Shown piece after piece: positions 1-64,000 of a stretch of 64,000 nt of DNA. Location: assembly GCF_014207985.1 (NCBI RefSeq), contig NZ_JACHMI010000001.1, forward strand, positions 5,005,001-5,069,000. The letters are read 5' to 3'. The position numbers and the translations under genes were made by a program. Numbering within the stretch: position 1 is the first letter of the stretch; every line of letters begins with the position of its first letter. A model generated the notes under the pieces. It had not been told where the DNA came from and did not search any database. It worked only from the letters and a program-made list of their open reading frames with translations. Origin of the DNA: Nonomuraea rubra (lineage in GTDB: Bacteria; Actinomycetota; Actinomycetes; Streptosporangiales; Streptosporangiaceae).

Positions 1-1069
1 CCGCGTCCCGCAGGTCCTTCTCCAGGCCGGTCTCGGTCAGGTAGCCGCGCCCGCCGAAGATCTGCACGGCCGACAGCGCCGACTTGACGTTCGCCTCGCT
101 GGCCAGCACCTTCGCGATCGCGATGTCCGTGGTGACGTCCCGGCCGCGGACGAACCCCTCCGCCGCGTCGTACAGCCAGCGCCGCGAGGTCTCCACCCCG
201 ATCTTCATGTCCACGATCTGGTCGGCGATCATCTGGAACGAGCCGATCGGGCGGCCGAACTGGCGGCGCCGCGTGGCGTGCTCGACGCACCGGTCCAGCC
301 GGTGCTGCATCGCCCCGACCTGGACGATGAACGAGCACAGGATCTCCCAGCGCATCACGTGGTCCAGCACCGCGAAGCCCATGCCGGGCCGGCCCAGCAC
401 GTTCGCCGCCGGGACGCGGCAGCCGCGCAGCGACAGCTCGCCGAGCGGCGAGGTGCGCAGGCCCATCTTCGGCACGTCAGCGCCGGCCAGCACCCCCTCG
501 GTGCCGCGCTCCACCAGGAACGCGGTCAGGCCGAACGGGCCCAGGCTCGCGTCGGTCAGCGCGTACACCACGATCAGATCGGCCACCGGGCCGTTCGTCA
601 CGAACACCTTGTCCCCGTCGAGGATCCAGTCGTCGCCGTCGGGCTTGGCCGTCATGCCCATGCCCAGCACGTCGGAGCCGCCGTTCGGGTCGGTGATCGC
701 GTGCGCGGTGATCGTGCCCCCGTCGCAGATGCCCGGCAGGTGGCGGGCCTTGAGCTCGGCGCTGCCGAAGCGCTGCAGCGGGATCCCGGCGCTGACGATC
801 TGCGTGCAGATCGAGAAGCACAGGCCGCCGTCCCGGCAGCCCTCGCCCAGCCCCTCCAGAACGTACATGGTGCTGAGCAGGTCGAGGCCGCGGCCGCCCC
901 ATTCGGCGTGGAACGGCAGCCGCAGCAGCCCCGAGGCGCGCACCCGCTCCCACGCGCGCGGCGGCAGCCCGGAGTCCCTGTCGGCTTCGAGGTGGCCCTC
1001 GCCCAGCGTCTCGTACCAGTGCGCGAACTCGGCTCTGAGCTCGCGATGCTCTTCGCTCCACTCGTACAT
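1..1069 (-). CDS. Acyl-CoA dehydrogenase family protein, 3' end outside window
   Basis: Flavoprotein of the acyl-CoA dehydrogenase family; about 356 residues are visible and the C-terminus lies beyond the left edge. Seen directly: an FAD-proximal stretch AITDPNGGSDV, a C-terminal-domain helix RRQFGRPIGSFQMIADQ and the family signature QIFGGRGYLTE. The start (ATG, complement of 1067-1069) gives MYEWSEEHRELR, a normal family N-terminus. It is third in a leftward operon after the ACP and the cupin, so it probably desaturates or oxidises an acyl group held on that ACP rather than a CoA ester, as amino-acyl-carrier dehydrogenases in other natural-product clusters do. The carrier-protein substrate is inference from context. 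Confidence 0.88.
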   Translation of the reverse strand, partial: MYEWSEEHRELRAEFAHWYETLGEGHLEADRDSGLPPRAWERVRASGLLRLPFHAEWGGRGLDLLSTMYVLEGLGEGCRDGGLCFSICTQIVSAGIPLQRFGSAELKARHLPGICDGGTITAHAITDPNGGSDVLGMGMTAKPDGDDWILDGDKVFVTNGPVADLIVVYALTDASLGPFGLTAFLVERGTEGVLAGADVPKMGLRTSPLGELSLRGCRVPAANVLGRPGMGFAVLDHVMRWEILCSFIVQVGAMQHRLDRCVEHATRRRQFGRPIGSFQMIADQIVDMKIGVETSRRWLYDAAEGFVRGRDVTTDIAIAKVLASEANVKSALSAVQIFGGRGYLTETGLEKDLRDA

Positions 1070-1084
1070 GCGAGATCAGATCCG

Positions 1085-1459
1085 TCAGTAGCAGGAGAAC
1101 GCGGCCTCGTCGAGCGCGTGGCGCTCGTCGCCGCGCAGCGCGGGCGAGAAGACGCAGATCAGGCGCAGGTCCTCGCCGGGCGCCGCGATCAGGTGGTGCG
1201 GGTCGTTCTGGTCGAGGGCGTACATGGTGCCCGGCTCCAGGTCGTGCGTACGGCCGTCGGAGTCGACCACCGCGCCCGTGCCGCTGATGCAGTAGCAGGC
1301 CTCGAGGTGCTTGCGGTACTCCAGGGGGGAGCTGGTCCCGGCCCAGACGGTCGTGTCGGTGAGCGTGTACCCCATGCCGTCGTCCTCGACCAGGAACCGG
1401 TGGCTGAGCCCGTTCCCCCACGCGACCGGCTCCACCTCGGAAAGCTTGCGAATGATCAT
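1085..1459 (-). CDS. EctC-like cupin (ectoine synthase homologue) without ectoine genes
   Basis: Single-domain cupin of 124 residues, the usual length for L-ectoine synthase. It opens MIIRKLSEVE and carries the EctC-type blocks HLEACYCISGTGAVVDSDG and PGTMYALDQNDPHHLIAAPG, then LRLICVFSPALRG near the end. EctC closes a tetrahydropyrimidine ring by dehydration of N-acetyl-diaminobutyrate. No ectA, ectB or ectD homologue is present; instead the gene overlaps an ACP by 4 bp and precedes an acyl-CoA dehydrogenase. Inference: it has been recruited to a cyclisation or dehydration step on a carrier-bound substrate, not to osmolyte synthesis. The fold assignment is secure, the reaction unknown. Confidence 0.8.
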   Translation of the reverse strand: MIIRKLSEVEPVAWGNGLSHRFLVEDDGMGYTLTDTTVWAGTSSPLEYRKHLEACYCISGTGAVVDSDGRTHDLEPGTMYALDQNDPHHLIAAPGEDLRLICVFSPALRGDERHALDEAAFSCY

Positions 1460-1740
1460 TTGAGTGTCCGTTCTGCTGGTGCCGGCAGGGCTGAGTCGAC
1501 GAAATCGCGGATGGCCGCCACGGTGCGGAAGTTCTCCGGGACGATGTCGAGCTCGTCGACGGGGATACCGAAATGATCCTTCAGCCAGGAAATGAGCCTC
1601 AGCAGATCGAGGCTGTTGATCACCCCGTTGCGGAAAAGGTCGTAGTCGACCTCGAGCTCGTCGGGCGGAGTATCCGGAAGATACTCGGTCACCACGAATT
1701 CTCTAATCACCTGTGTGATGTCCACGAATCGCAGCATCAC
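1456..1740 (-). CDS. Stand-alone acyl carrier protein
   Basis: Acidic protein of 94 residues (93 if the second codon, an ATG, is used instead of the GTG). The phosphopantetheine site is FRNGVINSLDLLRLI, with Ser about residue 43; the common Asp before it is Asn. It is the first gene of a leftward operon with the EctC-like cupin (4-bp overlap) and an acyl-CoA dehydrogenase. A free adenylating enzyme 1.8 kb away (start 3496) is a plausible loading partner because it has no carrier domain of its own. A copy of the 16-bp cluster element lies 19 bp upstream. Carrier identity is firm; the cargo is not known. Confidence 0.87.
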   Translation of the reverse strand: MMLRFVDITQVIREFVVTEYLPDTPPDELEVDYDLFRNGVINSLDLLRLISWLKDHFGIPVDELDIVPENFRTVAAIRDFVDSALPAPAERTLK

Positions 1741-1758
1741 CTCTGCGCGCAGGCGGAC

Positions 1759-1774
1759 GCATCTTTCAGAGTGC
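1759..1774 (-). promoter_or_regulatory. Cluster element GCA-N7-AGATGC before the ACP operon
   Basis: Reads GCACTCTGAAAGATGC in the sense of the ACP gene and ends 19 bp before its start codon. It is one of ten related 16-mers in the window that share GCA at one end and AGATGC, or one mismatch to it, at the other. Whether it is an activator site or a promoter core is not known. Confidence 0.55.
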
Positions 1775-1804
1775 GCGGTGCCGGACGGTCACCCGGCACC
1801 GCGC
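1773..1804 (-). terminator. Strong hairpin after the DUF1579-like gene
   Basis: A perfect 12-bp GC-rich stem (1773-1784 with 1793-1804) and an 8-nt loop, 24 bp past the stop of the leftward gene that ends at 1828. No T-run follows, as is common in actinomycetes. It may also insulate the ACP promoter. Confidence 0.6.
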
Positions 1805-1827
1805 GCCGGCCACGGACGAAAAATGAA

Positions 1828-2238
1828 CTAGGCCCTGACCATGGTCGACTGATAACCGCCCCCGGGCCATTCCCAGGCCCCGGTGTTGGCCGTGCGGTCC
1901 TCGTTGAACTTGCCGACGAAACGGGCGGGCGAGCCCGGGTCGCCGTACCAGATGGTCAGGGTGTCGCCGTCGACCTCCCAGGTGTACTTGAGGATCTCGT
2001 GGGACTGGCCGAACAGGTGCGACTTGAGCGTGCCGGTCTCGGGGTCGTAGCCGATGTACTCGATCGACTTGCTGACGCCCAGGTCGACGTGCTGGACGAG
2101 GTAGAACCCGCCGTCCAGCCACTCGAACCTGACGGTGCCCTGGTCGGTCTCCTTGCCGTCCTCGAGATTCGTCACCTTCCAGGTGCCGATGAGAACGTCG
2201 AGCTGCCGCATCGCGGGATTCGGGGTTTTGTCGGCCAT
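1828..2238 (-). CDS. DUF1579-like small beta-rich protein, copy 1
   Basis: Protein of 136 residues with the pattern LIGTWKV ... FEWLDGGFYLVQHVD ... EYIGYDP ... WEWPGGGYQSTM, which resembles DUF1579/lipocalin-like small-molecule-binding proteins. The start ATG at 2238 is chosen because GGAGGA lies 8 bp before it; upstream in-frame starts lack a ribosome site. There is no signal peptide, so it should be cytosolic. A clear paralogue sits at 28573-29031, also leftward. The 254-bp gap to the divergent EamA gene holds the promoters. Function unknown; binding of a hydrophobic intermediate or a protective role would fit the family fold but is inference. Confidence 0.75.
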   Translation of the reverse strand: MADKTPNPAMRQLDVLIGTWKVTNLEDGKETDQGTVRFEWLDGGFYLVQHVDLGVSKSIEYIGYDPETGTLKSHLFGQSHEILKYTWEVDGDTLTIWYGDPGSPARFVGKFNEDRTANTGAWEWPGGGYQSTMVRA

Positions 2239-2492
2239 TGCGCATTCCTCCGTTTTTGACGACGTGGTGTGGCAGGGGCCACGGGCCAGATCGTACACTG
2301 CCACCGGATGGCCGCCAATACATGCGCAATGCCGATCCTGACCGTTCTCGGCAAATAAAGTCAAGGGTGTTGTCCGGAGAAAAGTGAGCACGCTGGAAGA
2401 AGACCCGCGACGGGCGGGCGTGCTAGTACTCGAAAGAAGTGCCTGCACGCAGGAATTCGCCGCCGGGGTGAATTCCCGGAAGGAGTCGCGAT

Positions 2493-3386
2493 ATGAGCCG
2501 CCGTGGCTGGGTGCTGTTCGCCCTGATTTCTGTCATGTGGGGAATTCCCTACCTGCTGATCAAGGTCGCGGTGAGCGAGGTGTCGGTGCCCGTGCTGGTC
2601 TTCGCCCGCACCGCCATCGGGGCCGCGCTGCTCCTGCCCCTGGCGCTGCGCGGCGGGCAGCTGGGGATGCTCCGGCGGCACTGGCGGCCGGTCATCGCGT
2701 TCGCCTTCCTGGAGATCCTCGCGCCCTGGTGGCTGCTGTCCGACGCCGAACGGACGCTGTCCAGCTCCACCGCCGGGCTGCTGATCGCCGCCGCGCCGAT
2801 ACTCGGCGTGCTGCTGGCCCGGATGACCGGCGGCGAGGAACGGCTCGGCAGGACCCGCTGGGCCGGGATGGCGCTCGGCCTCGTCGGCGCCGCCGTCCTG
2901 GCCGGGCCGCACCTGGAGGGCGGGAGCGCCTGGTCGATCACCGAGGTGCTGCTGACCGTGCTCGCCTACGCGCTCGCCCCGCTGATCGCCGACCGCTACC
3001 TGCGGGACGTGCCCACCATCCCGCTGACCGCGGCCTGCCTCGCCTTCGCCGCGCTCGTCTACGCCCCCGCCGCCGCCTGGACCTGGCCCACCGCCATGCC
3101 CAGCGGCTCGGTGCTGGTCGCGCTCGCCGGGCTGGGGGTGCTCTGCACGGGGCTGGCGTTCGTGGTGTACGTCGAGCTGATCAAGGAGGCCGGCCCGTCG
3201 CGCGCGCTGGTGTCCACGTACGTCAACCCGGCCGTGGCGATCGCCGCCGGGGTGCTCGTCCTCCAGGAGCCGCTGACCGCGCTGATCGTCGTCTCCTTCG
3301 TGCTGATCCTGGCCGGGTCCGTTCTGGCCACCCGCGCCGAGGGCGAGGTCACCCCGGCCAGGGAGCTGGAGGACGTACGGTCCTGA
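2493..3386 (+). CDS. EamA/DMT-family transporter
   Basis: Membrane protein of 297 residues with about ten hydrophobic segments in two homologous halves, as in the drug/metabolite transporter superfamily; the second half carries AFVVYVELIKEAGPSRALVS and PAVAIAAGVLVLQEPLT, which are typical of EamA. AGGAG lies 8 bp before the ATG. It is followed by a short hairpin (3387-3402) and the adenylating enzyme. Export of a small metabolite is the usual role; the substrate is unknown. One of three transporters in the left part of the cluster. Confidence 0.85.
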   Translation: MSRRGWVLFALISVMWGIPYLLIKVAVSEVSVPVLVFARTAIGAALLLPLALRGGQLGMLRRHWRPVIAFAFLEILAPWWLLSDAERTLSSSTAGLLIAAAPILGVLLARMTGGEERLGRTRWAGMALGLVGAAVLAGPHLEGGSAWSITEVLLTVLAYALAPLIADRYLRDVPTIPLTAACLAFAALVYAPAAAWTWPTAMPSGSVLVALAGLGVLCTGLAFVVYVELIKEAGPSRALVSTYVNPAVAIAAGVLVLQEPLTALIVVSFVLILAGSVLATRAEGEVTPARELEDVRS

Positions 3387-3441
3387 CGGCAGGAACCTGC
3401 CGGTCACCGGCACGTAGCTGACGCCGATCATCCTGGTTCCG

Positions 3442-3493
3442 AGGTCGCCCATCGAAGAGGCTCGTGGTATCCACCACTACCGATGGGCGACCT
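3442..3493. repeat. Nested inverted repeat abutting the start of the adenylating enzyme
   Basis: Outer arms of 13 bp (AGGTCGCCCATCG at 3442-3454 and its exact complement at 3481-3493) enclose an inner dyad GTGGT-ATCC-ACCAC (3464-3477). The right arm ends two bases before the ATG at 3496, and there is no purine-rich ribosome site between. A second small dyad, CGGCAGG-AA-CCTGCCG, lies at 3387-3402. It could be an operator or an RNA structure controlling translation of the next gene. Confidence 0.7.
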
Positions 3494-3495
3494 TC

Positions 3496-4950
3496 ATGAC
3501 ATCTGACCTGCTTTCCGGATTCATCGCTCGGACGAAGAACGATCCCGCCGCGCCCGCCCTGCTGACCCGTACCGGGACGGTCGCCTACGGCGAGCTGGCC
3601 GCGCTGGCCGGGCACGCCCAGGCCGAGCTGACCACCCTGCCCCCCGGCCCCGTCGCGGTGCTCGCCCAGAAGTCACCGCAGGCGATCGCGCTCGTGCTGG
3701 CCTGCCTCGCCGCCGGCCGCCCGGTGCTGCTCCCGCCGATCGACCTGGGCCCGGTCGCGCTCCGCGAGCTGTGCGAACGGGCCGGCTGCGCGCAGATCCT
3801 GGCCACCGACGCCGAGCAGGCCGAAGAGCACCCGGACCTGGTCACCCGGGTCATCACCGGCGGCACTGACGGCCCGCCGCTGCCCCAGCCCGCACCCGTC
3901 ACCGCCGCGCACACCGCCTTCGTCCTCACCACCTCCGGCTCGACCGGGACCCCGAAACTGGTCCCGCTCTCCTCCGGCGCGGTGACCCGCTTCACCGGCT
4001 GGGCGGGCGACGCCTTCGGCCTGGGGCCGGGCGAGGTGGTGCTCAACTACGCGCCGCTCAACTTCGACCTGTGCCTGCTCGACATCTGGGCCACGCTGCG
4101 GCACGGCGGCTGCGCCGCCCTGGTCGACCCCGGGGTGGCCGCCAACCCGCGGCACGTGCGCGACTTCTTCGCCGCCTCCCAGGTGACCGTGGTCCAGGGC
4201 GTGCCCATGCTGTACCAGCTGCTGGACGAGGGGGCGTTCCCGCGCGTACGGCACGTCATCGTCACCGGCGACCACGCGCCGGCGTCGCTCCGCGCCACCC
4301 TGCCGAAGCGGTTCCCGAACGCCCGCTACTACAACGTCTACGGCTGTACCGAGACCAACGACAGCTTCTGGCACGAGTTCGACGCGGCCGAGGCCGCCGC
4401 GCCCGGCCCCCTGCCGATCGGCGAGCCGCTGCCCGGGGTCGTCGCCGTGTACGAGCACTCGGCCGACCCGCAGCGGGCGGGAGCCGCCGAGCTGCTGGTC
4501 CGGACGCCGTTCCAGACCAGCGGTTACCTGACCTCCGATCCAGGTACGGCGGCCGCCCGGTTCGTCACCGGCGCCGACGGGCGCACCTACTTCCGCACCG
4601 GCGACCTGGTCCGCCGCGACCCCGACGGCCGGCTGTTCCTCGTCGGCCGGGACGACTTCCAGCTCAAGGTGCGCGGCGTCCGGGTCAATCCCGAGCAGAT
4701 CGAGCGCGTCCTGCTGGAGCACGACGACGTCGTCGAGGCCGTCGTCGTCCCGGCCCGCGACGGGGACGAGGTCCGGCTCACCGCGTTCGTCCGCAGGGCG
4801 CACACCAGCGGGCTGTCCGGCCTGCGCCTGCGCGCGCACTGCGCGACCCGGCTGCCGCGGGCGGCCATCCCGTCGGCCATCCGGCTGGTCGAGCACCCGT
4901 TCCCGCGCACGTCCACCGGCAAGGTCGACCGCAAGCGCATCGCCGCCTGA
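3496..4950 (+). CDS. Free-standing adenylating enzyme (AMP-dependent ligase / NRPS A domain)
   Basis: ANL-superfamily enzyme of 484 residues without a carrier domain. Core motifs are clear: A3 TTSGSTGTPK, A5 YNVYGCTETND, A7 YFRTGDLVRRDPDG, A8 DDFQLKVRGVRVNPEQIE and A10 STGKVDRKR. In the A4 region (NFDLCLLDIW) the residue aligned to Asp235 of GrsA is Asp, the usual anchor for an alpha-amino group. It likely loads an amino acid onto a separate carrier; the ACP at 1456-1740 is the nearest candidate. The start (MTSDLLSGF) has no ribosome site and sits just after a nested inverted repeat, suggesting structured control or leaderless translation. Confidence 0.88.
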   Translation: MTSDLLSGFIARTKNDPAAPALLTRTGTVAYGELAALAGHAQAELTTLPPGPVAVLAQKSPQAIALVLACLAAGRPVLLPPIDLGPVALRELCERAGCAQILATDAEQAEEHPDLVTRVITGGTDGPPLPQPAPVTAAHTAFVLTTSGSTGTPKLVPLSSGAVTRFTGWAGDAFGLGPGEVVLNYAPLNFDLCLLDIWATLRHGGCAALVDPGVAANPRHVRDFFAASQVTVVQGVPMLYQLLDEGAFPRVRHVIVTGDHAPASLRATLPKRFPNARYYNVYGCTETNDSFWHEFDAAEAAAPGPLPIGEPLPGVVAVYEHSADPQRAGAAELLVRTPFQTSGYLTSDPGTAAARFVTGADGRTYFRTGDLVRRDPDGRLFLVGRDDFQLKVRGVRVNPEQIERVLLEHDDVVEAVVVPARDGDEVRLTAFVRRAHTSGLSGLRLRAHCATRLPRAAIPSAIRLVEHPFPRTSTGKVDRKRIAA

Positions 4951-4961
4951 CCGTTCCCTCG

Positions 4962-4983
4962 GGCGCCGCGCACCCGCGGCGCC
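4962..4983 (+). terminator. GC hairpin between adenylating enzyme and antiporter
   Basis: A perfect 9-bp stem (4962-4970 with 4975-4983) and 4-nt loop, 12 bp after the stop codon, followed by CTTTCC. It may act as a partial terminator before the antiporter gene. Confidence 0.5.
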
Positions 4984-5016
4984 GCCTTTCCCCACCTGTA
5001 TTGCTGAGGAGAAGAC

Positions 5017-6330
5017 ATGGCTCCCGTTGCCCCCATCGGCGCCCACCAGTTAATGATCTTCCTGCTCCAGGTCGGCCTGCTGCTGCTCCTGGCGCTCGCG
5101 CTGGGCTCGCTCGCGACCCGGTTGAAACTGCCCTCCGTGGTCGGCGAGCTGCTCGCCGGCGTGCTGGTGGGGCCGTCGCTGCTGGCGCATCTCGCGCCGG
5201 ACCTCCAGCAGTGGCTGTTCCCCGCGCAGGCCGGCCAGTTCCACCTGCTGGACGCGGTCGGGCAGCTCGGTGTCATGCTGCTCGTCGGGCTGACCGGCAT
5301 GCACCTGGACATGGGGCTGGTCCGGAGGCGCGCGGGGACGGCGGCGGGAGTCAGCGTGGGCGGGCTCGTGGTGCCGCTCGGGTTCGGCGTGGCGGCCGGG
5401 TTCCTCGTTCCCGGAGCCCTGATCCCCGACGGGGCCGACACCACGGTGTTCGCGCTGTTCCTCGGGGTGGCCATGTGCGTCAGCGCCATCCCCGTGCTGG
5501 CCAAGACGCTGATGGACATGAAACTCATCCACCGCAACGTCGGCCAGCTCTCGCTCACCGCGGGCATGATCGACGACGCGTTCGGCTGGTTCATGCTGTC
5601 GATCGTCAGCGCCATGGCCGTGCACGCGGTGTCGGCGGGCACCGTGCTGACGTCCCTGGCCTGCCTCGTGGCGATCGTCGTGTTCGCGCTCACCGTCGGC
5701 AGGCCGCTGGTGCGCGGCTCGCTCAGGCTCGCCGCCAGGTCGGAGGGGGCCGGGCCCACGGTGGCCACCACGGTCGTGCTCATCGTGCTCGCCGGCGCGG
5801 CCACGCACGCGCTGGGGCTGGAGGCCGTCTTCGGCGCGTTCGTGATGGGCATCCTCATCGGCAGCGCCGGCAAGGTCGACGCCGCCAAGCTCGCGCCGCT
5901 GCGCACGGTGGTGCTGGGCGCGCTCGCCCCCGTCTTCTTCGCCACGGCGGGCCTGCGCATGGACCTGACCGCGCTGGGCGAGCCGCCGGTGCTGCTGGCC
6001 GGGCTGGCGATCCTGGCCGTCGCCGTCGTGGGCAAGTTCCTCGGCGTGTACGCGGGCGCCAAGCTGAGCAGGCTCAACCGGTGGGAGGCGCTCGCCCTCG
6101 GGGCCGGGCTCAACGCGCGCGGGGTCATCGAGGTCGTGGTGGCGATGGTGGGGCTGCGGCTCGGCATCCTGAGCGTCGAGGTCTACACCATGATCATCCT
6201 GGTGGCCGTCGTGACCTCGGTCATGGCGCCGCCCATCCTGCGGCTGGCCATGGCCAAGGTCGAGCGGACCGCCGACGAGGAGCTTCGCGAGACGGCCTAC
6301 CGGGCGTGGGAGAAGCAGCCGTCGGCGTGA
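5017..6330 (+). CDS. Cation:proton antiporter (CPA2, KefB/NapA type)
   Basis: Integral membrane protein of 437 residues with 11-13 hydrophobic segments. Family blocks are visible: LLLALALGSLATRLKLPSVV followed by GELLAGVLVGPS at the N-terminus, MIDDAFGWF in the centre (Asp pair of the exchanger core) and LNARGVIEVVVA near the end. The start has GAGGAG 6 bp upstream. Residue 12 is a Leu encoded by TTA (5050-5052), which in streptomycetes makes translation depend on the bldA tRNA. Antiporters of this type occur in natural-product clusters and are usually thought to serve efflux or ion balance; the role here is inference. Confidence 0.87.
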   Translation: MAPVAPIGAHQLMIFLLQVGLLLLLALALGSLATRLKLPSVVGELLAGVLVGPSLLAHLAPDLQQWLFPAQAGQFHLLDAVGQLGVMLLVGLTGMHLDMGLVRRRAGTAAGVSVGGLVVPLGFGVAAGFLVPGALIPDGADTTVFALFLGVAMCVSAIPVLAKTLMDMKLIHRNVGQLSLTAGMIDDAFGWFMLSIVSAMAVHAVSAGTVLTSLACLVAIVVFALTVGRPLVRGSLRLAARSEGAGPTVATTVVLIVLAGAATHALGLEAVFGAFVMGILIGSAGKVDAAKLAPLRTVVLGALAPVFFATAGLRMDLTALGEPPVLLAGLAILAVAVVGKFLGVYAGAKLSRLNRWEALALGAGLNARGVIEVVVAMVGLRLGILSVEVYTMIILVAVVTSVMAPPILRLAMAKVERTADEELRETAYRAWEKQPSA

Positions 6331-6447
6331 CCGGCCAGGAGGGGTGACGCCACGAGACGCGGAGCGGTCGCCGATCACGGCGGCCGCTCAGCGGTGTGCG
6401 GGAAAACGAAGAATCGCCCCGGGCGGCAGCCCGCGCACAACAAAACG

Positions 6448-6478
6448 AAGACCCCCGCGGCCTCCGCGGGGGTCTTTT
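6448..6478. terminator. Bidirectional rho-independent-like terminator
   Basis: Perfect 13-bp stem AAGACCCCCGCGG / CCGCGGGGGTCTT (6448-6460 with 6464-6476), loop CCT, then TT, with an A-run on the other side. It lies between the convergent antiporter gene and the small leftward gene ending at 6545 and can serve both. Confidence 0.88.
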
Positions 6479-6544
6479 CGTGGTGTTCGTTTTATATCGC
6501 TCCCTTCATCGTCAAGGGCGGCACAATTGTCCGGGCTCTCCCTT

Positions 6545-6817
6545 CTAGGCGGACGGCCAGGTGTTGTCGGGGTCGGAAGCCGGGATCGGCCAGGTGTTGG
6601 GGTCGGGAGCCGCGAGCGTCTTGGGCCAGGTGTTGGCGGGGTCAACGGCGGGGACCGGCCAGGTGTTCGGGTCGGCCAGCACCGAGTCGGCCGCCCGGTC
6701 CGCAACCAGGTCCAGCGCGCCGGCGCCCAATCCGAAAGCCGCACCGAAGGTCGCAACCGCCGCCGCGAGCTTGACAATCCTGCCGGAAACCCGCGGGGAA
6801 AGAATCGAGTTCGTCAT
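6545..6817 (-). CDS. Small exported protein with four DP(x)NTWP repeats
   Basis: Protein of 90 residues, family not recognised. An N-terminal hydrophobic stretch after a few basic residues (RIVKLAAAVATFGAAFGLGA, residues 13-32) looks like a signal peptide or anchor. The last 45 residues are four spaced repeats: DPNTWP, DPANTWP, DPNTWP and DPDNTWP, with short Pro/Ala linkers. The start at 6817 has AGAGG about 7 bp upstream, and a perfect terminator lies downstream. No cysteines, no obvious leader cleavage site and no modifying enzyme adjacent. A second protein of the same architecture but a different repeat lies at 47106-47327. Role unknown: cell-surface peptide, signalling peptide or repeat regulator are all possible. 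Confidence 0.72.
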   Translation of the reverse strand: MTNSILSPRVSGRIVKLAAAVATFGAAFGLGAGALDLVADRAADSVLADPNTWPVPAVDPANTWPKTLAAPDPNTWPIPASDPDNTWPSA

Positions 6818-7040
6818 TTCACTGCCTCTTTCTCAGTCATTTGTTTTTCGGGCCGTTCTCGCTTGCACTTCCAACTTTGCGATCCCGGCGGCCGGCAAAC
6901 CAGATAAAACGGAGTCAGCAAGCTGCAGGCGCGTTGCACCTTCCTGCCACGCGCCTCCATGGAGCGCCGCCCCGGCCGGCCCGACAGTGAGAGGACAGGC
7001 ATTGACGTGACCTGAACGCGGTTGGTGAATGGAGAGCGCC

Positions 7041-7814
7041 ATGAAGAGACAGATCGTCCTCGTGCCCGGCCCGTGGATGGGAGCCTGGTGCTGGGAGGCG
7101 GTGCAGGAGCGCCTGCGCGGGCACGGCCACGACGCGCAGGCCATCACCTTGCCCGGGCTGGCCAGCGCCAGGGAGGACGTCTCGCACGTGGGCCTGGAGA
7201 CCCACGTGGAGGCCGTCATGGCGTTGCTGGAGGAGCGGGACCTGCGTGACGTGGTGCTGGCCGGGCACAGTTATGCGGGCCTCGTGGTCGGCCAGGTCGC
7301 CGACCGGGTGCCGGACCGGGTGGCGCACACGGTGTTCATCGAGGGGTTCCTGCCGCATGACGGCAGGTCGATGTTGCACGTCTTTCCCGAGCGGGTGCGT
7401 GGCAGCGAGTTGCGGCAGATCGCCGGCAACTCCGGGCGGTGGCCGGCGCCGGACGCCTCCGTGGTGGGGGACGGGCAGGGGCTGACCGCGCGGCAGGCGC
7501 ACTCGCTGGCGCGGCGTTTCGTGGGCCACCCCGGGCGCACCCTGTCCGACCCCGCCAAGCTGAACCGGCCGCTCGCCGACCAGCGTGCCACGTACGTCGT
7601 CTGCTCCATGGAGCACGTGCGCGGCCGGCTCTCTCCTGACGTGGACGCCATGCGCATGGCGCCCGGCTGGGACTTCGAGACCCTGCACACCGGGCACTGG
7701 CCGATGATCTCCACGCCGGGCCCGCTGGCGGACCTGCTGGCCAGGATCGCGGACGGCGCCACCACCGTGCCCGGGGCGGCGGGGGAGCGGCGGCGTACGC
7801 ATGAGGACGCATGA
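7041..7814 (+). CDS. Alpha/beta hydrolase (esterase, EstC-like)
   Basis: Alpha/beta-hydrolase of 257 residues. It begins KRQIVLVPGPWMGAWCWE (oxyanion region), has the nucleophile elbow VLAGHSYAGLV and ends with a catalytic His in LHTGHWPM. The ATG at 7041 is preferred over that at 7029 because GGAGAG stands 4 bp before it. Its stop overlaps the start of the next gene by 4 bp, so it is co-transcribed with a thioesterase. It resembles salicylate-esterase/EstC-type enzymes. Possible jobs are ester cleavage in tailoring or removal of the formyl group of N-formylkynurenine, since no other kynurenine formamidase is seen; the latter is only a suggestion. Confidence 0.82.
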   Translation: MKRQIVLVPGPWMGAWCWEAVQERLRGHGHDAQAITLPGLASAREDVSHVGLETHVEAVMALLEERDLRDVVLAGHSYAGLVVGQVADRVPDRVAHTVFIEGFLPHDGRSMLHVFPERVRGSELRQIAGNSGRWPAPDASVVGDGQGLTARQAHSLARRFVGHPGRTLSDPAKLNRPLADQRATYVVCSMEHVRGRLSPDVDAMRMAPGWDFETLHTGHWPMISTPGPLADLLARIADGATTVPGAAGERRRTHEDA

Positions 7815-8617
7815 CCGGCGGACAGGCTGCGGTGCTCCCGGACACGGAGGTGCTGCTGCCGCTGCGGACGACCGGCGCCGGCGTGCCGCTGTTCTGCGTT
7901 CATCCGCTGTCGGGGCTCGGCTGGTGCTACGCGGGCCTGCTGCCCTACCTGGGCCGGCGCCCCGTGTACTGCCTTCAGGCGCGGCGGCCACCCGCGTGCG
8001 ACCTGCCCGCGATGGTGGCCGGCCACCTCGCCTCGATCCGCGAGGTGCAGCCGGACGGGCCGTACCAGCTCATGGGCTGGTCGGCGGGCGGCAGCATCGC
8101 GCACGCGGTGGCGTGCGGGCTGCAGCGGGAGGGGGCGGACGTCGGCTTCCTCGCGCTGCTCGACTCCTTCCCGAGCACGGGGGAGCACCCGCCCCCGGCG
8201 GATCCCGCGCGTGACAGGCTCGACCTCGCCCGTACGATCGCGAGCGACCTCGGCGCCCGCCACCACCCCGGCGGCCCGGAGGACGAGGCCGCGCCCGTGC
8301 TGCGGCGCCTGGCCCGTGACAGGGGCCTGAGCGAGCGGCTGCTGTCGGAGCTCGTGGAGACCGCGCTCGCCACCCGCGCCGCCGTACGGCGGGCACTGCC
8401 CGGCACCTTCCGCGGCGACGTGCTCCACCTGGAGGCGGCCAGGGAGAGCAGGGGCACCCTGACGCCGCACGCCTGGGCCCGCCACATCGACGGCCGGCTC
8501 GACGTGCGCCGCGTCGACTGCCGGCACGTGGACATGATGCGGCCCGGCCCCCTCAGCGTCATCGGCCCCGTCCTCGCCGCCGAACTGGCCGGCCGGAACG
8601 CCGGCGCGGCTGGCTGA
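7811..8617 (+). CDS. Stand-alone thioesterase domain protein
   Basis: Protein of 268 residues resembling the C-terminal thioesterase domains of NRPS/PKS more than type II editing enzymes: VPLFCVHPLSGLGWCYAGL at the N-terminus, nucleophile motif YQLMGWSAGGSIAHAVA, acid LALLDSFP, and a C-terminal His in CRHVDMMRP. It overlaps the preceding hydrolase by 4 bp. It probably releases a carrier-bound acyl group, perhaps from one of the free carrier proteins of this cluster. It is not the hot-dog-fold enediyne thioesterase (E10/TEBC), which is absent from this window. Confidence 0.83.
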   Translation: MTGGQAAVLPDTEVLLPLRTTGAGVPLFCVHPLSGLGWCYAGLLPYLGRRPVYCLQARRPPACDLPAMVAGHLASIREVQPDGPYQLMGWSAGGSIAHAVACGLQREGADVGFLALLDSFPSTGEHPPPADPARDRLDLARTIASDLGARHHPGGPEDEAAPVLRRLARDRGLSERLLSELVETALATRAAVRRALPGTFRGDVLHLEAARESRGTLTPHAWARHIDGRLDVRRVDCRHVDMMRPGPLSVIGPVLAAELAGRNAGAAG

Positions 8618-8688
8618 CCGGGCGAGGACAGGGGCGAGCCGCCGGATGACGGTCTGACCTGGTGAAGGACGCCACCGCCTGTCATCCA

Positions 8689-8704
8689 GCACGGTCAGAG
8701 ATGC
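8689..8704 (+). promoter_or_regulatory. Cluster element GCA-N7-AGATGC before the nucleotidyltransferase
   Basis: Reads GCACGGTCAGAGATGC in the sense of the downstream gene, ending 33 bp before its ATG. It is a strict match to the shared element and lies in a 120-bp gap otherwise without features. Confidence 0.55.
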
Positions 8705-8737
8705 TGCCGGGACCCCGCCGTTGGGATTCTGGCCAGC

Positions 8738-9793
8738 ATGAAGGCTCTGGTGCTGTCCGGCGGGTCAGGCACCCGCATGCGCCCCCTGAGCCACTCCATG
8801 CCCAAGCAGCTCATCCCGATCGCGAACAAGCCGGTCCTTGAGCATGTGCTGGAGAGCCTGCGCGAGCTGGGCGTGACCGAGATCGGTCTCGTCGTCGGCG
8901 ACAGGCGGGCGCAGATCGCCGAGGTCGTCGGCGACGGCTCGAGGTTCGGGGCGCACGTCACCTACATCAGCCAGCCCAGGCCGCTGGGGCTGGCCCACTG
9001 CGTCAAGCTGGCCCGCCGCTTCCTCGGCGACGACGACTTCGTCATGTACCTCGGGGACTGCGTGCTGGCCGGCGGGATCGGGCCGATCGCCGAGGAGTTC
9101 CGCGCCCTGCGCCCCGCCGCGCAGCTCGTGGTGCGCCGGGTGGCCGACCCCCGGGCGTTCGGCGTGGCGGAGCTCGACGCGGCGGGCGCCGTCCTGCGCG
9201 TGACGGAGAAGCCCGAACGGCCCGCCAGCGACCTGGTGATGGTCGGCGTCTACTTCTTCACCGCCGCCGTCCACGAGGCCGTCGAGCACATCACGCCGGG
9301 ACGGCGCGGCGAGCTGGAGATCACCGACGCCGTCCAGTGGATGGTCGACCACCAACTCGAGGTGCGGGCGAGCGTGTACGACGGGTACTGGACCGACGCC
9401 GGCCGGGTGGACGACGTCCTCGACTGCAACCGCAGGATGCTGGCCACGCAGGCCCGCGGCATCGCCGGCCAGCTCGACGGGATCAGCGACGTGCGCGGCG
9501 AGGTGGTCATCGAGCCCGGCGCGCGCATCGTCGCCTCCACGATCGAGGGGCCGGCGATCATCGGCGCGGACACCCTCATCGTGGACAGCCACGTCGGCCC
9601 CAACACCTCCATCGGCACGGGCTGCGTGGTACGCGCCACCCGCATCGCCGACTCCATCGTGCTCCACGGCGCCTCGATCGAGGAGGCCAGCCTGCGCGGC
9701 TCGCTCATCGGACGCTTCACCACCGTGGCGCCTGGACAGGCGCACCACCGGCTGGTGGTGGGCGACCACACCCGGATCGAGCTGACCACCTGA
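8738..9793 (+). CDS. rmlA: Glucose-1-phosphate thymidylyltransferase (SgcA1/StrD-like)
   Basis: Nucleotidyltransferase of 351 residues. The N-terminal signature is GGSGTRMRPLSHSMPKQL, followed by ANKPVLEH. The C-terminal third has hexapeptide (left-handed beta-helix) repeats, so it is the long StrD/SgcA1 class rather than the about 290-residue RmlA. It makes dTDP-glucose, the first step of the deoxyaminosugar; the remaining sugar genes are 30 kb away (38.2-43.7 kb), as is common in scattered enediyne clusters. A copy of the cluster element lies upstream, and the MFS exporter follows after 25 bp. Confidence 0.92.
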   Translation: MKALVLSGGSGTRMRPLSHSMPKQLIPIANKPVLEHVLESLRELGVTEIGLVVGDRRAQIAEVVGDGSRFGAHVTYISQPRPLGLAHCVKLARRFLGDDDFVMYLGDCVLAGGIGPIAEEFRALRPAAQLVVRRVADPRAFGVAELDAAGAVLRVTEKPERPASDLVMVGVYFFTAAVHEAVEHITPGRRGELEITDAVQWMVDHQLEVRASVYDGYWTDAGRVDDVLDCNRRMLATQARGIAGQLDGISDVRGEVVIEPGARIVASTIEGPAIIGADTLIVDSHVGPNTSIGTGCVVRATRIADSIVLHGASIEEASLRGSLIGRFTTVAPGQAHHRLVVGDHTRIELTT

Positions 9794-9818
9794 CCGGCAA
9801 GAGATGAGGAGTGAGGAC

Positions 9819-11378
9819 GTGACCGACGACGGCGCCCCGCGCGCGGGGCGGAAGGAATGGATGGGGCTGGCCGCGCTGGCCCTGCCCACCATGCTCGTGT
9901 CGCTGGACATCAGCGTGCTGTTCCTGGCGTTGCCGCACCTGAGCGTCGACCTGGGCGCGAACGCCACGCAGCAGCTCTGGATCACCGACATCTACGGCTT
10001 CATGACCGCGGGCTTCCTGGTCACCATGGGCTCGCTGGGCGACAGGATCGGCAGGCGCAGGCTGCTGCTGGTCGGCGGGGCGGCCTTCGGCCTCGTCTCC
10101 CTGGTGGCGGCCATGTCCACCAGCCCCGAGATGCTGATCGTGTGCAGGGCGCTGCTCGGCATCGCCGGGGCGACGCTGCTGCCGTCGACGCTGTCGCTGA
10201 TCGGCGTCATGTTCCGCGACCCCAAGCAGTTCGGTCAGGCCATGGCCGTGTGGGGGACCGCGTTCATGGTCGGCATCGCGCTCGGCCCCGCCGTCGGCGG
10301 CGCGCTGCTCGAACGCTTCTGGTGGGGCTCGGTCTTCGTGATGGGCGTGCCGGTGATGTTGCTGCTGATCGCGGCGCTGCCGCTGCTGCCGGAGTTCCGC
10401 GATCCGGACGGCGGGCGGCTGGACCTGCTCAGCGTCGTGCTGTCGCTGGGAGCGATCCTGCCGCTGATCTACGGGCTCAAGGCCGTGGCGCGGGACGGCT
10501 GGGCGGCGGGACCGCTCGTGGCGATCGCCGCCGGGCTGGTCGTGGGCGTGGTGTTCGTGCGCAGGCAGCGGGCGCTTGAGCATCCGCTGTTCGACCTGCG
10601 CCTGTTCCGCCATCGCGCCTTCACCGCCGCGGTCCTGATCGGGATGTTGTGCGGCTCGCTGCAGACCGGTACGGGGATGGAGGTCGCGCTGTTCCTGCAG
10701 ACCGTGGAGGGGCTGTCGCCGCTGGTCGCCGGGCTGTGGCTGCTGATCCCCTCGCTCGTGCTGATCGTCTCCATCAACCTCACGCCGCGGGTGGCCGCCA
10801 AGGTACGGCCGGCGTACGTGCTGGGCGGCGGCATGCTCATCGCCGTGCTCGGCCAGCTCCTGATCACCCAGGTCGCGGTCGGCGCCGTGGTGCTGCTGAT
10901 CGTCTTCCTGTCCGTGTGCTACTTCGGCGTCGGCCCCGTGGGCGGGCTCGTCAACCAGGTCGCCATGGCCAGCAGCCCGCCGGAGAAGGCGGGCTCGGCC
11001 GCGTCCATGGTGGCCACGGGCGGCGAGTTCGGCGTGGCGCTGGGCATCGCGACGCTGGGCACGCTCGGCACCGCCGTCTACCGCAGCGAGCTGGTCCTGC
11101 CGGCCGGTGCGCCGGCGGTGGCCGGTGACAGCATCAACGGCGCCGTCGGCGCGGCCTCCGGGCTGCCCGCCGCCCAGGCCACGGAGCTGCTGGACGCCGC
11201 CCGCGCGGCCTTCACCACGGGTCTGAACGTGGTCGGCGCGGTCAACGCCGTCCTGTTCGCCGGGCTCGCGCTGCTGGCCCTGACCCAGCTCCGCCACCTG
11301 GCGCCCTTCGCGGGCCACCACCACCCGGAGCCGGAGCCTCAGCCGGAGCAGGGCCAGGAGGCCGCGCTCGCCAAGTGA
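9819..11378 (+). CDS. MFS drug exporter, DHA2 family (SgcB-like)
   Basis: Membrane protein of 519 residues with about 14 hydrophobic segments. It has the DHA2 motif A region GSLGDRIGRRRLLLVGG, the N-terminal LALPTMLVSLDISVLFLALP and motif C AFMVGIALGPAVGGALL. The GTG at 9819 is preferred because GAGGAG lies 7 bp upstream; an in-frame ATG at 9804 would add five residues but lacks a ribosome site. Proton-driven export of the finished enediyne is the expected role, as proposed for SgcB in the C-1027 cluster. It probably shares the promoter of the nucleotidyltransferase. The C-terminus is a short His/Glu/Pro-rich tail. Confidence 0.9.
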   Translation: MTDDGAPRAGRKEWMGLAALALPTMLVSLDISVLFLALPHLSVDLGANATQQLWITDIYGFMTAGFLVTMGSLGDRIGRRRLLLVGGAAFGLVSLVAAMSTSPEMLIVCRALLGIAGATLLPSTLSLIGVMFRDPKQFGQAMAVWGTAFMVGIALGPAVGGALLERFWWGSVFVMGVPVMLLLIAALPLLPEFRDPDGGRLDLLSVVLSLGAILPLIYGLKAVARDGWAAGPLVAIAAGLVVGVVFVRRQRALEHPLFDLRLFRHRAFTAAVLIGMLCGSLQTGTGMEVALFLQTVEGLSPLVAGLWLLIPSLVLIVSINLTPRVAAKVRPAYVLGGGMLIAVLGQLLITQVAVGAVVLLIVFLSVCYFGVGPVGGLVNQVAMASSPPEKAGSAASMVATGGEFGVALGIATLGTLGTAVYRSELVLPAGAPAVAGDSINGAVGAASGLPAAQATELLDAARAAFTTGLNVVGAVNAVLFAGLALLALTQLRHLAPFAGHHHPEPEPQPEQGQEAALAK

Positions 11379-11408
11379 CCGGCCGAGGCGAGTGACCGGA
11401 GCAGGAGA

Positions 11409-11442
11409 AGGGGGCCCGCCCCGCAGGGCGGACCCCCTCTTT
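11409..11442. terminator. Hairpin between convergent exporter and flavoprotein genes
   Basis: A 13-bp stem with one mismatch (11409-11421 with 11426-11438) and loop CGCA, followed by CTTT. It stands between the stops of the rightward MFS gene and the leftward flavoprotein gene. Confidence 0.75.
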
Positions 11443-11470
11443 CCGCGGGTCCATTCCGCGGGTCGTGCCG

Positions 11471-12673
11471 TCAGCCGAGGCCGAAGTGGGCGCGGGCCAG
11501 CTCCCGGTTGGCGACCGTGGACAGGAAGACGGCGAACCCGGCGTGGCTGTGCAACGTGGACATGTCCCGCCAGATCCGCTCGATCCGCTCCCCGTTCCGC
11601 ACCGCGCTGGACCCGGCGGTGGGGAAGAGGCAGCGCTCCACCGCGCGCCACGACAGCCGGGCGATCTCCCTGCTGATCGTGGCGATCCGCAGGTCGCGCT
11701 CCCTGGTGAACGAGCCCTCGGCGCAGGCCCGCTGCCATTGCCTGACGGCGTCCGACCAGGCGGCCTCCGCGGTGGCGAGGAGGCCGGCGGCCTCGCCGTA
11801 CCAGAACTGGTAGTCCGGGTCCTCGGCCCGCAGCGAGAACGGCGGGAACACGGTCGTCCTGACCCGCATCAGGTCCTCGTAGGCGTCCAGCGCGCCCTGG
11901 GCCATGCCCAGCATGACGGTGGCGCTGTCCAGCAGCATGAAGCTGAGCGGGCCGCCGCCGTACTCGGGGTTGCCGTGCAGGGACAGGCCGGGAGTGCCGC
12001 CGGCCACCGACGTCTGGCTCAGGTGCAGGGGCAGCGTGTAGTGCCCGGGGATCGAGGCCTGCTCGAAGACGACGCTGTGCGAGCCGCTGCCCTTGAGGCC
12101 GAGCTGGTTGCCCCAGTCGTCCAGGCGGCGCCACCGGTCGCGCGGCGCCACGAACAGCATGGGCGCGCCGTCCACCACCACGTGCCCCATGAAGTGGGTG
12201 GCGTAGGGGGCGCCCGAGCAGTAGTTCCAGGTCCCGTCGAGGATCCACTGGCCGTCCTGGCCGCGCGTCGCGGTGCCGCTGGGCGCCACGGTGGCGGGGC
12301 AGACGAAGTCGCCGGTGGCGAACAGCTCGGCCTGCGCCCGCTCGCCGAACAGGGTGGCGACCGCCAGCGCGTGCGCCGTTCCGAGCGAGTACATCCATCC
12401 GGTCGAGGGGCAGCCCCGCGCCAGCGTCATCGACACCCGCAGGAACGTCTCCACGCCGAACTCGTAGCCGCCGAAGCGGCGCGGCACCAGGATGCGGTAG
12501 AAGCCGGCCTCCGCGAAGGCCTCGTGGGTGTCGGGCGCGTAGAAGGTGCGCTGTTCGGTCTCGGCCTGGCGCTCGGCCAGGGCGGGCACCATGGCCTGCG
12601 CGCGCGCGACGACCAGGTCGGGGGTGAGAGCGGGCTCGGGCGGAGCTCCGGGGGCATGAGTGACGGCTGTCAT
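11471..12673 (-). CDS. Group D flavin monooxygenase / acyl-CoA dehydrogenase-like protein
   Basis: Protein of 400 residues in the acyl-CoA-dehydrogenase fold of two-component flavin monooxygenases (HsaA/HpaB-like). Seen: FYRILVPRRFGGYEFGVETF near residue 60, TGWMYSLGTAHAL, WNYCSGAPYATHF and a C-terminal helical domain; the acyl-CoA catalytic Glu region is not obvious. Such enzymes hydroxylate aromatic or polyketide substrates with reduced flavin from a separate reductase, which is not seen in the window. It is transcribed divergently from a homologue at 12841, and the promoters lie in the gap with two dyads. Likely substrate: the aryl side chain or the enediyne core (inference). Confidence 0.83.
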   Translation of the reverse strand: MTAVTHAPGAPPEPALTPDLVVARAQAMVPALAERQAETEQRTFYAPDTHEAFAEAGFYRILVPRRFGGYEFGVETFLRVSMTLARGCPSTGWMYSLGTAHALAVATLFGERAQAELFATGDFVCPATVAPSGTATRGQDGQWILDGTWNYCSGAPYATHFMGHVVVDGAPMLFVAPRDRWRRLDDWGNQLGLKGSGSHSVVFEQASIPGHYTLPLHLSQTSVAGGTPGLSLHGNPEYGGGPLSFMLLDSATVMLGMAQGALDAYEDLMRVRTTVFPPFSLRAEDPDYQFWYGEAAGLLATAEAAWSDAVRQWQRACAEGSFTRERDLRIATISREIARLSWRAVERCLFPTAGSSAVRNGERIERIWRDMSTLHSHAGFAVFLSTVANRELARAHFGLG

Positions 12674-12732
12674 GCTGCGCGAACCCTTCGTCTCGGGTTT
12701 TTCCCCAGCGTCGCCCCCGTTCCGCCGGTCCC

Positions 12733-12801
12733 GCATCTCCTGGCGTGCCACGCAATCACGCACGTCAGGAGATGCGCACGTCAACGTCCAAATGGGACGT
12801 T
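12733..12801. promoter_or_regulatory. Paired cluster elements plus a second dyad between two divergent monooxygenases
   Basis: Two 16-bp half-elements face each other: GCATCTCCTGGCGTGC (12733-12748) and, on the other strand, GCATCTCCTGACGTGC (12775-12760). They form a near-perfect 43-bp palindrome with an 11-bp centre. Each half points its AGATGC end to the gene on its side (60 and 66 bp from the starts). A second dyad, AACGTCC-N5-GGACGTT, follows at 12783-12801. Confidence 0.65.
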
Positions 12802-12840
12802 CAGGTGGGCAGTTCCTCGACTGACGTCTGGGAGGACATC

Positions 12841-14022
12841 GTGTTGGTGACCGATGCTCCGGCGCGGGAAGACCTGGTTCACCGCGCCTCGGAGATCGTG
12901 CCCGTCCTGCGCGGGCACGCGGCATGGGCGGAGGAGAACCGCAGGCTCCACGAGGAGTCGATAGCAGCAATGGCCGACGCGGGCGTGTTCAGGCTGAGGA
13001 CGCCCCGCCGCTACGGCGGCCACGAGGCCGACACCCGGACGCTGGTCGACGTGGCCACCGCGCTGGGCAGGGCGGACGGCTCCACCGCCTGGGTCGCCTC
13101 CGTCTACTGGATCCCGACCTGGATGGCCTGCCACTTCCCCGAGGCGGTCCAGGACGAGGTGTTCGCCACGCCGGACGTGCGCATCTGCGGCACGCTCAGC
13201 CCGACCGCCATGGCCGCCCGTACGGACGGCGGCATCGTCGTCAACGGCAAGTGGGGGTTCGTCAGCGGCGCGCACCACAGCCACTGGCAGGAGATCGTGG
13301 CCGTCATCGTCAGCGAGGACGCGCCACCGGAGCCGATCATGGCGCTGGTCCCGATGTCGGACCTGATCGTCGTCGACGACTGGCACACCTCCGGCCTGCG
13401 CGGTACGGGCAGCGTCAGCACCGTGGCGCAGGACCTGTTCGTCCCCGCCGAGCGCGTCATGCCGCTCGGCGCGATCGTGGAGGGCGTGCACGCCGACGGG
13501 GCCAACGCCGGCTCGCCGATCTACCGGCAGCCGCTGCTCCCCGTGGCCTCCGCCTCCTCGGTCGGCACCGTGCTCGGCCTGGCCGAGGCCGCCAGGGAGG
13601 CCTTCTTCGAGCGGCTGCCCCAGCGGAAGATCACCTACACCGGGTACGAGAGCCAGAGCGCCGCGCCACTGACCCACCTTCAGGTCGCCGAGTCCACCTT
13701 CAAGATCGACCAGGCCGGTTTCCACGCCGGCCGCCTGGCCACGACCGTCGACGACAAGGGCGAGCAGGGCGCCGCGTGGAGCGTCGAGGAGCGGGTACGC
13801 GCCCGCGCCGACCTGGGCGCCGTGTGCAGGCTCGGCAAGGAGGCCGTGGACATCCTGGCCACCGCCAGCGGCGGCTCGTCCATCTACAGCGACGTCCCGA
13901 TCCAGCGGATCGCGCGCGACGTGCACGCGGTCAACCAGCACGCGCTCATGCACCCGAACACCAACACCGAGCTGTACGGGCGCATCCTGTGCGGCCTCGA
14001 GCCCGACACGCTGTACATCTGA
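12841..14022 (+). CDS. Group D flavin monooxygenase / acyl-CoA dehydrogenase-like protein, second copy
   Basis: Protein of 393 residues, same fold as the divergent neighbour: [55 protein letters not shown] and [18 protein letters not shown]; the C-terminal part [20 protein letters not shown] followed by AVNQHALM is typical of the Acyl-CoA_dh_2 class (HsaA, SgcC-like partners). GTG at 12841 is chosen because GGAGG lies 5 bp upstream; the next in-frame GTG at 12847 is an alternative. It heads a run with the SgcJ-like and FAD genes. Probably a two-component hydroxylase; its reductase must come from elsewhere. Confidence 0.85.
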
Positions 14023-14042
14023 ACCCGCCTGGAGGAGACACC

Positions 14043-14447
14043 ATGACCACCGCACCCGCACACGCCCCCGACCAGGCAGCAGTGGCCGCGCTGCCGCAGC
14101 GCGTGATCGAGGCCTGGGCCGCGCACGACGCCGATGCCTTCGCCGCCGTCTTCACCGAGGACGGGACGATGATCCTCCCGGGCCAGTACCGCAAGGGACG
14201 CGAGGAGATCCGCGCGTTCATGACCGCCGCCTTCGCCGGCCCCTACCAGGGCACCAGGGTCACCGGGACGCCCATCGACGTGCGCTTCTTCAACGACGAC
14301 TGCGGCGTCCTGATCACCCAGGGCGGCGTGCTCGCCCCCGGCGAGACCGAGGTCCCGGCCGAGCGGGCCATCCGCGCGTCCTGGCTCGTCGTCCGTCAGG
14401 ACGGTCAGTGGCGGCTGGCCGCCTACCAGAACAGCCCGCGTGACTGA
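14043..14447 (+). CDS. SgcJ/EcaC-family SnoaL-like protein
   Basis: Protein of 134 residues of the NTF2/SnoaL-like fold (DUF4440, SgcJ/EcaC family): [20 protein letters not shown] at residues 20-39, then DGTMILPG and a C-terminal [20 protein letters not shown]. The family is named after SgcJ of the C-1027 enediyne cluster; in nine-membered enediyne clusters these proteins are conserved but their exact step is debated. GGAGG lies about 7 bp before the ATG. Placement between two oxygenases suggests action on the maturing core. This gene and the SgcF-type hydrolase support a nine-membered enediyne. Confidence 0.85.
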
Positions 14448-14448
14448 G

Positions 14449-15810
14449 ATGGCCGGCCACGTCGGGGACCGCGCGGTGGTGCTCGGCGGCGGCATGGCAG
14501 GCCTGCTGTCGGCCCGCGTGCTGTCCGAGTTCTACACCGAGGTCCTGGTGATCGACAGGGACACCCTGACGGGGGCGAGCGGCCCGCGCAAGGGAGTCCC
14601 CCACGGCTGCCACGCGCACGCCCTGCTGGCCCGCGGCCAGCAGATTCTCGACGAGCTGTTCCCGGGCCTGACCGGGCAGCTCATCGAGGCCGGCGTGCCC
14701 GCGGGCGACATGGCCACCCGGCTGCGCTGGTACTTCAACGGCCGCAGGCTGCGGCAGGCGCCCAGCGGGCTGGTCAGCGTGTCGGCCACGAGACCCGTCC
14801 TGGAGGAGCAGGTCAGGATCAGGGTGGCGGCCCTGGACAACGTGCGCTTCCTGGAGCGTACCGACATCCTCGGCCCCACCACCTCGGGCGCCCGCGTCAC
14901 CGGCGTGCGGGTGCGGAACAGCGCGGGCGAGGAGCAGCACCTGGCCTCCGACCTGCTGATCGACGCGACCGGCCGGGGCTCGCGCACGCCCGCGTGGCTG
15001 CAGGCGCTCGGCTACGAGCGGCCGGAGGAGGACCGGGTGAAGGTCGGCCTGGCCTACACCACCCGCCACTTCCGGCTGCGCTCCGACCCGTACGGCGACG
15101 ACCTGTCGATCAACCCGGTGGCCTCCCCTGCCAACCCGCGCGGCGCGTTCTTCCCCAAGCTGCCCGGCGACATGAGCATGCTCTCGCTCACCGGCATCCT
15201 CGGCGACCACCCGCCCGCCGAGCTCGACGGCTTCCTGGCGTTCGCCAAGTCGCTGCCCGTCCCGGACGTCTACGAGGCGATCAGGGACGCCGAGCCGCTG
15301 GACGACGGTGTCACCTTCACCTTCCCCGCCAGCGTGCGGCGCCGCTACGAGCGGCTGGCCGGCTTCCCCGACGGCCTGCTGGTGCTCGGCGACGGCGCGT
15401 GCAGCTTCAACCCCGTGTACGGCCAGGGCATGACCGTGGCCGCCATGGAGTCGATCATCCTGCGGCAGCACCTGCGCCAGGGCACGGAGCCCCGGTGGCG
15501 CCCGTTCTTCAAGGACATCTCCCGCGTCATCGACGTGCCCTGGGAGATCTCCGCGGGCGCCGACCTGGCCTTCCCCGGCGTGCAGGGGCCGCGCACGCTG
15601 AAGGTCCGGCTCGCCAACGCCTACATGGGCCGGCTGCACGCCGCGGCGGCCCGCGACGGCGCGGTCACCGCCGCGTTCATGCGGGTGGCCGGGCTCGTCG
15701 ATCCGCCGCAGGCGCTCATGCGTCCCGGGCTGATGCTGCGCGTCCTGGCCAACGGCAAGCCCGCGACCGGCGAGGAGACCGTCCAGCCCCTCCCGGTGCT
15801 GCGGGGCTGA
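14449..15810 (+). CDS. FAD-dependent monooxygenase/oxidoreductase
   Basis: Flavoprotein of 453 residues (456 if the overlapping GTG at 14440 is used). N-terminal dinucleotide fold AVVLGGGMAGLLSARVLSEF, central LLIDATGRGSRTPAWL and FAD-ribityl motif LLVLGDGACSFNPVYGQGMT. Related to squalene-epoxidase-like and tetracycline-type hydroxylases. It follows the SgcJ-like gene directly. A role in epoxidation or hydroxylation of the enediyne core or aryl unit is plausible: an epoxide made here could feed the epoxide hydrolase encoded convergently next door. That coupling is inference. Confidence 0.85.
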   Translation: MAGHVGDRAVVLGGGMAGLLSARVLSEFYTEVLVIDRDTLTGASGPRKGVPHGCHAHALLARGQQILDELFPGLTGQLIEAGVPAGDMATRLRWYFNGRRLRQAPSGLVSVSATRPVLEEQVRIRVAALDNVRFLERTDILGPTTSGARVTGVRVRNSAGEEQHLASDLLIDATGRGSRTPAWLQALGYERPEEDRVKVGLAYTTRHFRLRSDPYGDDLSINPVASPANPRGAFFPKLPGDMSMLSLTGILGDHPPAELDGFLAFAKSLPVPDVYEAIRDAEPLDDGVTFTFPASVRRRYERLAGFPDGLLVLGDGACSFNPVYGQGMTVAAMESIILRQHLRQGTEPRWRPFFKDISRVIDVPWEISAGADLAFPGVQGPRTLKVRLANAYMGRLHAAAARDGAVTAAFMRVAGLVDPPQALMRPGLMLRVLANGKPATGEETVQPLPVLRG

Positions 15811-15823
15811 CGGGGACACACGA

Positions 15824-15855
15824 AAGGCGCCGGCGGTGAGAACCGCCGGCGCCTT
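15824..15855. terminator. Bidirectional terminator between convergent genes
   Basis: A perfect 14-bp stem (15824-15837 with 15842-15855) and 4-nt loop, flanked by GACACACG and CGTGTC that extend the pairing. It separates the FAD oxidoreductase from the leftward epoxide hydrolase. Confidence 0.85.
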
Positions 15856-15862
15856 ACGCGTG

Positions 15863-17005
15863 TCACGCGAGCGAGCGTGCGAAGGCCCTGACGTCGCCGA
15901 CCAGCAGGTCCGGCTGCTCCAGCGCGGCGAAGTGCCCGCCGCGGTCGAACTCGGTCCAGTGCGTGATCGTCGGGAGGTCCCGGTCGGCGAGCCTGCGGAC
16001 GGGGACGAAGATGTCCCGGGGGAAGACCGCCACCCCGACGGGCACGGTGATCGGCGGCGGCCGGTGCCCCTCGGCGGCCTGCCGCAGCCCCGCCGCGCCC
16101 TCGTAGTAGAACCGGGCCGACGAGCCGGCGGTCGCGGTCAGCCAGTAGATCGACACGTTCGTCAGCATGCGGTCCCTGGCGACGGCGTCCTCCGGCACCT
16201 GGCCGGAGTCCGTCCAGTCGCGGAACTTCTCCACGATCCAGGCGAGCTGCCCGACCGGCGAGTCCGTCAGCGCGTAGGCCAGCGTCTGCGGGCGGGTGGA
16301 CTGCAGCTTCATGTAGCCGGACAGCTCCTGGTCGAAGCGGGCGAGCCCGGCCAGCCGCCCCTGGTCCGACGGCGACAGGCCCGCCAGCTCGGCGGGGTCG
16401 CCGGAGGGGAAGGCCATGAGCATGTTGACGTGCGCACCGATGACGGCCTCCGGGGCCAGCCTGGCCAGCTCCAGGGAGATCACCGCGCCGGCGTCGCCGC
16501 CCTGCACCAGGTAGCGCTCGTAGCCCAGCCGCCGCATCAGCTCCGCCCAGGCCAGCGCCACCCGGTACGGGTGCCACCCGGCCTCCCGGGTGTGACCGGA
16601 GAAGCCGAAGCCGGGAATGGACGGGATCACCAGGTGGAAGGCGGGCTCCTGGCCGCCGGGCTCGGTCAGCGGCCCGATGACGTCCAGGAACTCCGCCACC
16701 GAGCCCGGCCAGCCGTGGGTGAGCAGCAGCGGGACGGCGTCCGGCCGCGGCGACCTGACGTGCAGGAAGTGCACGGTGGCGCCGTCGATCTCGTCGACGA
16801 ACTGGGGATGGCCGTTGAGCTCCGCCTCCGCGGCGCGCCAGTCGAAGTCGTGCCGCCAGTAGGTGGCCAGCTCCTTGAGGTAGGTCAGCGGCACGCCGCG
16901 CTCCCAGCCGGTGCCGGGCAGCTCGTCGGGCCAGCGGGTGTCGTCGATCCTGCGATGCAGGTCACGCAGGTCGCCGTCGGGGATCTCGATACGGAACGGC
17001 CTCAT
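15863..17005 (-). CDS. Epoxide hydrolase, SgcF/NcsF-like
   Basis: Protein of 380 residues of the microsomal-type alpha/beta epoxide hydrolases with an EHN N-terminal domain (FRIEIPDGDLRDLHRRIDDT, then RWP). Oxyanion motif HGWPGS (residues 97-102), nucleophile Asp171 in LVQGGDAGAVIS, and a C-terminal catalytic His in FDRGGHFAALE. In nine-membered enediyne pathways SgcF, NcsF2 and KedF open a core epoxide to a vicinal diol that carries the side chains. The gene follows the HpaB-type hydroxylase in the same leftward operon (14-bp gap). Family and motif assignment are strong; the core-epoxide substrate is inferred from cluster type. Confidence 0.92.
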   Translation of the reverse strand: MRPFRIEIPDGDLRDLHRRIDDTRWPDELPGTGWERGVPLTYLKELATYWRHDFDWRAAEAELNGHPQFVDEIDGATVHFLHVRSPRPDAVPLLLTHGWPGSVAEFLDVIGPLTEPGGQEPAFHLVIPSIPGFGFSGHTREAGWHPYRVALAWAELMRRLGYERYLVQGGDAGAVISLELARLAPEAVIGAHVNMLMAFPSGDPAELAGLSPSDQGRLAGLARFDQELSGYMKLQSTRPQTLAYALTDSPVGQLAWIVEKFRDWTDSGQVPEDAVARDRMLTNVSIYWLTATAGSSARFYYEGAAGLRQAAEGHRPPPITVPVGVAVFPRDIFVPVRRLADRDLPTITHWTEFDRGGHFAALEQPDLLVGDVRAFARSLA

Positions 17006-17019
17006 GCTTCCGCCCTTTC

Positions 17020-18549
17020 TCAGAGGGACTCTGTCTGTCGTAACCCGGCGAACGAGGACAGGTCGGGCACCGTCCAGCCGTCCAGGTCGTACTCGCTGAG
17101 GCACTGCTCGGCGAGGGCGGCGTACTGTTCGAGCTGGCCGGAGGCCATCTGCCCGAACAGCAGCTCGATCCTGGTGTTCTCGTGGTTGCCCGCGTAGTTG
17201 CGCTCGTACAGCTCGTGCCGGCCGCCGAACTCCGAGCCGACCGCGTCCCACAGCAGCTTCATCACCTTGACCCGCTCCTCGGCCCCCGAACCGTCCGAGC
17301 CCCGCAGGTACTTGTCCAGGTAGGGGCGGATGTCGGGGTTCTTGAAGTCGGCCGCGCCCGAGTTGACGTAGATGAGGCCGCTGGCGACGTCCTGGAGGAT
17401 GATCTCCCTGATTCGCGGGTAGCCGATCTGCGTGAACCAGCGGTAGGCCATGCCGTACTGCGGGTTGGGCAGCAGCGCGCCGTTCTTCCACGGCACGGGG
17501 TTGCGGGCGGCGGCGTCCGACAGCGCCCAGAACAGGTTGCGCCAGGCCAGCACCTCGCCCACCCGGGTCTGCACGCCGCGGAAGTCCTTGGTGCCGGTGA
17601 TCTCCAGGGCGCGCAGCAGCAGGCCCGCGAGGAACTCCAGCTTGACCGCCAGCCGCGTGCAGCCCTGGAAGGTGAACCGCTCGATGAAACCGGAGCGGCC
17701 GGTGAACAGCTGGACCTTGCCCAGGTCGCCGTAGATGAAGACGTTCTCCCAGGGGATGAGCACCTGGTCCAGCACGAGGATGCTGTCGTTCTCGTCCAGC
17801 CGGGAGGAGAGCGGGTAGTCGAACGGGCTGCCCGTCAGCGCGGCCGCCGCCGTGTAGGAGGGGCGGCAGATCAGCTTGAGGCCGGGAGCGTCCATCGGGA
17901 CCGTGGCCACCAGGGCGAACTCGCGCTTCTTGACCGGCAGGCCGTAGTGGGCCAGGAAGTTGTAGTGGGTCAGCGCGGAGCCCGTGGCGACCACCTTGGC
18001 GCCGCTGACCACCAGCCCGGCGTCCGTCTCGCGCTCGACGTGCACGTACACGTCGCCGACCTGGTCGGGCGGCAGGTTGCGGTCCACCGGCGGGTGCACG
18101 ATCGCGTGGTTCCAGTACAGGACCTTCTCCTGCGACTCGCGGTACCAGCGGCGCGCGTTGTCCGCGAACGGCGCGTAGAAGTCGGCGTTGGCGCCCAGCG
18201 TGCCCAGGAAGGAGGCCTTGTAGTCGGGGCTGCGGCCCATCCAGCCGTAGCTCATCCTGGCCCAGGCCGCGATCGCGCGCTGGTCGGCCACCAGGTCCTC
18301 CACGCTGCGAGGCGTGGTGAAGAAGCGATGCGTGTAGCCTTCGCCGCCGCTGTCGGTGGGGCAGGTGAGCTCGTCCCTGGTCGCCGGGTCGTGCAGGGCG
18401 TCGTAGAGCCTGGCCGTCATCCGCACCGGGTTGTGGAACGCCGGGTGCTCGGTGACGTCCTTGACCCGGTCGCCGTAGAGGTAGATCTCGCGGGCGTCAC
18501 GCAGGCTCTCGACGTACTCGCTGCCGGTCATCGGGCGCGTCGCGGGCAT
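17020..18549 (-). CDS. 4-hydroxyphenylacetate 3-monooxygenase-type hydroxylase (HpaB/SgcC-like)
   Basis: Oxygenase component of a two-component, FAD-dependent phenol hydroxylase, 509 residues. Typical HpaB blocks: [19 protein letters not shown] at the N-terminus, [14 protein letters not shown], the FAD-binding [18 protein letters not shown] and [11 protein letters not shown]. SgcC, the C-1027 homologue, hydroxylates chloro-beta-tyrosine while it is bound to a carrier. Here the likely substrate is the chlorinated 4-hydroxymandelyl unit on the carrier domain at 33750-35513, or a kynurenine-derived arene. The ATG at 18549 has better ribosome-site spacing (GGAG) than that at 18555. The reductase partner is not in the window. 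Confidence 0.92.
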
Positions 18550-18612
18550 CGGCATCTCCCTGCTCCAGGCGGCGTTTTCGCCCCTCCAGCCTGGCATCCG
18601 GGCCCTGCCCGG

Positions 18613-18628
18613 GCGTCTCACGGCGTGC
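18613..18628 (-). promoter_or_regulatory. Cluster element before the HpaB-type operon
   Basis: In gene sense GCACGCCGTGAGACGC, one mismatch to the shared GCA-N7-AGATGC, ending 63 bp before the hydroxylase start. Immediately upstream in that sense is GGAACAGC; the 32404 copy has GAAACAGC at the same place. The divergent O-methyltransferase shares this gap. Confidence 0.5.
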
Positions 18629-18685
18629 GCTGTTCCGGCACTCTGGGAGGTGCCGCCCCGCACGCGCCGGTGTGACGATGGCCGC

Positions 18686-19678
18686 GTGAGCGAGCAACGG
18701 CTGTGGGCGCTGGCCCATCTGGGAACTCCGATGGCCCTCCGGGTGGCCGCGACGCTGAGGATCGCCGACCGGCTGGCCAAGGCGCCGGGCACCGGCAAGG
18801 AACTGGCCGGCGCGGTGGGCGCGGACCCCGGCGCGCTGGAACGGCTCATGCGGTACCTGGCCGCCAGGGGCGTGTTCCGCAGGGACCCCTCAGGGACGTA
18901 CACGCTGACCCCCCTGGGCGAGGAGCTGCGCGAGGACCATCCGGCCGGCATGCGGGCCATGCTCGACCTCGAAGGCTGGGAGGGGCGGGCCGAGCTGTCG
19001 TTCGCGCACCTGCTGCACAGCGTACGCACGGGTGAGGCGGCCTACCCCCGCCAGTTCGGCCGCTCCTTCTGGGACGACCTGGCCGCCGACCCGGCCCGCT
19101 CGGCCGCCTTCGACGCGCGCATGGCCGCCGAGATGCCCGCCAGGGCGCCGGCCATCGTGGCCGGCTACGACTGGGGCACGCTCGGCCACCTCGTCGACGT
19201 CGGCGGCGGCGACGGGTCGCTGCTCATCGCCCTGCTCACCGCGTTCCCCGCCCTTCGCGGCACCGTGCTCGACCAGCCGGAGACCGCCGCCGCCGCGCGG
19301 GCGGCGCTGGAGTCGGCCGGCCTGGCGGAGCGCGGCCGGGCCGTGGGAGGCAGCTTCTTCGACCCGCTGCCGCCGGGCGCCGACGGCTACCTGCTGTCGT
19401 GGATCCTGCACGACTGGAACGACGACGACGCCCGCGCCATCCTGCGGCGTTGCGCCCAGGCGGTGCGGCCGGGCGGCTCGGTGTTCGTGGTCGAGGACTT
19501 CGGCCCCGACGGGGAGTCACCGCGTACCGGGATGGACCTGCGCATGCTCGTGTACTACGGCGGCAGGGAACGCGGCATCGCCGACCTGCGCCCGCTGGCC
19601 CACGACGCCGGCCTGGAGGTCGCCTCGGTGCATCCCGCGGACACGCTGAAGATCGTGCGGCTGGTGGCCCGCCCATGA
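18686..19678 (+). CDS. SAM-dependent O-methyltransferase
   Basis: Protein of 330 residues of the plant-type/DmpM family. N-terminal winged-helix dimerisation domain (residues 10-100), SAM loop [16 protein letters not shown], catalytic His in [16 protein letters not shown]. The start is a GTG without a clear ribosome site, 8 bp after GACGATGG, so it may be leaderless. The stop overlaps the P450 start (ATGA). It probably methylates a phenolic oxygen, for example on a catechol produced by the HpaB-type enzyme. Which of the two aryl units is methylated cannot be told. Confidence 0.9.
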
Positions 19679-20925
19679 GCACGATCGAGCAGACGACCAC
19701 GAGCACAGGAGTGGCGCCGGCGGAGGCGGTGGCGGCGCTGGTGTCGCGTGCGGGCCGCCGCGATCCGTACCCGCTGTACGAGGCGCTGCGCGCCCACGGC
19801 TCCGTGATCCCGGTACGACCGGGCCTCACCGTCGTCGTCGGGTACGCCGAGATCTCCCGCGCCCTGCGGGACAACCGGCTCCGCGTCCAGGACGCCGCCA
19901 GCTACGACGTCATCTACCCGCGCTGGCGCTCGCACTCGTCGCTGCGCGGCTACACCGACTCCATGCTCTACCGCAACCCGCCCGACCACGCCCGCATGCG
20001 CCGGCTGGTCAGCAGCGGATTCACGCCCGCGCGCGTGTCGGCCATGCGCGAGTCGGTCGAGCGGATGGTGCACCGGCTGCTGGACAGGCTGGCGGACCTC
20101 GGCGCGGGCGGCGCCCCGGTGGACTACGTCGCCGAGTTCGCCTCCAGGCTGCCGATCGCGGTCATCAGCGCCCTGATCGGCGTCGCCGAGGACGACCAGC
20201 AGTGGTTCCGCGGGATGGCCTCCGACCTGACGATCGCCCTGGAAGGGATCACCAACCTCGGCAGGCTCGGCACGGCCGACCAGGCGATGGACGAGCTGGC
20301 CGGCTACTTCGGCGACCTCATCGAGCACCGCCGCCGCCACCCCGCCGGCGACATGCTGACCGCCCTGGTACGCGCGCACGACGACGGCGGCGCCGGGCTC
20401 ACCCACGACGAGCTGGTCGGCAACCTGATGCTGCTGCTGACCGCCGGCTTCGAGACCACCAGCTTCCTGCTCGGGCACGGCCTCAGGCTGGCCTTCGAGC
20501 ACCCGAGCCAGGCCGCGCTCCTGCGCGACGACCCCGGCCGCGCCACCGCGTACGTCGAGGAGGTCCTGCGCTTCGAGACGCCCGTCCAGGCCACCAGCAG
20601 GTGGGCGGAGACGGGCATGGAGCTCCTGGGCACGCCGCTGGAGGGCGGGACGAAGGTGGTGCTCATGCTGGGCGCCGGCAACCGGGACCCGCGCCGCTTC
20701 CCTGACCCCACCCGCTTCGACCCCGACCGGCCGGACATCCAGCCGCTCAGCTTCGGCGCCGGGCCGCACTTCTGCCTGGGGGCGCCGCTGTCGCGCATGG
20801 AGGCCAGGATCGCGCTGCCGCTGCTGCTGCGCAGGTTCCCCGCGCTGGCCGCCGCCGAGCCGCCCGACCACCGGGACCGCTGGGTCGGCCGCGGCCTGCG
20901 CCGCTTCCTGATCACCGTCTCCTGA
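19675..20925 (+). CDS. Cytochrome P450
   Basis: Soluble bacterial P450 of 416 residues. Heme-binding loop SFGAGPHFCLGAPLSRMEAR with Cys367, K-helix ExxR in EEVLRFETP, and I-helix LLTAGFETTSFLLG. The usual ETT/DT acid-alcohol pair is present. It is coupled to the O-methyltransferase by a 4-bp overlap. P450s in nine-membered enediyne clusters act on the core or aromatic side chains; no ferredoxin gene is adjacent. Substrate not assignable. Confidence 0.92.
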   Translation: MSTIEQTTTSTGVAPAEAVAALVSRAGRRDPYPLYEALRAHGSVIPVRPGLTVVVGYAEISRALRDNRLRVQDAASYDVIYPRWRSHSSLRGYTDSMLYRNPPDHARMRRLVSSGFTPARVSAMRESVERMVHRLLDRLADLGAGGAPVDYVAEFASRLPIAVISALIGVAEDDQQWFRGMASDLTIALEGITNLGRLGTADQAMDELAGYFGDLIEHRRRHPAGDMLTALVRAHDDGGAGLTHDELVGNLMLLLTAGFETTSFLLGHGLRLAFEHPSQAALLRDDPGRATAYVEEVLRFETPVQATSRWAETGMELLGTPLEGGTKVVLMLGAGNRDPRRFPDPTRFDPDRPDIQPLSFGAGPHFCLGAPLSRMEARIALPLLLRRFPALAAAEPPDHRDRWVGRGLRRFLITVS

Positions 20926-20940
20926 TCCCGCCGTCAGCAA

Positions 20941-20971
20941 CGAGCCCGCCCCTTACAAGGGGGCGGGCTCG
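20941..20971. terminator. Bidirectional terminator between P450 and NAT-type genes
   Basis: A perfect 12-bp stem (20941-20952 with 20960-20971) and 7-nt A/T-containing loop, between converging stops at 20925 and 20984. Confidence 0.85.
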
Positions 20972-20983
20972 GGAGAACTCCGC

Positions 20984-21859
20984 TCAGGAGGCCATCGCCA
21001 CCGCCGCCTTGCGCTCCTGCCAGGCCTCGTGCGCCCCGCGCACCTTCGCCCACAGCGCGGCCCGGTCCTTGGCGTTGACATCCCCCAGGTGCAGCCCGAA
21101 CACCGAGGCGAGCGCGTCGTACCAGTCGGCCCGGGTGGCGAGCTCCACCTCGCTCGTCCCCTCACCGCTCACCCGCCGCAACATGCAGCCGACCAGCGCG
21201 TCCGCTCCGGTGGCGTCGCGCCGCAGCACGACGGCGGCACGCACCAGCCGCGACTCGGGCGAGGTGCACAGGTACGGATGCCACTCCACGAAGTCCACCG
21301 CCGTGGCCGGCTCGGTCTCCATGTCGAGCCCGGCGATGGACCCGCGCGGATCGTGGTCGAACCGCCACCCGCCGGGCTCCACGACCGACGCCGACAGCCG
21401 GAACTCGAACGGCCCCTGCCGGTAGGCGCCCTCGCGCAGCGGCAGCGGCTCCAGCAGCCCGTCACCGAGCCCGATGTCGACGAGCCACGACTGCCCGTCC
21501 AGGGTGACGCTCAGCGCCAGGTGCGGCGCGAAGGAGACGCCGCTCGCCGGGGCCCGCCTGCTTGCCTGGACGCCGGCGCGATGCCAGGTGACGTCGTACC
21601 CCAGGGCGGTCAGCAGCGTGGCGAACGCGCCGTTGAGCTGGACGCAGTAGCCGCCGCGCCCGCGCAGGATCCGGTCGATCGACTCGCGCGGATCCAGCGT
21701 GATCCTGCGGCCGAGCTGCACTTCCAGCGTCTCGTACGGCACCCGCTCGACGTGCGCCCGATGCAGCGCGCGCAGCGCGTCGAGCGACGGCTCGCCGGGG
21801 TCGCGGATCTCCAGCCGGTCCAGGTACGTGTTCAGGTCACGGTCATGGGGTCGCCGCAT
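20984..21859 (-). CDS. Arylamine N-acyltransferase-fold enzyme (NAT/RifF-like)
   Basis: Protein of 291 residues with the cysteine-protease-like NAT triad intact: Cys72 in GRGGYCVQLNGAF, His113 in FAPHLALSV and Asp128 in SWLVDIGLGD. The family acylates arylamines or, as in RifF-type amide synthases, releases aryl-amine polyketides as amides. GGAGGAG sits 4 bp before the ATG at 21859. Because the cluster also carries tryptophan dioxygenase and kynureninase, whose usual product is anthranilate, an arylamine acceptor is a natural guess. The donor could be a carrier-bound acyl group. Both are inference; the family is secure. Confidence 0.9.
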   Translation of the reverse strand: MRRPHDRDLNTYLDRLEIRDPGEPSLDALRALHRAHVERVPYETLEVQLGRRITLDPRESIDRILRGRGGYCVQLNGAFATLLTALGYDVTWHRAGVQASRRAPASGVSFAPHLALSVTLDGQSWLVDIGLGDGLLEPLPLREGAYRQGPFEFRLSASVVEPGGWRFDHDPRGSIAGLDMETEPATAVDFVEWHPYLCTSPESRLVRAAVVLRRDATGADALVGCMLRRVSGEGTSEVELATRADWYDALASVFGLHLGDVNAKDRAALWAKVRGAHEAWQERKAAVAMAS

Positions 21860-21911
21860 GGCTCCTCCCTCGGTCGAGTGCTTCCATCGTGCGCGGGTGA
21901 GGAGCCCGGCC

Positions 21912-21955
21912 GCATCTCGCGGAATGCTGCCCGTACCGCGCAATACGCAAGATGC
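21912..21955. promoter_or_regulatory. Paired cluster elements between the NAT and FkbM genes
   Basis: Two facing 16-mers, GCATCTCGCGGAATGC (21912-21927) and, on the minus strand, GCATCTTGCGTATTGC (21955-21940), with a 12-bp centre. They have the same layout as the pair at 12733-12775. The AGATGC ends lie 52 bp and 65 bp from the two divergent starts. Confidence 0.65.
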
Positions 21956-22020
21956 GGCGGGATCCGGGCGTGATCGACGATGACACTGGCCTGAGCCATT
22001 CACCGGGAGGAGACGACCAG

Positions 22021-22698
22021 ATGCGCAACCAGGTGATCGTGCGGGAGCAGGTGACCGCCCGGTGGGAGGACCACCTGCCCGGACTGCTCGGACAGGTGGG
22101 GGTGCCGGCCCAGGGCGTGGTGCAGGTGGGTGCGCACCGGGGGCAGGAGGTGGCGGCGTTCACGGCGTGCAGGTTCCGCCGCCTGGTCATGATGGAGCCG
22201 AACCTCGACCACCTGTCGGCGCTGCGCGAGCAGTTGCGCGTGCACCATCTGGCCGCGGGGCTGCCTGAGCCCGCGGACGGCCACCTGCCCCGCGTGGTGG
22301 TGGCCGCCGCGGCGGGCCGCACGCGCGGCAGGGCCACGCTGAACATCACCCCCTATGACAAGCAGTCCAGCATGCTGCCGCCGTTGCAGCCGATGGCCGT
22401 CGTGCGCCAGGTGAGCGTGCCGGTCGTCCCCGTCAGCGAGGTGCAGCACGGCTGCAACGTGCTGGTGGTGGACGCCCAGGGCGCCGAGCTGGACGTCCTG
22501 GCGGGCACCGACCTGAGCAGGCTGCGGCTGGCCGTGATCGAGGGCAGCGTGTCGGCCCGCTACAGCGGCGGCTCGACGCTGGACAGCATCGCCGCCCACA
22601 TGACCGGGCACGGCTGGCGCCCGGTGGCCTCCTGGGCGCACGAGCGCCCCGGCGTCGTGGACGTGGCCTGGCTGGCACCGGAGCCGGCGGCCGCATGA
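22021..22698 (+). CDS. FkbM-family methyltransferase-like protein
   Basis: Protein of 225 residues with an FkbM-type SAM-methyltransferase pattern: VVQVGAHRGQEVAAF as the SAM loop, RRLVMMEPN as the acidic strand-2 end, and CNVLVVDAQGAELDVLAG where FkbM proteins have DVEGAE. GGGAGGAG lies 8 bp before the ATG. It is the first gene of a rightward operon with a crotonase and a CoA-transferase (4-bp overlap to the crotonase). It likely methylates a hydroxyl of an aryl or sugar group; no narrower call can be made. Confidence 0.8.
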   Translation: MRNQVIVREQVTARWEDHLPGLLGQVGVPAQGVVQVGAHRGQEVAAFTACRFRRLVMMEPNLDHLSALREQLRVHHLAAGLPEPADGHLPRVVVAAAAGRTRGRATLNITPYDKQSSMLPPLQPMAVVRQVSVPVVPVSEVQHGCNVLVVDAQGAELDVLAGTDLSRLRLAVIEGSVSARYSGGSTLDSIAAHMTGHGWRPVASWAHERPGVVDVAWLAPEPAAA

Positions 22699-23441
22699 GC
22701 CTGCGGCGGGAGCACGCCGACGGGGTGGCCGTGTTGCGGCTGGACCGGCCGCACGTGCGCAACGCGCTCGGCGCCGAGCTGGTGGACTCGCTCGGCGCCG
22801 CGCTCGCCGAGCTGGACGACGACCCCGGCGTGCGCGTGGCCGTGCTGACGGGCACGCCGCCGGGGTTCTGCGCGGGCTCCGACCTGAAGGAGCTGTCCCG
22901 CATGGACGGCGACGCCATGGTGCGGCACGAGGCCGCCACCGGCCGGCTCGCCAGGGACATCCGGCACCTGGGCATCCCGGTGATCGCCGCGGTCGAGGGC
23001 TTCGCCATGGGCGGCGGCTTCCTGCTGGCCACCAGCTGCGACCTCGTCGTCACGGCCGGGGACGCGCGCTGGCACCTGCCCGAGGTCGGCCTCGGCTGGG
23101 TGCCGCCGTGGGGCGTCCAGAGCCTGGTCTCCAGGGTGGGCCCCGTGACCGCCAGGCGCCTGGTGTGGGGCGAGCGCCCGCTCACCGGCGGCGAGCTGTA
23201 CGCGCTGGGCGCCGCCGACGAGCTGACCGTCCCCGGGGACGCCCTGGCCCGAGCCCTGGAGGTGGCCGCCGGGCTGGCCCGGCTGCCCGCGCACGCGGTC
23301 ACCTCGGCCAAGCGTGCCCTGGCCGACGCCGCCGGCGAGCACGCGGAGACCCTGGACGCGCGTACCGCCTGGATGTTCGGCGCGGATTGCGGCTCCGAGG
23401 CCGCCCGGCGGAGCCTGGCACGATTCCGTACACCAGTGTGA
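22695..23441 (+). CDS. Enoyl-CoA hydratase/isomerase (crotonase) family protein
   Basis: Protein of 248 residues with the crotonase fold: GFCAGSDLKELSRM (oxyanion hole 1), EGFAMGGGFLLATSCDLVV (oxyanion hole 2) and PEVGLGWVPPWGVQSL. The catalytic Glu of classic hydratases would fall near LPEVGLG. Its neighbours are an FkbM-type methyltransferase and a CoA-transferase. Such pairs hydrate, dehydrate or cleave acyl-CoA side chains; a beta-oxidation-like shortening of an aryl-propenoyl unit is one possible role, but no CoA ligase or thiolase is beside it. Confidence 0.88.
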   Translation: MSLRREHADGVAVLRLDRPHVRNALGAELVDSLGAALAELDDDPGVRVAVLTGTPPGFCAGSDLKELSRMDGDAMVRHEAATGRLARDIRHLGIPVIAAVEGFAMGGGFLLATSCDLVVTAGDARWHLPEVGLGWVPPWGVQSLVSRVGPVTARRLVWGERPLTGGELYALGAADELTVPGDALARALEVAAGLARLPAHAVTSAKRALADAAGEHAETLDARTAWMFGADCGSEAARRSLARFRTPV

Positions 23442-23449
23442 GGCACCCC

Positions 23450-25015
23450 ATGATCGGAAAGGTGTGCGACGCGGCGCAGGCGGTGGCGCTCATCGGCGAC
23501 CGCCAGACCGTCGCGAGCACGGGAGTCATCGGCTGGCTCACGCCCGACGCCCTGCTCGCCGCGCTCGGCGAGCGTTACCGGGCCGGCGGCGAGCCGCGGG
23601 ACCTGACGTTCTACTTCCCCTGCGCGACCGGCGACGGCGTGGGCATCCGCGGCATGGACCACGTGGCGGTGAAGGGCCTGATGCGCCGCATCGTGTCGGG
23701 CTCGTTCATCAACCCGCGCCACCCGGAGACGGGCGAGCGGCCCGCGCTGACGGAGCTGATCCAGAACGATCTCGTCGAGGCCTACACCTGGCCGATGGGC
23801 GCCACCATGCACTGGCTGCGCGAGGTGGCCAGGCGCGGCCCCGGCTACCTGACGCGGGTCGGCCTCGGCACGTACGCCGACCCGCGGCACGGCGGCGGCA
23901 GGTTCACCCGCCTGGCCACCGACGACCTGGTCGAGCTGGTCGAGCTGGGCGGCCAGGAGTACCTGTGGTACCCGACCTGGCCGCTGGACGTGGGCCTGAT
24001 CCGCGCGGGCAGCGCCGACCGGGACGGCAACCTGTCGTTCGAGGACCAGCCGCTGCTGTCCAGCGCGCTGGCGATCGCCCTGGCGGTCAAGGCCGGCGGC
24101 GGCACCGTGATCGCGCAGGTGTCGCGGCTGGTGGAGCCGGGGGAGCGGCCGGCGCGCGAGGTCCGCGTGCCCGGCGCGCTCGTCGACCGGGTCGTCGTGG
24201 TGCCCGGCGCGCCCACCGGCACCGGCGTCCGTGACGACCCCGGCTACCTGGGCCACGTGCCCGGCGCGGCCGCGCGCGTGCCCCGGCTGCCGGCCGGGCC
24301 CGACAAGGTCATCGCCCGCCGGGTGGCCAGGGAGGTGCGCAAGGGGGAGACCTCCATCTTCGGGTTCGGCGCCTCGTCGGACGCCGTGCTCGTCATGGCG
24401 GAGGACGGCGTGCTGGACGGCGACGGCCTCGACGACTACCTGTTCACCACCGAGCACGGCTCGTTCGGCGGCATCGTGATGAGCGGCTGGCAGTTCTCCG
24501 CGAACTACGCGCCGCGCGCGCTGCTCGACGGGCCCGCCCAGTTCGACTTCATCGACGGGGGCGGCTGCCCGTTCGCCGCGCTGGCCTTCGCGCAGCTCGA
24601 CGCGCTCGGCCGGGTGAACGTCAGCCGCTTCGGCGCGGCCAACCCCGGCGCCGGCGGCTTCGTCGACATCGCGCACGGCGCCGCCCGCCTGGTCTTCGCC
24701 GGCACCATGACCACCGGCGGGCTCCGGGCGGACTGCACGGGCGGCCGCCTGCGGATCCTGGAGGAGGGGCGGGTGGCCAAGTTCGTGCCCCGGGTGGACC
24801 ACGTGACGTACCGGCTGCGCGAGGGGGTCGCCGCGGGACAGTCGGCCCTGGTGGTCACCGAGCGGGCGGTCTTCGACGTCACCGCGGACGGGCTCGTGCT
24901 GGCCGAGGTCGCCCCGGGCGTGGACGTCGAGCGCGACGTGCTCGCCCACGTCGGCTTCCCCGTCAGGCGGGCCCGCGACGTCACGCTCATGGACGCCGCC
25001 CTGTTCCGCCCGTGA
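23450..25015 (+). CDS. Family I CoA-transferase, fused alpha and beta subunits
   Basis: Protein of 521 residues, the length of fused propionate/acetate CoA-transferases. The N-terminal half binds the acid (GVIGWLTPDALLAALGERY), the C-terminal half carries the glutamate site in YLFTTEHGSFGGIVMSG and the Gly-rich NPGAGGFVDI loop. The ATG at 23450 follows GAGG. It moves CoA between a short or aryl carboxylate and a donor such as acetyl-CoA. It probably activates or recycles the acid handled by the upstream crotonase. It ends tail-to-tail with the kynureninase-like gene, overlapping it by 29 bp inside a 15-bp tandem repeat. Confidence 0.88.
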   Translation: MIGKVCDAAQAVALIGDRQTVASTGVIGWLTPDALLAALGERYRAGGEPRDLTFYFPCATGDGVGIRGMDHVAVKGLMRRIVSGSFINPRHPETGERPALTELIQNDLVEAYTWPMGATMHWLREVARRGPGYLTRVGLGTYADPRHGGGRFTRLATDDLVELVELGGQEYLWYPTWPLDVGLIRAGSADRDGNLSFEDQPLLSSALAIALAVKAGGGTVIAQVSRLVEPGERPAREVRVPGALVDRVVVVPGAPTGTGVRDDPGYLGHVPGAAARVPRLPAGPDKVIARRVAREVRKGETSIFGFGASSDAVLVMAEDGVLDGDGLDDYLFTTEHGSFGGIVMSGWQFSANYAPRALLDGPAQFDFIDGGGCPFAALAFAQLDALGRVNVSRFGAANPGAGGFVDIAHGAARLVFAGTMTTGGLRADCTGGRLRILEEGRVAKFVPRVDHVTYRLREGVAAGQSALVVTERAVFDVTADGLVLAEVAPGVDVERDVLAHVGFPVRRARDVTLMDAALFRP

Positions 25016-26264
25016 GGGTTCCGCCCGTGAGGGTTCCGCCCGCGTAGGTTCGGTCCGCGTGGGTTCCGCCCGTGACGCACGCTCGCGGGACAGTGCGCAT
25101 CAGGTCGCGGATCTCCTCGGCCAGCAGCTCCGCGGCCCGCTCCAGCTGCTCGTCCGACAGGTAGGGCGCGGGCCCGAGCCGCAGGTAGCCGCCCCGGCTG
25201 TCCGCCTGCACGCCGCGCGCCGCGAGACCGGCACGCAGCCGCCCGGCGTACGGCGACCGCAACGCCAGGAACCCGCCGAAGTCCTCGGCCCGCCCCGTCC
25301 TGTCCCTGGTCACGAGGTGCTCGGGCACGTCCAGCGCGTCGAACCGGGCGGCCAGCAGCCCCACCTGGCGCAGCGAGACCGCCCGCAGGAACGCCGGCGT
25401 CAGCCCCTGCCCGGCGAAGAAGTCGAAGACGCGCGCGGCCCGGTAGTGACTGGTCGGATCGTAGGTGGCGCCCGCGAACCGGGGCGCGCCCGCGGGGTAG
25501 GTGACGCCGGGAGGCTGCTCGCCCGCCAGCTCGCCGAACTCCGAGAACCACCCGGTGATCACCGGCCGCAGCCGGTCGGCGTGGCCGGGCAGCCGCAGGA
25601 AACAGTTGCCCTCGCCGAGCTGCAGGTACTTGTACCCGCCGCCGACCACCCAGGCCTGCTCGATCCCCGCCGTGCCGAACGGCACCACGCCGAGCGCGTG
25701 GTAGGCGTCCACCAGCAGCTCCGTACCGGAGCGCAGGCACGCCCCGGCCAGCACGTCCAGCCCGGGCACGATCCGGGCGTCCTCGAACAGCACCGCGGAC
25801 ACCAGCACCGCCGCGGTGCCGCCGTCCACCGCGCCGGCCAGCCGCCCGGCGAGCGTGTCGGCCGGCCGGGCGGGCACCACCCTCACCTCCACCCCCTCCT
25901 CGGCCAGCCGGGCGAGCTGCCTGCGCAGCGTGTGGAATTCCCCGTCGGTGGTGACCAGCCTGGGGCGGCGGCGCAGGTCGAGCGCGGACAGGAAGCGCAG
26001 CACCAGGTCGTGCGTGCTGGCGCCGAGTGCCAGCTCCGCGTGCGGGTCGCCGAGGAAGCGGCGCAGCCCGTCCCTGACCCTGTCGGCCTGCTTGAACGCC
26101 AGCGGCCACTTGCCGTCGGCGTCCCTGGCGGCGTCCATGAACGCGTCGATCTGCCCGGCCAGCGCCACGTCCGGCCAGGCCTGGTGGGAGTGGCCGGTGA
26201 GCAGCAGCCGCTCGGAGACGCGGAAGCGGGAGTAGTGCGGCGCCAGCCGCGCGGACTGGTCCAT
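24987..26264 (-). CDS. kynU: Kynureninase-like PLP enzyme
   Basis: Fold-type I (class V) PLP enzyme of 425 residues. The Schiff-base lysine is K212 in WVVGGGYKYLQLGEGN, close to kynureninase YKYLN; Asp in LLVDAYHALGVVPF binds the pyridine nitrogen. Kynureninase cleaves kynurenine or 3-hydroxykynurenine to anthranilate or 3-hydroxyanthranilate plus alanine. It overlaps tryptophan 2,3-dioxygenase by one ATGA-type junction, so both steps are made together. The C-terminus runs into a TLTGG repeat tail encoded by the 15-bp tandem repeat that also covers the end of the opposing CoA-transferase gene. A related 2-keto-acid or cysteine-desulfurase-like reaction is less likely given the partner. Confidence 0.85.
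   Translation of the reverse strand: MDQSARLAPHYSRFRVSERLLLTGHSHQAWPDVALAGQIDAFMDAARDADGKWPLAFKQADRVRDGLRRFLGDPHAELALGASTHDLVLRFLSALDLRRRPRLVTTDGEFHTLRRQLARLAEEGVEVRVVPARPADTLAGRLAGAVDGGTAAVLVSAVLFEDARIVPGLDVLAGACLRSGTELLVDAYHALGVVPFGTAGIEQAWVVGGGYKYLQLGEGNCFLRLPGHADRLRPVITGWFSEFGELAGEQPPGVTYPAGAPRFAGATYDPTSHYRAARVFDFFAGQGLTPAFLRAVSLRQVGLLAARFDALDVPEHLVTRDRTGRAEDFGGFLALRSPYAGRLRAGLAARGVQADSRGGYLRLGPAPYLSDEQLERAAELLAEEIRDLMRTVPRACVTGGTHADRTYAGGTLTGGTLTGGTGRRP
25003..25077. repeat. Five 15-bp tandem repeats at the overlap of convergent genes
   Basis: Units of the type GTTCCGCCCGTGAGG: copies 1 to 5 start at 25003, 25018, 25033, 25048 and 25063, with copies 3 and 4 diverged. Being a multiple of three they read through in frame in the kynureninase-like gene, giving its TLTGG tail; unit 1 holds the stop codon of the CoA-transferase. 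Confidence 0.8.
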
Positions 26265-27055
26265 CACATCGCGCTCCTGATCGCCCACAGGTCGGGGAAG
26301 CAGGGGGCCAGCGAGCTCATGAGGTAGTGGCCGCCGCTGGAGCCGCCGGTGCCGGGACGGGCGCCGATCGTCCGCTCCACCATTTTCAGGTGCCGGTAAC
26401 GCCACTCCTGGATGGTCTCGTCCAGGTCCACCATGCGCTCGCAGAGCTGCGCGGCGCCCGTGTCGTCCTGGTAGACGCGCAGCAGCAGCTCCTGAAGGTC
26501 CTGCGACGGCTCCAGCTGCTCGGTCACGTCCCTGTGCAGCTTGTCCTTCGGCACCTCGTAGCCGCGCAGGTAGAGGTAGGTGAGCAGGGAGTCGTACAGG
26601 GAGGGCCTGGCCATCGCGGCCGCGATCCTGCCGTGCGCCGGGCTGCCCTCCGGCTGGCCGGCCAGGACCCGCTCGTCGCGCCGCCCGAGCACCGCCTCGA
26701 TCTCCCTGAACTGCGCCGACTGGAAGCCGCTGCTGGTGCCGAGCTTGCCGCGGAACGTGGAGAACTGGCCGGGCGTCATCGTCTCCAGCACGTCCATCTG
26801 GGCCGCCGCCAGCTTCAGTATCCGCAGCAGCCGGTGCAGGGTCCGCATCGCGTGCGCGGTGAACCCGCCCGCCAGCTCCAGCTGCAGCTCCGCCATCTCG
26901 TGCAACGTCTGCTTGAACCACAGCTCGTACACCTGGTGGATGACGATGAACAACGTCTCGTCGTGGCTGTCGGAAACCGGCCGCTGCGCCCCGAGAATCT
27001 CGTCGAGCGCCAAGTACGAGGAATACGTGAGAACAGTTTTTTCCGTCATGTGCAT
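26264..27055 (-). CDS. kynA: Tryptophan 2,3-dioxygenase
   Basis: Heme dioxygenase of 263 residues, near the usual 270-280. Substrate and heme pocket blocks are clear: FIVIHQVYELWFKQTLHE (distal His), TPGQFSTFRGKLGTSSGFQS, RGYEVPKD and EWRYRHLKMVERTIG with the proximal heme His; the C-terminal loop GTGGSSGGHYL binds the substrate carboxylate. It opens the indole ring of L-tryptophan to N-formylkynurenine. Start MHMTEK at 27055; the internal ATG at 27049 is an alternative. Primary kynurenine catabolism cannot be excluded, but location inside the cluster and coupling to a kynureninase suggest supply of an anthranilate-type unit. Confidence 0.93.
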   Translation of the reverse strand: MHMTEKTVLTYSSYLALDEILGAQRPVSDSHDETLFIVIHQVYELWFKQTLHEMAELQLELAGGFTAHAMRTLHRLLRILKLAAAQMDVLETMTPGQFSTFRGKLGTSSGFQSAQFREIEAVLGRRDERVLAGQPEGSPAHGRIAAAMARPSLYDSLLTYLYLRGYEVPKDKLHRDVTEQLEPSQDLQELLLRVYQDDTGAAQLCERMVDLDETIQEWRYRHLKMVERTIGARPGTGGSSGGHYLMSSLAPCFPDLWAIRSAM

Positions 27056-27146
27056 AACGGTGCGCCCCGGATAATTCCGGCACCATGCCGCTGCGCAGCA
27101 GCTACCTGCGCGGAATCGGCCGCTTCCTGCCATTCACCCGAATTCA

Positions 27147-27162
27147 GCACGCCACGAGATGC
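27147..27162 (+). promoter_or_regulatory. Cluster element before the acyltransferase
   Basis: Reads GCACGCCACGAGATGC on the plus strand, a strict match, ending 69 bp before the acyltransferase ATG at 27232. No matching half is seen for the divergent dioxygenase, whose start lies 91 bp away. Confidence 0.55.
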
Positions 27163-27231
27163 GCCCGTGAAGAGCGCGGCGTGACGATGGCGCCAGGTCC
27201 CATCAACGAACGGACTGCGAGGAAGCATGCC

Positions 27232-28512
27232 ATGACATCACCGGAAATCATCAGCAATGGCGGTGGCGGCGGAAAACGCGCGCCACGGCTCGACGGCTTG
27301 CGCGGATATCTGGCGCTCGGCGTGATCATCGTGCACGTCGCCTTCGCCGCCGGCGTCATCGGCTTCTACGACAAGCCCGCCGACACCATCTGGGCCGTCC
27401 TGGTCCAGGGCTTCAACGTGCTGCTGCCGCCCTTCTTCGTGATGTCCGGACTGCTGCTGTACCGGCCGTTCGCCAGAGCGACCATCGTCGGCACGCCCCG
27501 CCCGGCCATCAGGAGCTACCTCATCAAGCGCATGCTGCGCATCCTGCCGGCCTACTGGCTGGTGGCCGTGGCCGCCCTGCTGCTGCTCAACGCCAAGAGC
27601 GTGGACGGCCTCTGGTACGTCCTGAGCCCGCTGCTGCTCATGCACAACTACGTGCCGGGCCCCGAGCTGGGCTACGCGGGCCTCGAACCCACCTGGACCG
27701 TCCCCGCCGAGGTCACCTTCTACCTGGCGCTGCCGATCCTGGCCTGGATCTTCGACAGGTACGCCAGGAAGGCTGAGACCCCCGGCGGCAAGGCCCGCCG
27801 CCTGATCGTGCCGCTCGCCGTCTTCGTGCTCGTGGGCCTGGCCTGGACCGTCTACACCCACCTGGAGTTCATGGGCCCGTTCCCGTACGAGTACTTCTGG
27901 GTGATCGGCTTCACCGGCTTCCTGGCCATCGGCATGGGGCTGGCGATCCTGGCCGCGTACGCGGAGGCCACCGGCACCACGCCGCGCCTCTGGCGCGCGG
28001 CTCAGCGCCGCCCGCTGCTGTTCTGGGCCGGCGCGCTGGTGGTGTACGTGATCAACTGCATCAGGCCGTTCGGCAAGCCCGGCATGGCCGACTACGCGAC
28101 GGTGCCGGAGGCGCTGGCGGAGATGGTGCTGTTCCTCGTCTTCGCGCTGCTGATCATCGCTCCGGTCGTCATCCCCGGCGTGCGCTCGGCGTTCATCGAC
28201 GCCGTGCTCACCAACCGGCCGATGCGCTTCTTCGGGCGCATCTCCTACGGCGTCTACCTGTGGCACTTCGTCCTGCAGTACCTGTGGCTGCAGAACGGCA
28301 GCATCTTCGGCGCCGCGCCGCTGCCGATGCCGGCGGTGATGGGCAAGGCCGGCTTCTGGGAGCTGCTCGCCGTGGTGCTGGTGGGCACCGTGATCATCGC
28401 CACGATCAGCTACTACCTGGTCGAGCTGCCCGCGATGCGGCTGCGCGAGCGGCTGGTCTCCTCCGGCCGCCGGCAGGCCGTGCAGGAGGACAGGCCGAAG
28501 GTCCCCGCCTAG
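27232..28512 (+). CDS. Membrane acyltransferase, acyltransferase-3 family (MdmB-like)
   Basis: Integral membrane protein of 426 residues with about ten hydrophobic segments. The family signature RAPRLDGLRGYLALGVIIVH at residues 15-34 holds the expected Arg and His; later FFVMSGLLLYRPFARA, PTWTVPAEVTFYLALPI and GVYLWHFVLQYLW. GAGGAAG is 8 bp before the ATG. Members of this family (for example MdmB) O-acylate sugars of macrolides and surface polymers. Here it may acylate the aminosugar or core on the inner membrane face, perhaps near export. Acceptor unknown. A strong terminator follows. Confidence 0.88.
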   Translation: MTSPEIISNGGGGGKRAPRLDGLRGYLALGVIIVHVAFAAGVIGFYDKPADTIWAVLVQGFNVLLPPFFVMSGLLLYRPFARATIVGTPRPAIRSYLIKRMLRILPAYWLVAVAALLLLNAKSVDGLWYVLSPLLLMHNYVPGPELGYAGLEPTWTVPAEVTFYLALPILAWIFDRYARKAETPGGKARRLIVPLAVFVLVGLAWTVYTHLEFMGPFPYEYFWVIGFTGFLAIGMGLAILAAYAEATGTTPRLWRAAQRRPLLFWAGALVVYVINCIRPFGKPGMADYATVPEALAEMVLFLVFALLIIAPVVIPGVRSAFIDAVLTNRPMRFFGRISYGVYLWHFVLQYLWLQNGSIFGAAPLPMPAVMGKAGFWELLAVVLVGTVIIATISYYLVELPAMRLRERLVSSGRRQAVQEDRPKVPA

Positions 28513-28520
28513 GGGGCGTG

Positions 28521-28570
28521 GCACACGGAAGTGGCGGCGGGCCCGGCCCGCCGCCACTTCTCGCGTGTGC
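28521..28570. terminator. Bidirectional terminator after the acyltransferase
   Basis: A perfect 15-bp stem (28528-28542 with 28546-28560) with a 3-nt loop, extended by outer arms GCACACG/CGTGTGC (28521-28527 and 28564-28570). It separates converging genes that end at 28512 and 28573. Confidence 0.88.
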
Positions 28571-28572
28571 GA

Positions 28573-29031
28573 TCAGCCCACCTTGGTCATCGTGGCCTCG
28601 TAGCCGCCGCCCGGCCAGGCCCAGCGGCCCGAGATGGTGGTGCCGTCCGCGCTGAACGCGCCGGTGAAGCCGGCGGGGGAGCCCTCGTCGCCGAACCAGA
28701 TGCTGAGGTCGCCGTCCTGGAGCTTCCAGGTGTAGGTGAAGGCGTTGCCCGTGCTGTCGAAGTACCGCGAGCGCAGCGCCTGGGTCTCGGCCTCGTAGCC
28801 GATGTACTCCACGCCCTTCATCGTGCCGTGCCCGTGGTCCATCTCGTGGTGCTGGACGAGGAAGAAGCCGCCCTCCATCCACTCGAAGGCCAGCCGCCCG
28901 CCCAGGGGGTCGCCGGAGTTGAGGTCCTTGCCGGTCATCTCCCAGGTGCCGACGAGCGGCTCCAGGGTCTTGAGCGCGGGGTCGGGAGTGGGGATCTGGT
29001 TCTGCGGGTTCTCGGTGACGGTCTCGGTCAT
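28573..29031 (-). CDS. DUF1579-like small beta-rich protein, copy 2
   Basis: Protein of 152 residues, paralogue of the one at 1828-2238: LVGTWEMTG, FEWMEGGFFLVQHHEMDH, EYIGYEAETQALR, WFGDEGSPAGF and WAWPGGGYEATMTK align along the whole length. GGAGGAG is 4 bp before the ATG. No signal peptide. It is last in a leftward operon with the DoxX-like and multicopper oxidase genes. Two copies of one rare family in a single cluster argue for a specific binding or protective job, still unknown. Confidence 0.75.
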   Translation of the reverse strand: MTETVTENPQNQIPTPDPALKTLEPLVGTWEMTGKDLNSGDPLGGRLAFEWMEGGFFLVQHHEMDHGHGTMKGVEYIGYEAETQALRSRYFDSTGNAFTYTWKLQDGDLSIWFGDEGSPAGFTGAFSADGTTISGRWAWPGGGYEATMTKVG

Positions 29032-29105
29032 GTCTCCTCCAGAGACATCTCGGGTCGGACAGGCCGACGCCCGGTACGCCGCGTCGCGTACCGGGCGTCA
29101 CGAGC

Positions 29106-29513
29106 TCACTTGGCGCCGAAGAACGCCTTGACGCGGGACCAGCGGCCCCAGACGACCAGGCCGGCGACGACGAGCAGGACGGCCTCGATGATCGGCGGGC
29201 CGCCGAGGACGAACGCGTTGGTGCCGGCCGCGCACACCAGCAGCCCGACGAGGCCGAGGGCGGCGACGCCGGTCAGGCGCGGGATCAGCAGGCCGATCGC
29301 GCCGGCGATCTCGATGACGGCGACCACGTACCTGAACCACTGACCGGCGCCGATGGCCTCGAACATGCCGACCATCGTGGGCTCGCCGATCAGCTTCAGT
29401 ACGCCGCCCAGCCCGATCTGGTACGCCAGGAGAACCTGGGCGACCCAGAGGGCGATGTTCTTGCCGCGGCCCGTCTTCTTGGGCGTCGCGGTGATGCTTT
29501 CTGTGGTGCTCAT
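29106..29513 (-). CDS. DoxX-family membrane protein
   Basis: Protein of 135 residues with four hydrophobic segments; the DoxX pattern is seen in LLAYQIGLGGVLKLIGEPTM and VVAVIEIAGAIGLLIPRLTG. GGAGG lies 5 bp before the ATG. DoxX proteins are small quinone- or redox-linked membrane proteins of loosely defined role. Coupling to a secreted multicopper oxidase (17-bp gap) suggests a membrane redox function or oxidative-stress defence linked to the product. Confidence 0.85.
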   Translation of the reverse strand: MSTTESITATPKKTGRGKNIALWVAQVLLAYQIGLGGVLKLIGEPTMVGMFEAIGAGQWFRYVVAVIEIAGAIGLLIPRLTGVAALGLVGLLVCAAGTNAFVLGGPPIIEAVLLVVAGLVVWGRWSRVKAFFGAK

Positions 29514-29530
29514 CCAGTCCTCCTTGAGAA

Positions 29531-30997
29531 CTAATTGACGATCTCCATCTGGCCCATCATTCCGAGGGCGGAGTGCTCCAGCATGTGGCAGTGATACACG
29601 TATCGGCCCAGGTGAGAGCCGATGTCGACCTGTAGGCGAACGGTCTCGCCCGGCTGGATGAGTACGGTGTCCTTCCAGCCGCCCTCACCCGGAAGCGGCG
29701 GCTTGCCGTCCCGGGACAGGAGCAGGAAGTGCGAGAGGTGGGTGTGGAAGTTGTGCGGGACGCCGAACCCGGACCCGCCGACGTTCGTGTCGCTGTTGGT
29801 GACCTCCCAGATCTCGGTGGTCCCCCGCTTGACCTGCATGTCCACCCTGGCCGGGTCGAACACCCGATCGTTGATCAGCGCCCTGATGTTGACCGGGTCC
29901 AGGCTGAGCACGAGCTTGCGGTCCTGGACGGCCGTCGGCATCGGGGCCAGTGGGCGGAGCTGCGCGGGCACCCGGCTGCGGTCGGCCGCCGCGCGTACGA
30001 CGTCGAAGCGCAGCACCGCGCCCGCCACGTCGTTGAGCGTCACGTGGCCGCCCAGCGGGACCCCGGCGAAGTCGACGACGATGTCGGCGCGCTCGCCCGA
30101 CGACAGCACCAGCCTGTCCACCGGGACCGGCGCGGGCAGCAGACCGGCGTCGGTGGCGATCTGCGTCATCCGCGCGCCGTCGAGCGTCAGCTCGAAGACG
30201 CGGTGGGTGGAGCCGTTGAGCAGGCGTAGGCGGTACTTGCGCGCGGCCACCTCGAAGTAGGGCTGCGGCTTGCCGTTGGCCAGCAGCGTCGGGCGGTTGT
30301 AGGGGTCGGCGGGGTCGAAGACCAGGTTCCCGGCGTCGTCGAACAGCGCGTCCCGCAGCATGATCGGCACGTCGTAGGAGCCCGACGGCAGGCCGAGCCG
30401 CCGCTCGTCCTCGTCGTCGATGAGGTAGAACCCGTGCAGGCCGCGGTAGACGTTCTCGGCCTCCAGATGGTGCGCGTGGTCGTGGTACCAGAGGGTCGCG
30501 CCCGGCTGGGCGTTCGGGTACAGATACGCCCTGCCCGAGCCCGGCGTGATCACGTCCGTCGGGTAGCCGTCGTACGCGGCGGCCACGCGCCCGCCGTGCA
30601 GGTGCACGTTGGTCTCGTGGCCGAGCTTGTTGTCGAAGGTGATCAGCGTCCTGCGGCCGCGCCTGGCGCGGATGGTGGGCCCGCAGAAGGAGCCGCCGTA
30701 GGTGAGCACGGGCGTGCTCAGTCCCGGCAGGATCTGGGCCGTCGCCGGCTGCACGGCCAGCCGGTAGATGTCGGTGTCGGAGGTGCGCACCGACGGGATG
30801 CGGGTGGCGGGCACCGGCATCTTGACGGAGAAGGGGGTGACGGCCGGGCCCGACCTGACCGCGGGCACCCGGCCCGCGTGGTCGTGCACGTGGAGGTGCT
30901 GCGGCGTTCGCCGCGTGTCCCCGGACTGGACGAACGGGGCCAGCGCGACGCCTCCCGTCAGCCCGCCGAGAACGAGTAAGCGCCGTCGGCTCAACAT
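29531..30997 (-). CDS. Secreted multicopper oxidase (bilirubin oxidase / phenoxazinone synthase type)
   Basis: Protein of 488 residues with three cupredoxin domains. Copper motifs: HLHGG, WYHDHAHHLE, HNFHTHLSHF and the C-terminal YHCHMLEHSALGMMG, which has the T1 Cys, His and Met. The N-terminus SRRRLLVLGGLTGGVALAPF looks like a Tat signal. AGGAG stands 6 bp before the ATG at 30997. CotA/PhsA-like oxidases oxidise phenols and o-aminophenols; PhsA couples aminophenols related to 3-hydroxyanthranilate. In this cluster it could oxidise a phenolic or aminophenolic arm outside the membrane, or detoxify. Family certain, role inferred. Confidence 0.9.
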   Translation of the reverse strand: MLSRRRLLVLGGLTGGVALAPFVQSGDTRRTPQHLHVHDHAGRVPAVRSGPAVTPFSVKMPVPATRIPSVRTSDTDIYRLAVQPATAQILPGLSTPVLTYGGSFCGPTIRARRGRRTLITFDNKLGHETNVHLHGGRVAAAYDGYPTDVITPGSGRAYLYPNAQPGATLWYHDHAHHLEAENVYRGLHGFYLIDDEDERRLGLPSGSYDVPIMLRDALFDDAGNLVFDPADPYNRPTLLANGKPQPYFEVAARKYRLRLLNGSTHRVFELTLDGARMTQIATDAGLLPAPVPVDRLVLSSGERADIVVDFAGVPLGGHVTLNDVAGAVLRFDVVRAAADRSRVPAQLRPLAPMPTAVQDRKLVLSLDPVNIRALINDRVFDPARVDMQVKRGTTEIWEVTNSDTNVGGSGFGVPHNFHTHLSHFLLLSRDGKPPLPGEGGWKDTVLIQPGETVRLQVDIGSHLGRYVYHCHMLEHSALGMMGQMEIVN

Positions 30998-31047
30998 GGC
31001 TGAACTCCTATCGCCAGCTCCGAGGGTGGCATCGCACCCCGGAGCGG

Positions 31048-31063
31048 TCATCTTCCGTATTGC
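31048..31063 (-). promoter_or_regulatory. Cluster element before the multicopper oxidase operon
   Basis: In gene sense GCAATACGGAAGATGA, one mismatch to GCA-N7-AGATGC and 14 of 16 identical to the copy at 21955-21940. It ends 50 bp before the oxidase start. Two direct repeats of GCTCACTTGACG lie just beyond it, the second overlapping the stop of the next gene. Confidence 0.5.
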
Positions 31064-31081
31064 TCACTTGACGCGTAGTGC

Positions 31082-32374
31082 TCACTTGACGGCCAGCCGG
31101 CGCGGCGTCAGCCCGCGGGCGCAGTCGTCGTTGTGGGCGTCGAGCAGGCGCTGCGCCGAGACCGTCGCCGCGGCCAGCCGCGTGCCCGGGTCGGCGCCGC
31201 GCAGGACGCCGGCCATGGCGTCCGTCAGCCGGTCCTGGATCCCGGCGAGGTCGCCGGCGATCGCGCCGAGCGCGGCGGGCGAGCCGTCGGCCGCGCGGAG
31301 CTGGTCGGTGGCCGCCCGGTGGATCGGGTGCCGGTCGTACCAGCCCTCCCGCTCCAGCAGCTCGACCGAGGCGCCGGTGACCGGCAGGAACCCGGCGGCG
31401 CGGTGCCATCCGGCCACGTTGCGGGCGTCGAGCAGGTACTGCAGGAACGCCAGCGCGCCGTCCGCCCTGTCGCGGGGCAGCCCGGCGGTGAGCCAGAACG
31501 CCTGGCCCGAGACCAGGTGCCCGGCGCGCGGCGCCGCCTCGTTGTACGGCAGCGGGCAGGCCACCGCCTCGAAGCCCGCCTCGGAACAGGCCCGCGCGAC
31601 CATCCCGGCGACGACGGAGGAGGCGATGGTGAAGGCCGCCCGCTGCTCGGTGAAGGCCCGCAGCGTGCCGCCCCAGTCCTCCGGCGTACCCGTGTCCAGG
31701 TAGTGGCCCCGCTCGTGCAGGCCCTGCCACCAGGTGGCGTAGGCCAGCAGCTCCGCGGAGTCGAGCGTCACCTTCTCCGCGCGCCCCGACCTGCCGTTGT
31801 CGTGGTCGGTCAGCAGCCCGCCCTGGCCGGCCACGGCCTGCTGGATCAGCCAGCCGTGGTTGGCCCAGGTGGCGGGCGAGCCGGTGGCGGCGCAGGCCGA
31901 CTCCAGCTCGCCCCAGGTCCGCGGCATCGCGGTGACGCCCGCGGCCTCCAGCATGGCGGTGTTGCCCAGCAGCACCGCCGTGGTGGCGGTCATCGGCGCG
32001 GCGGCCAGCTCGCCCGCGTAGGTGTAGTAGCCGCGTACGGCGGGCTCCAGGTCGCCGAGGACGACGCGCTCGCCGAGGATCTCGCCGCGGCCGGCGACGG
32101 CCCGCTCGATCGGCACGAACAGCGGCTCGCCCGACGGCCCCCGCGTGTCCAGGGCGAGCCGGGTCGCGGTGGCGTAGTACTCGGCGAGGTCCGGGGGCCG
32201 GCCCTGCCCGGCGGCCCTGGCCACCTCGGCGGGCAGCTCGCGGAAGCCGTACCCGGTGACCTCGATCCGGTAGCCCGGGTGGGCGGCCTCGAAACCGGCG
32301 GCCAGCTTCTTGATCGGATCCAGGTAGCCCGGCAGCGGATGCTCCGCGAGCCAGACGTTGACGACCGTTGTCAT
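31082..32374 (-). CDS. ABC-type solute-binding protein (family 1) lacking a signal peptide
   Basis: Protein of 430 residues of the UgpB/MalE sugar-binding type: LDPIKKLAAGFEAAHPGYRI, NTAMLEAAGVTAMPRTWGEL, RAFTEQRAAFTIASSVVAGM and LQYLLDARNVAGWHRAAGFL followed by PVTG. The start ATG at 32374 gives MTTVVNVWLAEHPLPGY, which is already the first beta-strand of the mature fold, so no signal peptide or lipobox is present; the longer in-frame extension to 32467 is also not a signal peptide. No permease or ATPase genes are near. It is therefore likely cytosolic. Binding or sequestration of the toxic enediyne or a sugar intermediate is a possible role. Confidence 0.85.
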   Translation of the reverse strand: MTTVVNVWLAEHPLPGYLDPIKKLAAGFEAAHPGYRIEVTGYGFRELPAEVARAAGQGRPPDLAEYYATATRLALDTRGPSGEPLFVPIERAVAGRGEILGERVVLGDLEPAVRGYYTYAGELAAAPMTATTAVLLGNTAMLEAAGVTAMPRTWGELESACAATGSPATWANHGWLIQQAVAGQGGLLTDHDNGRSGRAEKVTLDSAELLAYATWWQGLHERGHYLDTGTPEDWGGTLRAFTEQRAAFTIASSVVAGMVARACSEAGFEAVACPLPYNEAAPRAGHLVSGQAFWLTAGLPRDRADGALAFLQYLLDARNVAGWHRAAGFLPVTGASVELLEREGWYDRHPIHRAATDQLRAADGSPAALGAIAGDLAGIQDRLTDAMAGVLRGADPGTRLAAATVSAQRLLDAHNDDCARGLTPRRLAVK

Positions 32375-32403
32375 CGCCTCATCATGAACACGCGCCCGCG
32401 CCC

Positions 32404-32478
32404 GCACATCTCGTGACGTGCGCTGTTTCGCGAGGCCACACAGCAATTCAGAGGATGAGTGATCCAACAGCGAGATGT
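32404..32478. promoter_or_regulatory. Cluster elements between solute-binding protein and halogenase operon
   Basis: On the minus strand, in the sense of the solute-binding gene, GCACGTCACGAGATGT (32419-32404) ends 29 bp before that start. A weaker half for the rightward halogenase operon, ending CAGCGAGATGT at 32478, stands 42 bp before its GTG. The left arm CACATCTCG and right arm CGAGATGTG form a long-spaced inverted repeat. Confidence 0.5.
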
Positions 32479-32520
32479 GACCCTGGCTCCGAGTCGCATG
32501 GCGGCGAATGGAGGAGCACG

Positions 32521-33738
32521 GTGATCAGTACCCATGACGAGTTCGATGTTGTCGTGATCGGTGGCGGCCCCGGCGGATCGAGCACGGCCGGACTGCTGGC
32601 CAAACGTAACCATCGCGTGCTGGTGCTCGAACGCGAGAAGTTCCCCCGCTACCACATCGGCGAGTCGCTGATCACGGGGTCCATGCCCACGCTGGAGGAG
32701 CTGGGCCTGCGCTCGCGGCTCGACCAGATGGGCTTCGTCAAGAAGTACGGCGGCACGCTGCTGTGGGGCAAGAACCAGGGCACCTGGGACTTCCGTTTCG
32801 CCGAGGCGGCCAACTATGAGCACACCTACCAGGTGCGGCGGGCCGACTTCGACGCCGTCCTGCTGGCCAGGGCCAGGGAGCTGGGCGCGACGGTGCTGGA
32901 AGAGGCCACCGTCAAGCACTTCCTGTTCGAGGGCGACCGCATCTGCGGCGTCACGTACACGGTCAAGGGCGACCAGGAGCCGCGTACGGCACGCTGCCGC
33001 GTGCTGGTGGACGCCTCGGGGCAGCAGCACGTGCTGGCCCGCCACTTCGACCTGGTCGAGTGGCACGACGACCTGCGCAACATCGCCGTCTGGTCCTACT
33101 TCCAGGGCTGCAAGCGCTACGGCGGCACCCGGGCCGGCGACACGGTCACCGAGAACAGGCCGAACGGCTGGTTCTGGTTCATCCCGCTGCACGACGGCAC
33201 GGTGAGCGTCGGCTACGTCACCCCGATCGACGAGTACAAGAAGTCGGGCAAGAGCCTGGAGGAGCTGTTCGCCTCGGAGCTGGCCGCCTCCGAGGAGGTC
33301 AGGGCGCTGACCGAGGGCGCCACCCGGGCCAGCGCCTTCCGCAGCATCCGCGACTGGTCCTACACCTGCAAGAGCTTCCACGGCCCCGGCTGGGCCCTGG
33401 TGGGCGACGCGGCGGCCTTCATCGACCCGCTGCTGTCCACGGGCGTCGGCCTGGCGCTGCGCGGCTCGCTCGGGCTGGCCAACGCGCTGGACGCCGCCCT
33501 GCGCGACCCGTCCTGCGAGGAGCAGGTGCTGGCGCGCTACGAGAAGGACTACCGCACCTTCCTGAACTCCCTGCTGGCCTTCGTGCGCTTCTTCTACGAC
33601 CGCACCCGCCACAAGGAGGAGTACTGGGAGAAGGCTCAGGAGCTGCTCGACCCGCGCAGGCTGCGCCCGCGGAAGATCGACTTCGCGACGATGCTCTCCG
33701 GCGTCTCGGGCGTCCACGACATCTTCCACACCGACTGA
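32521..33738 (+). CDS. FAD-dependent halogenase (SgcC3-like)
   Basis: Flavoprotein of 405 residues: FAD fold DVVVIGGGPGGSSTAGLL, halogenase-type EREKFPRYHIGESLITGSMP, the GWxWxIP region NGWFWFIPLHDGTVSVGYV, and FAD motif VGDAAAFIDPLLSTGVGLAL. GTG start with GGAGGAG 5 bp upstream. It is shorter than many carrier-dependent halogenases (about 490-500), with a reduced C-terminal part. The next gene is an adenylation-carrier protein, so it probably chlorinates the carrier-bound hydroxyaryl acid, as SgcC3 does with beta-tyrosine. A related FAD reductase-type oxidoreductase cannot be fully excluded. Confidence 0.82.
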   Translation: MISTHDEFDVVVIGGGPGGSSTAGLLAKRNHRVLVLEREKFPRYHIGESLITGSMPTLEELGLRSRLDQMGFVKKYGGTLLWGKNQGTWDFRFAEAANYEHTYQVRRADFDAVLLARARELGATVLEEATVKHFLFEGDRICGVTYTVKGDQEPRTARCRVLVDASGQQHVLARHFDLVEWHDDLRNIAVWSYFQGCKRYGGTRAGDTVTENRPNGWFWFIPLHDGTVSVGYVTPIDEYKKSGKSLEELFASELAASEEVRALTEGATRASAFRSIRDWSYTCKSFHGPGWALVGDAAAFIDPLLSTGVGLALRGSLGLANALDAALRDPSCEEQVLARYEKDYRTFLNSLLAFVRFFYDRTRHKEEYWEKAQELLDPRRLRPRKIDFATMLSGVSGVHDIFHTD

Positions 33739-33749
33739 CGGAGTGCCTG

Positions 33750-35513
33750 ATGGTGCCGACATCTGTTCATGGACACCTCGCCGAGCAGGCGGCCCGCACG
33801 CCGGACACGATCGCCGTGTCCGACGGCACCGCCACCCTGACCTACCGGGAGCTCGACGAGCGGGCCAACCGCCTGGCCCACCGCCTGCGCGGCCTCGGCG
33901 TGGGGCCGGAGACGCCGGTCGCGGTCCTGATGGAGCGCTCGGCCGAGCTCGTCGTGGCGCTGCTCGGGATCCTCAAGGCGGGCGGCTGCTACCTGCCCGT
34001 GCACAGCGCCTACCCGCCCGACCGGCAGCAGTGGATCATCGACTCGTCGGGCACGCCCGTGCTGCTCGCCGACCGCGCCAAGGCCGGCGCCGGCCTGCCG
34101 TCCGCGCCCCGGACGCTCGTCCTGGACGAGCCCGCCGAGCGGGCGGAGACGGACGCGCGGCCGTCCTCGGTGCCTGCCGGCACCACCGAGCCGGACAACC
34201 TGGCCTACGTCATCTACACCTCCGGCTCGACCGGGCGCCCCAAGGGCGTGGCCGTCACCCACGGGGACGTGCTCGGCCTGGCGCTCGACCCGTGCTGGGA
34301 CACCGGCAACCACGAGCGCGTGCTCATGGTCGCCCCGTACGCGTTCAACGTCTCGACGTACGAGCTGTGGGTGCCGCTGCTGCACGGCGGCCGGATCGTC
34401 GTGGCGCCGCCCGGCGAGCTGGAGCTGGCCGGGCTGAAGGAGCTGGTGACCCGCGAGGAGATCACCGCCCTGCACCTGACCGCCGGGCTCTTCCGCGTCG
34501 TGGCGGAGGAGGGCCCCGGCTGGCTGGCCGGCGTGCGCGAGGTGCTCACCGGCGGCGACGTGATCGTCCCGTCGGCGGTCAGGCAGGTGCACGCCGCCTG
34601 CCCGGACACGGTGGTCCGCGCCATGTACGGCGCCACGGAGGCCACCCTGTTCTCCACGACCGCCGAGCTGCGCGCGGGCGCCCCGCTCGACACGAGCGTG
34701 CCGGTCGGCGGGCCGATGGAGGAGGTCAGGCTGTACGTCCTCGACGACCGCCTGAGCCCCGTCCCCGGCGACCTGGAGGGCGAGCTCTACATCGGCGGCA
34801 GGGGCGTGGCCCGCGGCTACTTCGGCCGGGCCGACCTGACCGCGGAGCGCTTCGTCGCCGACCCGTTCGCCGGCTCCGGCGGGCGCATGTACCGGACCGG
34901 CGACCTGGTCAGGCGGAACGGCGACGGGCAGCTCGAGTTCATCGGGCGGGCCGGCGACCAGGTGAAGATCCTGGGCTTCCGCGTGGAGCTGGCCGAGGTC
35001 GAGGCCGCGGTCGCGAGCTTCCCCGGCCTCGCCCACGCCGCCGTGGTCGCGCGCGAGCTGCGCGAGGGCGAGAAACGCCTGGTCGCCTACGTCGTGCCGG
35101 CCGGCGAGCCGCCCGCCGTGGGCACGCTGCGCGCGCACGTCAAGACGATGCTGCCCGACTACATGGTGCCCGCGGCGTTCGTGCTGCTGGACGCGCTGCC
35201 GCTGACCGCCAACGGCAAGGTGGACCGCGCGTCGCTGCCCGACCCCGAGCCGGACACCGAGACCGCCTACCGGCCGCCGCTCAACGCCCGCCAGGAGGTC
35301 CTGTGCTCGGTGTTCGCCGACGTGTTCGGCGTCGAGCGGATCGGCATCGACGACAGCATCTTCGACCTCGACGTGCAGTCGCTGCTGGCGATGCGGCTGG
35401 TCAACCGCATCACCACGACGCTGGACGTCGAGCTCACCATCGGGGACCTGTTCGACGCCCCCACCGTGGCCAGCCTGGACGAATGGCTCGAGTCCGCCGT
35501 GACCGGCCAGTGA
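33750..35513 (+). CDS. NRPS adenylation-carrier didomain, predicted for 4-hydroxymandelate
   Basis: Protein of 587 residues: A domain (1-500) with YTSGSTGRPKG, MYGATEATLF, YRTGDLVRRNGDG and NGKVDR, then a carrier domain with Ser544. Hand alignment to GrsA gives pocket residues N-V-Y-H-L-G-M-L-F-K, close to the 4-hydroxyphenylglycine code D-I-F-H-L-G-L-L-C-K, but with Asn for Asp235, the residue that binds an alpha-amino group. Aryl-acid domains such as DhbE also lack that Asp. With 4-hydroxymandelate synthase two genes on, 4-hydroxymandelate is the best substrate guess. The carrier motif is LDVQSLLA rather than LGGHSLLA. A partner MbtH follows directly. Confidence 0.9.
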   Translation: MVPTSVHGHLAEQAARTPDTIAVSDGTATLTYRELDERANRLAHRLRGLGVGPETPVAVLMERSAELVVALLGILKAGGCYLPVHSAYPPDRQQWIIDSSGTPVLLADRAKAGAGLPSAPRTLVLDEPAERAETDARPSSVPAGTTEPDNLAYVIYTSGSTGRPKGVAVTHGDVLGLALDPCWDTGNHERVLMVAPYAFNVSTYELWVPLLHGGRIVVAPPGELELAGLKELVTREEITALHLTAGLFRVVAEEGPGWLAGVREVLTGGDVIVPSAVRQVHAACPDTVVRAMYGATEATLFSTTAELRAGAPLDTSVPVGGPMEEVRLYVLDDRLSPVPGDLEGELYIGGRGVARGYFGRADLTAERFVADPFAGSGGRMYRTGDLVRRNGDGQLEFIGRAGDQVKILGFRVELAEVEAAVASFPGLAHAAVVARELREGEKRLVAYVVPAGEPPAVGTLRAHVKTMLPDYMVPAAFVLLDALPLTANGKVDRASLPDPEPDTETAYRPPLNARQEVLCSVFADVFGVERIGIDDSIFDLDVQSLLAMRLVNRITTTLDVELTIGDLFDAPTVASLDEWLESAVTGQ

Positions 35514-35523
35514 GAGAGCTGAG

Positions 35524-35736
35524 ATGGACAATCCTTTCGACGACCAGGACACGACCTTCCGCGTGCTGGTCAACCACGAGGGCCAGCACTGCCTGTGGCC
35601 GGCGTTCGCCGACGTGCCCGACGGCTGGGAGAGCGCGTACGGCCCGGCGGGCCGCCAGACCTGCGTCGAGTACGTCACGGCGCACTGGACCGACCTGCGC
35701 CCGCGCAGCCTCGTCGCCCGGATGGAGGCGAGCTAG
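35524..35736 (+). CDS. mbtH: MbtH-like protein
   Basis: Protein of 70 residues with the family signature NHEGQHCLWPAFADVPDGWE and YVTAHWTDLRPRSL, including the conserved Trp residues. MbtH proteins bind the N-terminal part of adenylation domains and are needed for their folding or activity. It is located 10 bp after the adenylation-carrier gene, its probable partner, and 3 bp before 4-hydroxymandelate synthase. Confidence 0.95.
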   Translation: MDNPFDDQDTTFRVLVNHEGQHCLWPAFADVPDGWESAYGPAGRQTCVEYVTAHWTDLRPRSLVARMEAS

Positions 35737-35739
35737 GCC

Positions 35740-36807
35740 ATGACCGGCGACGACCTGCGCCTGGACCACATCACCTTCTACGTCACCGACCTGGCGGCGG
35801 AGGCGGACCGGCTGCGCCGCGGCTACGGCCTCGAACCCTACGCCGAGTCCACCGCCTGGGGCTGCCGCTCCGTGGCCGTGGGCGCCGGCCTGGTCAGGTT
35901 CGTGCTCACCCAGCCCACTACCGGGGACCACCCGGGCGCCGCCTACCTCGGCACTCACGGCGACGGCGTGGCCGACGTCGCGCTCGGCGTCGCGGACGCG
36001 ACCGCCGCCTTCAGAGCCGCGGTCAACCGGGGCGCCCGCCCGGTGTCCCCGCCGTGCGCCCGCGACGGCTTCGTCACCGCCACCGTCCAGGGCGTCGGCG
36101 ACCTGGCGCACACGTTCGTGCAGCGCCCCGAGGGCCTGGACGAGCGGGCGCTGCCCGGCTTCACACCCACACCCGCGACGGCGGGCGGGCTCGACGCGGG
36201 CCTGGCCGAGGTGGACCACCTGGCCGTGTGCGTGCCGTCCGGCGAGCTGGGCGCCACCGTGGACTTCTACCGGCACGTCCTGGACTTCCAGCTCATCTTC
36301 TCCGAGCGCATCACCGTCGGCGACCAGGCCATGACGACCGAGGTCGTCAAGAGCGGGTCGGTGACGCTCACGCTCATCGAGCCGGACGCCTCCAAGGAGC
36401 CCGGCCACATCGACGAGTTCCTCGCCGCCCACGGCGGCGCGGGCGTGCAGCACCTGGCGATGAGCACCGTCGACATCACCGCCGCCGTGGACACGACCGG
36501 CGCCGGGGGAGTGGAGTTCCTGCCCACCCCCGCCACCTACTACGACCTGCTCCCCGACCGGGTGGGGCGGGTCAAGTACCCGCTGCGGGAGCTGCGGCGG
36601 CGCAGCATCCTCGTGGACGAGGACCACGACGGCCAGCTCTACCAGATCTTCGCCCGCTCCGCGCACCCGCGCGGCACCTTCTTCTTCGAGCTCATCGAGC
36701 GGCTGGGAGCCCGCTCCTTCGGCAGCGGCAACATCGCCGCGCTCTACCAGGCCGTGGAGCTCCAGCGCGCCAACCACCGCGACGCCCGTACGGAGGCGGC
36801 AGCATGA
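35740..36807 (+). CDS. hmaS: 4-hydroxymandelate synthase (HmaS)
   Basis: Fe(II) dioxygenase of the 4-hydroxyphenylpyruvate dioxygenase family, 355 residues; glycopeptide HmaS is about 357 while actinomycete HPPD is about 380. Iron ligands are His160 (EVDHLAVCV), His238 (GVQHLAMST) and Glu317 (FFFELIERLG). The C-terminus FGSGNIAALYQAVELQR matches the HmaS form rather than the HPPD form FGKGNF-ALFEAIE. It turns 4-hydroxyphenylpyruvate into 4-hydroxymandelate. It stops inside the start of the condensation gene (ATGA). No hydroxymandelate oxidase or HpgT follows, so the product is likely used as the hydroxy acid, not converted to hydroxyphenylglycine. Confidence 0.9.
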   Translation: MTGDDLRLDHITFYVTDLAAEADRLRRGYGLEPYAESTAWGCRSVAVGAGLVRFVLTQPTTGDHPGAAYLGTHGDGVADVALGVADATAAFRAAVNRGARPVSPPCARDGFVTATVQGVGDLAHTFVQRPEGLDERALPGFTPTPATAGGLDAGLAEVDHLAVCVPSGELGATVDFYRHVLDFQLIFSERITVGDQAMTTEVVKSGSVTLTLIEPDASKEPGHIDEFLAAHGGAGVQHLAMSTVDITAAVDTTGAGGVEFLPTPATYYDLLPDRVGRVKYPLRELRRRSILVDEDHDGQLYQIFARSAHPRGTFFFELIERLGARSFGSGNIAALYQAVELQRANHRDARTEAAA

Positions 36808-38171
36808 CCACTTCCCTGTCCACCTCGGCACCTCCCACGACCCACCACCCGCTGTCGTTCACGCAGCAGTTCCTGCGCCTGTTCGACCAGGGTGACGGCC
36901 AGGGGCCCTTCAGCGCCCGCTACAACATCGTCGTGGGCTGGCGGGTCCGCGGCCGGCTCGACGTGGAGACGCTGCACCGGGCGATCAACGAGGTCGCCGC
37001 CAAGCACGACTCGCTCAACGCCACGATCACCCGGGGCGACGGCGTGGCCCACCAGACGATCCAGCCGCCCTCGCCCGCCCGGCTGCTGGTCGTCGACCTG
37101 CCGCGGGCGGCGCAGGAGTACCGGGGGCGCAAGGCCGAGGAGCTGCTGACCGAGATCGAGTCCGGCTCCTACAGCCTCCAGGAGCTGCCGCACCTGCGCG
37201 CGGTCCTGGGCCGCTTCGACGACGAGGACGCGGTGCTCGCGCTGATCGTGCACCACACCGCGGGCGACGGCTGGTCCATGCAGCTGCTCATCCGCGACAT
37301 CGTCACCTGCTACGCCCGCCTGCGCGGCCACGACGTGCCCGAACAGCCGGTCGCGCGGCCGTACCACGAGTACGCCGCCTGGCAGCAGGAGAACGCCGGC
37401 TCCAAGGCCGCCGTGGCCGCCCGCGGCTACTGGCGCGAGAAGCTGCGCGGGGCGCGCATGCTGTCGGTCAGGACCGACCACGCCAGGTCGGAGGGGCTGG
37501 GCAAGGTCTGCCCGGTATACCGGTTCACGCTGACCAAGGAGCTGTCGGAGGAGGCGCTGGCGTTCGCCAAGCGCAACCGCAGCTCCCCCTTCATGGTGCT
37601 GCTGGCCGCCTACAACGTGCTGCTGCAGCGCCTCACCGGCGCCACCGACCTGGTCGTCCCGGCCATCACCTCCGGCCGGGGGCAGCCGGAGTTCCACGAG
37701 ACCGTCGGGCCGTTCTTCAACTTCCTGCCGCTGCGCACCGACCTCACCGGCTGCGAGACCTTCCGCCAGGTGGTCGACAGGACCAGGGGCACCTGCGTCG
37801 AGGCGTACGCGCGGGAGATCCCGTTCCTGCAGATCGCCGCCGAGTCGCCGGAGCTGATGGCCGAGGCGGCGCTGGACGACAGGGCGCTGTGCGCACTGCA
37901 GGTCTGGCAGTTCGCCACCGTCATGGAGGGCGAGCGGATCGGCGACCTGGCGGTCGAGGAGGTGCGCGGGCGGCTGTTCTCCCAGCCCAACGGCACCGAC
38001 ATCCCCGACGGCGCGCTGCTCACGTTCGACATCGACCCGTCGGGCGAGATCTACGGCAACTTCGCCTACAACAGCAACCTGTTCACCGAGAGCTCGATCA
38101 TGTCGATGGTGGCGGAACTGTCCGGCATCCTCCGGTACGGCGTCGCCGCGCCCGACTCGCCGATGGAGTGA
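36804..38171 (+). CDS. Free-standing condensation enzyme (SgcC5-like)
   Basis: NRPS condensation-domain protein of 455 residues. The catalytic motif is HHTAGDG with His151 and Asp155; also PLSFTQQFLRLFDQ (C1), ARGYWREKL (C4 region) and GPFFNFLPLRTDL (C5, NTxxLR-like). SgcC5 in C-1027 transfers a carrier-bound beta-tyrosine unit to the enediyne diol as an ester; this protein stands in the same gene setting. It probably transfers the chlorinated hydroxymandelyl unit from the didomain protein to an alcohol or amine of the core or sugar. The ATG overlaps the previous stop. Confidence 0.9.
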   Translation: MTTSLSTSAPPTTHHPLSFTQQFLRLFDQGDGQGPFSARYNIVVGWRVRGRLDVETLHRAINEVAAKHDSLNATITRGDGVAHQTIQPPSPARLLVVDLPRAAQEYRGRKAEELLTEIESGSYSLQELPHLRAVLGRFDDEDAVLALIVHHTAGDGWSMQLLIRDIVTCYARLRGHDVPEQPVARPYHEYAAWQQENAGSKAAVAARGYWREKLRGARMLSVRTDHARSEGLGKVCPVYRFTLTKELSEEALAFAKRNRSSPFMVLLAAYNVLLQRLTGATDLVVPAITSGRGQPEFHETVGPFFNFLPLRTDLTGCETFRQVVDRTRGTCVEAYAREIPFLQIAAESPELMAEAALDDRALCALQVWQFATVMEGERIGDLAVEEVRGRLFSQPNGTDIPDGALLTFDIDPSGEIYGNFAYNSNLFTESSIMSMVAELSGILRYGVAAPDSPME

Positions 38172-38176
38172 TCGCG

Positions 38177-39529
38177 ATGCGCGTGATGTTCACCGTCTTC
38201 CCCGCGCCGGCCCACTTCCTGCCCGTCGTGCCGTACGCGTGGGCGCTGCAGGCGGCCGGGCACCAGGTCTGCGTGGCCGCGCCGCCGGGCATCGCGACGG
38301 GGGTGGCCGTGCCGGACTTCCACCGGGCGGTCACCGCCGCCGGGCTGACGGCGGTGTCGTGCGGCGAGCCCGAGCGGCTGTCGGTGCACGACCGCGGGTA
38401 CCCGGGCTTCGCCGGCCTCATCCCCACGATCGAGGAGAGCGAGCGGCTGGTGGCCGCGCTCGGGATCAGCGAGGCGGAACGCGCGCCCTGGGATGTCTTC
38501 CACCACTTCGCGCTGCTCACCATGCGCAACTACCACCCGCCCGTGCCGCGGCAGGACATCACGGCCGTCGTCGAGTTCGCCCGCGAGTGGCAGCCCGACC
38601 TGGTGCTGTGGGACCCGTGGTTCCCCTGCGGCGCGGTGGCGGCCCGCGCCTGCGGCGCCGCGCACGCCCGCGTCCTGCACTCGCCCGACTACACCGCCTG
38701 GGCCACCGCGAAGTTCGCCGGAACGGGCGAGCGCAACCCTCTCGTGGGGGTCATCGAGCCGCTGGCGCGGCAGTACGGCCAGCAGGTCGACGAGGAACTG
38801 CTGCTCGGCCACTGGACCGTGGACCCGTTCCCGGCCGGCATGCGCCTGCCCACCGGCGTCGAACGGCTCCCCGTCAGGTACGTGCCCTACACCGGCGGCG
38901 GCCTCATGGAGGACTGGCTGCGCAGGCCACCGTCCAGGCCCCGGGTCGCGCTGTCGCTCGGCGTGTCCATGCGCTCGTTCTTCAAGGGCGACTGGGGCCG
39001 CCTGGCCAAGCTGATGGAGGCCGTGGGCGGCCTGGACATCGAGGTGATCGCCACGCTCGACGCCAACCAGCTCCTCGACCTGCGCGAACCGCCGCCGGAC
39101 AACGTGCGCGTGCTGGAGTACGTGCCGCTCGACCAGCTCCTGCCGACCTGCTCGGCGATCATCCATCACGGCTCCATCGGCACGTTCGTGGCGGCGTCCG
39201 CCGCCGGGGTGCCCCAGCTCATCTGCGACACCGACGAGCCGAGCCGCATCACCGGCACGCCCGTCGAGGGCGGGATCGACTGGGACCTGAAGTGCCAGAA
39301 GCAGCTCACGGCGGGCCGCACGTCCCGGTACGTGACCGAGCGCGGCGCGGGCGTCCGACTGAACCACCAGACGCAGTCCGCCTCGGACATCCGCGAGGAG
39401 CTGCGGCGCGTGCTCGGCGACCCCTCCTTCCAGAAGGGCGCGCAGGGCATCCACGAGGACTGGCTGGCCACGCCCAGCCCCACCGACATCGTCGCCGGCC
39501 TGGAGCGGCTGACCGCCGCCGCCAGGTGA
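38177..39529 (+). CDS. GT-B glycosyltransferase (SgcA6-like)
   Basis: Protein of 450 residues of the antibiotic GT1 family. N-terminal MRVMFTVFPAPAHFLPVVPYAWAL; C-terminal NDP-sugar domain with YVPLDQLLPTCSAIIHHGSI and GTFVAASAAGVPQLICDTDE. It starts 5 bp after the condensation gene and is followed by sugar biosynthesis genes, so it most likely attaches their aminosugar to the enediyne core. No separate auxiliary (EryCII-type) activator is seen nearby. Confidence 0.92.
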   Translation: MRVMFTVFPAPAHFLPVVPYAWALQAAGHQVCVAAPPGIATGVAVPDFHRAVTAAGLTAVSCGEPERLSVHDRGYPGFAGLIPTIEESERLVAALGISEAERAPWDVFHHFALLTMRNYHPPVPRQDITAVVEFAREWQPDLVLWDPWFPCGAVAARACGAAHARVLHSPDYTAWATAKFAGTGERNPLVGVIEPLARQYGQQVDEELLLGHWTVDPFPAGMRLPTGVERLPVRYVPYTGGGLMEDWLRRPPSRPRVALSLGVSMRSFFKGDWGRLAKLMEAVGGLDIEVIATLDANQLLDLREPPPDNVRVLEYVPLDQLLPTCSAIIHHGSIGTFVAASAAGVPQLICDTDEPSRITGTPVEGGIDWDLKCQKQLTAGRTSRYVTERGAGVRLNHQTQSASDIREELRRVLGDPSFQKGAQGIHEDWLATPSPTDIVAGLERLTAAAR

Positions 39530-39561
39530 GCGCGACTTCCCCTTCCCAGAGGAGACCAACA

Positions 39562-40545
39562 GTGCGGATCCTGGTCACCGGTGGTGCCGGTTTCATCGGC
39601 TCGGAGTTCGTCAGAGCGACGCTGCGCGACGCGCCGGGCACCCGGGTCACCGTCCTGGACAAGCTCACCTACTCCGGCAACCTGGCCAACCTCGACCCCG
39701 TCGCCGGCCACCCCGGCCTGCGCTTCGTGCACGGCGACACCGCCGACCCGCTCGTGGTCGACGAGGTGACGGCGGGGCAGGACGCGATCGTGCACTTCGC
39801 CGCCGAGACGCACGTCGACAGGTCGATCATCAGCGCCACCGACTTCGTGCGCACCAACGTGCTCGGCACCCAGACGCTGCTGGAGGCGGCGCTGCGGCAC
39901 GGCGTCGGCCGGTTCGTGCACGTCTCGACCGACGAGGTGTACGGCTCCATCGAGCGCGGCTCGTGGACCGAGGAGTCGCCGCTGGCGCCCAACGTGCCCT
40001 ACGCGGCCTCCAAGGCGGGCTCCGACCTGCTGGCGCTGGCCTTCCACCGGACGCTCGGCCTGGACGTGGTGGTCACCAGGTGCACCAACAACTACGGCCA
40101 GTACCAGTTCCCGGAGAAAGTGATCCCGCTGTTCGTCACCAACCTCCTGGAAGGCCGCCCGGTGCCGCTGTACGGCGACGGCGACAACCGGCGCGACTGG
40201 CTGCACGTCTCCGACCACTGCCGCGCCATCCGCCTGGTGCTCGAACGCGGGCGCGCCGGCGAGGTCTACCACATCGGCGGCGGCTGCGAGCTGACCAACC
40301 TGGAGCTGACCGCCCTGCTGCTCGACGCGTGCGGCGCGGACTGGGACCTGGTCCAGCACGTGCCCGACCGCCCCGGCCACGACCTGCGCTACTCCCTGGA
40401 CATCTCCAAGATCCAGCGGGAGCTGGGCTACGCGCCCGCGGTCGCGTTCGCCGACGGGCTGGCCGCGACCGTCGAGTGGTACAGGAACAACCGGTCCTGG
40501 TGGGAGCCGCTGAAGCACCGCGAGCTCGCGGCCGCCATCCGCTGA
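39562..40545 (+). CDS. rmlB: dTDP-glucose 4,6-dehydratase (SgcA-like)
   Basis: Extended short-chain dehydrogenase of 327 residues: NAD loop VTGGAGFIGSEFVRATL, VHFAAETHVDRSI, the YxxxK catalytic pair in PYAASKAGSDLLAL with Ser/Thr in HVSTDEVYG, and NNYGQYQFPEKVIPLF. GTG start at 39562 with AGAGGAG about 6 bp upstream. It forms the 4-keto-6-deoxy sugar that the following methyltransferases and aminotransferase modify. In C-1027, SgcA plays this part. Confidence 0.95.
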   Translation: MRILVTGGAGFIGSEFVRATLRDAPGTRVTVLDKLTYSGNLANLDPVAGHPGLRFVHGDTADPLVVDEVTAGQDAIVHFAAETHVDRSIISATDFVRTNVLGTQTLLEAALRHGVGRFVHVSTDEVYGSIERGSWTEESPLAPNVPYAASKAGSDLLALAFHRTLGLDVVVTRCTNNYGQYQFPEKVIPLFVTNLLEGRPVPLYGDGDNRRDWLHVSDHCRAIRLVLERGRAGEVYHIGGGCELTNLELTALLLDACGADWDLVQHVPDRPGHDLRYSLDISKIQRELGYAPAVAFADGLAATVEWYRNNRSWWEPLKHRELAAAIR

Positions 40546-40563
40546 AGATCACTAGGAGTAGTC

Positions 40564-41835
40564 ATGCAGGACATCGTCCGACGGCTCGACACCTGCCGGG
40601 TCTGCGGCGGGGACGACTGGCTGGAGGTCACCTCCTTCGGCTCGGTGCCGCTCGCCAACGGCTTCCTCGACCCCGCCGACGTGCCCGCCCACGAGCCCGC
40701 CTACCCGGTGGACGTGATCGTGTGCCGCGGCTGCAGGCTCATGGCCATCAGACATGTGATCCGCCCCGACGTGCTGTTCCGCCACTACGTGTACGTCACC
40801 TCCGAGTCCGACCAGATGACCGGCCACATGCGCCGCATCGTCGGGTGGTGCGACCGCCGCGCCGGCCTCGCCCCCGGCGACCTGGTGGTGGAGCTCGGCA
40901 GCAACGTCGGCCTCCAGCTCGCCCTGTTCCAGGAGCGCGGGCAGCGGGTGGTGGGCGTGGACCCGGCCGAGAACCTGGCCAAGATCGCCAACGCCCGCGG
41001 CGTCAGGACGCTGCCCGAGTTCTTCGGCGGCGACCAGGGCAGGCGCGTGGCGGCCGAGCTCGGCCAGGCCAAGCTGGTCCTGGGCCGCCAGTGCTTCGCG
41101 CACATCGACGACGTGCACAACGTGCTCGACGGGGCGACCGCGGTGCTGGCGCCGGACGGCGTGCTGGCCATCGAAGTGCCCTACCTGGTGGACCTGCTGC
41201 AGGAGAACCAGTTCGACACCATCTACCACGAGCACCTGTCGTACTACTCGGTCCACACGCTGGGCCGCCTGTTCGAGTCGCACGGCCTGCGGCTGGTCGA
41301 CGTCGAGCGCGCCGCCGTGCACGGCGGCTCCGTCGTGGTCTTCGCGGCCAGGGCCGAGGCCGGGCGCGAGCCAGCACCGGCCGTGGCGCAGCTCCACTCG
41401 CTGGAGCGGCAGCTCGGCCTGCTGGACGACGAGGTCTACCTGGACTTCGGCGCCCGTGCCCACGACGTGATCGCCCAGGTACGCGACCTGGTACGCGGCC
41501 TGGCCGCCGACGGCAAGGTCGTCGCCGGGTACGGCGCGCCGTCCAAGGGCACCACGCTGCTGCAGTTCTGCGGCCTCGGGCCCGCCGAGCTGCTGTTCTG
41601 CAGCGACACGACCAGCCTCAAGCACGGCAAGCTGCTGCCGGGCACCCACATCCCGGTGCGCTCCCCCGAGCAGGCGCGCGCCGAGGAGCCCGACTACTAC
41701 CTCCTGCTGGCGTGGAACTACGCCGCGGAGATCCTGTCGAAGGAGGAGGACTTCCTGCGGCGGGGCGGGCGGTTCATCATCCCCATCCCGCAGCCGAGAG
41801 TCGTCGCGGCAGAGCCCGCCGCCGCCGTGGCCTGA
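40564..41835 (+). CDS. NDP-hexose C-methyltransferase (SgcA3/TylCIII-like)
   Basis: Protein of 423 residues with the three-part layout of sugar C-methyltransferases: N-terminal zinc domain with CRVCGG and CRGCRL pairs, central SAM loop VVELGSNVGLQLALF, and C-terminal domain starting KVVAGYGAPSKGTTLLQFCG. Catalytic region EVPYLVDLLQENQFDTIYHE with the YHEH block. AGGAG lies 5 bp before the ATG. In C-1027 biosynthesis the homologue adds the second C5 methyl of the ribopyranose; TylCIII/EvaC relatives act at C3. The exact position cannot be told from sequence. Confidence 0.93.
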   Translation: MQDIVRRLDTCRVCGGDDWLEVTSFGSVPLANGFLDPADVPAHEPAYPVDVIVCRGCRLMAIRHVIRPDVLFRHYVYVTSESDQMTGHMRRIVGWCDRRAGLAPGDLVVELGSNVGLQLALFQERGQRVVGVDPAENLAKIANARGVRTLPEFFGGDQGRRVAAELGQAKLVLGRQCFAHIDDVHNVLDGATAVLAPDGVLAIEVPYLVDLLQENQFDTIYHEHLSYYSVHTLGRLFESHGLRLVDVERAAVHGGSVVVFAARAEAGREPAPAVAQLHSLERQLGLLDDEVYLDFGARAHDVIAQVRDLVRGLAADGKVVAGYGAPSKGTTLLQFCGLGPAELLFCSDTTSLKHGKLLPGTHIPVRSPEQARAEEPDYYLLLAWNYAAEILSKEEDFLRRGGRFIIPIPQPRVVAAEPAAAVA

Positions 41836-41845
41836 AGGAGCCTCG

Positions 41846-42586
41846 ATGGAGTACGGATCCGATCACGCCGAGTACTACGATCTCATCTTCCGCAGCCGCG
41901 GCAAGGACTTCGAGAGCGAGGCCCAGGACCTCGCCAAGATCATCCGCTCCCGTACGCCCCGCGCGCTGTCCCTGCTGGACGTGGCCTGCGGCACGGGCGC
42001 GCACATGGAGACGTTCGTCAAGCTCTTCGACCGCGTCGAGGGCCTGGAGCTGTCCCCGGACATGCGGGCGGTGGCCGCGGGGCGGCTGCCCGGCGTCCCC
42101 GTGCACCCCGGCGACATGCGCGACTTCGACCTCGGCCGCGTCTTCGACGCCATCACCTGCATGGGCAACGCCGTCGGCGAGCTGGGCTCGCCCGGGGAGC
42201 TGCGGGCGGCGATCGGCACGATGGCCGCGCACCTGGCGCCGGGCGGCGTGCTGGTCGTCGAGCCGTGGTACTTCCCCGACAACTTCCTCGACGGCCACGT
42301 CGGCGGCCACCTGCTGGTGGAGGAGGACCGCGTCGTCTCCCGGATGACGCACTCGCGCCGCGAGGGCGGCAAGAGCCGGCTGGAGGTGCGCTTCAGGGTC
42401 GCCGACTCCTCCGGCTTCAAGGACTTCTCCGAGGTGCTGCACTCCAGCCTGTTCACCCGCGAGCAGTACACGGCGGCCTTCGAGGCGGCCGGCTGCCGCA
42501 CCGAGTTCCTGCCGGGCTTCCGGCTCGCCAACGGCCGTCCCAACAGCCCCGGGCTCTTCGTCGGCATGCTCGACGGGGTGGCGTGA
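41846..42586 (+). CDS. Sugar N,N-dimethyltransferase (SgcA5/DesVI-like)
   Basis: SAM methyltransferase of 246 residues: LLDVACGTGAHMETFVKLF, VEGLELSPDMRAVAAGRLPG, AITCMGNAVGELGS and VVEPWYFPDNFLDGHV match TylM1/DesVI-type amino-sugar N-methyltransferases. It should dimethylate the amino group installed by the next gene product, giving a 4-dimethylamino sugar as in C-1027. AAGGAG precedes the ATG. The stop overlaps the aminotransferase start by one base. Confidence 0.93.
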   Translation: MEYGSDHAEYYDLIFRSRGKDFESEAQDLAKIIRSRTPRALSLLDVACGTGAHMETFVKLFDRVEGLELSPDMRAVAAGRLPGVPVHPGDMRDFDLGRVFDAITCMGNAVGELGSPGELRAAIGTMAAHLAPGGVLVVEPWYFPDNFLDGHVGGHLLVEEDRVVSRMTHSRREGGKSRLEVRFRVADSSGFKDFSEVLHSSLFTREQYTAAFEAAGCRTEFLPGFRLANGRPNSPGLFVGMLDGVA

Positions 42587-43740
42587 TGGCGTCCTGGGAG
42601 ACCCTGGTCGTCGGTCGGCCCAACGTGGGCGAGCGCGAGCGGCTGATGCGGCGGCTCGACGGCGTGCTCGACCGGCTCTGGCTGACCAACAACGGCCCGC
42701 TGGTGCGCGAGTTCGAGGAACGCATCGCCCGCGTGGCCGGCACGCGGCACGCCGTGGCCACCTGCAACGCCACCACGGGCATCCAGATCGCCGCCAGGGC
42801 CGCCGGCATCAGGCCCGGCGACGAGGTCATCGTCCCCTCCTTCACCTGGGTCGCCACAGCCCACGCGCTGGAGTGGATCGGCATCGTCCCGGTCTTCTGC
42901 GACGTGGACGAGGCCACCGCCAACGCCGACCCCGAGCACGTCGCCCGGCTGATCGGGCCCAGGACCCGCGGCATCCTGGCCGTGCACGTCTTCGGCCGCC
43001 CGTGCGAGGTGGACGCGCTGACGCGGCTCGCGGACGAGCACGGCCTGGTCCTGCTCTTCGACGCCGCGCACGCGCTCGGCTGCACCTACCGGGGCAAGCC
43101 GGTCGGCGGGTTCGGCACGGCGGAGATCTTCAGCTTCCACGCCACCAAGTTCGTCAACAGCGTCGAGGGCGGCGTGATCGTCACCGACGACGACGCGTAC
43201 GCGGCCCGGGTCAGGGCCCTGCGCAACCAGGGCATCGACCCGGCCGGCCGGATCGCCGGGCCCGGCACGGTCGCCAGGATGAACGAGTTCTGCGCCGCCA
43301 TGGGCCTGACCTCGCTCGACGCCATCGACACGATCGTCGCGGCCAACCGCCGCAACCACGCCGCCTACGAGGAGCACCTGGCCGGCGTGCCGGGGGTGAC
43401 GGTGCGCGGGCAGGCGCCCGGCGAACGCGCCAACCACCAGTACCTCGTGATCGAGGTGGACGAGGCACGGGCCGGGATCTCCCGCGAGAGCGTGCTGGAG
43501 GAGCTGCTCACGTACGACGTGCACGCCCGGCGCTACTTCTCGCCGATCTGCCACCAGGTCGAGCCGTACCGGTCCGCGCCCGAACGGCACATCCCGCTGC
43601 CGCTGCCGCGCGCCGAGGCGCTGGCGAGCAGGGTGCTCTCGCTGCCCACCGGGCCCACCGTGGAGCCGGACGACGTGGCGGCCGTCTGCCGGATCATCAG
43701 GGACTCGGTCGCGCGCGCGGGGCGGCGCCTCGTCGCGTGA
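42586..43740 (+). CDS. NDP-sugar aminotransferase, DegT/DnrJ/EryC1 family (SgcA4-like)
   Basis: PLP enzyme of 384 residues: LTNNGPLVREFEERIA, PSFTWVATAHALEWIGIVPV, LLFDAAHALGC (PLP-binding Asp) and Schiff-base Lys188 in FSFHATKFVNSVEGGVIV. It aminates the keto sugar made by the dehydratase, probably at C4. It is the last gene of the rightward operon that starts with the halogenase and meets the SARP gene tail-to-tail with only three bases between stops and no hairpin. Confidence 0.93.
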   Translation: MASWETLVVGRPNVGERERLMRRLDGVLDRLWLTNNGPLVREFEERIARVAGTRHAVATCNATTGIQIAARAAGIRPGDEVIVPSFTWVATAHALEWIGIVPVFCDVDEATANADPEHVARLIGPRTRGILAVHVFGRPCEVDALTRLADEHGLVLLFDAAHALGCTYRGKPVGGFGTAEIFSFHATKFVNSVEGGVIVTDDDAYAARVRALRNQGIDPAGRIAGPGTVARMNEFCAAMGLTSLDAIDTIVAANRRNHAAYEEHLAGVPGVTVRGQAPGERANHQYLVIEVDEARAGISRESVLEELLTYDVHARRYFSPICHQVEPYRSAPERHIPLPLPRAEALASRVLSLPTGPTVEPDDVAAVCRIIRDSVARAGRRLVA

Positions 43741-43743
43741 CGG

Positions 43744-46700
43744 TCAGGGCGTGGGCTCGGTGGACGGCAGCATCACCGGCCCCGCCCGGTTGTTGACCGA
43801 GGACAGGTGCTCCAGCACCAGCTTGCCCGTCCTGTCGTCCACGTGCTCGACCAGCTCCATCACGCGGGTCACGGCCCGGTCGGACGCGGTCGTGTCGCCG
43901 ACCGACCAGAGCGCGTCGCTCAGCCTGATCAGCGTGCGCGCCTCCAGCAGCGGGATCCGCGTCTGGCGGTACAGCAGGGCGGCCTTGCGCAGGTGCTCGA
44001 CGCCGTCGCGGGGCCGCTCGGTGGCCAGGGCCAGCTCGCCCAGCCCCGCCAGCGCGTGCGCCTCGGCGAGCTTGTGACGCGACCGCCTGGCCAGCGTCAG
44101 CGCCTTGTCCAGCAGGGTGTCGGCGTCCGCCAGGCGGCCCCGCCGCACGTTGGCGACGCCGAGCCCGTGCAGGGCGTACGCCTCGCCCGTGGTGTCGCCG
44201 ATCTCCTGCACGATGGTCAGCGACTCCTCGAAGGCGCCCGCCGCCAGGCCGAACTCGTTGGCCTGCAGGTGGATGCGCCCCATCCGGTGCAGCACCTGCG
44301 AGACGATGCGCCTGCTGCCGCCGTCGCGCCCGCGGACGAGCGCCTCGGCCAGCAGGATCTTGGCCTCGTCGATGTCGCCGCACTCGGCCCTGATCGCCGC
44401 CAGGTTCTGCAGCGTGATCGCCGCCTCCAGCTGGTCGCCGATGTCGTTGAAGATGGCCAGCGCCTGCTCCAGATGGTGCATCGCCTCGTGCAGCTGGCCG
44501 TCGATCCGCTTGAGGAAGGCCAGGTTGCGGGTGGACCTGGCGACCAGGGGCACGTCGCCGATGCGCTCGAAGATGGCCAGGGCGGCCTCGAAGTCGCGCC
44601 TGGCGTCGTCGAAGCGCTGCTCGGTCTGGGCCAGCGAGGCGCGCACGATCAGCATCTCCGCTTGGCCGCGCTCGTCGTGGCCCTGGCGGGCGGCGTCCAG
44701 CGCGATCTCGTGGGTCTCGCGCCAGTCGTCGAGGTAGCCGCGCAGCTCGAAGAACGGCTCCGCGTTCCTGGCCATGCGCCAGCACAGCTCGACCAGGCCG
44801 GCCTGGGCGGCCTGCCGGATGCCGGAGACGAGCAGGTGGCGCTCGCGCTCGAACCAGGCGATCGGGTTGGACACCAGCCTGTCGACCAGCGCGTCGGGCA
44901 GCCAGGAGTCGATCCGGGTCCGCTGCTTGCGCGTCTGGTCGGACGAGCCGTACTCGCGGTCGTGGGCCGCCATCAGCAGGGCGTGCAGCGCGTGCAGCAC
45001 CCGGGTCAGCGCCGCGCTGCGCTCCGCCGGGTCCTCCTCCGCTGCCAGCCGCTCGCGGGCGTACACCCTGATGAGGTCGTGGAAGCGGTACTGCACCCTG
45101 GAGGCGCCGCCGGTGCCGATGACCTCCACGAGGTGGGCGTCGGCCAGGTCGTCGAACAGGTCCTGCGCGGTGGTCAGCGGCTCGGCGAGCACCGCGGCGC
45201 CCGCCCACGCGGAGAAGACGGGCGAGTCGAGCAGCGCCAGCCGCCTGAACAGGCAGCGGGCCGGGTCGCTGATGTTCTCGTACGTCAGCGACAGGCTGGC
45301 CCTGATGCCCATGTCGCCGTGGCTGAGCTCGTCGAGCCTGCGGGCCTCGTCCCGCAGGCGGTCCACGAGATGGTCCAGGCCCCAGTGCATCCTGACGGCC
45401 AGCCGCGCGCCCGCGATGCGCAGCGCCAGCGGCAGGCAGCAGCACAGCTCGGCCAGCGCGGCGGCGGACTCCGGCTCGGACAGCACCCGGTCCGCGCCCG
45501 CGATGTGCGACAGCAGCTCGACGGCGTGCGAGACGTCGAACTCGGCCACGCTCACCTGGGTCGTGCCGGCCAGGCCGCCGAGCCGGTGCCGGCTGGTCAC
45601 GATGACCGCCGACGGCGGGTTGCCCGGCATCAGCGGCAGCACCTGGCTCTCCGACTCGGCGTCGTCGAGCACGATCAGCACCTTGCGGTCGGCCAGCAGC
45701 ATGCGGAACATCTCCGCGCGCTCCACCAGCGTCTCGGGCAGCTCGGAGCCGCGCACGCCGAACGCGCGCAGGAAGCGGTCGAGCACCTGCATGGGGCTGA
45801 CCGGCCTGGCCAGCGCGCCGTGCAGGTTCGCGAAGAGCTGGCCGTCGGGGAAGTGCTCGGCGATGGTGTGCGCCGCGTGGATCGCGATGGTGGTCTTGCC
45901 GATGCCCGGACGTCCCGCGATGGCGACGATGGGCACGGCGAAGCGCGCGTCGCCGTCCAGGGGCATGGTCAGCCGCCTGCTGATGTCCTCGATCTGGTCG
46001 TGCCTGCCGACGAAGTCGGCGATGTCCGCGGGCAGCATGCGCGGCACCGCGGGGATGGGCGTGGCCGCGACCGGCTCGGCGGCCGTCACCGGCGGCGGGC
46101 TGGGCGCGGCGAGGCTGTCGTCGGCGCCGAGGATGGCCGCTTCGAGCTGCTGGAGCCGCTCGTTCGGCTCGATGCCCAGCTCGTCGACCATGCTGCGCCT
46201 GGCGTCGCGGTAGACCTGGAGCGACTCGGCCTGCCGGCCCGAGCGGTACAGCGCGGTCATGAGCTGGGCGATCAGCCCTTCGCGCAGCGGGTTCTCCTTG
46301 ACGAGCCGGCTGAGCTCGCCGACCAGCTCCTGGTGGCGGCCCAGGTCCAGCTCCAGCTGCACGCACTCCTCGTTGGCGGTGATCCGCTGCTCGGTGAGCC
46401 AGCTCGCCAGTGCCTGCACGTACCTGCTCTCGATGCCGTCGAGGGCGGGCCCGCGCCACAGCGCGAGCGCGCTGCGGTAGTGGCTGATCGCCTCTTCGAG
46501 GTGCTTCTGCTCGCGCGCCTTGCGCGCCCTGCCGACAAGATTGTCGAAGCGGTGCGCGTCGATGGATTCCGTCGGGGCGCGCAGGGTGTACCCCTGCCGC
46601 GTCGTGACGATCATCTCGGCGTGACCGTCCTTGTTGATCAGCCGGCGCAGCGCTGAAATGCAGATCTGCACCTGTGCGCGCGCGGTCGCGGGCGGCTCGT

Positions 46701-46854
46701 CGTCGTAGATCGCCTCTACCAGGCGATCAAGGGTGACCGAGCGGTTGGCGTTGAGCAGCAGGACTGCGAGCACGATCTGTTGTCGGGCTCCGCCAGGTCC
46801 GAGTTGCCGGCCGTTCGCGGATACTTCGAGGGCCCCCAGTACACGAAATTCCAC
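43744..46854 (-). CDS. AfsR-type SARP transcriptional activator
   Basis: Protein of 1036 residues: OmpR-type winged helix (1-95, FRVLGALEVSANGRQLGPGG), BTAD (about 100-245), NB-ARC ATPase with P-loop IAGRPGIGKTTIAI near residue 312 and Walker B VLIVLDDAES, and a long C-terminal TPR array (650-1000). GTG start with GAGGAG 6 bp upstream. AfsR-type SARPs bind direct repeats near -35 and recruit RNA polymerase; they usually activate antibiotic clusters. It is probably a cluster-situated activator. A small repeat protein gene lies directly upstream on the same strand, an arrangement that recalls AfsR and its small repeat target AfsS. Confidence 0.94.
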   Translation of the reverse strand: MEFRVLGALEVSANGRQLGPGGARQQIVLAVLLLNANRSVTLDRLVEAIYDDEPPATARAQVQICISALRRLINKDGHAEMIVTTRQGYTLRAPTESIDAHRFDNLVGRARKAREQKHLEEAISHYRSALALWRGPALDGIESRYVQALASWLTEQRITANEECVQLELDLGRHQELVGELSRLVKENPLREGLIAQLMTALYRSGRQAESLQVYRDARRSMVDELGIEPNERLQQLEAAILGADDSLAAPSPPPVTAAEPVAATPIPAVPRMLPADIADFVGRHDQIEDISRRLTMPLDGDARFAVPIVAIAGRPGIGKTTIAIHAAHTIAEHFPDGQLFANLHGALARPVSPMQVLDRFLRAFGVRGSELPETLVERAEMFRMLLADRKVLIVLDDAESESQVLPLMPGNPPSAVIVTSRHRLGGLAGTTQVSVAEFDVSHAVELLSHIAGADRVLSEPESAAALAELCCCLPLALRIAGARLAVRMHWGLDHLVDRLRDEARRLDELSHGDMGIRASLSLTYENISDPARCLFRRLALLDSPVFSAWAGAAVLAEPLTTAQDLFDDLADAHLVEVIGTGGASRVQYRFHDLIRVYARERLAAEEDPAERSAALTRVLHALHALLMAAHDREYGSSDQTRKQRTRIDSWLPDALVDRLVSNPIAWFERERHLLVSGIRQAAQAGLVELCWRMARNAEPFFELRGYLDDWRETHEIALDAARQGHDERGQAEMLIVRASLAQTEQRFDDARRDFEAALAIFERIGDVPLVARSTRNLAFLKRIDGQLHEAMHHLEQALAIFNDIGDQLEAAITLQNLAAIRAECGDIDEAKILLAEALVRGRDGGSRRIVSQVLHRMGRIHLQANEFGLAAGAFEESLTIVQEIGDTTGEAYALHGLGVANVRRGRLADADTLLDKALTLARRSRHKLAEAHALAGLGELALATERPRDGVEHLRKAALLYRQTRIPLLEARTLIRLSDALWSVGDTTASDRAVTRVMELVEHVDDRTGKLVLEHLSSVNNRAGPVMLPSTEPTP

Positions 46855-46957
46855 GCATATCTCCTCGAAGAGATTGTCCGCAACGGTTGCCGTTCTGACG
46901 TGCGTGGTCCGAAAAGCTCACACTAGATGTAAGACCAGTGATCCCACACCCCCCGTA

Positions 46958-46982
46958 CGGCCGCCCGCTAACGGGGCGGCCG
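46958..46982 (-). terminator. Hairpin between the small repeat gene and the SARP gene
   Basis: A 9-bp perfect stem (46958-46966 with 46974-46982), 7-nt loop, in the 251-bp gap after the stop of the small leftward gene. The same gap holds TGACGTGCGTG (46896-46906), which resembles half of the cluster element. Confidence 0.55.
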
Positions 46983-47105
46983 AGGCGATCCGGCAGCAAC
47001 TGCTCGCAGCGTGACACCTGTATGCCTTGGGCGGACCCTGGTTTGGTTTGTGGAGGATCGTACATCGCTGGGCGATGCGTTACCACCTACTTGACGGCCT
47101 GACCT

Positions 47106-47327
47106 TCACTCCCAGGGGGAGTCGCCGGTCAGCTCCCACGGCGAGTCGCCGGTCAGTTCCCACGGCGAGTCGCCGGCGGACGGGGTCTCCCAGGGCGAGT
47201 CGCCGGCGGACGGGGTCTCCCAGGGCGAGTCGGCGGAGGCGGGGGACGCCAGCCCGGCGATGGAGCCGAAGATCGCGATGATCGAGACGAGAGCCAGGGC
47301 CGCGATCCTGCTGATGCGAGTAGCCAT
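47106..47327 (-). CDS. Small exported protein with five DSPWE repeats
   Basis: Protein of 73 residues, family not recognised. A clear signal peptide (RISRIAALALVSIIAIFGSI, residues 4-23, then AGLASPASA with an AxA site) is followed by a 40-residue tail of five DSPWE motifs spaced by TPSAG or LTG, ending exactly at the last E. GGAGG lies 7 bp before the ATG. The DNA shows 30-bp and 24-bp tandem repeats. The architecture matches the DPNTWP-repeat protein at 6545-6817. Possible roles: secreted surface or signalling peptide, or an AfsS-like small repeat protein tied to the SARP next door. No RiPP modifying enzyme is adjacent. Confidence 0.75.
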   Translation of the reverse strand: MATRISRIAALALVSIIAIFGSIAGLASPASADSPWETPSAGDSPWETPSAGDSPWELTGDSPWELTGDSPWE

Positions 47328-47449
47328 TTCGACCTACCTCCGAGTTGTGATCCGCATCGGTTGGTGCGTTGCCGATGACGCTCACGGAGGGCGCAATTCA
47401 CTTCGCATCGCGCGGCTTTCGGGGTGGTATCGGCACTGGTCAGCGCGGT

Positions 47450-47513
47450 GCGCCATCGCTTTGCGATGGCGCGCCATCGGCCGCCCTTCGCGCCGCTATC
47501 GCCGGGCGATAGC
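47450..47513. promoter_or_regulatory. Two tandem dyads with a shared core between divergent genes
   Basis: GCGCCATCGC-TTT-GCGATGGCGC (47450-47472) and GCTATCGC-CGG-GCGATAGC (47495-47513) share the core ATCGC-N3-GCGAT and are centred 43 bp apart, near four helical turns. They lie in the 298-bp gap between the DSPWE peptide gene and the transthyretin-like gene. A weaker dyad, CATCGG-N11-CCGATG, is at 47355-47377. The rest of the gap shows nothing else I can name. Confidence 0.6.
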
Positions 47514-47625
47514 GATTCGATAGAACGCGAAAGGGACCGTGATAGCCGCGCTCTGCATGGTGAACGAGTACACGCGGGCCACCGGCCCGCGGGAGCTGGT
47601 TTCTAGCCCTGATGGGTGTGGTGAC

Positions 47626-47970
47626 ATGGGAATCTCGGTGGAGGCGCAGGACGCGGTGTACGGCCGCCCCGCCGCCGGCATGGAGGTGCGCCTCGAACGC
47701 ATGGCCGACACCCGCTGGGTACTCGACGGGAAATCCGAGATCGGCCACGAGGGCCATGTCCGGGAATGGCTGACGCTCGATCTGAGCCGCGGCCTTTACC
47801 GCGTCGTGTTCAGCGGCGAGCGCTATTTCGGGGCGCTCGGGCTCAGCTCCGCTTATCCGGAGATAAGCGTGGTCTTTCGCCTCCTGGGAGAGCAGGACGC
47901 GAGCGTGTACAAGATTCAAGTCTGGCTCTCGCCTTATTCCTATTCGACCAACTTCGGCTCGAGGATCTGA
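47626..47970 (+). CDS. Transthyretin-like protein (HIU hydrolase fold) without the usual catalytic residues
   Basis: Protein of 114 residues, the length of 5-hydroxyisourate hydrolase. The fold signatures are plain: AQDAVYGRPAAGMEVRLERM, GLYRVVFSGERYFGALGLSS, AYPEISVVFRL and LSPYSYSTNFGS at the C-terminus. But the positions of active HIU hydrolases are changed: the His of the N-terminal THVLD becomes Glu in SVEAQD, the HxPLLLSP His becomes Lys in YKIQVWLSP, and YRGS reads NFGS. A purine-degrading role is therefore unlikely. It precedes the isopropylmalate synthase by 5 bp. Start at ATG 47626; upstream in-frame codons lack a ribosome site. Confidence 0.78.
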   Translation: MGISVEAQDAVYGRPAAGMEVRLERMADTRWVLDGKSEIGHEGHVREWLTLDLSRGLYRVVFSGERYFGALGLSSAYPEISVVFRLLGEQDASVYKIQVWLSPYSYSTNFGSRI

Positions 47971-47975
47971 TCGAC

Positions 47976-49703
47976 ATGAAGGCCTCCAGGTACAGCTCGC
48001 CACCGCGGATCCCGCTCGACGGCCGCTCCTGGCCGGACGCCACCCTCAGCGCGCCGCCCCGATGGCTCTCGACCGACCTGCGTGACGGCAACCAGGCGCT
48101 GTCCAGGCCCATGTCGCCCGAGCGCAAGCTGGTCATGTTCGACCTGCTCGTCGGCATGGGCTACAAGGAGATCGAGATCGGCTTCCCCGCGGCGAGCCGG
48201 GACGAGCACGACTTCGTACGCCTGCTCATCGAGCGCGACCTGATCCCCGACGACGTGGTGATCTCGGTGCTGACGCCGGCGCGGGAGGACCTCATCGAGG
48301 CCACGATGGCGAGCCTGCGCGGCGCCTCCAGGGCCACGCTGCACCTCTACAACGCCACCTCGCCGGCCGTCAGGCGGCTGGTGCTCGGCGTGAACCGCCA
48401 GGAGTGCAAGGACCTGGCCGTCCACGGCACCCACCTGGTCATGAAATATGCCGACTCCCTGCTCGACGGGTGCGACGTGCGCTTCCAGTACTCGCCCGAG
48501 CACTTCAACGACACCGAGCTGGACTTCTCCGCCGAGGTCTGCGAGGCCGTCATGGACGCCTGGCAGCCCGGCCCCGACCGGCCGATCACCCTCAACTTCC
48601 CCACCACCGTCGAACGCTGGACGCCGAACCTGTTCGCCGACCAGATCGAGTGGATGGACCGCCATCTGAGCCACCCCGCCTTCCGCTGCCTGTCGGTGCA
48701 CCCGCACAACGACAGGGGCACGGGCGTGGCGGCGGCGGAGCTGGCCATGCTGGCGGGCGCGGAACGCGTCGAGGGCTGCCTGTTCGGCAACGGCGAGCGC
48801 GCAGGCAACGTCTGCCTGGTCACCCTGGGGCTGAACCTGGCGGCCCAGGGCGTCGACCCCGGCATCGACTTCGGCGACCTGGACGGCGTGCGCCGCATCG
48901 TCGAGGAGTGCACCGGCCTCGCCATCTCGCCGCGCCACCCCTACGGCGGCGACCTGGTCTACACGGCCTTCTCCGGCGGCCACCAGGACGCGATCAAGAA
49001 GGGCTTCGACGCCATGGCCACGCAGGCGGCGGTCGCCGGGCGTGACCGGTCCGAGCTGCCGTGGGCGGTGCCGTACCTGCTGGTGGACCCGCAGGACGTG
49101 GGCAGGACCTACGAGGCGGTGGTGCGGGTGAACAGCCAGTCCGGCAAGGGCGGCGCCGCGTACGTGATGAGCTCCCGCTACGGGATGAACCTGCCCAGAG
49201 GGCTGCAGGCCGAGTTCGCCCGGCTCGTCCAGGCGCTGGCCGACGACACGGGCGGCGAGGTGGCGCCGGAGCGGATCATGGAGGCGTTCGCCGACGAGTA
49301 CGTCGTGCCCCGCGTCCCCTCGTTCGAGGCGCCGGGCGCGGTGGCCACCCTGTACCTCGACGGCGAGCCCGACGGCGCCGACTGGGCGGGGACGGTCGCG
49401 TCGCTGCGGTCGGCGCTCGAACGGCGCGGCCTGGTGGCGCGGGTGGTGCGGCTCATGGACGGGGCGTCGGTGCGGCGGGGTGAGGAGATCACCGTGTACG
49501 CCGAGTGCGAGCTGGACGGCGACCCGGTCTGGGGAGTGGGCATCGAGCCGGACGTGTGCGCGGCCGCGCTGGCCGCCGTCGGCTCCGCGGTGGTCAGGGC
49601 GCGGCGAGAAGGGTCGCCCACAGGTGGTGAGGATGGGGCCGGGGATGGACACCGCCGGCGTCTCGGGCGGCCCAGGCTCAGACGCGTGATGGCGAAACGA
49701 TAG
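47976..49703 (+). CDS. leuA: 2-isopropylmalate synthase (LeuA)
   Basis: Protein of 575 residues: LSTDLRDGNQAL (metal-binding catalytic Asp), CLSVHPHNDRGTGVAAAELA (His-x-His), EGCLFGNGERAGNVCLVTLG, SGKGGAAYVMSSRYGMNLPR and a C-terminal regulatory domain. It condenses 2-ketoisovalerate with acetyl-CoA. Family is certain, but the partner leu genes are absent and the C-terminal regulatory part looks altered, ending in a basic tail RRRLGRPRLRRVMAKR. Either a relocated housekeeping gene or a duplicate supplying a branched acid or a Claisen-type step to this cluster. Confidence 0.9.
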   Translation: MKASRYSSPPRIPLDGRSWPDATLSAPPRWLSTDLRDGNQALSRPMSPERKLVMFDLLVGMGYKEIEIGFPAASRDEHDFVRLLIERDLIPDDVVISVLTPAREDLIEATMASLRGASRATLHLYNATSPAVRRLVLGVNRQECKDLAVHGTHLVMKYADSLLDGCDVRFQYSPEHFNDTELDFSAEVCEAVMDAWQPGPDRPITLNFPTTVERWTPNLFADQIEWMDRHLSHPAFRCLSVHPHNDRGTGVAAAELAMLAGAERVEGCLFGNGERAGNVCLVTLGLNLAAQGVDPGIDFGDLDGVRRIVEECTGLAISPRHPYGGDLVYTAFSGGHQDAIKKGFDAMATQAAVAGRDRSELPWAVPYLLVDPQDVGRTYEAVVRVNSQSGKGGAAYVMSSRYGMNLPRGLQAEFARLVQALADDTGGEVAPERIMEAFADEYVVPRVPSFEAPGAVATLYLDGEPDGADWAGTVASLRSALERRGLVARVVRLMDGASVRRGEEITVYAECELDGDPVWGVGIEPDVCAAALAAVGSAVVRARREGSPTGGEDGAGDGHRRRLGRPRLRRVMAKR

Positions 49704-49719
49704 AGATCGGGATCCCGTC

Positions 49720-52488
49720 ATGGCACTGATCGAGCGGCAGGAAGAGCTGTCATGCCTCGAGACGCTCATCGCCGGCGCGGCGCTGGGCGAGGGCAGGATC
49801 GCCCTCGTCAGCGGCCCGCCGGCGATGGGCAAGAGCGCGCTGCTGGACGCCCTGGCCGAGCGGGCGATCGACGTGGGCGCCCTGGCGATCACGGCGACCG
49901 CGTCCCGGATGGAGCAGGGCCTGCAACTCGGCGTGCTGCGCCAGCTCATCCAGGACGCGCCGCTCGTGCGCGGCGAGCGCGAGCGCGCCGCCCGCCTGAT
50001 CGAGGAGGGCCGCAGGAGCGCCACCGAGCGCGCCGGCAGCGAGCTGCTGCTGGAGGAGCAGGTCGTGCACGCGCTGATCACGGTGCTGCTGGAGCAGTCG
50101 GAGCGCTACCCGCTGGTCATCCTCGTCGACGACGTGCACCACGCCGACCGGGCCTCGCTCATCTGCCTGGCCTACATGGCGCGCAGGGTCAGGGGCGCGA
50201 AGGCCGTGGCGGTGTTCGCGCGCAACGACGGCTTCCCGCACGACGACATGTTCGGCACCGACGTGCTGCGCCTGCCGCACTGCCGCCGGCTGCGCCTGCC
50301 GCCGCTGTCGCGCCGCGGCGTGGCCGCGCTGATGGCGGGCCGGGTGGGCCTGGGCGCCGTGGACCGCTTCATCGACGACTGGTACGCGCTCAGCGGCGGC
50401 AACCCCCTGCTGGCCGGCGCGCTGGCCGAGGACTACAGGAGGTTCCTGCGCACCGCCGACACGCCGCCCGCCGAGCTGGTCGTCGGCGAGCAGTTCGACC
50501 AGGCCGTACGCGAGTGCCTGCGGCGCGGCCACCCGCGTACGGCGCAGGTGGCGCAGGGCCTGGCGATCCTCGGCGCGCGCGAGGGCCTGGAGGAGCTGCT
50601 CGGGCTGCCCGGCTTCGACGTCAGCAGGGAGCTGGACGCGATGGCGGCGATCGGCCTGCTGGACTCCGGCACGTTCCGCCACGAGGCCGTCAGGTCGGCC
50701 GTCCTGGCGGGCACCGAGCTGGCCCGGCGGCGCGAGCTGTATCGCGGCGCGGCCGAGCTCGCCTACACCAGGGGCCTGCCGCCGTGCGTGGTCGCCGACC
50801 TGCTGCTGCACGCCACCACGATCAACGCCTCCTGGGTGGTGCCCACGCTGGAGGAGGCCGCCATGATCGCCCTGCGCGAGGGCCGGGTCGAGGAGGCCAT
50901 CTCCTACCTGAAGCTGGCCTGGCGCGAGTGCGCGGACGAGTCCCGCCGCGCCAAGATCATGACGATGCTCGTCCGCGCGCAGTGGCGGCTCAACCCCGCC
51001 GCCCCCGCGGGCCACCTCGACCTGCTCACCGAGGCCCTGACCAAGGGCAGCCTGCGCGGCAGCGACGCGATCGTGCTGGCCCGCGCCCTGCTGTGGCACG
51101 GCCGCTTCGACGACGCCCGCGAGGTGCTGGAACGGCTGACCGCCGAGATGGACGCGGCGGACCACGAGACCCGCGCCGAGCTGCTGGTCACCCAGCTCTG
51201 GCTGCGCGCCACCCACCCGCCGCTCGTCGCGCACACCCGCTACCCGCGCAAGGCGGACGTGCTGGCCGGCATGGTGTCGGGAGCCGTCAGCAGGCGGATG
51301 GAGTCGACGCTGGCCCTGGCCGAGGTGGTCACCCGCGGCCCGCGCGAGGCGAGCCTGCGCACCGTCGAGCGCATCCTGGAGAACACCCACCTGGACGAGA
51401 TGTCCATGGACGTGGTGGAGAACTCGCTGCTCGCCCTCACCTACGCGGGCCGCTGCGGGCGCGCGGCCCCGCTGTGCGACCAGTTCAGCGCGGAGGCCTC
51501 GGCCAGGCAGGCGCCCAGCAGGCAGGCCAGGCTGGCCGCGATCCGGGCCGAGATCTCGATCCGGCAGGGCGACCTGCCCGCCGCCGAGCGGCACGCCCGC
51601 ACCGCGCTGGAGACGATCCCGATGAGCAGCTGGGGCGTGGCCATCGGTGGCCCGCTGGCCAGCATGATCAACGCGCTCACGGCGATGGGCCGCCAGGACG
51701 CCGTGCGCGAGTACCTGGACCGCCCGGTGCCGAAGGCGATGTTCGAGACCAGGTACGGCCTGCACTACCTGCACGCCCGAGGCCGCTACAACCTGGCCGC
51801 CGAGAGCTTCACGCTGGCCATCCACGACTTCCTGCGCTGCGGCGACCTGATGACGGCCTGGGGGCTGGACAACCCGTCCATGATCCCGTGGCGGGCGGAC
51901 GCGGGGGAGGCGTGCCTGCGCGTGGGCCAGGCGGAGGAGGCCATGCACCTCATCGAGGGGCACCTGGCCGCCTGCGACCACGCCGCGCACCGCGCCAGGG
52001 GCATCGGCCTGCGGCTGCGGGCCGCGGGCGCCGAGCCGCAGCGCCGCCCCGCCCTGCTCAGGCAGGCCACGGAGTACCTGCAACTGGCAGGCGACAAGTA
52101 CGAGCTGGCCAGGGCCCTGTCCGACCTGGCGGAGGCCTACGACGCGCTGGGCGACGGCAGGCGCTCCCGCACCATCGCCGGCCGGGCCCTGGCGGCGGCG
52201 GAGGAGTGCCACGCCACCCCGATGATCAGCGCGCTGAGCCGGGCGACCGAGTCGGACGACGTGCCGGCGCCGCTGTCCGGCGCCGTGATCGGCACGCTGA
52301 GCGGGGCCGAGCGGCGCGTGGCGGCCCTGGCCGCCGCCGGATACGCCAACCACGAGATCGCCGACAAGCTGTACATCACCGTCAGCACGGTCGAGCAGCA
52401 CCTGACGAGGACCTACCGCAAGCTCAACATCACCGGCCGCGCCGACCTCCCCCTGATCCAGGAGTTCGGCAACCAGCCCCGCACCTGA
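49720..52488 (+). CDS. LAL-family LuxR transcriptional regulator
   Basis: Protein of 922 residues: P-loop SGPPAMGKSALLDAL (residues 31-45), Walker B VILVDDVHHADRAS, a long alpha-helical middle region and a C-terminal LuxR helix-turn-helix, LSGAERRVAALAAAGYANHE, then IADKLYITVSTVEQHLTRTY. Large ATP-binding LuxR regulators are common pathway activators. It is 16 bp after the leuA gene and just before the enediyne core genes, so it probably controls them or the shared element found across the cluster. Confidence 0.93.
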   Translation: MALIERQEELSCLETLIAGAALGEGRIALVSGPPAMGKSALLDALAERAIDVGALAITATASRMEQGLQLGVLRQLIQDAPLVRGERERAARLIEEGRRSATERAGSELLLEEQVVHALITVLLEQSERYPLVILVDDVHHADRASLICLAYMARRVRGAKAVAVFARNDGFPHDDMFGTDVLRLPHCRRLRLPPLSRRGVAALMAGRVGLGAVDRFIDDWYALSGGNPLLAGALAEDYRRFLRTADTPPAELVVGEQFDQAVRECLRRGHPRTAQVAQGLAILGAREGLEELLGLPGFDVSRELDAMAAIGLLDSGTFRHEAVRSAVLAGTELARRRELYRGAAELAYTRGLPPCVVADLLLHATTINASWVVPTLEEAAMIALREGRVEEAISYLKLAWRECADESRRAKIMTMLVRAQWRLNPAAPAGHLDLLTEALTKGSLRGSDAIVLARALLWHGRFDDAREVLERLTAEMDAADHETRAELLVTQLWLRATHPPLVAHTRYPRKADVLAGMVSGAVSRRMESTLALAEVVTRGPREASLRTVERILENTHLDEMSMDVVENSLLALTYAGRCGRAAPLCDQFSAEASARQAPSRQARLAAIRAEISIRQGDLPAAERHARTALETIPMSSWGVAIGGPLASMINALTAMGRQDAVREYLDRPVPKAMFETRYGLHYLHARGRYNLAAESFTLAIHDFLRCGDLMTAWGLDNPSMIPWRADAGEACLRVGQAEEAMHLIEGHLAACDHAAHRARGIGLRLRAAGAEPQRRPALLRQATEYLQLAGDKYELARALSDLAEAYDALGDGRRSRTIAGRALAAAEECHATPMISALSRATESDDVPAPLSGAVIGTLSGAERRVAALAAAGYANHEIADKLYITVSTVEQHLTRTYRKLNITGRADLPLIQEFGNQPRT

Positions 52489-52522
52489 CGGCAGCGTTCT
52501 GACGGCAGCGTTCTGACGGCAG
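52486..52522. repeat. Tandem repeat at the end of the LuxR gene
   Basis: Two and a half copies of TGACGGCAGCGTTC; the first contains the stop codon of the LuxR gene. The rest of the 382-bp stretch up to 52870 holds the small gene at 52573 and no other feature. Confidence 0.6.
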
Positions 52523-52572
52523 GGCATGCGGGAAGTTGCCGCCGCCCGCCCGCGCGGGTGATCGTCGATGGT

Positions 52573-52791
52573 ATGGAGCTGACCGTGGTGCGGGGCAGGG
52601 CGACCCCCGAGGAGCTGGAGGCGATCGCCGCCGCCATCGCCCGGTGCGTGACGCTGAACGCGGCGCGGGACGGCGACGGCCGGGACACTCGCTGGGCCGC
52701 GTCCGCACGACCGGCGCGCGGGCCGCTGCCCGCGGGCGGGAGCGACGGATGGCGGCTGAGCGGCTGGTCAGCCGGGCGCGACCGGTGGTGA
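52573..52791 (+). CDS. Acyl-CoA carboxylase epsilon-subunit-like protein
   Basis: Protein of 72 residues (77 from the GTG at 52558). It matches the AccE/PccE pattern: VVRGRATPEELEAIAAAIAR at residues 5-24, then a charged linker and a C-terminal DGWRLSGW. Epsilon subunits stabilise actinomycete acyl-CoA carboxylase beta subunits, but no carboxylase gene is in the window. No clear ribosome site is seen. Possibly it boosts malonyl-CoA supply for the polyketide synthase encoded downstream; it could also be a remnant. Confidence 0.65.
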   Translation: MELTVVRGRATPEELEAIAAAIARCVTLNAARDGDGRDTRWAASARPARGPLPAGGSDGWRLSGWSAGRDRW

Positions 52792-52870
52792 TCGGCGAGC
52801 GCCGGGCCGTTGCCCGCGATCATCTTCCGGCTCATCCTGAGGGCGACGATCGGCGACCGCGGAGGTCCGG

Positions 52871-53836
52871 ATGAGCGAGACGGCGAGCGAGACGGCGAGC
52901 GAGACGGCGAGCGAGACGGCGAGTGAGACGGCGAGGGCCGAGGCACAGCAGGCGGGCGCGCAGGCGCCGCGCAGGAGATGGCTGCTGGTGACGGTGAGCT
53001 GCCTGGCGGGGTTCCTGCTCACCGTCGTGTGGTCGGCGAGCTTCGTCGACACCACCATCGGCGGCACCGTGACCGACACCCTGCTCGGCGAGGGCGCGGG
53101 GGAGCGGCCCCTGGCGGGCGTCGCGGCCGGTGTCGTCTTCGCCTTCGTCAGCGGCCTGGCCGGCACGTTCACCGCCTGCAACATCGCGGTCTTCGGCGCG
53201 GTGGCGCCGATGGTGTCGGAGGGCGGGCAGACCAGGCGGCTGCTGGCGCCGCTGGGCTGGCTGGGCGCGGGCATGACCGCCGTGTCGGCGCTGTACGGCG
53301 CGGTCGTGGGCGCCGCCGGCGTCGCGATGCCGCAGTTCTCCACCGCCCAGAACGTCGCCGGCGCCCTGTCGCCGCGCAGCATCCAGTCGATGGTGGTCTT
53401 CGGCGCCATCGGCCTGGCCATGCTCTACCTGGGCCTGGCCGCGATCGGCCTGGTGCCCGACCCGTTCGCCCGCGCGCCGCGCGCCCGCCTGGTGTTCCTG
53501 GGCGCGCTGATCGGCGGCTTCCTCATCGGCCGTCCCTTCCCGCTGTTCCGCCACCTGTTCAGGCACGCCGCCGAGAGCGGCAACCCCCTGTACGGCGCGG
53601 CCGCCTTCACCCTGCAGTCCCTGGGCAACGTCGTGCTCATGGCGGTGCTGTTCCTGATCGTGGCGAGGTACGGCGGCGGCCTGCGGCGCTGGCTGCAGGC
53701 CAGGCCGGGCCGCGTCGCCGCGGTGACCGCGGCCACCCTGATCGTGGCCGGCGTGTTCACCTTCCTGTACTGGGACCTGCGGCTGCTGGCCCGCAGGGAG
53801 ATCATCCCCTGGTATCCCGTAGCCCCGTGGTCCTGA
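52871..53836 (+). CDS. Enediyne-cluster membrane protein with SETA-repeat N-terminus
   Basis: Integral membrane protein of 321 residues with about six to seven hydrophobic segments: LVTVSCLAGFLLTVVWSASF, GVVFAFVSGLAGTFTACNIA, SMVVFGAIGLAMLYLGLAAI, LVFLGALIGGFLIG and the C-terminal VTAATLIVAGVFTFLYW. Residues 2-21 are five exact SETA repeats encoded by a 12-bp tandem repeat. GGAGG is 6 bp before the ATG. It is the first gene of the core operon; 10 bp separate it from the DUF1702 gene. TTACNIAVFGA-type motifs resemble cytochrome-biogenesis (DsbD-like) membrane proteins, but I do not assign a function. Confidence 0.75.
   Translation: MSETASETASETASETASETARAEAQQAGAQAPRRRWLLVTVSCLAGFLLTVVWSASFVDTTIGGTVTDTLLGEGAGERPLAGVAAGVVFAFVSGLAGTFTACNIAVFGAVAPMVSEGGQTRRLLAPLGWLGAGMTAVSALYGAVVGAAGVAMPQFSTAQNVAGALSPRSIQSMVVFGAIGLAMLYLGLAAIGLVPDPFARAPRARLVFLGALIGGFLIGRPFPLFRHLFRHAAESGNPLYGAAAFTLQSLGNVVLMAVLFLIVARYGGGLRRWLQARPGRVAAVTAATLIVAGVFTFLYWDLRLLARREIIPWYPVAPWS
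52874..52933 (+). repeat. 12-bp tandem repeat, five copies
   Basis: AGCGAGACGGCG repeated five times (the last copy starts AGT), in frame and coding SETA five times at the N-terminus of the membrane protein. Such tracts are prone to copy-number change without frameshift. Confidence 0.9.
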
Positions 53837-53846
53837 AGGAGGCACC

Positions 53847-54812
53847 ATGCCCACGTTGCTCGGCTCGCTGCGCAGGCTCGTCCTGGCCCCCGCCCTGGAA
53901 GAGGTGACGTTCGCCCGGCGCGGCTTCCCGGGCGCGGCCTCGGCGGCGACGGCCCGGCTGGAGGCCATCCCGCAGGCCGTGGTGTGCGGCTTCGAATGGG
54001 GCATCGACGCCCGCGACCAGTGGGAGGTGGAGCGCAGGCTGGCCATGGTGGACGCCGAGCTGCGCGGCTTCGCCTACGAGGGCGCGACCATGGCGTTCAC
54101 CGTGCGCGACGTCATGCCGGGCGGCGGCGCCCGCCGTACCCGCGACCTGCTGCTCGGCCCCGGGCAGCCGCACATCTTCCTGGCCTACATCGGCATCGGC
54201 TTCGCCATGGCGCGGCTGCCCAGGCCGTTGTGGAAGAAGGTGCTGCCCGACCTGTCCGGCACGCCGTACCACCCGACGATGAGCTGGCTGGCGGTCGACG
54301 GGTACGGCTTCGACCTGGCCTACTTCCACACCCGCACGTGGGTGGACGGGCAGCGGGTGCCGGAGGCGTACCCGTGGCTGGGCGATTCCGGCTACTTCAC
54401 GCGCGCGGCAGACCAGGGGATCGGGCGCGCGCTGTGGTTCATCCACGGGGCGCGGACCGGTGACGTGTCGGCCGCGGTGCGGGCCTTCGCCTCGCACCGG
54501 CAGCCCGACCTGTGGAGCGGTGTCGGCCTGGCCGCGACGTTCGCAGGCGGCTGCGACGGCGAGGCGCTGGACGCGCTGGGCGAGGAGGCGGGCGAGCACC
54601 GGGCGCACCTGGCCCAGGGGTCGGTGTTCGCGGTGAAGGCGCGCCATTACGCGGGATTCCTGCCGGCGCACAGCGAGGCGGCGGGCGCGGTGCTCACCGG
54701 CCTTTCCGTGCCGGACACGGTCGCGCTCGCGGACGACACGGCGGACGCCGACTACGAAATCTGGCGCGGCCGGATCCGCGCGCATTTCTCCACGGAAAAA
54801 GCCGGCCGCTGA
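53847..54812 (+). CDS. DUF1702 protein, enediyne core gene (first copy)
   Basis: Protein of 321 residues of DUF1702, a family found almost only beside enediyne synthases. Seen: EVTFARRGFPGA at the N-terminus, FAYEGATMAFTVRD, AYIGIGFAMARLPRPLW, DGYGFDLAYFHTRTWVDG and ADQGIGRALWFIHGA. GGAGG is 6 bp before the ATG. It is a paralogue of the UnbL-type protein at 54959; together they correspond to two of the unassigned E genes (E2/E3 group). Needed for enediyne production in model clusters, biochemical function unknown. Confidence 0.88.
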   Translation: MPTLLGSLRRLVLAPALEEVTFARRGFPGAASAATARLEAIPQAVVCGFEWGIDARDQWEVERRLAMVDAELRGFAYEGATMAFTVRDVMPGGGARRTRDLLLGPGQPHIFLAYIGIGFAMARLPRPLWKKVLPDLSGTPYHPTMSWLAVDGYGFDLAYFHTRTWVDGQRVPEAYPWLGDSGYFTRAADQGIGRALWFIHGARTGDVSAAVRAFASHRQPDLWSGVGLAATFAGGCDGEALDALGEEAGEHRAHLAQGSVFAVKARHYAGFLPAHSEAAGAVLTGLSVPDTVALADDTADADYEIWRGRIRAHFSTEKAGR

Positions 54813-54882
54813 CCCGCATTATTTCCACCTGGCCAGACGCGTGGCTCGATGCTGCGCTGAAACACCCTCTGAGCTGAGCAAA

Positions 54883-54910
54883 TCCGGAGTTGTCCGACTG
54901 TCGGACCGGA
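54883..54910. promoter_or_regulatory. Dyad in the A+T-richer gap before the UnbL gene
   Basis: GTCCGA-CTG-TCGGAC (54892-54906) within outer arms TCCGG/CCGGA (54883-54887 and 54906-54910). The 146-bp gap is the only A+T-rich stretch in the core operon and includes AATTAGTAGGAG. It could be an operator, an internal promoter or an attenuator hairpin. Confidence 0.5.
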
Positions 54911-54958
54911 TGGGCTAATTAGTAGGAGTTTATCTGACCACAAGGTTGGAGGGCGATT

Positions 54959-55981
54959 TTGGCCAGTGTGTTGCGGTCATTGAGGCAGAAAATTCTGACG
55001 CCGAACATCCGGGAGACCACGCTCGAAAGGCGCGGTTTCCCGGTGAAGAACGCGGCGGCCAAAGAATTGCTGGAGACCGTCGGGGAGAGCTTTCTCACCG
55101 GCTACGCCCACGCCGTGGAGGCGGGCAGCCTCTCCGAGGCCGAGCAGCGACTAGAGCAGGTGCCGGCGAGGTTCAAGGGCTTCGCCTACGAGGGCGCGGG
55201 CATGGGCCTGGCCGTCCTGGACTGCCTGGCCTTCTCCGACCTGCGCAGGACCCGGCAGTTCCTGAGCGGCGCGGGCGACAGGCACAACTACATGATCTAC
55301 GTCGGGATCGGGTGGGCCATGGCGCGGCTGCCCCGCCTCCTGTGGCCGTCGAGCCGGCGGCTCGACCCGCTGCTGCTGTGGCTGGTGCACGACGGCTACG
55401 GCTTCCACCAGGCCTACTTCCACACCCGGCGGTACGTGCACGAGCAGTACCGGGAGCCGCGCTTCACCTGGCCCCCCGGGTACGAGAGCTACGCCGCCCG
55501 CGCGATCGACCAGGGCATCGGACGTGCGCTGTGGTTCGTCGGCGGCACGGACGTGGACAGGGTCACCTCCCTGATCGACGGCTTCCCCGCGGCCCGCAGG
55601 CCCGACCTGTACGCGGGAACGGGCCTGGCGGCCACCTACGCCGGCGGCGCCGGCGAGCCCGAGCTGCGCGAGCTGCGCCGGCGGGCGGGCGAGCACGCGC
55701 CCCAGCTCGCCCAGGGCAGCGCGTTCGCCGCCGAGGCCAGGATCCGCGCCGGCCTGCTGAACCCGCACAACGAGCTGGCCGCGCACGTGCTGTGCGGGAC
55801 GAGCGCGCAGCGGGCGGCCACGCTCTGCCGCGAGACCCGGCCCGCCCCCCCTGCGCCTGCCTCCCCTGTGCCCGCTTCCCCTGTGCCCGCCTCCCCGGTG
55901 CCAGGCGCCGTGCCCGCGTACGAGACGTGGCGCGCCCGCATCGCCGACAGTCTTCACTCCTATGGAGGTGTTACCCCGTGA
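54959..55981 (+). CDS. unbL: Enediyne core protein UnbL/E3 (DUF1702)
   Basis: Protein of 340 residues; TTG start with GGAGGG 5 bp upstream, giving MASVLRSLRQKILTP. DUF1702 blocks: ETTLERRGFPVKN, RFKGFAYEGAGMGLAVLDCL, YVGIGWAMARLPRLLWP, DGYGFHQAYFHTRRYV and AIDQGIGRALWFVGG. The C-terminal region carries a PASPV tandem repeat (three copies) not present in the paralogue. It is one of the five-gene enediyne cassette (PKSE, UnbL, UnbV, UnbU and the thioesterase). The stop overlaps the UnbV start. Function unknown. Confidence 0.92.
   Translation: MASVLRSLRQKILTPNIRETTLERRGFPVKNAAAKELLETVGESFLTGYAHAVEAGSLSEAEQRLEQVPARFKGFAYEGAGMGLAVLDCLAFSDLRRTRQFLSGAGDRHNYMIYVGIGWAMARLPRLLWPSSRRLDPLLLWLVHDGYGFHQAYFHTRRYVHEQYREPRFTWPPGYESYAARAIDQGIGRALWFVGGTDVDRVTSLIDGFPAARRPDLYAGTGLAATYAGGAGEPELRELRRRAGEHAPQLAQGSAFAAEARIRAGLLNPHNELAAHVLCGTSAQRAATLCRETRPAPPAPASPVPASPVPASPVPGAVPAYETWRARIADSLHSYGGVTP
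55856..55900 (+). repeat. 15-bp tandem repeat, three copies, in UnbL
   Basis: Three units of the type CCTGCCTCCCCTGTG encode PASPV three times in a Pro-rich linker near the C-terminus. Confidence 0.85.
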
Positions 55982-57936
55982 CAGTGGTGGCCGCATGGCT
56001 GCGCAAGCAGCTCGCGGGCGTCATCGCCCTGGTCCTGATGATCGCCATGTTCCTGGTGGGCCGCCCGACCTTCGCGTCGCAGGCGGACAGGGAGAACCTG
56101 GCCGGCGCGTACGGCTTCGCGCCCATGAGCATCGCGATGCCGGGCGGGGCTCCCCAGCAGACGATCCGCAAGGTGAACAAGGCCTACAAGCACATCGACG
56201 CGTGGATCTCCTCGGTCGGCGCGGCGATCGCGATGAACGACCTCGACGGCAACGGCCGCGACGACGACCTCGTCATCGTCGACACCCGTACCGACCAGGT
56301 GGTCGTCACCCCGGCCCCCGGCCAGGGCACCGCCAGGTACCAGCCGTTCGAGCTGAGCCACGGCTCCCTGCCGGTGGACGACACCATGGCCCCCATGGGT
56401 GCGGTCCCCGCCGACTACAACCAGGACGGCAGGACGGACCTGCTGGTGTACTGGTGGGGCCGCACGCCGACGCTGTACCTGCAGCGCTCGACCGCGACCA
56501 CGCTCGGCGCGGACGCCTTCCACGCCACCGAGCTGGTGCCCGCGTCCTCCGGCGGCGGCGCCTACCGCGGCCAGCTGTGGAACAGCAACGTGGCCACGGT
56601 GGCCGACTTCGACGGCGACGGCAGGCCCGACATCTTCGTCGGCAACTACTTCCCCGACGGCAGCCCCGTGCTCGACAGCGGCAAGGACGGCGGCGTCGAG
56701 ATGAACGACTCGCTGTCCAACGCCGTCAACGGCGGCAGGAACTACTTCTTCCGCTGGACGGCGGGCACCTCGGGCGACCGGCCCACCGCGAGCTTCACCA
56801 CGCTCGGCGACGTGCTGCCCAAGGACCTGTCCACCGGCTGGGAGCTCGGCGCGACCTCGGTCGACCTCGACGGCGACACGCTGCCCGAGCTGATGCTGAA
56901 CAACGACTTCGGCCACGACCACCTGCTCTACAACACCTCCAAGCCCGGCACGATCTCCTTCTCCCGGGTCGAGGCCGTGCGCGGCCCCGGCGTGCCCAAG
57001 TCCAAGGTCCTCGGCGACGACTCCTTCAAGGGCATGGGCTCCGACGCCGGCGACTTCAACCACGACGGCATCTTCGACTTCTTCGTCAGCAACATCACCA
57101 CCCCGTACGGCATCCAGGAGAGCAACTTCCAGTTCATCTCCACGGCCAAGAGCAAGGACGACCTGCGGGCCCAGCTCAAGAGCGGCGCCGCCCCCTGGAA
57201 GGACCTCAGCGCCGAGCTGCGTACCGCCTGGTCCGGCTGGGGCTGGGACCCCAAGATCGAGGACTTCGACAACGACGGCGAGCTGGAGATCGTCCAGGCG
57301 ACCGGCTTCGTCAAGGGCGACGTCAACCGCTGGCCGCCGCTGCAGGAGCTGGCCGCCGCCAACGACCAGGTGACCCGTACCCCGAAGTCGTGGCCGAACG
57401 TCACCGAGGGCGGCGACATCGCCGGCAGCCAGACCCTGGCGTTCTTCGCCCCCGACGGCAACGGCCGCTACGCCAACCTGTCGCAGGAGCTGGGGCTGGC
57501 CGTGCCGGTGCCCACGCGCGGCATCGCGACCGGTGACGCCAACGGCGACGGCCTGCTCGACTTCGCCGTGGCGCGGCAGTTCGACGCGCCGATCTTCTAC
57601 CAGAACACCAGCACCTCCAAGGGCGCCTTCCTCGGGCTGCGGCTCACCCACGAGGACCCGTCCGTCACGTCCGGGGCCGGCTCCCCGGCGATCGGCGCGC
57701 AGGCCACCGTCACGACCCCGGACGGGCGCACCCACGTCGGCCGCGTGGACGGCGGCAGCGGCCACTCCGGCAAGCGCTCGCACGCCATCCACCTCGGCCT
57801 GGGCCAGAACGTGACAGGGCCGCTGCAGGTGCGCCTCACCTGGCGCGACCGTACCGGCCAGCCCCGCAGCCAGGACCTCCAGCTCACCCCCGGCTGGCAC
57901 GCCGTCCAGCTCGGCACGTCCGCGAAGGAGAAGTGA
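55978..57936 (+). CDS. unbV: Enediyne core protein UnbV/E4 (FG-GAP repeats, ASPIC/UnbV domain)
   Basis: Protein of 652 residues; GTG start overlapping the UnbL stop, with GGAGG 8 bp upstream. N-terminal membrane anchor or signal AAWLRKQLAGVIALVLMIAM. Several FG-GAP/VCBS-type calcium-binding repeats, for example DLDGNGRDDDLVIVD, DYNQDGRTDLLVYW, DFDGDGRPDIFVGNY and GDANGDGLLDFAVAR, then the ASPIC/UnbV domain with LGLRLTHEDP and GKRSHAIHLGLG. It should be extracytoplasmic. UnbV is part of all enediyne cassettes, but its role is unknown. Confidence 0.95.
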   Translation: MTVVAAWLRKQLAGVIALVLMIAMFLVGRPTFASQADRENLAGAYGFAPMSIAMPGGAPQQTIRKVNKAYKHIDAWISSVGAAIAMNDLDGNGRDDDLVIVDTRTDQVVVTPAPGQGTARYQPFELSHGSLPVDDTMAPMGAVPADYNQDGRTDLLVYWWGRTPTLYLQRSTATTLGADAFHATELVPASSGGGAYRGQLWNSNVATVADFDGDGRPDIFVGNYFPDGSPVLDSGKDGGVEMNDSLSNAVNGGRNYFFRWTAGTSGDRPTASFTTLGDVLPKDLSTGWELGATSVDLDGDTLPELMLNNDFGHDHLLYNTSKPGTISFSRVEAVRGPGVPKSKVLGDDSFKGMGSDAGDFNHDGIFDFFVSNITTPYGIQESNFQFISTAKSKDDLRAQLKSGAAPWKDLSAELRTAWSGWGWDPKIEDFDNDGELEIVQATGFVKGDVNRWPPLQELAAANDQVTRTPKSWPNVTEGGDIAGSQTLAFFAPDGNGRYANLSQELGLAVPVPTRGIATGDANGDGLLDFAVARQFDAPIFYQNTSTSKGAFLGLRLTHEDPSVTSGAGSPAIGAQATVTTPDGRTHVGRVDGGSGHSGKRSHAIHLGLGQNVTGPLQVRLTWRDRTGQPRSQDLQLTPGWHAVQLGTSAKEK

Positions 57937-57940
57937 CGAC

Positions 57941-58915
57941 ATGGCAGACAAGGCGGTCACCAAGAAGCCGGGTCACGATCCGAAGGTCATCACCGCGCTG
58001 CGCAGGTTCGCCATCTCCATCACGGTGTTCAACATCCTCGGCTACACCTGGTTCGGCTTCGAGCAGCCGTGGACCTGGCCCTTCGTGGCGCTGGCCACGG
58101 GCTACACCGTGGAGATCGTGCTGGAGGTCATCGGCGCCCGGGCCGAGGGCAGGGCGCCGAGGTTCCTCGGCAACGGCCCGCGCGGCCTCATGGAGTTCCT
58201 CCTGCCCGCGCACATCACCTCGATCGCGCTCAACATGCTGACCTACGTCAACGACCAGGTGCTGGTCATGATGTTCGGCGTCACCGTGGCCGTCGGGGCC
58301 AAGTGGGTGCTCAGGGCGCCCGTCCGCGGCCGGCTGCGGCACTTCATGAACCCCTCCAACCTCGGCATCGCGGTGATCCTGCTCATCTTCCCGTGGGCCA
58401 GCATCGCGCCGCCGTACCACTTCACCGAGAACGTCTACAACCCGATCGACTGGATCATCCCGGCGGTCATCATCGTCGGCGGCACCATGCTCAACGGCAA
58501 GCTGACCAACCGCATGTGGCTGATCGGCGCCTGGGTGGGCGGCTACGCGCTGCAGGCGATCGTGCGCGGGCTCCTCATCGACGACATCTCGATCCTGGGC
58601 GGCCTGTCCATGATGACCGGGGTCGCGTTCATCCTCTTCACCAACTACATGATCACCGACCCCGGCACCACGCCGTCCAGGCCGCTGTCCCAGGTGGCCT
58701 TCGGCGGCGGCGTCGCCCTCGTGTACGGCCTGCTCATGGGCATGAACATCCCCTACGGGATCTTCTTCGCCACCGCGGCCGTCTGCCTGATCCGCGGCGG
58801 CTTCCTCTGGGCGCTGCACATCGTGGAGCAGGCCAGGGCGCTGGACGCCGCCAGGGTGACCGCGGCCGCCGAGCAGGCGGTCGCCGCCACGGGGAGAGAG
58901 GTCGCGAAGGCATGA
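57941..58915 (+). CDS. unbU: Enediyne core membrane protein UnbU/E5
   Basis: Integral membrane protein of 324 residues with about eight hydrophobic segments: FAISITVFNILGYTWFGFEQ, MLTYVNDQVLVMMFGVTVAV, NPSNLGIAVILLIFPWASIA, WIIPAVIIVGGTMLNGKLTN, MMTGVAFILFTNYMITDPGT and GVALVYGLLMGMNIPYG. The NPSNLGIA and MITDPGTTPSRP blocks resemble RnfD/NqrB-type flavin-linked membrane subunits. It is the UnbU member of the cassette; the stop overlaps the PKSE start (ATGA). Role in enediyne formation unknown. Confidence 0.94.
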   Translation: MADKAVTKKPGHDPKVITALRRFAISITVFNILGYTWFGFEQPWTWPFVALATGYTVEIVLEVIGARAEGRAPRFLGNGPRGLMEFLLPAHITSIALNMLTYVNDQVLVMMFGVTVAVGAKWVLRAPVRGRLRHFMNPSNLGIAVILLIFPWASIAPPYHFTENVYNPIDWIIPAVIIVGGTMLNGKLTNRMWLIGAWVGGYALQAIVRGLLIDDISILGGLSMMTGVAFILFTNYMITDPGTTPSRPLSQVAFGGGVALVYGLLMGMNIPYGIFFATAAVCLIRGGFLWALHIVEQARALDAARVTAAAEQAVAATGREVAKA

Positions 58916-61900
58916 CGAAGATCGCGATAGTCGGCATGGCCTGCCGCTACCCCGACGCCGCCTCCCCGCGCGAGCTGTGGGAGAACGCCGTCGCCGGGCG
59001 CAGGGCCTTCCGCCGGCTGCCCGACAGCCGCATGCGGCTGGAGGACTACTGGAACCCCGATCCGGCCGCGCCCGACACCTTCTACGCCAGGACGGCCGCG
59101 GTCATCGAGGGCTACACCTTCGACAGGCTGGGGCACCGGATCGCCGGCAGCACGTACCGTTCCACCGACCTCACCCACTGGCTCGCGCTGGACATGGCCG
59201 GCCGCGCCCTGGCCGACGCCGGCTTCCCCGAGGGCGGCGGGCTGCCGCGGGCCCGCACGGGCGTCGTCATCGGCAACACGCTGACCGGCGAGTTCACCCG
59301 CGCCAACGTCATGCGGCTGCGCTGGCCGTACGTCAGGCGCACGCTCGCCGCCGCGCTCAAGGAGCAGGGCTGGGACGACGACCGGCTGGCCACGTTCCTG
59401 GCCGGGTACGAGCAGGTCTACAAGGACCCGTTCCCGCCCGTGGACGAGGACACGCTCGCCGGCGGGCTGGCCAACACCATCGCCGGGCGCATCTGCAACC
59501 ACTACGACCTGCACGGCGGCGGCTACATCGTGGACGGCGCCTGCTCCTCCTCGCTGCTGTCGGTCGTCACCTCGGCCAAGGCGCTCAGCGACGGCGAGCT
59601 GGACGTGGCCGTCGCCGGCGGCGTCGATCTGTCCATCGACCCGTTCGAGGTGATCGGGTTCGCCAAGACCGGCGCGCTGGCCAAGGGCGAGTTCCGGCTC
59701 TACGACCGGCACTCCAACGGGTTCTGGCCCGGCGAGGGCTGCGGCATCGTGGTGCTGATGCGCGAGGCCGACGCGCTGGCGGCCGGGCACCGGGTCTACG
59801 CCACGGTCGCCGGGTGGGGCATCTCCTCCGACGGAAAGGGCGGCATGACGCGGCCCGAGGTCAAGGGGTACCGGCTGGCGCTGGAGCGCGCGTACGAGCG
59901 GGCCGGGTTCGGCATCGAGACCGTGTCCCTGTTCGAGGGGCACGGCACGGGGACGGCCATCGGCGACGCGACCGAGCTGACCGCGCTGTCGCAGTCCAGG
60001 GCCGCCGCGGACCCGGCGGCGCCGCCGGCGGCCGTCGGCTCCATCAAGGGCATGATCGGCCACGCCAAGGCGGCGGCGGGGGTGGCCGGCCTCATCAAGG
60101 CCGCCATGGCCGTGCACGAGCAGGTGCTGCCGCCGACCATCGGCTGCGTCGACCCGCACCCCGTACTGTCCGAGGAGCCCGCCGCGCTGCGGGTGCTGCG
60201 CCAGGCCGAGCCGTGGCCCGACGGCCGCCCGCTGCGCGCCGGCGTCACCGCCATGGGGTTCGGCGGCATCAACACCCACGTCGTCCTGGAGGCCGAGGCT
60301 CCCAGGCGGCGGATGTCCAGCAGGACCAGGGCGCTGGCCACCGCCCAGCAGGACGCGGAGCTGTTCCTGTTCGACGCGGCCTCCTGGGAGGAGCTGCGCG
60401 GCCAGGTGGCCGAGGCGGCCGCGTTCGTGCCCGCCGTCTCCTACGCCCAGCTCGGCGACCTGGCCGGGACGCTGCGTGGCAGGCTGCGCGGCCTGCCGTA
60501 CCGGGCGGCGGCGGTCGTCGCCTCGCCCGAGGACGCCGAGCGGCAGCTCGGGCGGGTGCTGACGGCGCTCGACTCGGGCGAGAGCGAGCTGTTCACGCCG
60601 GACGGCAAGGCGTGGCTGCGCCGCGCCGCGGCCAGGCCCCGCGTGGGCTTCCTCTTCCCCGGCCAGGGCTCGGGACGCGGGACGGGCGGCGGCGCGCTGC
60701 GCAGGCGCCTGCCGTGCGTGGACGAGCTCTACCGGACGGCCGCCCTGCCCGCCACCGGCGACATGGTGGCCACCTCGGTCGCCCAGCCGCGCATCGCCAC
60801 CGGCTCCATCGCCGGCGTCCGCGCCCTGTCCGCGCTCGGCATCGAGGCCGAGGTCGGCGTCGGGCACAGCCTGGGCGAGCTGTCCGCCCTGTGCTGGGCC
60901 GGCGCGATGGACGAGCACGCGCTGCTGCGCGTGGCGGGCAAGCGCGGCAAGGCCATGGAACGGCACAGCGACTCCGGCACGATGGCCGGGCTGCGGGCCG
61001 GGCCCGAGATCGCGCGCCGGCTGATCGGCGACCTGCCCGTGGTGATCGCCGGATACAACTCGCCCGGCCAGACCGTCGTGGCAGGCCCCGTGGACGCGAT
61101 CGACCAGGTCGGGCAGGCCGCCACGCGCGAGGGCCTGACCTGGACCAGGCTCAACGTCTCGCACGCCTTCCACTCGCCGCTGGTGGCCCCCGCCGCGCAG
61201 GCGCTGGAGGAGGCCCTGGACGGCGAACGGTTCACGCCGCCGGCCCGCCGCGTGGTCTCCACGGTCACCGGCACCGAGCTGAACGGCGGCACCGACGTCA
61301 CCGCGCTGCTGCTGCGCCAGATCACCGCGCCCGTGCTGTTCTCCCAGGCCGTACGGGTCGCCGCCGACGGGCTCGACCTGCTCGTCGAGGTGGGGCCGGG
61401 ACGGGTGCTCAGCGGCCTGGCCGGAGAGCTCACCGACGTGCCGGCGGTCGCGCTGGACACCGACTCCGAGTCGCTGACGGGGCTGCTCGGCGTGGTCGCC
61501 GCCGCCCACGTGAGCGGCGTGGCCGTCGAGCACGAGGAGCTGTTCCACGGCCGCCTCGTCCACCCCCTGGAGCTCGGGACGGAGTTCTCGTTCTTCGCCA
61601 GCCCCGCGGAGTCCGCGCCGAAACCCGTCGTCAAGGCGGCGCCCGTCGCCCGGCCCGTTGCCAAGGACGAGCCGGCGCGGCAGAGCGCGGAGCGGACCGG
61701 CGAGTCCACCACGGACCTGCTGCGCCGCCTGGCCGCCGAACGCGTGGAGCTCCCGCTGGAGCTGGTCACCGCCGACAGCAAGCCGCTGGACGGCCTGCAC
61801 CTCAGCTCCGTCACCGTCATGCACATCCTCGACCAGGCCACCCAGCACCTCGGCATGCCCGCCGTGCAGCTGCCCAACGTGGCCACCGCCACCCTGGGCG

Positions 61901-64000
61901 AGCTCGGCGAGGCGCTGGACAGGCTCGCGGCCGAGCCGCGCGACCAGCGGGCCCGCGGCGTCGCCGCCGCGGCCACGTGGGTGCGGCCGTTCACCGTCGA
62001 CCTGGACGAGCTGCCGGTGCCCCGGCGGGTGGCCAAGGAGCAGCAGGGCCGGTGGGAGCTGTTCGCGCCCGCGGGATCCGGCCTCGGGCAGCCGCTGCGG
62101 GAGGCGCTCGAACAGGAGAAGGTTGGTTCAGGTGTGCTGGTGTGCCTACCGCCGCACTGCGCGATGGAGGACCTGGAGCAGGCGCTGCTCGGCGCCAAGG
62201 CCGCGCTCTCGGCGGGGCCCGGCACCCGGTTCGTCCTGGTCCAGCACGGCAGGGGCGCCGCCGGGCTGGCCAAGACGCTCCACCTGGAGGCCGTCGGGCT
62301 GCGCACTACCGTCGTGCAGGTACCGCAGGCGCCCGAGGTGATCGGGCCTGAGGTGATCGGGAAGGTCGTTGCCGAGGTGGCCGCCACCTCGGACTTCTCC
62401 GAGGTGCACTACGACGCCGGCGGCGTCCGGCGCGTCCCGACCCTTCGGGCGATGCCCGCCGCCCAGGAACGCGAGGAGCACCCGCTCACACCGGACGACG
62501 TGCTGCTGGTGACCGGCGGCGGCAAGGGGATCACGGCCGAGTGCGCGATCGCCATGGCCGGCTCTCCTCCGGGCGGCGCGGCGGGCAGCGCTGCAGGCGG
62601 TGACTCGGGCGGTGCTCCGGGCGGTGCCAAGCTGGCGCTGCTCGGCCGTTCCGACCCGGCCCAGGACGAGGAGCTGGCCGCGAACCTGCGCCGCATGACC
62701 GAGTCCGGCCTGACCGTCCACTACGTCAGGGCCGACGCCGCCGACCCCGCCCAGGTGCGGCAGGCCGTCGAGGAGGCCGAGCGGGTGCTCGGCCCGGTGA
62801 CGGCGATCCTGCACGGCGCCGGCTACAACGCCCCCGCCGGCATCGCCGGCCTCGGCCCGGACGACTTCGCCCGCACGTTCGCCCCCAAGGTGGACGGCCT
62901 GCGCAACGTCCTCGCCGCGGTGGACCCGGCCCGGCTGCGCCTGCTGGTCACCCTCGGCAGCATCATCGGCAGGGCGGGCCTGCAGGGCGAGGCGCACTAC
63001 GCCACCGCCAACGAGTGGCTGGCCGACCTCACCGCCGAGACCGGCGCGGCCAACCCCGGCTGCAGGAGCCTGTGCCTGGAATGGTCGGTGTGGTCCGACG
63101 TCGGCATGGGCGAGCGGCTGTCGGTGGTGGACCGGCTCACCGAGCAGGGCATCACGCCCATCCCCGTCGAGCAGGGCGTGCAGATCATGCGCAGGCTCGT
63201 CACCGACCCCGCCACCGAGGGTGTCGTGGTGATCAGCGGGCGCACCGAGGGCGTCGCCACCGTCAGGCGCGACGAACCCGAGCTGCCGCTGCTGCGCTTC
63301 GTCGGCACCCCTCTCGTCCGCTACCACGGGGTGGAGCTGGTCAGCGAGGTCGAGTTGAACGCCGGCACCGACCTCTACCTGGCTGACCACCTGCTCGACG
63401 GCAACCTCCTGTTCCCCGCCGTGATCGGCATGGAGGCCATGAGCCAGGTGGCGTGCGCCGCCACCGGCCGCCAGGAGACGCCCGTCATCGAACGGGCCGC
63501 CTTCTCCCGGCCGATCATCGTGCCACCGGAGGGGAGCACCACGCTCAGGATCGCCGCCGCAGCCACCGGCGACGACACGGTCGCCGTCACGATCCGCAGC
63601 GCGGAGACCGGCTTCGAGGTCGACCACTTCAGCGCCGAACTCCGCTTCGACGCCGGACCCTGCCCCGAGGGCCCGCCCGGCCAGATCCCGGACGGCCTGC
63701 CCCCGGTGGCACTCGAGCCCGACACCGACCTGTACGGCCAGGTGCTCTTCCAGGGCAGCCGCTTCCAGCGCCTGCGCCGCTACCACCGGGCGGCGGCCCG
63801 CCACGTGGACGCCGACCTCGCGGTGGAGCAGGACGGCTCGTGGTTCGCCGGATACCTGCCGGGCGAGCTGCTGCTCGGCGACCCCGGCATGCGGGACGCG
63901 CTGATGCACGGCAACCAGGTCTGCGTCCCCGACGCCACGCTGCTGCCGACCGGCATCGACCGGGTGCGCCCCGGCGGCCGCACCCTGGACGACCTGGACG
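58912..64000 (+). CDS. pksE: Enediyne iterative polyketide synthase PKSE, 3' end outside window
   Basis: At least 1696 residues in frame to the window edge; the family is usually about 1,900-2,000. Domains: KS (Cys211 in VDGACSSSLLSV, His344 in FEGHGTGTA, His384 in GMIGHAKAAAG); AT with Ser653 in GHSLGELSALCWAG; the unusual enediyne ACP in DSKPLDGLHLSSVTVMHIL (phosphopantetheine Ser965 or Ser966); KR with TGGGKGI at 1201-1207 and Tyr1363; DH with His1493 in LADHLLDGNLLFPAVIGMEA. The C-terminal phosphopantetheinyl transferase domain lies beyond the window. It makes the linear polyene precursor. A Gly/Ala-rich insertion follows the KR nucleotide loop, near residues 1214-1240. Confidence 0.97.
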   Translation, partial: MTKIAIVGMACRYPDAASPRELWENAVAGRRAFRRLPDSRMRLEDYWNPDPAAPDTFYARTAAVIEGYTFDRLGHRIAGSTYRSTDLTHWLALDMAGRALADAGFPEGGGLPRARTGVVIGNTLTGEFTRANVMRLRWPYVRRTLAAALKEQGWDDDRLATFLAGYEQVYKDPFPPVDEDTLAGGLANTIAGRICNHYDLHGGGYIVDGACSSSLLSVVTSAKALSDGELDVAVAGGVDLSIDPFEVIGFAKTGALAKGEFRLYDRHSNGFWPGEGCGIVVLMREADALAAGHRVYATVAGWGISSDGKGGMTRPEVKGYRLALERAYERAGFGIETVSLFEGHGTGTAIGDATELTALSQSRAAADPAAPPAAVGSIKGMIGHAKAAAGVAGLIKAAMAVHEQVLPPTIGCVDPHPVLSEEPAALRVLRQAEPWPDGRPLRAGVTAMGFGGINTHVVLEAEAPRRRMSSRTRALATAQQDAELFLFDAASWEELRGQVAEAAAFVPAVSYAQLGDLAGTLRGRLRGLPYRAAAVVASPEDAERQLGRVLTALDSGESELFTPDGKAWLRRAAARPRVGFLFPGQGSGRGTGGGALRRRLPCVDELYRTAALPATGDMVATSVAQPRIATGSIAGVRALSALGIEAEVGVGHSLGELSALCWAGAMDEHALLRVAGKRGKAMERHSDSGTMAGLRAGPEIARRLIGDLPVVIAGYNSPGQTVVAGPVDAIDQVGQAATREGLTWTRLNVSHAFHSPLVAPAAQALEEALDGERFTPPARRVVSTVTGTELNGGTDVTALLLRQITAPVLFSQAVRVAADGLDLLVEVGPGRVLSGLAGELTDVPAVALDTDSESLTGLLGVVAAAHVSGVAVEHEELFHGRLVHPLELGTEFSFFASPAESAPKPVVKAAPVARPVAKDEPARQSAERTGESTTDLLRRLAAERVELPLELVTADSKPLDGLHLSSVTVMHILDQATQHLGMPAVQLPNVATATLGELGEALDRLAAEPRDQRARGVAAAATWVRPFTVDLDELPVPRRVAKEQQGRWELFAPAGSGLGQPLREALEQEKVGSGVLVCLPPHCAMEDLEQALLGAKAALSAGPGTRFVLVQHGRGAAGLAKTLHLEAVGLRTTVVQVPQAPEVIGPEVIGKVVAEVAATSDFSEVHYDAGGVRRVPTLRAMPAAQEREEHPLTPDDVLLVTGGGKGITAECAIAMAGSPPGGAAGSAAGGDSGGAPGGAKLALLGRSDPAQDEELAANLRRMTESGLTVHYVRADAADPAQVRQAVEEAERVLGPVTAILHGAGYNAPAGIAGLGPDDFARTFAPKVDGLRNVLAAVDPARLRLLVTLGSIIGRAGLQGEAHYATANEWLADLTAETGAANPGCRSLCLEWSVWSDVGMGERLSVVDRLTEQGITPIPVEQGVQIMRRLVTDPATEGVVVISGRTEGVATVRRDEPELPLLRFVGTPLVRYHGVELVSEVELNAGTDLYLADHLLDGNLLFPAVIGMEAMSQVACAATGRQETPVIERAAFSRPIIVPPEGSTTLRIAAAATGDDTVAVTIRSAETGFEVDHFSAELRFDAGPCPEGPPGQIPDGLPPVALEPDTDLYGQVLFQGSRFQRLRRYHRAAARHVDADLAVEQDGSWFAGYLPGELLLGDPGMRDALMHGNQVCVPDATLLPTGIDRVRPGGRTLDDLD

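Follow-up and report, generated by a model that had tools for sequence, protein, structure and literature searches.

The window, i.e. the whole stretch of 64,000 nucleotides of Nonomuraea rubra DNA that was analysed, is an enediyne-type gene cluster with repeated copies of a 16-bp element, which has the fixed core GCA-N7-AGATGC and the full consensus GCA[ACT]TYYRG[GA]AGATGC. The element belongs to a two-part promoter, of which it is the upstream half; the downstream half is a -10-like box NANNNT, 19 or 20 bases further on. To judge from sequence comparison, the element is very probably the operator of an AraC/XylS-type activator that is encoded by the cluster, and together with the box it would form an activator-dependent promoter. 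The hidden regulon that the first-pass annotation proposed, with its activator site, is strongly supported. Established here are the two-part form of the element, its spacing, asymmetry and conservation, its clustering in enediyne loci and its co-occurrence with the AraC-type gene.

The enediyne cluster and its regulators

The core enediyne cassette encodes two DUF1702 proteins (Pfam matches of 1e-135 and 2e-120), an UnbV/ASPIC protein (UnbV_ASPIC, 1.5e-10), an UnbU-like protein and a type I PKS; a 4HBT_2 hot-dog thioesterase is a further member, and the cassette is kept in related loci. The core genes and regulators are as follows (positions beyond 64,000 are on the window scale):

53847-63999, +: core enediyne cassette
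57941-58915: cassette protein without a Pfam match, which we take to be UnbU-like
58912-64785, +: type I PKS, extending beyond the window end
43744-46773, -: SARP-type regulator with NB-ARC and TPR (Pfam)
49720-52488, +: LAL/LuxR-type regulator (Pfam)
67205-67987 (L033:3205-3987), -: AraC/XylS-type gene, 260 aa, 3.2 kb past the window end and beside the enediyne PKS operon
68428-68931: ECF sigma factor, its gene adjoining the AraC-type gene
76313-77299: LuxR-type protein of 328 aa

Copies of the element

Each copy is listed below with its box and the genes that it precedes.

1759-1774, -: GCACTCTGAAAGATGC; exact, orthologous site in 3 relatives; -10 box GATGCT 1738-1733; ACP 1456-1725, ectoine-synthase-like cupin 1085-1459; predicted leaderless, with the transcript starting 1 nt ahead of the GTG
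8689-8704, +: GCACGGTCAGAGATGC; exact, kept in 4 relatives; -10 box GATTCT 8725-8730; nucleotidyltransferase 8738-9793, MFS 9819-11378; predicted leaderless
12733-12748, -: GCACGCCAGGAGATGC; exact; -10 box GACGCT 12712-12707; acyl-CoA-dehydrogenase-type protein 11471-12589
12760-12775, +: GCACGTCAGGAGATGC; exact; -10 box GACGTT 12796-12801; acyl-CoA-dehydrogenase-type protein (to 14022), SnoaL-like and FAD proteins
18613-18628, -: GCACGCCGTGAGACGC; 1 mismatch; box CAGGCT 18593-18588 (N19); HpaB-type hydroxylase 17020-18555, epoxide hydrolase 15863-17005
18638-18653, +: GCACTCTGGGAGGTGC; 1 mismatch, new; -10 box GACGAT 18674-18679; O-methyltransferase 18731-19678, P450 19675-20925
21912-21927, -: GCATTCCGCGAGATGC; exact; box CACGAT 21891-21886; N-acetyltransferase 20984-21859
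21940-21955, +: GCAATACGCAAGATGC; exact; -10 box GACGAT 21976-21981; FkbM methyltransferase 22021-22698, enoyl-CoA hydratase, CoA-transferase
27147-27162, +: GCACGCCACGAGATGC; exact; -10 box GACGAT 27183-27188; acyltransferase (to 28512)
31048-31063, -: GCAATACGGAAGATGA; 1 mismatch; box CACCCT 31028-31023 (N19); multicopper oxidase 29531-30997, DoxX, DUF1579
32406-32421, -: GCACGTCACGAGATGT; 1 mismatch; box CATGAT 32386-32381 (N19); solute-binding protein 31082-32374; predicted leaderless
32443-32458, +: GCAATTCAGAGGATGA; 2 mismatches, new, kept in 4 relatives; -10 box GACCCT 32479-32484; halogenase/NRPS/sugar operon 32521-43740
52524-52539, +: GCATGCGGGAAGTTGC; weak candidate, 12 bits; box GATCGT 52560-52565; 331 bp before 52871, the first gene of an apparent enediyne PKS operon 52871-67144
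76235 +, 81500 - and 82430 +: elements past the window end

All ten copies named earlier are present, seven of them exact at the nine fixed bases and three with one mismatch as had been claimed; nine of the positions were right, and the tenth, given as 32419-32404, was off by 2 and should read 32421-32406. Missed were two copies in the window (18638-18653 and 32443-32458, both +), the three past its end and the probable weak copy at 52524 (+), in which GCAT and AGTTGC are kept in 4/4 relatives. The copy at 32443-32458 was found by our matrix though absent from the training set, and with 32406-32421 (-) it forms the fourth of four back-to-back pairs in the window. The AGATGC end indeed faces the gene, pointing in 15/15 copies at a predicted gene start at most 350 bp away, and 14 of the 15 lie in intergenic DNA (the remaining one overlaps the last bases of a predicted gene). 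The distance to the start codon, earlier put at 19-70 bp, hinges on the start chosen, and is 31 to 194 bp from element end to start for the 15 copies with our own gene calls, which also underlie the 331 bp of the weak copy.

With one mismatch allowed, the bare pattern occurs 17 times in the window where shuffles give 16.8, and therefore the raw count at such looseness proves nothing. The exact form is informative, with 34 matches in the 12.88-Mb genome, 7 of which fall within 25 kb at the cluster; the background rate, based on the 26 matches outside the window and the 17.5 kb past its end, is 0.13 expected per 64 kb. A matrix scan recovers 15 copies in the 144 kb around the window (12 of these inside it), and no site of at least 18 bits in 800 kb sampled from other parts of the genome.

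The site consists of two conserved blocks, GCA (1-3) and AGATGC (11-16), one helical turn apart, and it is strongly asymmetric in that 0/192 non-redundant sites score as well when reversed. A 7-2-7 palindrome of the LuxR-family type, which was our initial reading, is ruled out by this asymmetry (mean matrix score 20.5 bits forward vs -6.0 bits reversed). The open-access literature searched yielded no description of the element.

A second box at a fixed distance

All first 11 copies fit the two-part form, the box (mostly GACGAT or GACGCT) starting 20 bases after the element in 8/11 and 19 bases after it in 3/11. In a control with 11 random upstream pieces, where the best count over 100 offsets was taken with two adjacent spacings pooled, the highest NANNNT count in 2000 trials was 5, vs 11/11 for the real copies. 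Among 123 sites chosen solely for the element, 110 have kept the A at -11 and the T at -7 of the box; the base at -12 in these 110 is G (79), C (25) or A (6), and never T. No strongly conserved repeat or column was found upstream of the element or in the 19-20 base spacer.

The hallmarks of group 1 sigma factors are an A at -11 and a T at -7, with a T at -12 (TANNNT) and a start about 7 bases on. The box thus shares A at -11 and T at -7 with the group 1 (HrdB-like) -10 element, but lacks the T at -12. The distance from the box to the predicted start codons is either 5-7 bases or at least 20, although any ATG/GTG that opens an 80-codon frame, as distinct from a predicted start, does fall at offsets 8-19 (9 cases). 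The -10 box and the start-codon spacing agree with a predicted transcript start relative to which the element would lie at about -48 to -33, a putative class II activator position.

Spread over genomes

The strict pattern occurs at least 5 times in 49/345 genomes of the order, and the seven of these loci that were opened have enediyne-cluster genes in common. Micromonospora and Lentzea, among others, also have the element in their enediyne loci. In other loci, one element precedes the enediyne PKS cassette and one the DUF5987-GMC operon adjoining the activator gene; in the present cluster, a site of at least 18 bits is absent before the ECF-DUF5987-GMC operon and before the AraC-type gene, and the pre-PKS site is weak. 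Among 80 AraC-centred loci, 33 are without an 18-bit site within the stretches covered. One draft genome (G248, about 1050 contigs) has 4 strict matches and no AraC match at 1e-20, and the enediyne genomes of one genus (g35) have diverged AraC homologues (best E 1e-26 to 1e-37) and 0-2 pattern matches.

Which protein reads the element

In a comparison of five regulators from the cluster, only the AraC/XylS-type gene shows full co-occurrence, being found in 49/49 motif-rich genomes. The rest of the enediyne cassette is as widespread, so that co-occurrence alone does not separate them; within this equally widespread cassette the AraC-type protein is singled out because of its DNA-binding domain. 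Its N-terminal domain (about 100 residues) has two HTH motifs (Pfam HTH_18) and matches MarA, SoxS, RamA and Rob in sequence and fold, and its C-terminal domain is a beta-sandwich.

Since the five regulators compared were all from the cluster, a global regulator encoded outside it might read the element instead; this is unlikely, as the absence of sites of at least 18 bits from the 800 kb sampled elsewhere would be unusual for such a regulator. More generally, the reader could be encoded elsewhere or by a gene upstream of the window.

The first-pass annotation had turned to the SARP and LuxR proteins of the window, neither of which was found in all motif-rich genomes. GerE-type regulators can sit near -40, and a class II site read by the LAL/LuxR protein or by the 328-aa LuxR-type protein would involve regulators that are both encoded in the cluster; a copy of the element moreover lies 62 bp before the gene of the latter, as a feed-forward target would have it. 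Counting best-ranked candidates only, in draft genomes, the 328-aa protein is present in 27/36 motif-rich genomes but no orthologue (E 1e-118 or better) was found in the other 9, and none of the LAL was found near the AraC gene in 13/36. The stretches fetched from G012, G065, G221, G305 and G310 likewise gave no LAL homologue. GerE-type sites are usually, though not invariably, dyad-symmetric, and the lack of a palindrome adds to making both proteins very unlikely readers.

The earlier suggestion of a promoter core for a special sigma factor, e.g. with the two boxes as the -35 and -10 of the ECF protein, could draw on the fixed spacing, on the poor fit of GACGAT to the main sigma factor, none of the 110 sites having T at -12, and on the ECF gene, which adjoins the AraC gene and has an orthologue in 21/36 motif-rich genomes. 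A separate -10 box nevertheless follows downstream of the element, and the gap of 19-20 bases between the end of the 16-bp element and this box exceeds that of a usual -35/-10 pair; the box carries the group 1 hallmarks at -11 (A) and -7 (T), and no ECF orthologue (E 4e-46 or better) was found in 15/36 motif-rich genomes (in G070 perhaps cut by a contig end), which leaves this explanation highly improbable. SARPs are common cluster activators that act close to the -10 box, but their sites need direct heptamer repeats; no strongly conserved repeat occurs here upstream or in the spacer, and a homologue of the SARP-type protein was found in 5/18 fetched stretches, some of these stretches being partial, so that a SARP site is hardly credible. 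Chance repeats in intergenic DNA, to which the shuffle-like count at one mismatch might point, are refuted by the second box, the clustering, the cross-genus conservation, the footprint and the start-codon spacing.

A model for the switch

For the AraC/XylS-type protein we infer both binding to the element and activation, and the sigma factor and transcription starts named here are predictions. Like MarA, the activator would contact a single asymmetric site with its two HTH motifs, of which one helix would recognise GCA and the other AGATGC, about a DNA turn further on. From this position, at about -48 to -33, it would stand in for the absent -35 element and bring RNA polymerase carrying the main sigma factor to a poor -10 box, which keeps the A at -11 and the T at -7 but avoids T at -12. 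Most of the cluster's operons for tailoring, transport and precursors would be switched on from such promoters, which number at least 15.

The class II activation by MarA, SoxS, Rob and RamA shares the N-terminal two-HTH domain and a site that is asymmetric, its two conserved blocks lying a turn apart, in the present case beside the predicted -35 region; several AraC-family sites start with GCA at the 5' end, as the present element does. The consensus is nevertheless not theirs, and the -10 box without T at -12, the C-terminal beta-sandwich and the enediyne-cluster setting differ as well. AdpA, an AraC-family protein of Streptomyces, is in contrast a global regulator with another and looser consensus. 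The operators of StrR or PAS-LuxR proteins likewise have one activator and one site before most operons of an antibiotic cluster, but they are palindromes of other families, whereas the present element is asymmetric and common to enediyne loci of several orders.

Within enediyne clusters, the part of PMC9464397 covered describes TnmR7 of tiancimycin biosynthesis as an AraC-family positive regulator that is insoluble as full-length protein and, as stated there, is conserved in every cluster reported for anthraquinone-fused enediynes; its likeness to the present activator, both being AraC-type in enediyne clusters, is one of description. SgcR2 of the C-1027 cluster is an AraC/XylS-type regulator (PMC2657911), the RT primer of which, reverse-complemented, reads HFTRIF, a first-helix string that occurs in members of the activator's family, and this is a likeness of regulator type and string, not of the whole sequence. 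The portion of PMC2657911 covered gives no binding site for SgcR2, and neither it nor that of PMC9464397 gives a target site for AraC-type enediyne activators.

Best read, what is new is thus the putative operator of a known type of regulator, and most likely one activator common to the enediyne clusters of many actinobacteria works the switch. We tentatively extend this to a single cis-regulatory code, with the same operator at the same distance to an anti-consensus -10 box, that may govern enediyne production in at least three actinobacterial orders (the orders being those to which the genera are usually assigned); the beta-sandwich domain may then sense a pathway ligand, promoters that lack both T at -12 and any recognisable -35 box may ensure that little of a lethal pathway is made without the activator, and the element may serve as a genome-wide tag of enediyne operons. 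Few natural cytotoxins are as potent as the enediynes, which are used as antibody-drug payloads, and many of their clusters stay silent. The element offers a candidate target site for the AraC-type activators of such clusters, predicts the operon membership of each cluster, provides a sequence tag to find enediyne operons in unfinished genomes, and lets the question of what switches enediyne clusters on be addressed directly with a single protein and a short probe.

Element copies and the downstream box

The first-pass annotation had listed ten copies of GCA-N7-AGATGC, seven exact and three with one mismatch; all ten are present with these match counts, and their coordinates hold except for one pair, which was shifted by two. 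The bare pattern occurs at chance level when one mismatch is allowed (17 found, 16.8 expected), unlike the exact pattern, which is above it, with 34 matches in the 12.88 Mb genome, 7 of them inside 25 kb. A matrix scan had also been suggested, and with a matrix built from 12 copies the matches indeed concentrate in the cluster: 144 kb contains 15 sites that score at least 20 bits, versus none with at least 18 bits and two with at least 16 bits in forty stretches (800 kb) sampled elsewhere. Three of the 15 lie outside the training set (32443+, 76235+ and 82430+; positions above 64000 continue the window's numbering into L033, the DNA past the window end). All but one of the sites (14/15) are located between predicted genes, and the orientation claimed for the element extends to all 15, each pointing at a start within 350 bp. 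At four places two sites stand back to back, one for each of two divergent operons:

12748/12760, back-to-back pair
18628/18638, back-to-back pair
21927/21940, back-to-back pair
32421/32443, back-to-back pair

Alignment of 11 copies (the ten listed plus 18638+) revealed a downstream box with a conserved A and T, four apart, that starts 20 bases after the element in eight copies and 19 bases in three, where the highest count in a random control (11 upstream pieces, 2000 trials, 100 offsets) was 5. Among 30 exact matches in the genome, the seven from the cluster itself have the box at N20 and a single further one, 17.5 kb past the window, has it at N19; the remaining 22 show it at neither distance. 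Because of the box at this fixed distance in the cluster copies, GCA-N7-AGATGC-N19/20-NANNNT behaves, at the sequence level, as a bipartite promoter.

Nature of the cluster

Pfam matches show an enediyne-type cluster, with the following constituents:

58912-64785, PKS
two DUF1702 proteins, an UnbV/ASPIC protein and a hot-dog thioesterase
HpaB-type hydroxylase, acyl-CoA-dehydrogenase-type proteins and a halogenase-like flavoprotein
free-standing NRPS parts, an HPPD-like protein and sugar genes

In NCBIfam the PKS matches models of type I PKS and fatty-acid synthase, with scores under the cut-offs of these models; its putative assignment as the enediyne PKS comes from the genes around it and from conservation of the cassette. 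A tryptophan 2,3-dioxygenase-like protein adjoins a 425-aa protein without Pfam match (24987-27055, minus strand); both also occur in the clusters of genomes G058 and G221, and no element was found upstream of their genes in the window. The first gene of the PKS operon (52871-53836, plus strand) encodes a 321-aa protein without Pfam or NCBIfam match; of 18 related stretches retrieved, 3 have a homologue (G164, G185, G065).

Occurrence in other genomes

The strict N20 pattern was counted in 345 genomes of the order, ours among them: 157 have a match and 49 have five or more (motif-rich genomes), with 0-3 per genome for the reversed pattern. Among the matches listed, at least nine genomes have 5-10 on a single contig; seven of these, picked for many matches, were inspected, and all have cluster genes in common with our cluster, five with an HpaB 82-85% identical to ours and five with the DUF1702 pair on the same contig as the elements (in the drafts G070 and G073 the pair is on a different contig).

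With training on our cluster alone, the matrix found 170 sites in 18 other clusters (1.15 Mb, close orthologues included; permuted matrices: mean 1.2, maximum 8); 157 of these sites lie between predicted genes and 165 face a start within 350 bp. It found 74 sites in 1.56 Mb around 80 homologues of an AraC-type protein discussed below (permuted: mean 0.8, maximum 4). At least one site is present in 47 of these 80 loci, including Lentzea, Saccharomonospora, Phytohabitans, Dactylosporangium and Micromonospora radicis, and none in the single Streptomyces locus. Strong elements with box are spaced by 19 bases in 38 cases and 20 in 96 in the 18 clusters, with at most 9 at any other spacing from 10 to 30; the 80 loci give 15, 39 and at most 7. 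By position, sites lie about 50-110 bp upstream of the DUF1702-PKS operon in G012, G065, G221, G305 and G310 and, by eye, recur between the AraC (or adjoining ECF) gene and the DUF5987-GMC operon.

AGACGC often replaces AGATGC as the second block in two Amycolatopsis enediyne genomes:

G349, C3: 245264, 251307, 282160, 282230
G351, C56: 790680, 791727, 798660

The second helix of their candidate activator reads FSARF in place of FSSRF; the coupling between block and helix is not clean. In enediyne genomes of genus g35 the AraC homologues are diverged (best E 1e-26 to 1e-37), elements number 0-2, and another site may be in use. In most related genomes of genus g1 the enediyne-type pair is absent and a more distant DUF1702 homologue stands alone (best E about 1e-50 to 1e-80).

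Consensus and predicted transcript start

The consensus of 192 non-redundant sites is GCA[ACT]TYYRG[GA]AGATGC, followed after 19 (53 sites) or 20 bases (139 sites) by a box that is mostly [GC]ACG[AC]TG; the element is asymmetric, none of the 192 scoring as well reversed. NANNNT follows at 19/20 in 110 of 123 sites chosen by the element alone (18 bits), with G (79), C (25), A (6) but never T at -12; at 12 bits it follows in 223 of 306, with T at -12 in 7. The missing T may silence these promoters without activator. Predicted start codons lie 5-7 bases after the box in nine cases and at -5 in one, never at 8-19 bases and often from 20 on, frames from any ATG or GTG giving 9 cases at 8-19. Such a distribution would result from transcription starting 7 bases past the box, with some genes leaderless, in our cluster presumably these:

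1725, predicted leaderless gene
8738, predicted leaderless gene
32374, predicted leaderless gene

Relative to the distant G183 (13 of 16 sites alignable), the eight core bases are 96% identical, versus 64% for the spacer, 79% upstream and 83% downstream; for three close relatives, core identity (97%) is barely above that of the downstream part (96%).

Candidate regulators

The window's LuxR-type LAL (49720-52488) had been proposed as reader of the element, which is not borne out: in 13 of 36 motif-rich genomes no LAL orthologue turned up near the AraC gene. In these 36 genomes an orthologue of the 328-aa LuxR was not found in 9 and one of the ECF sigma factor not in 15. All three counts are judged from the best-ranked candidates per genome, several genomes being drafts. 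A LAL gene that seems to be interrupted or split occurs in some related clusters, elements still being present:

G164, C1: 545678-548452
G211, C2: 67871-70396
G068, C11: 184175-187291

The preferred candidate is encoded past the window end:

67205-67987 (L033: 3205-3987), minus strand, AraC-type gene

Every one of the 49 motif-rich genomes carries this gene (E 1.7e-46 or better), compared with 3 of 31 genomes without the motif (E 3e-33, 3e-33, 4e-21). Of 56 further enediyne genomes, defined by a strong DUF1702 match and fewer than five strict matches, 55 have a homologue; at least one strict match is present in 29 of the 31 whose homologue reaches E 1e-40 and in 10 of the 24 with a weaker one, and G248 has 4 strict matches with no homologue found. 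The 80 loci, having been retrieved via the AraC protein, are no independent test of it. Around the PKS, our cluster has in common with the retrieved cassettes of G001, G065, G221, G282, G305 and G310 the AraC gene and, besides it, genes for enzymes and DUF proteins. The whole enediyne cassette is as widespread as the AraC gene; what singles out the AraC protein as candidate reader is therefore its DNA-binding domain, together with an asymmetric site in class II position and the analogy to known activators of the AraC family. The protein, whose closest named relatives are from Nonomuraea, has an N-terminal HTH domain and a C-terminal beta-sandwich (at residues 128-223 of a modelled homologue), possibly a ligand sensor.

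TnmR7 is described as a positive regulator of the AraC family that anthraquinone-fused enediyne clusters have in common, the insoluble protein being left out of gel shifts (PMC9464397), and SgcR2 as of AraC/XylS type (PMC2657911). A description of the GCA-N7-AGATGC site was not found in the literature searched, and from sequence we rate the element as a putative new operator and regulon with an already known kind of regulator. Its high interest arises because it is so widely shared and because the question of how enediyne clusters are switched on can be tested by a simple assay.
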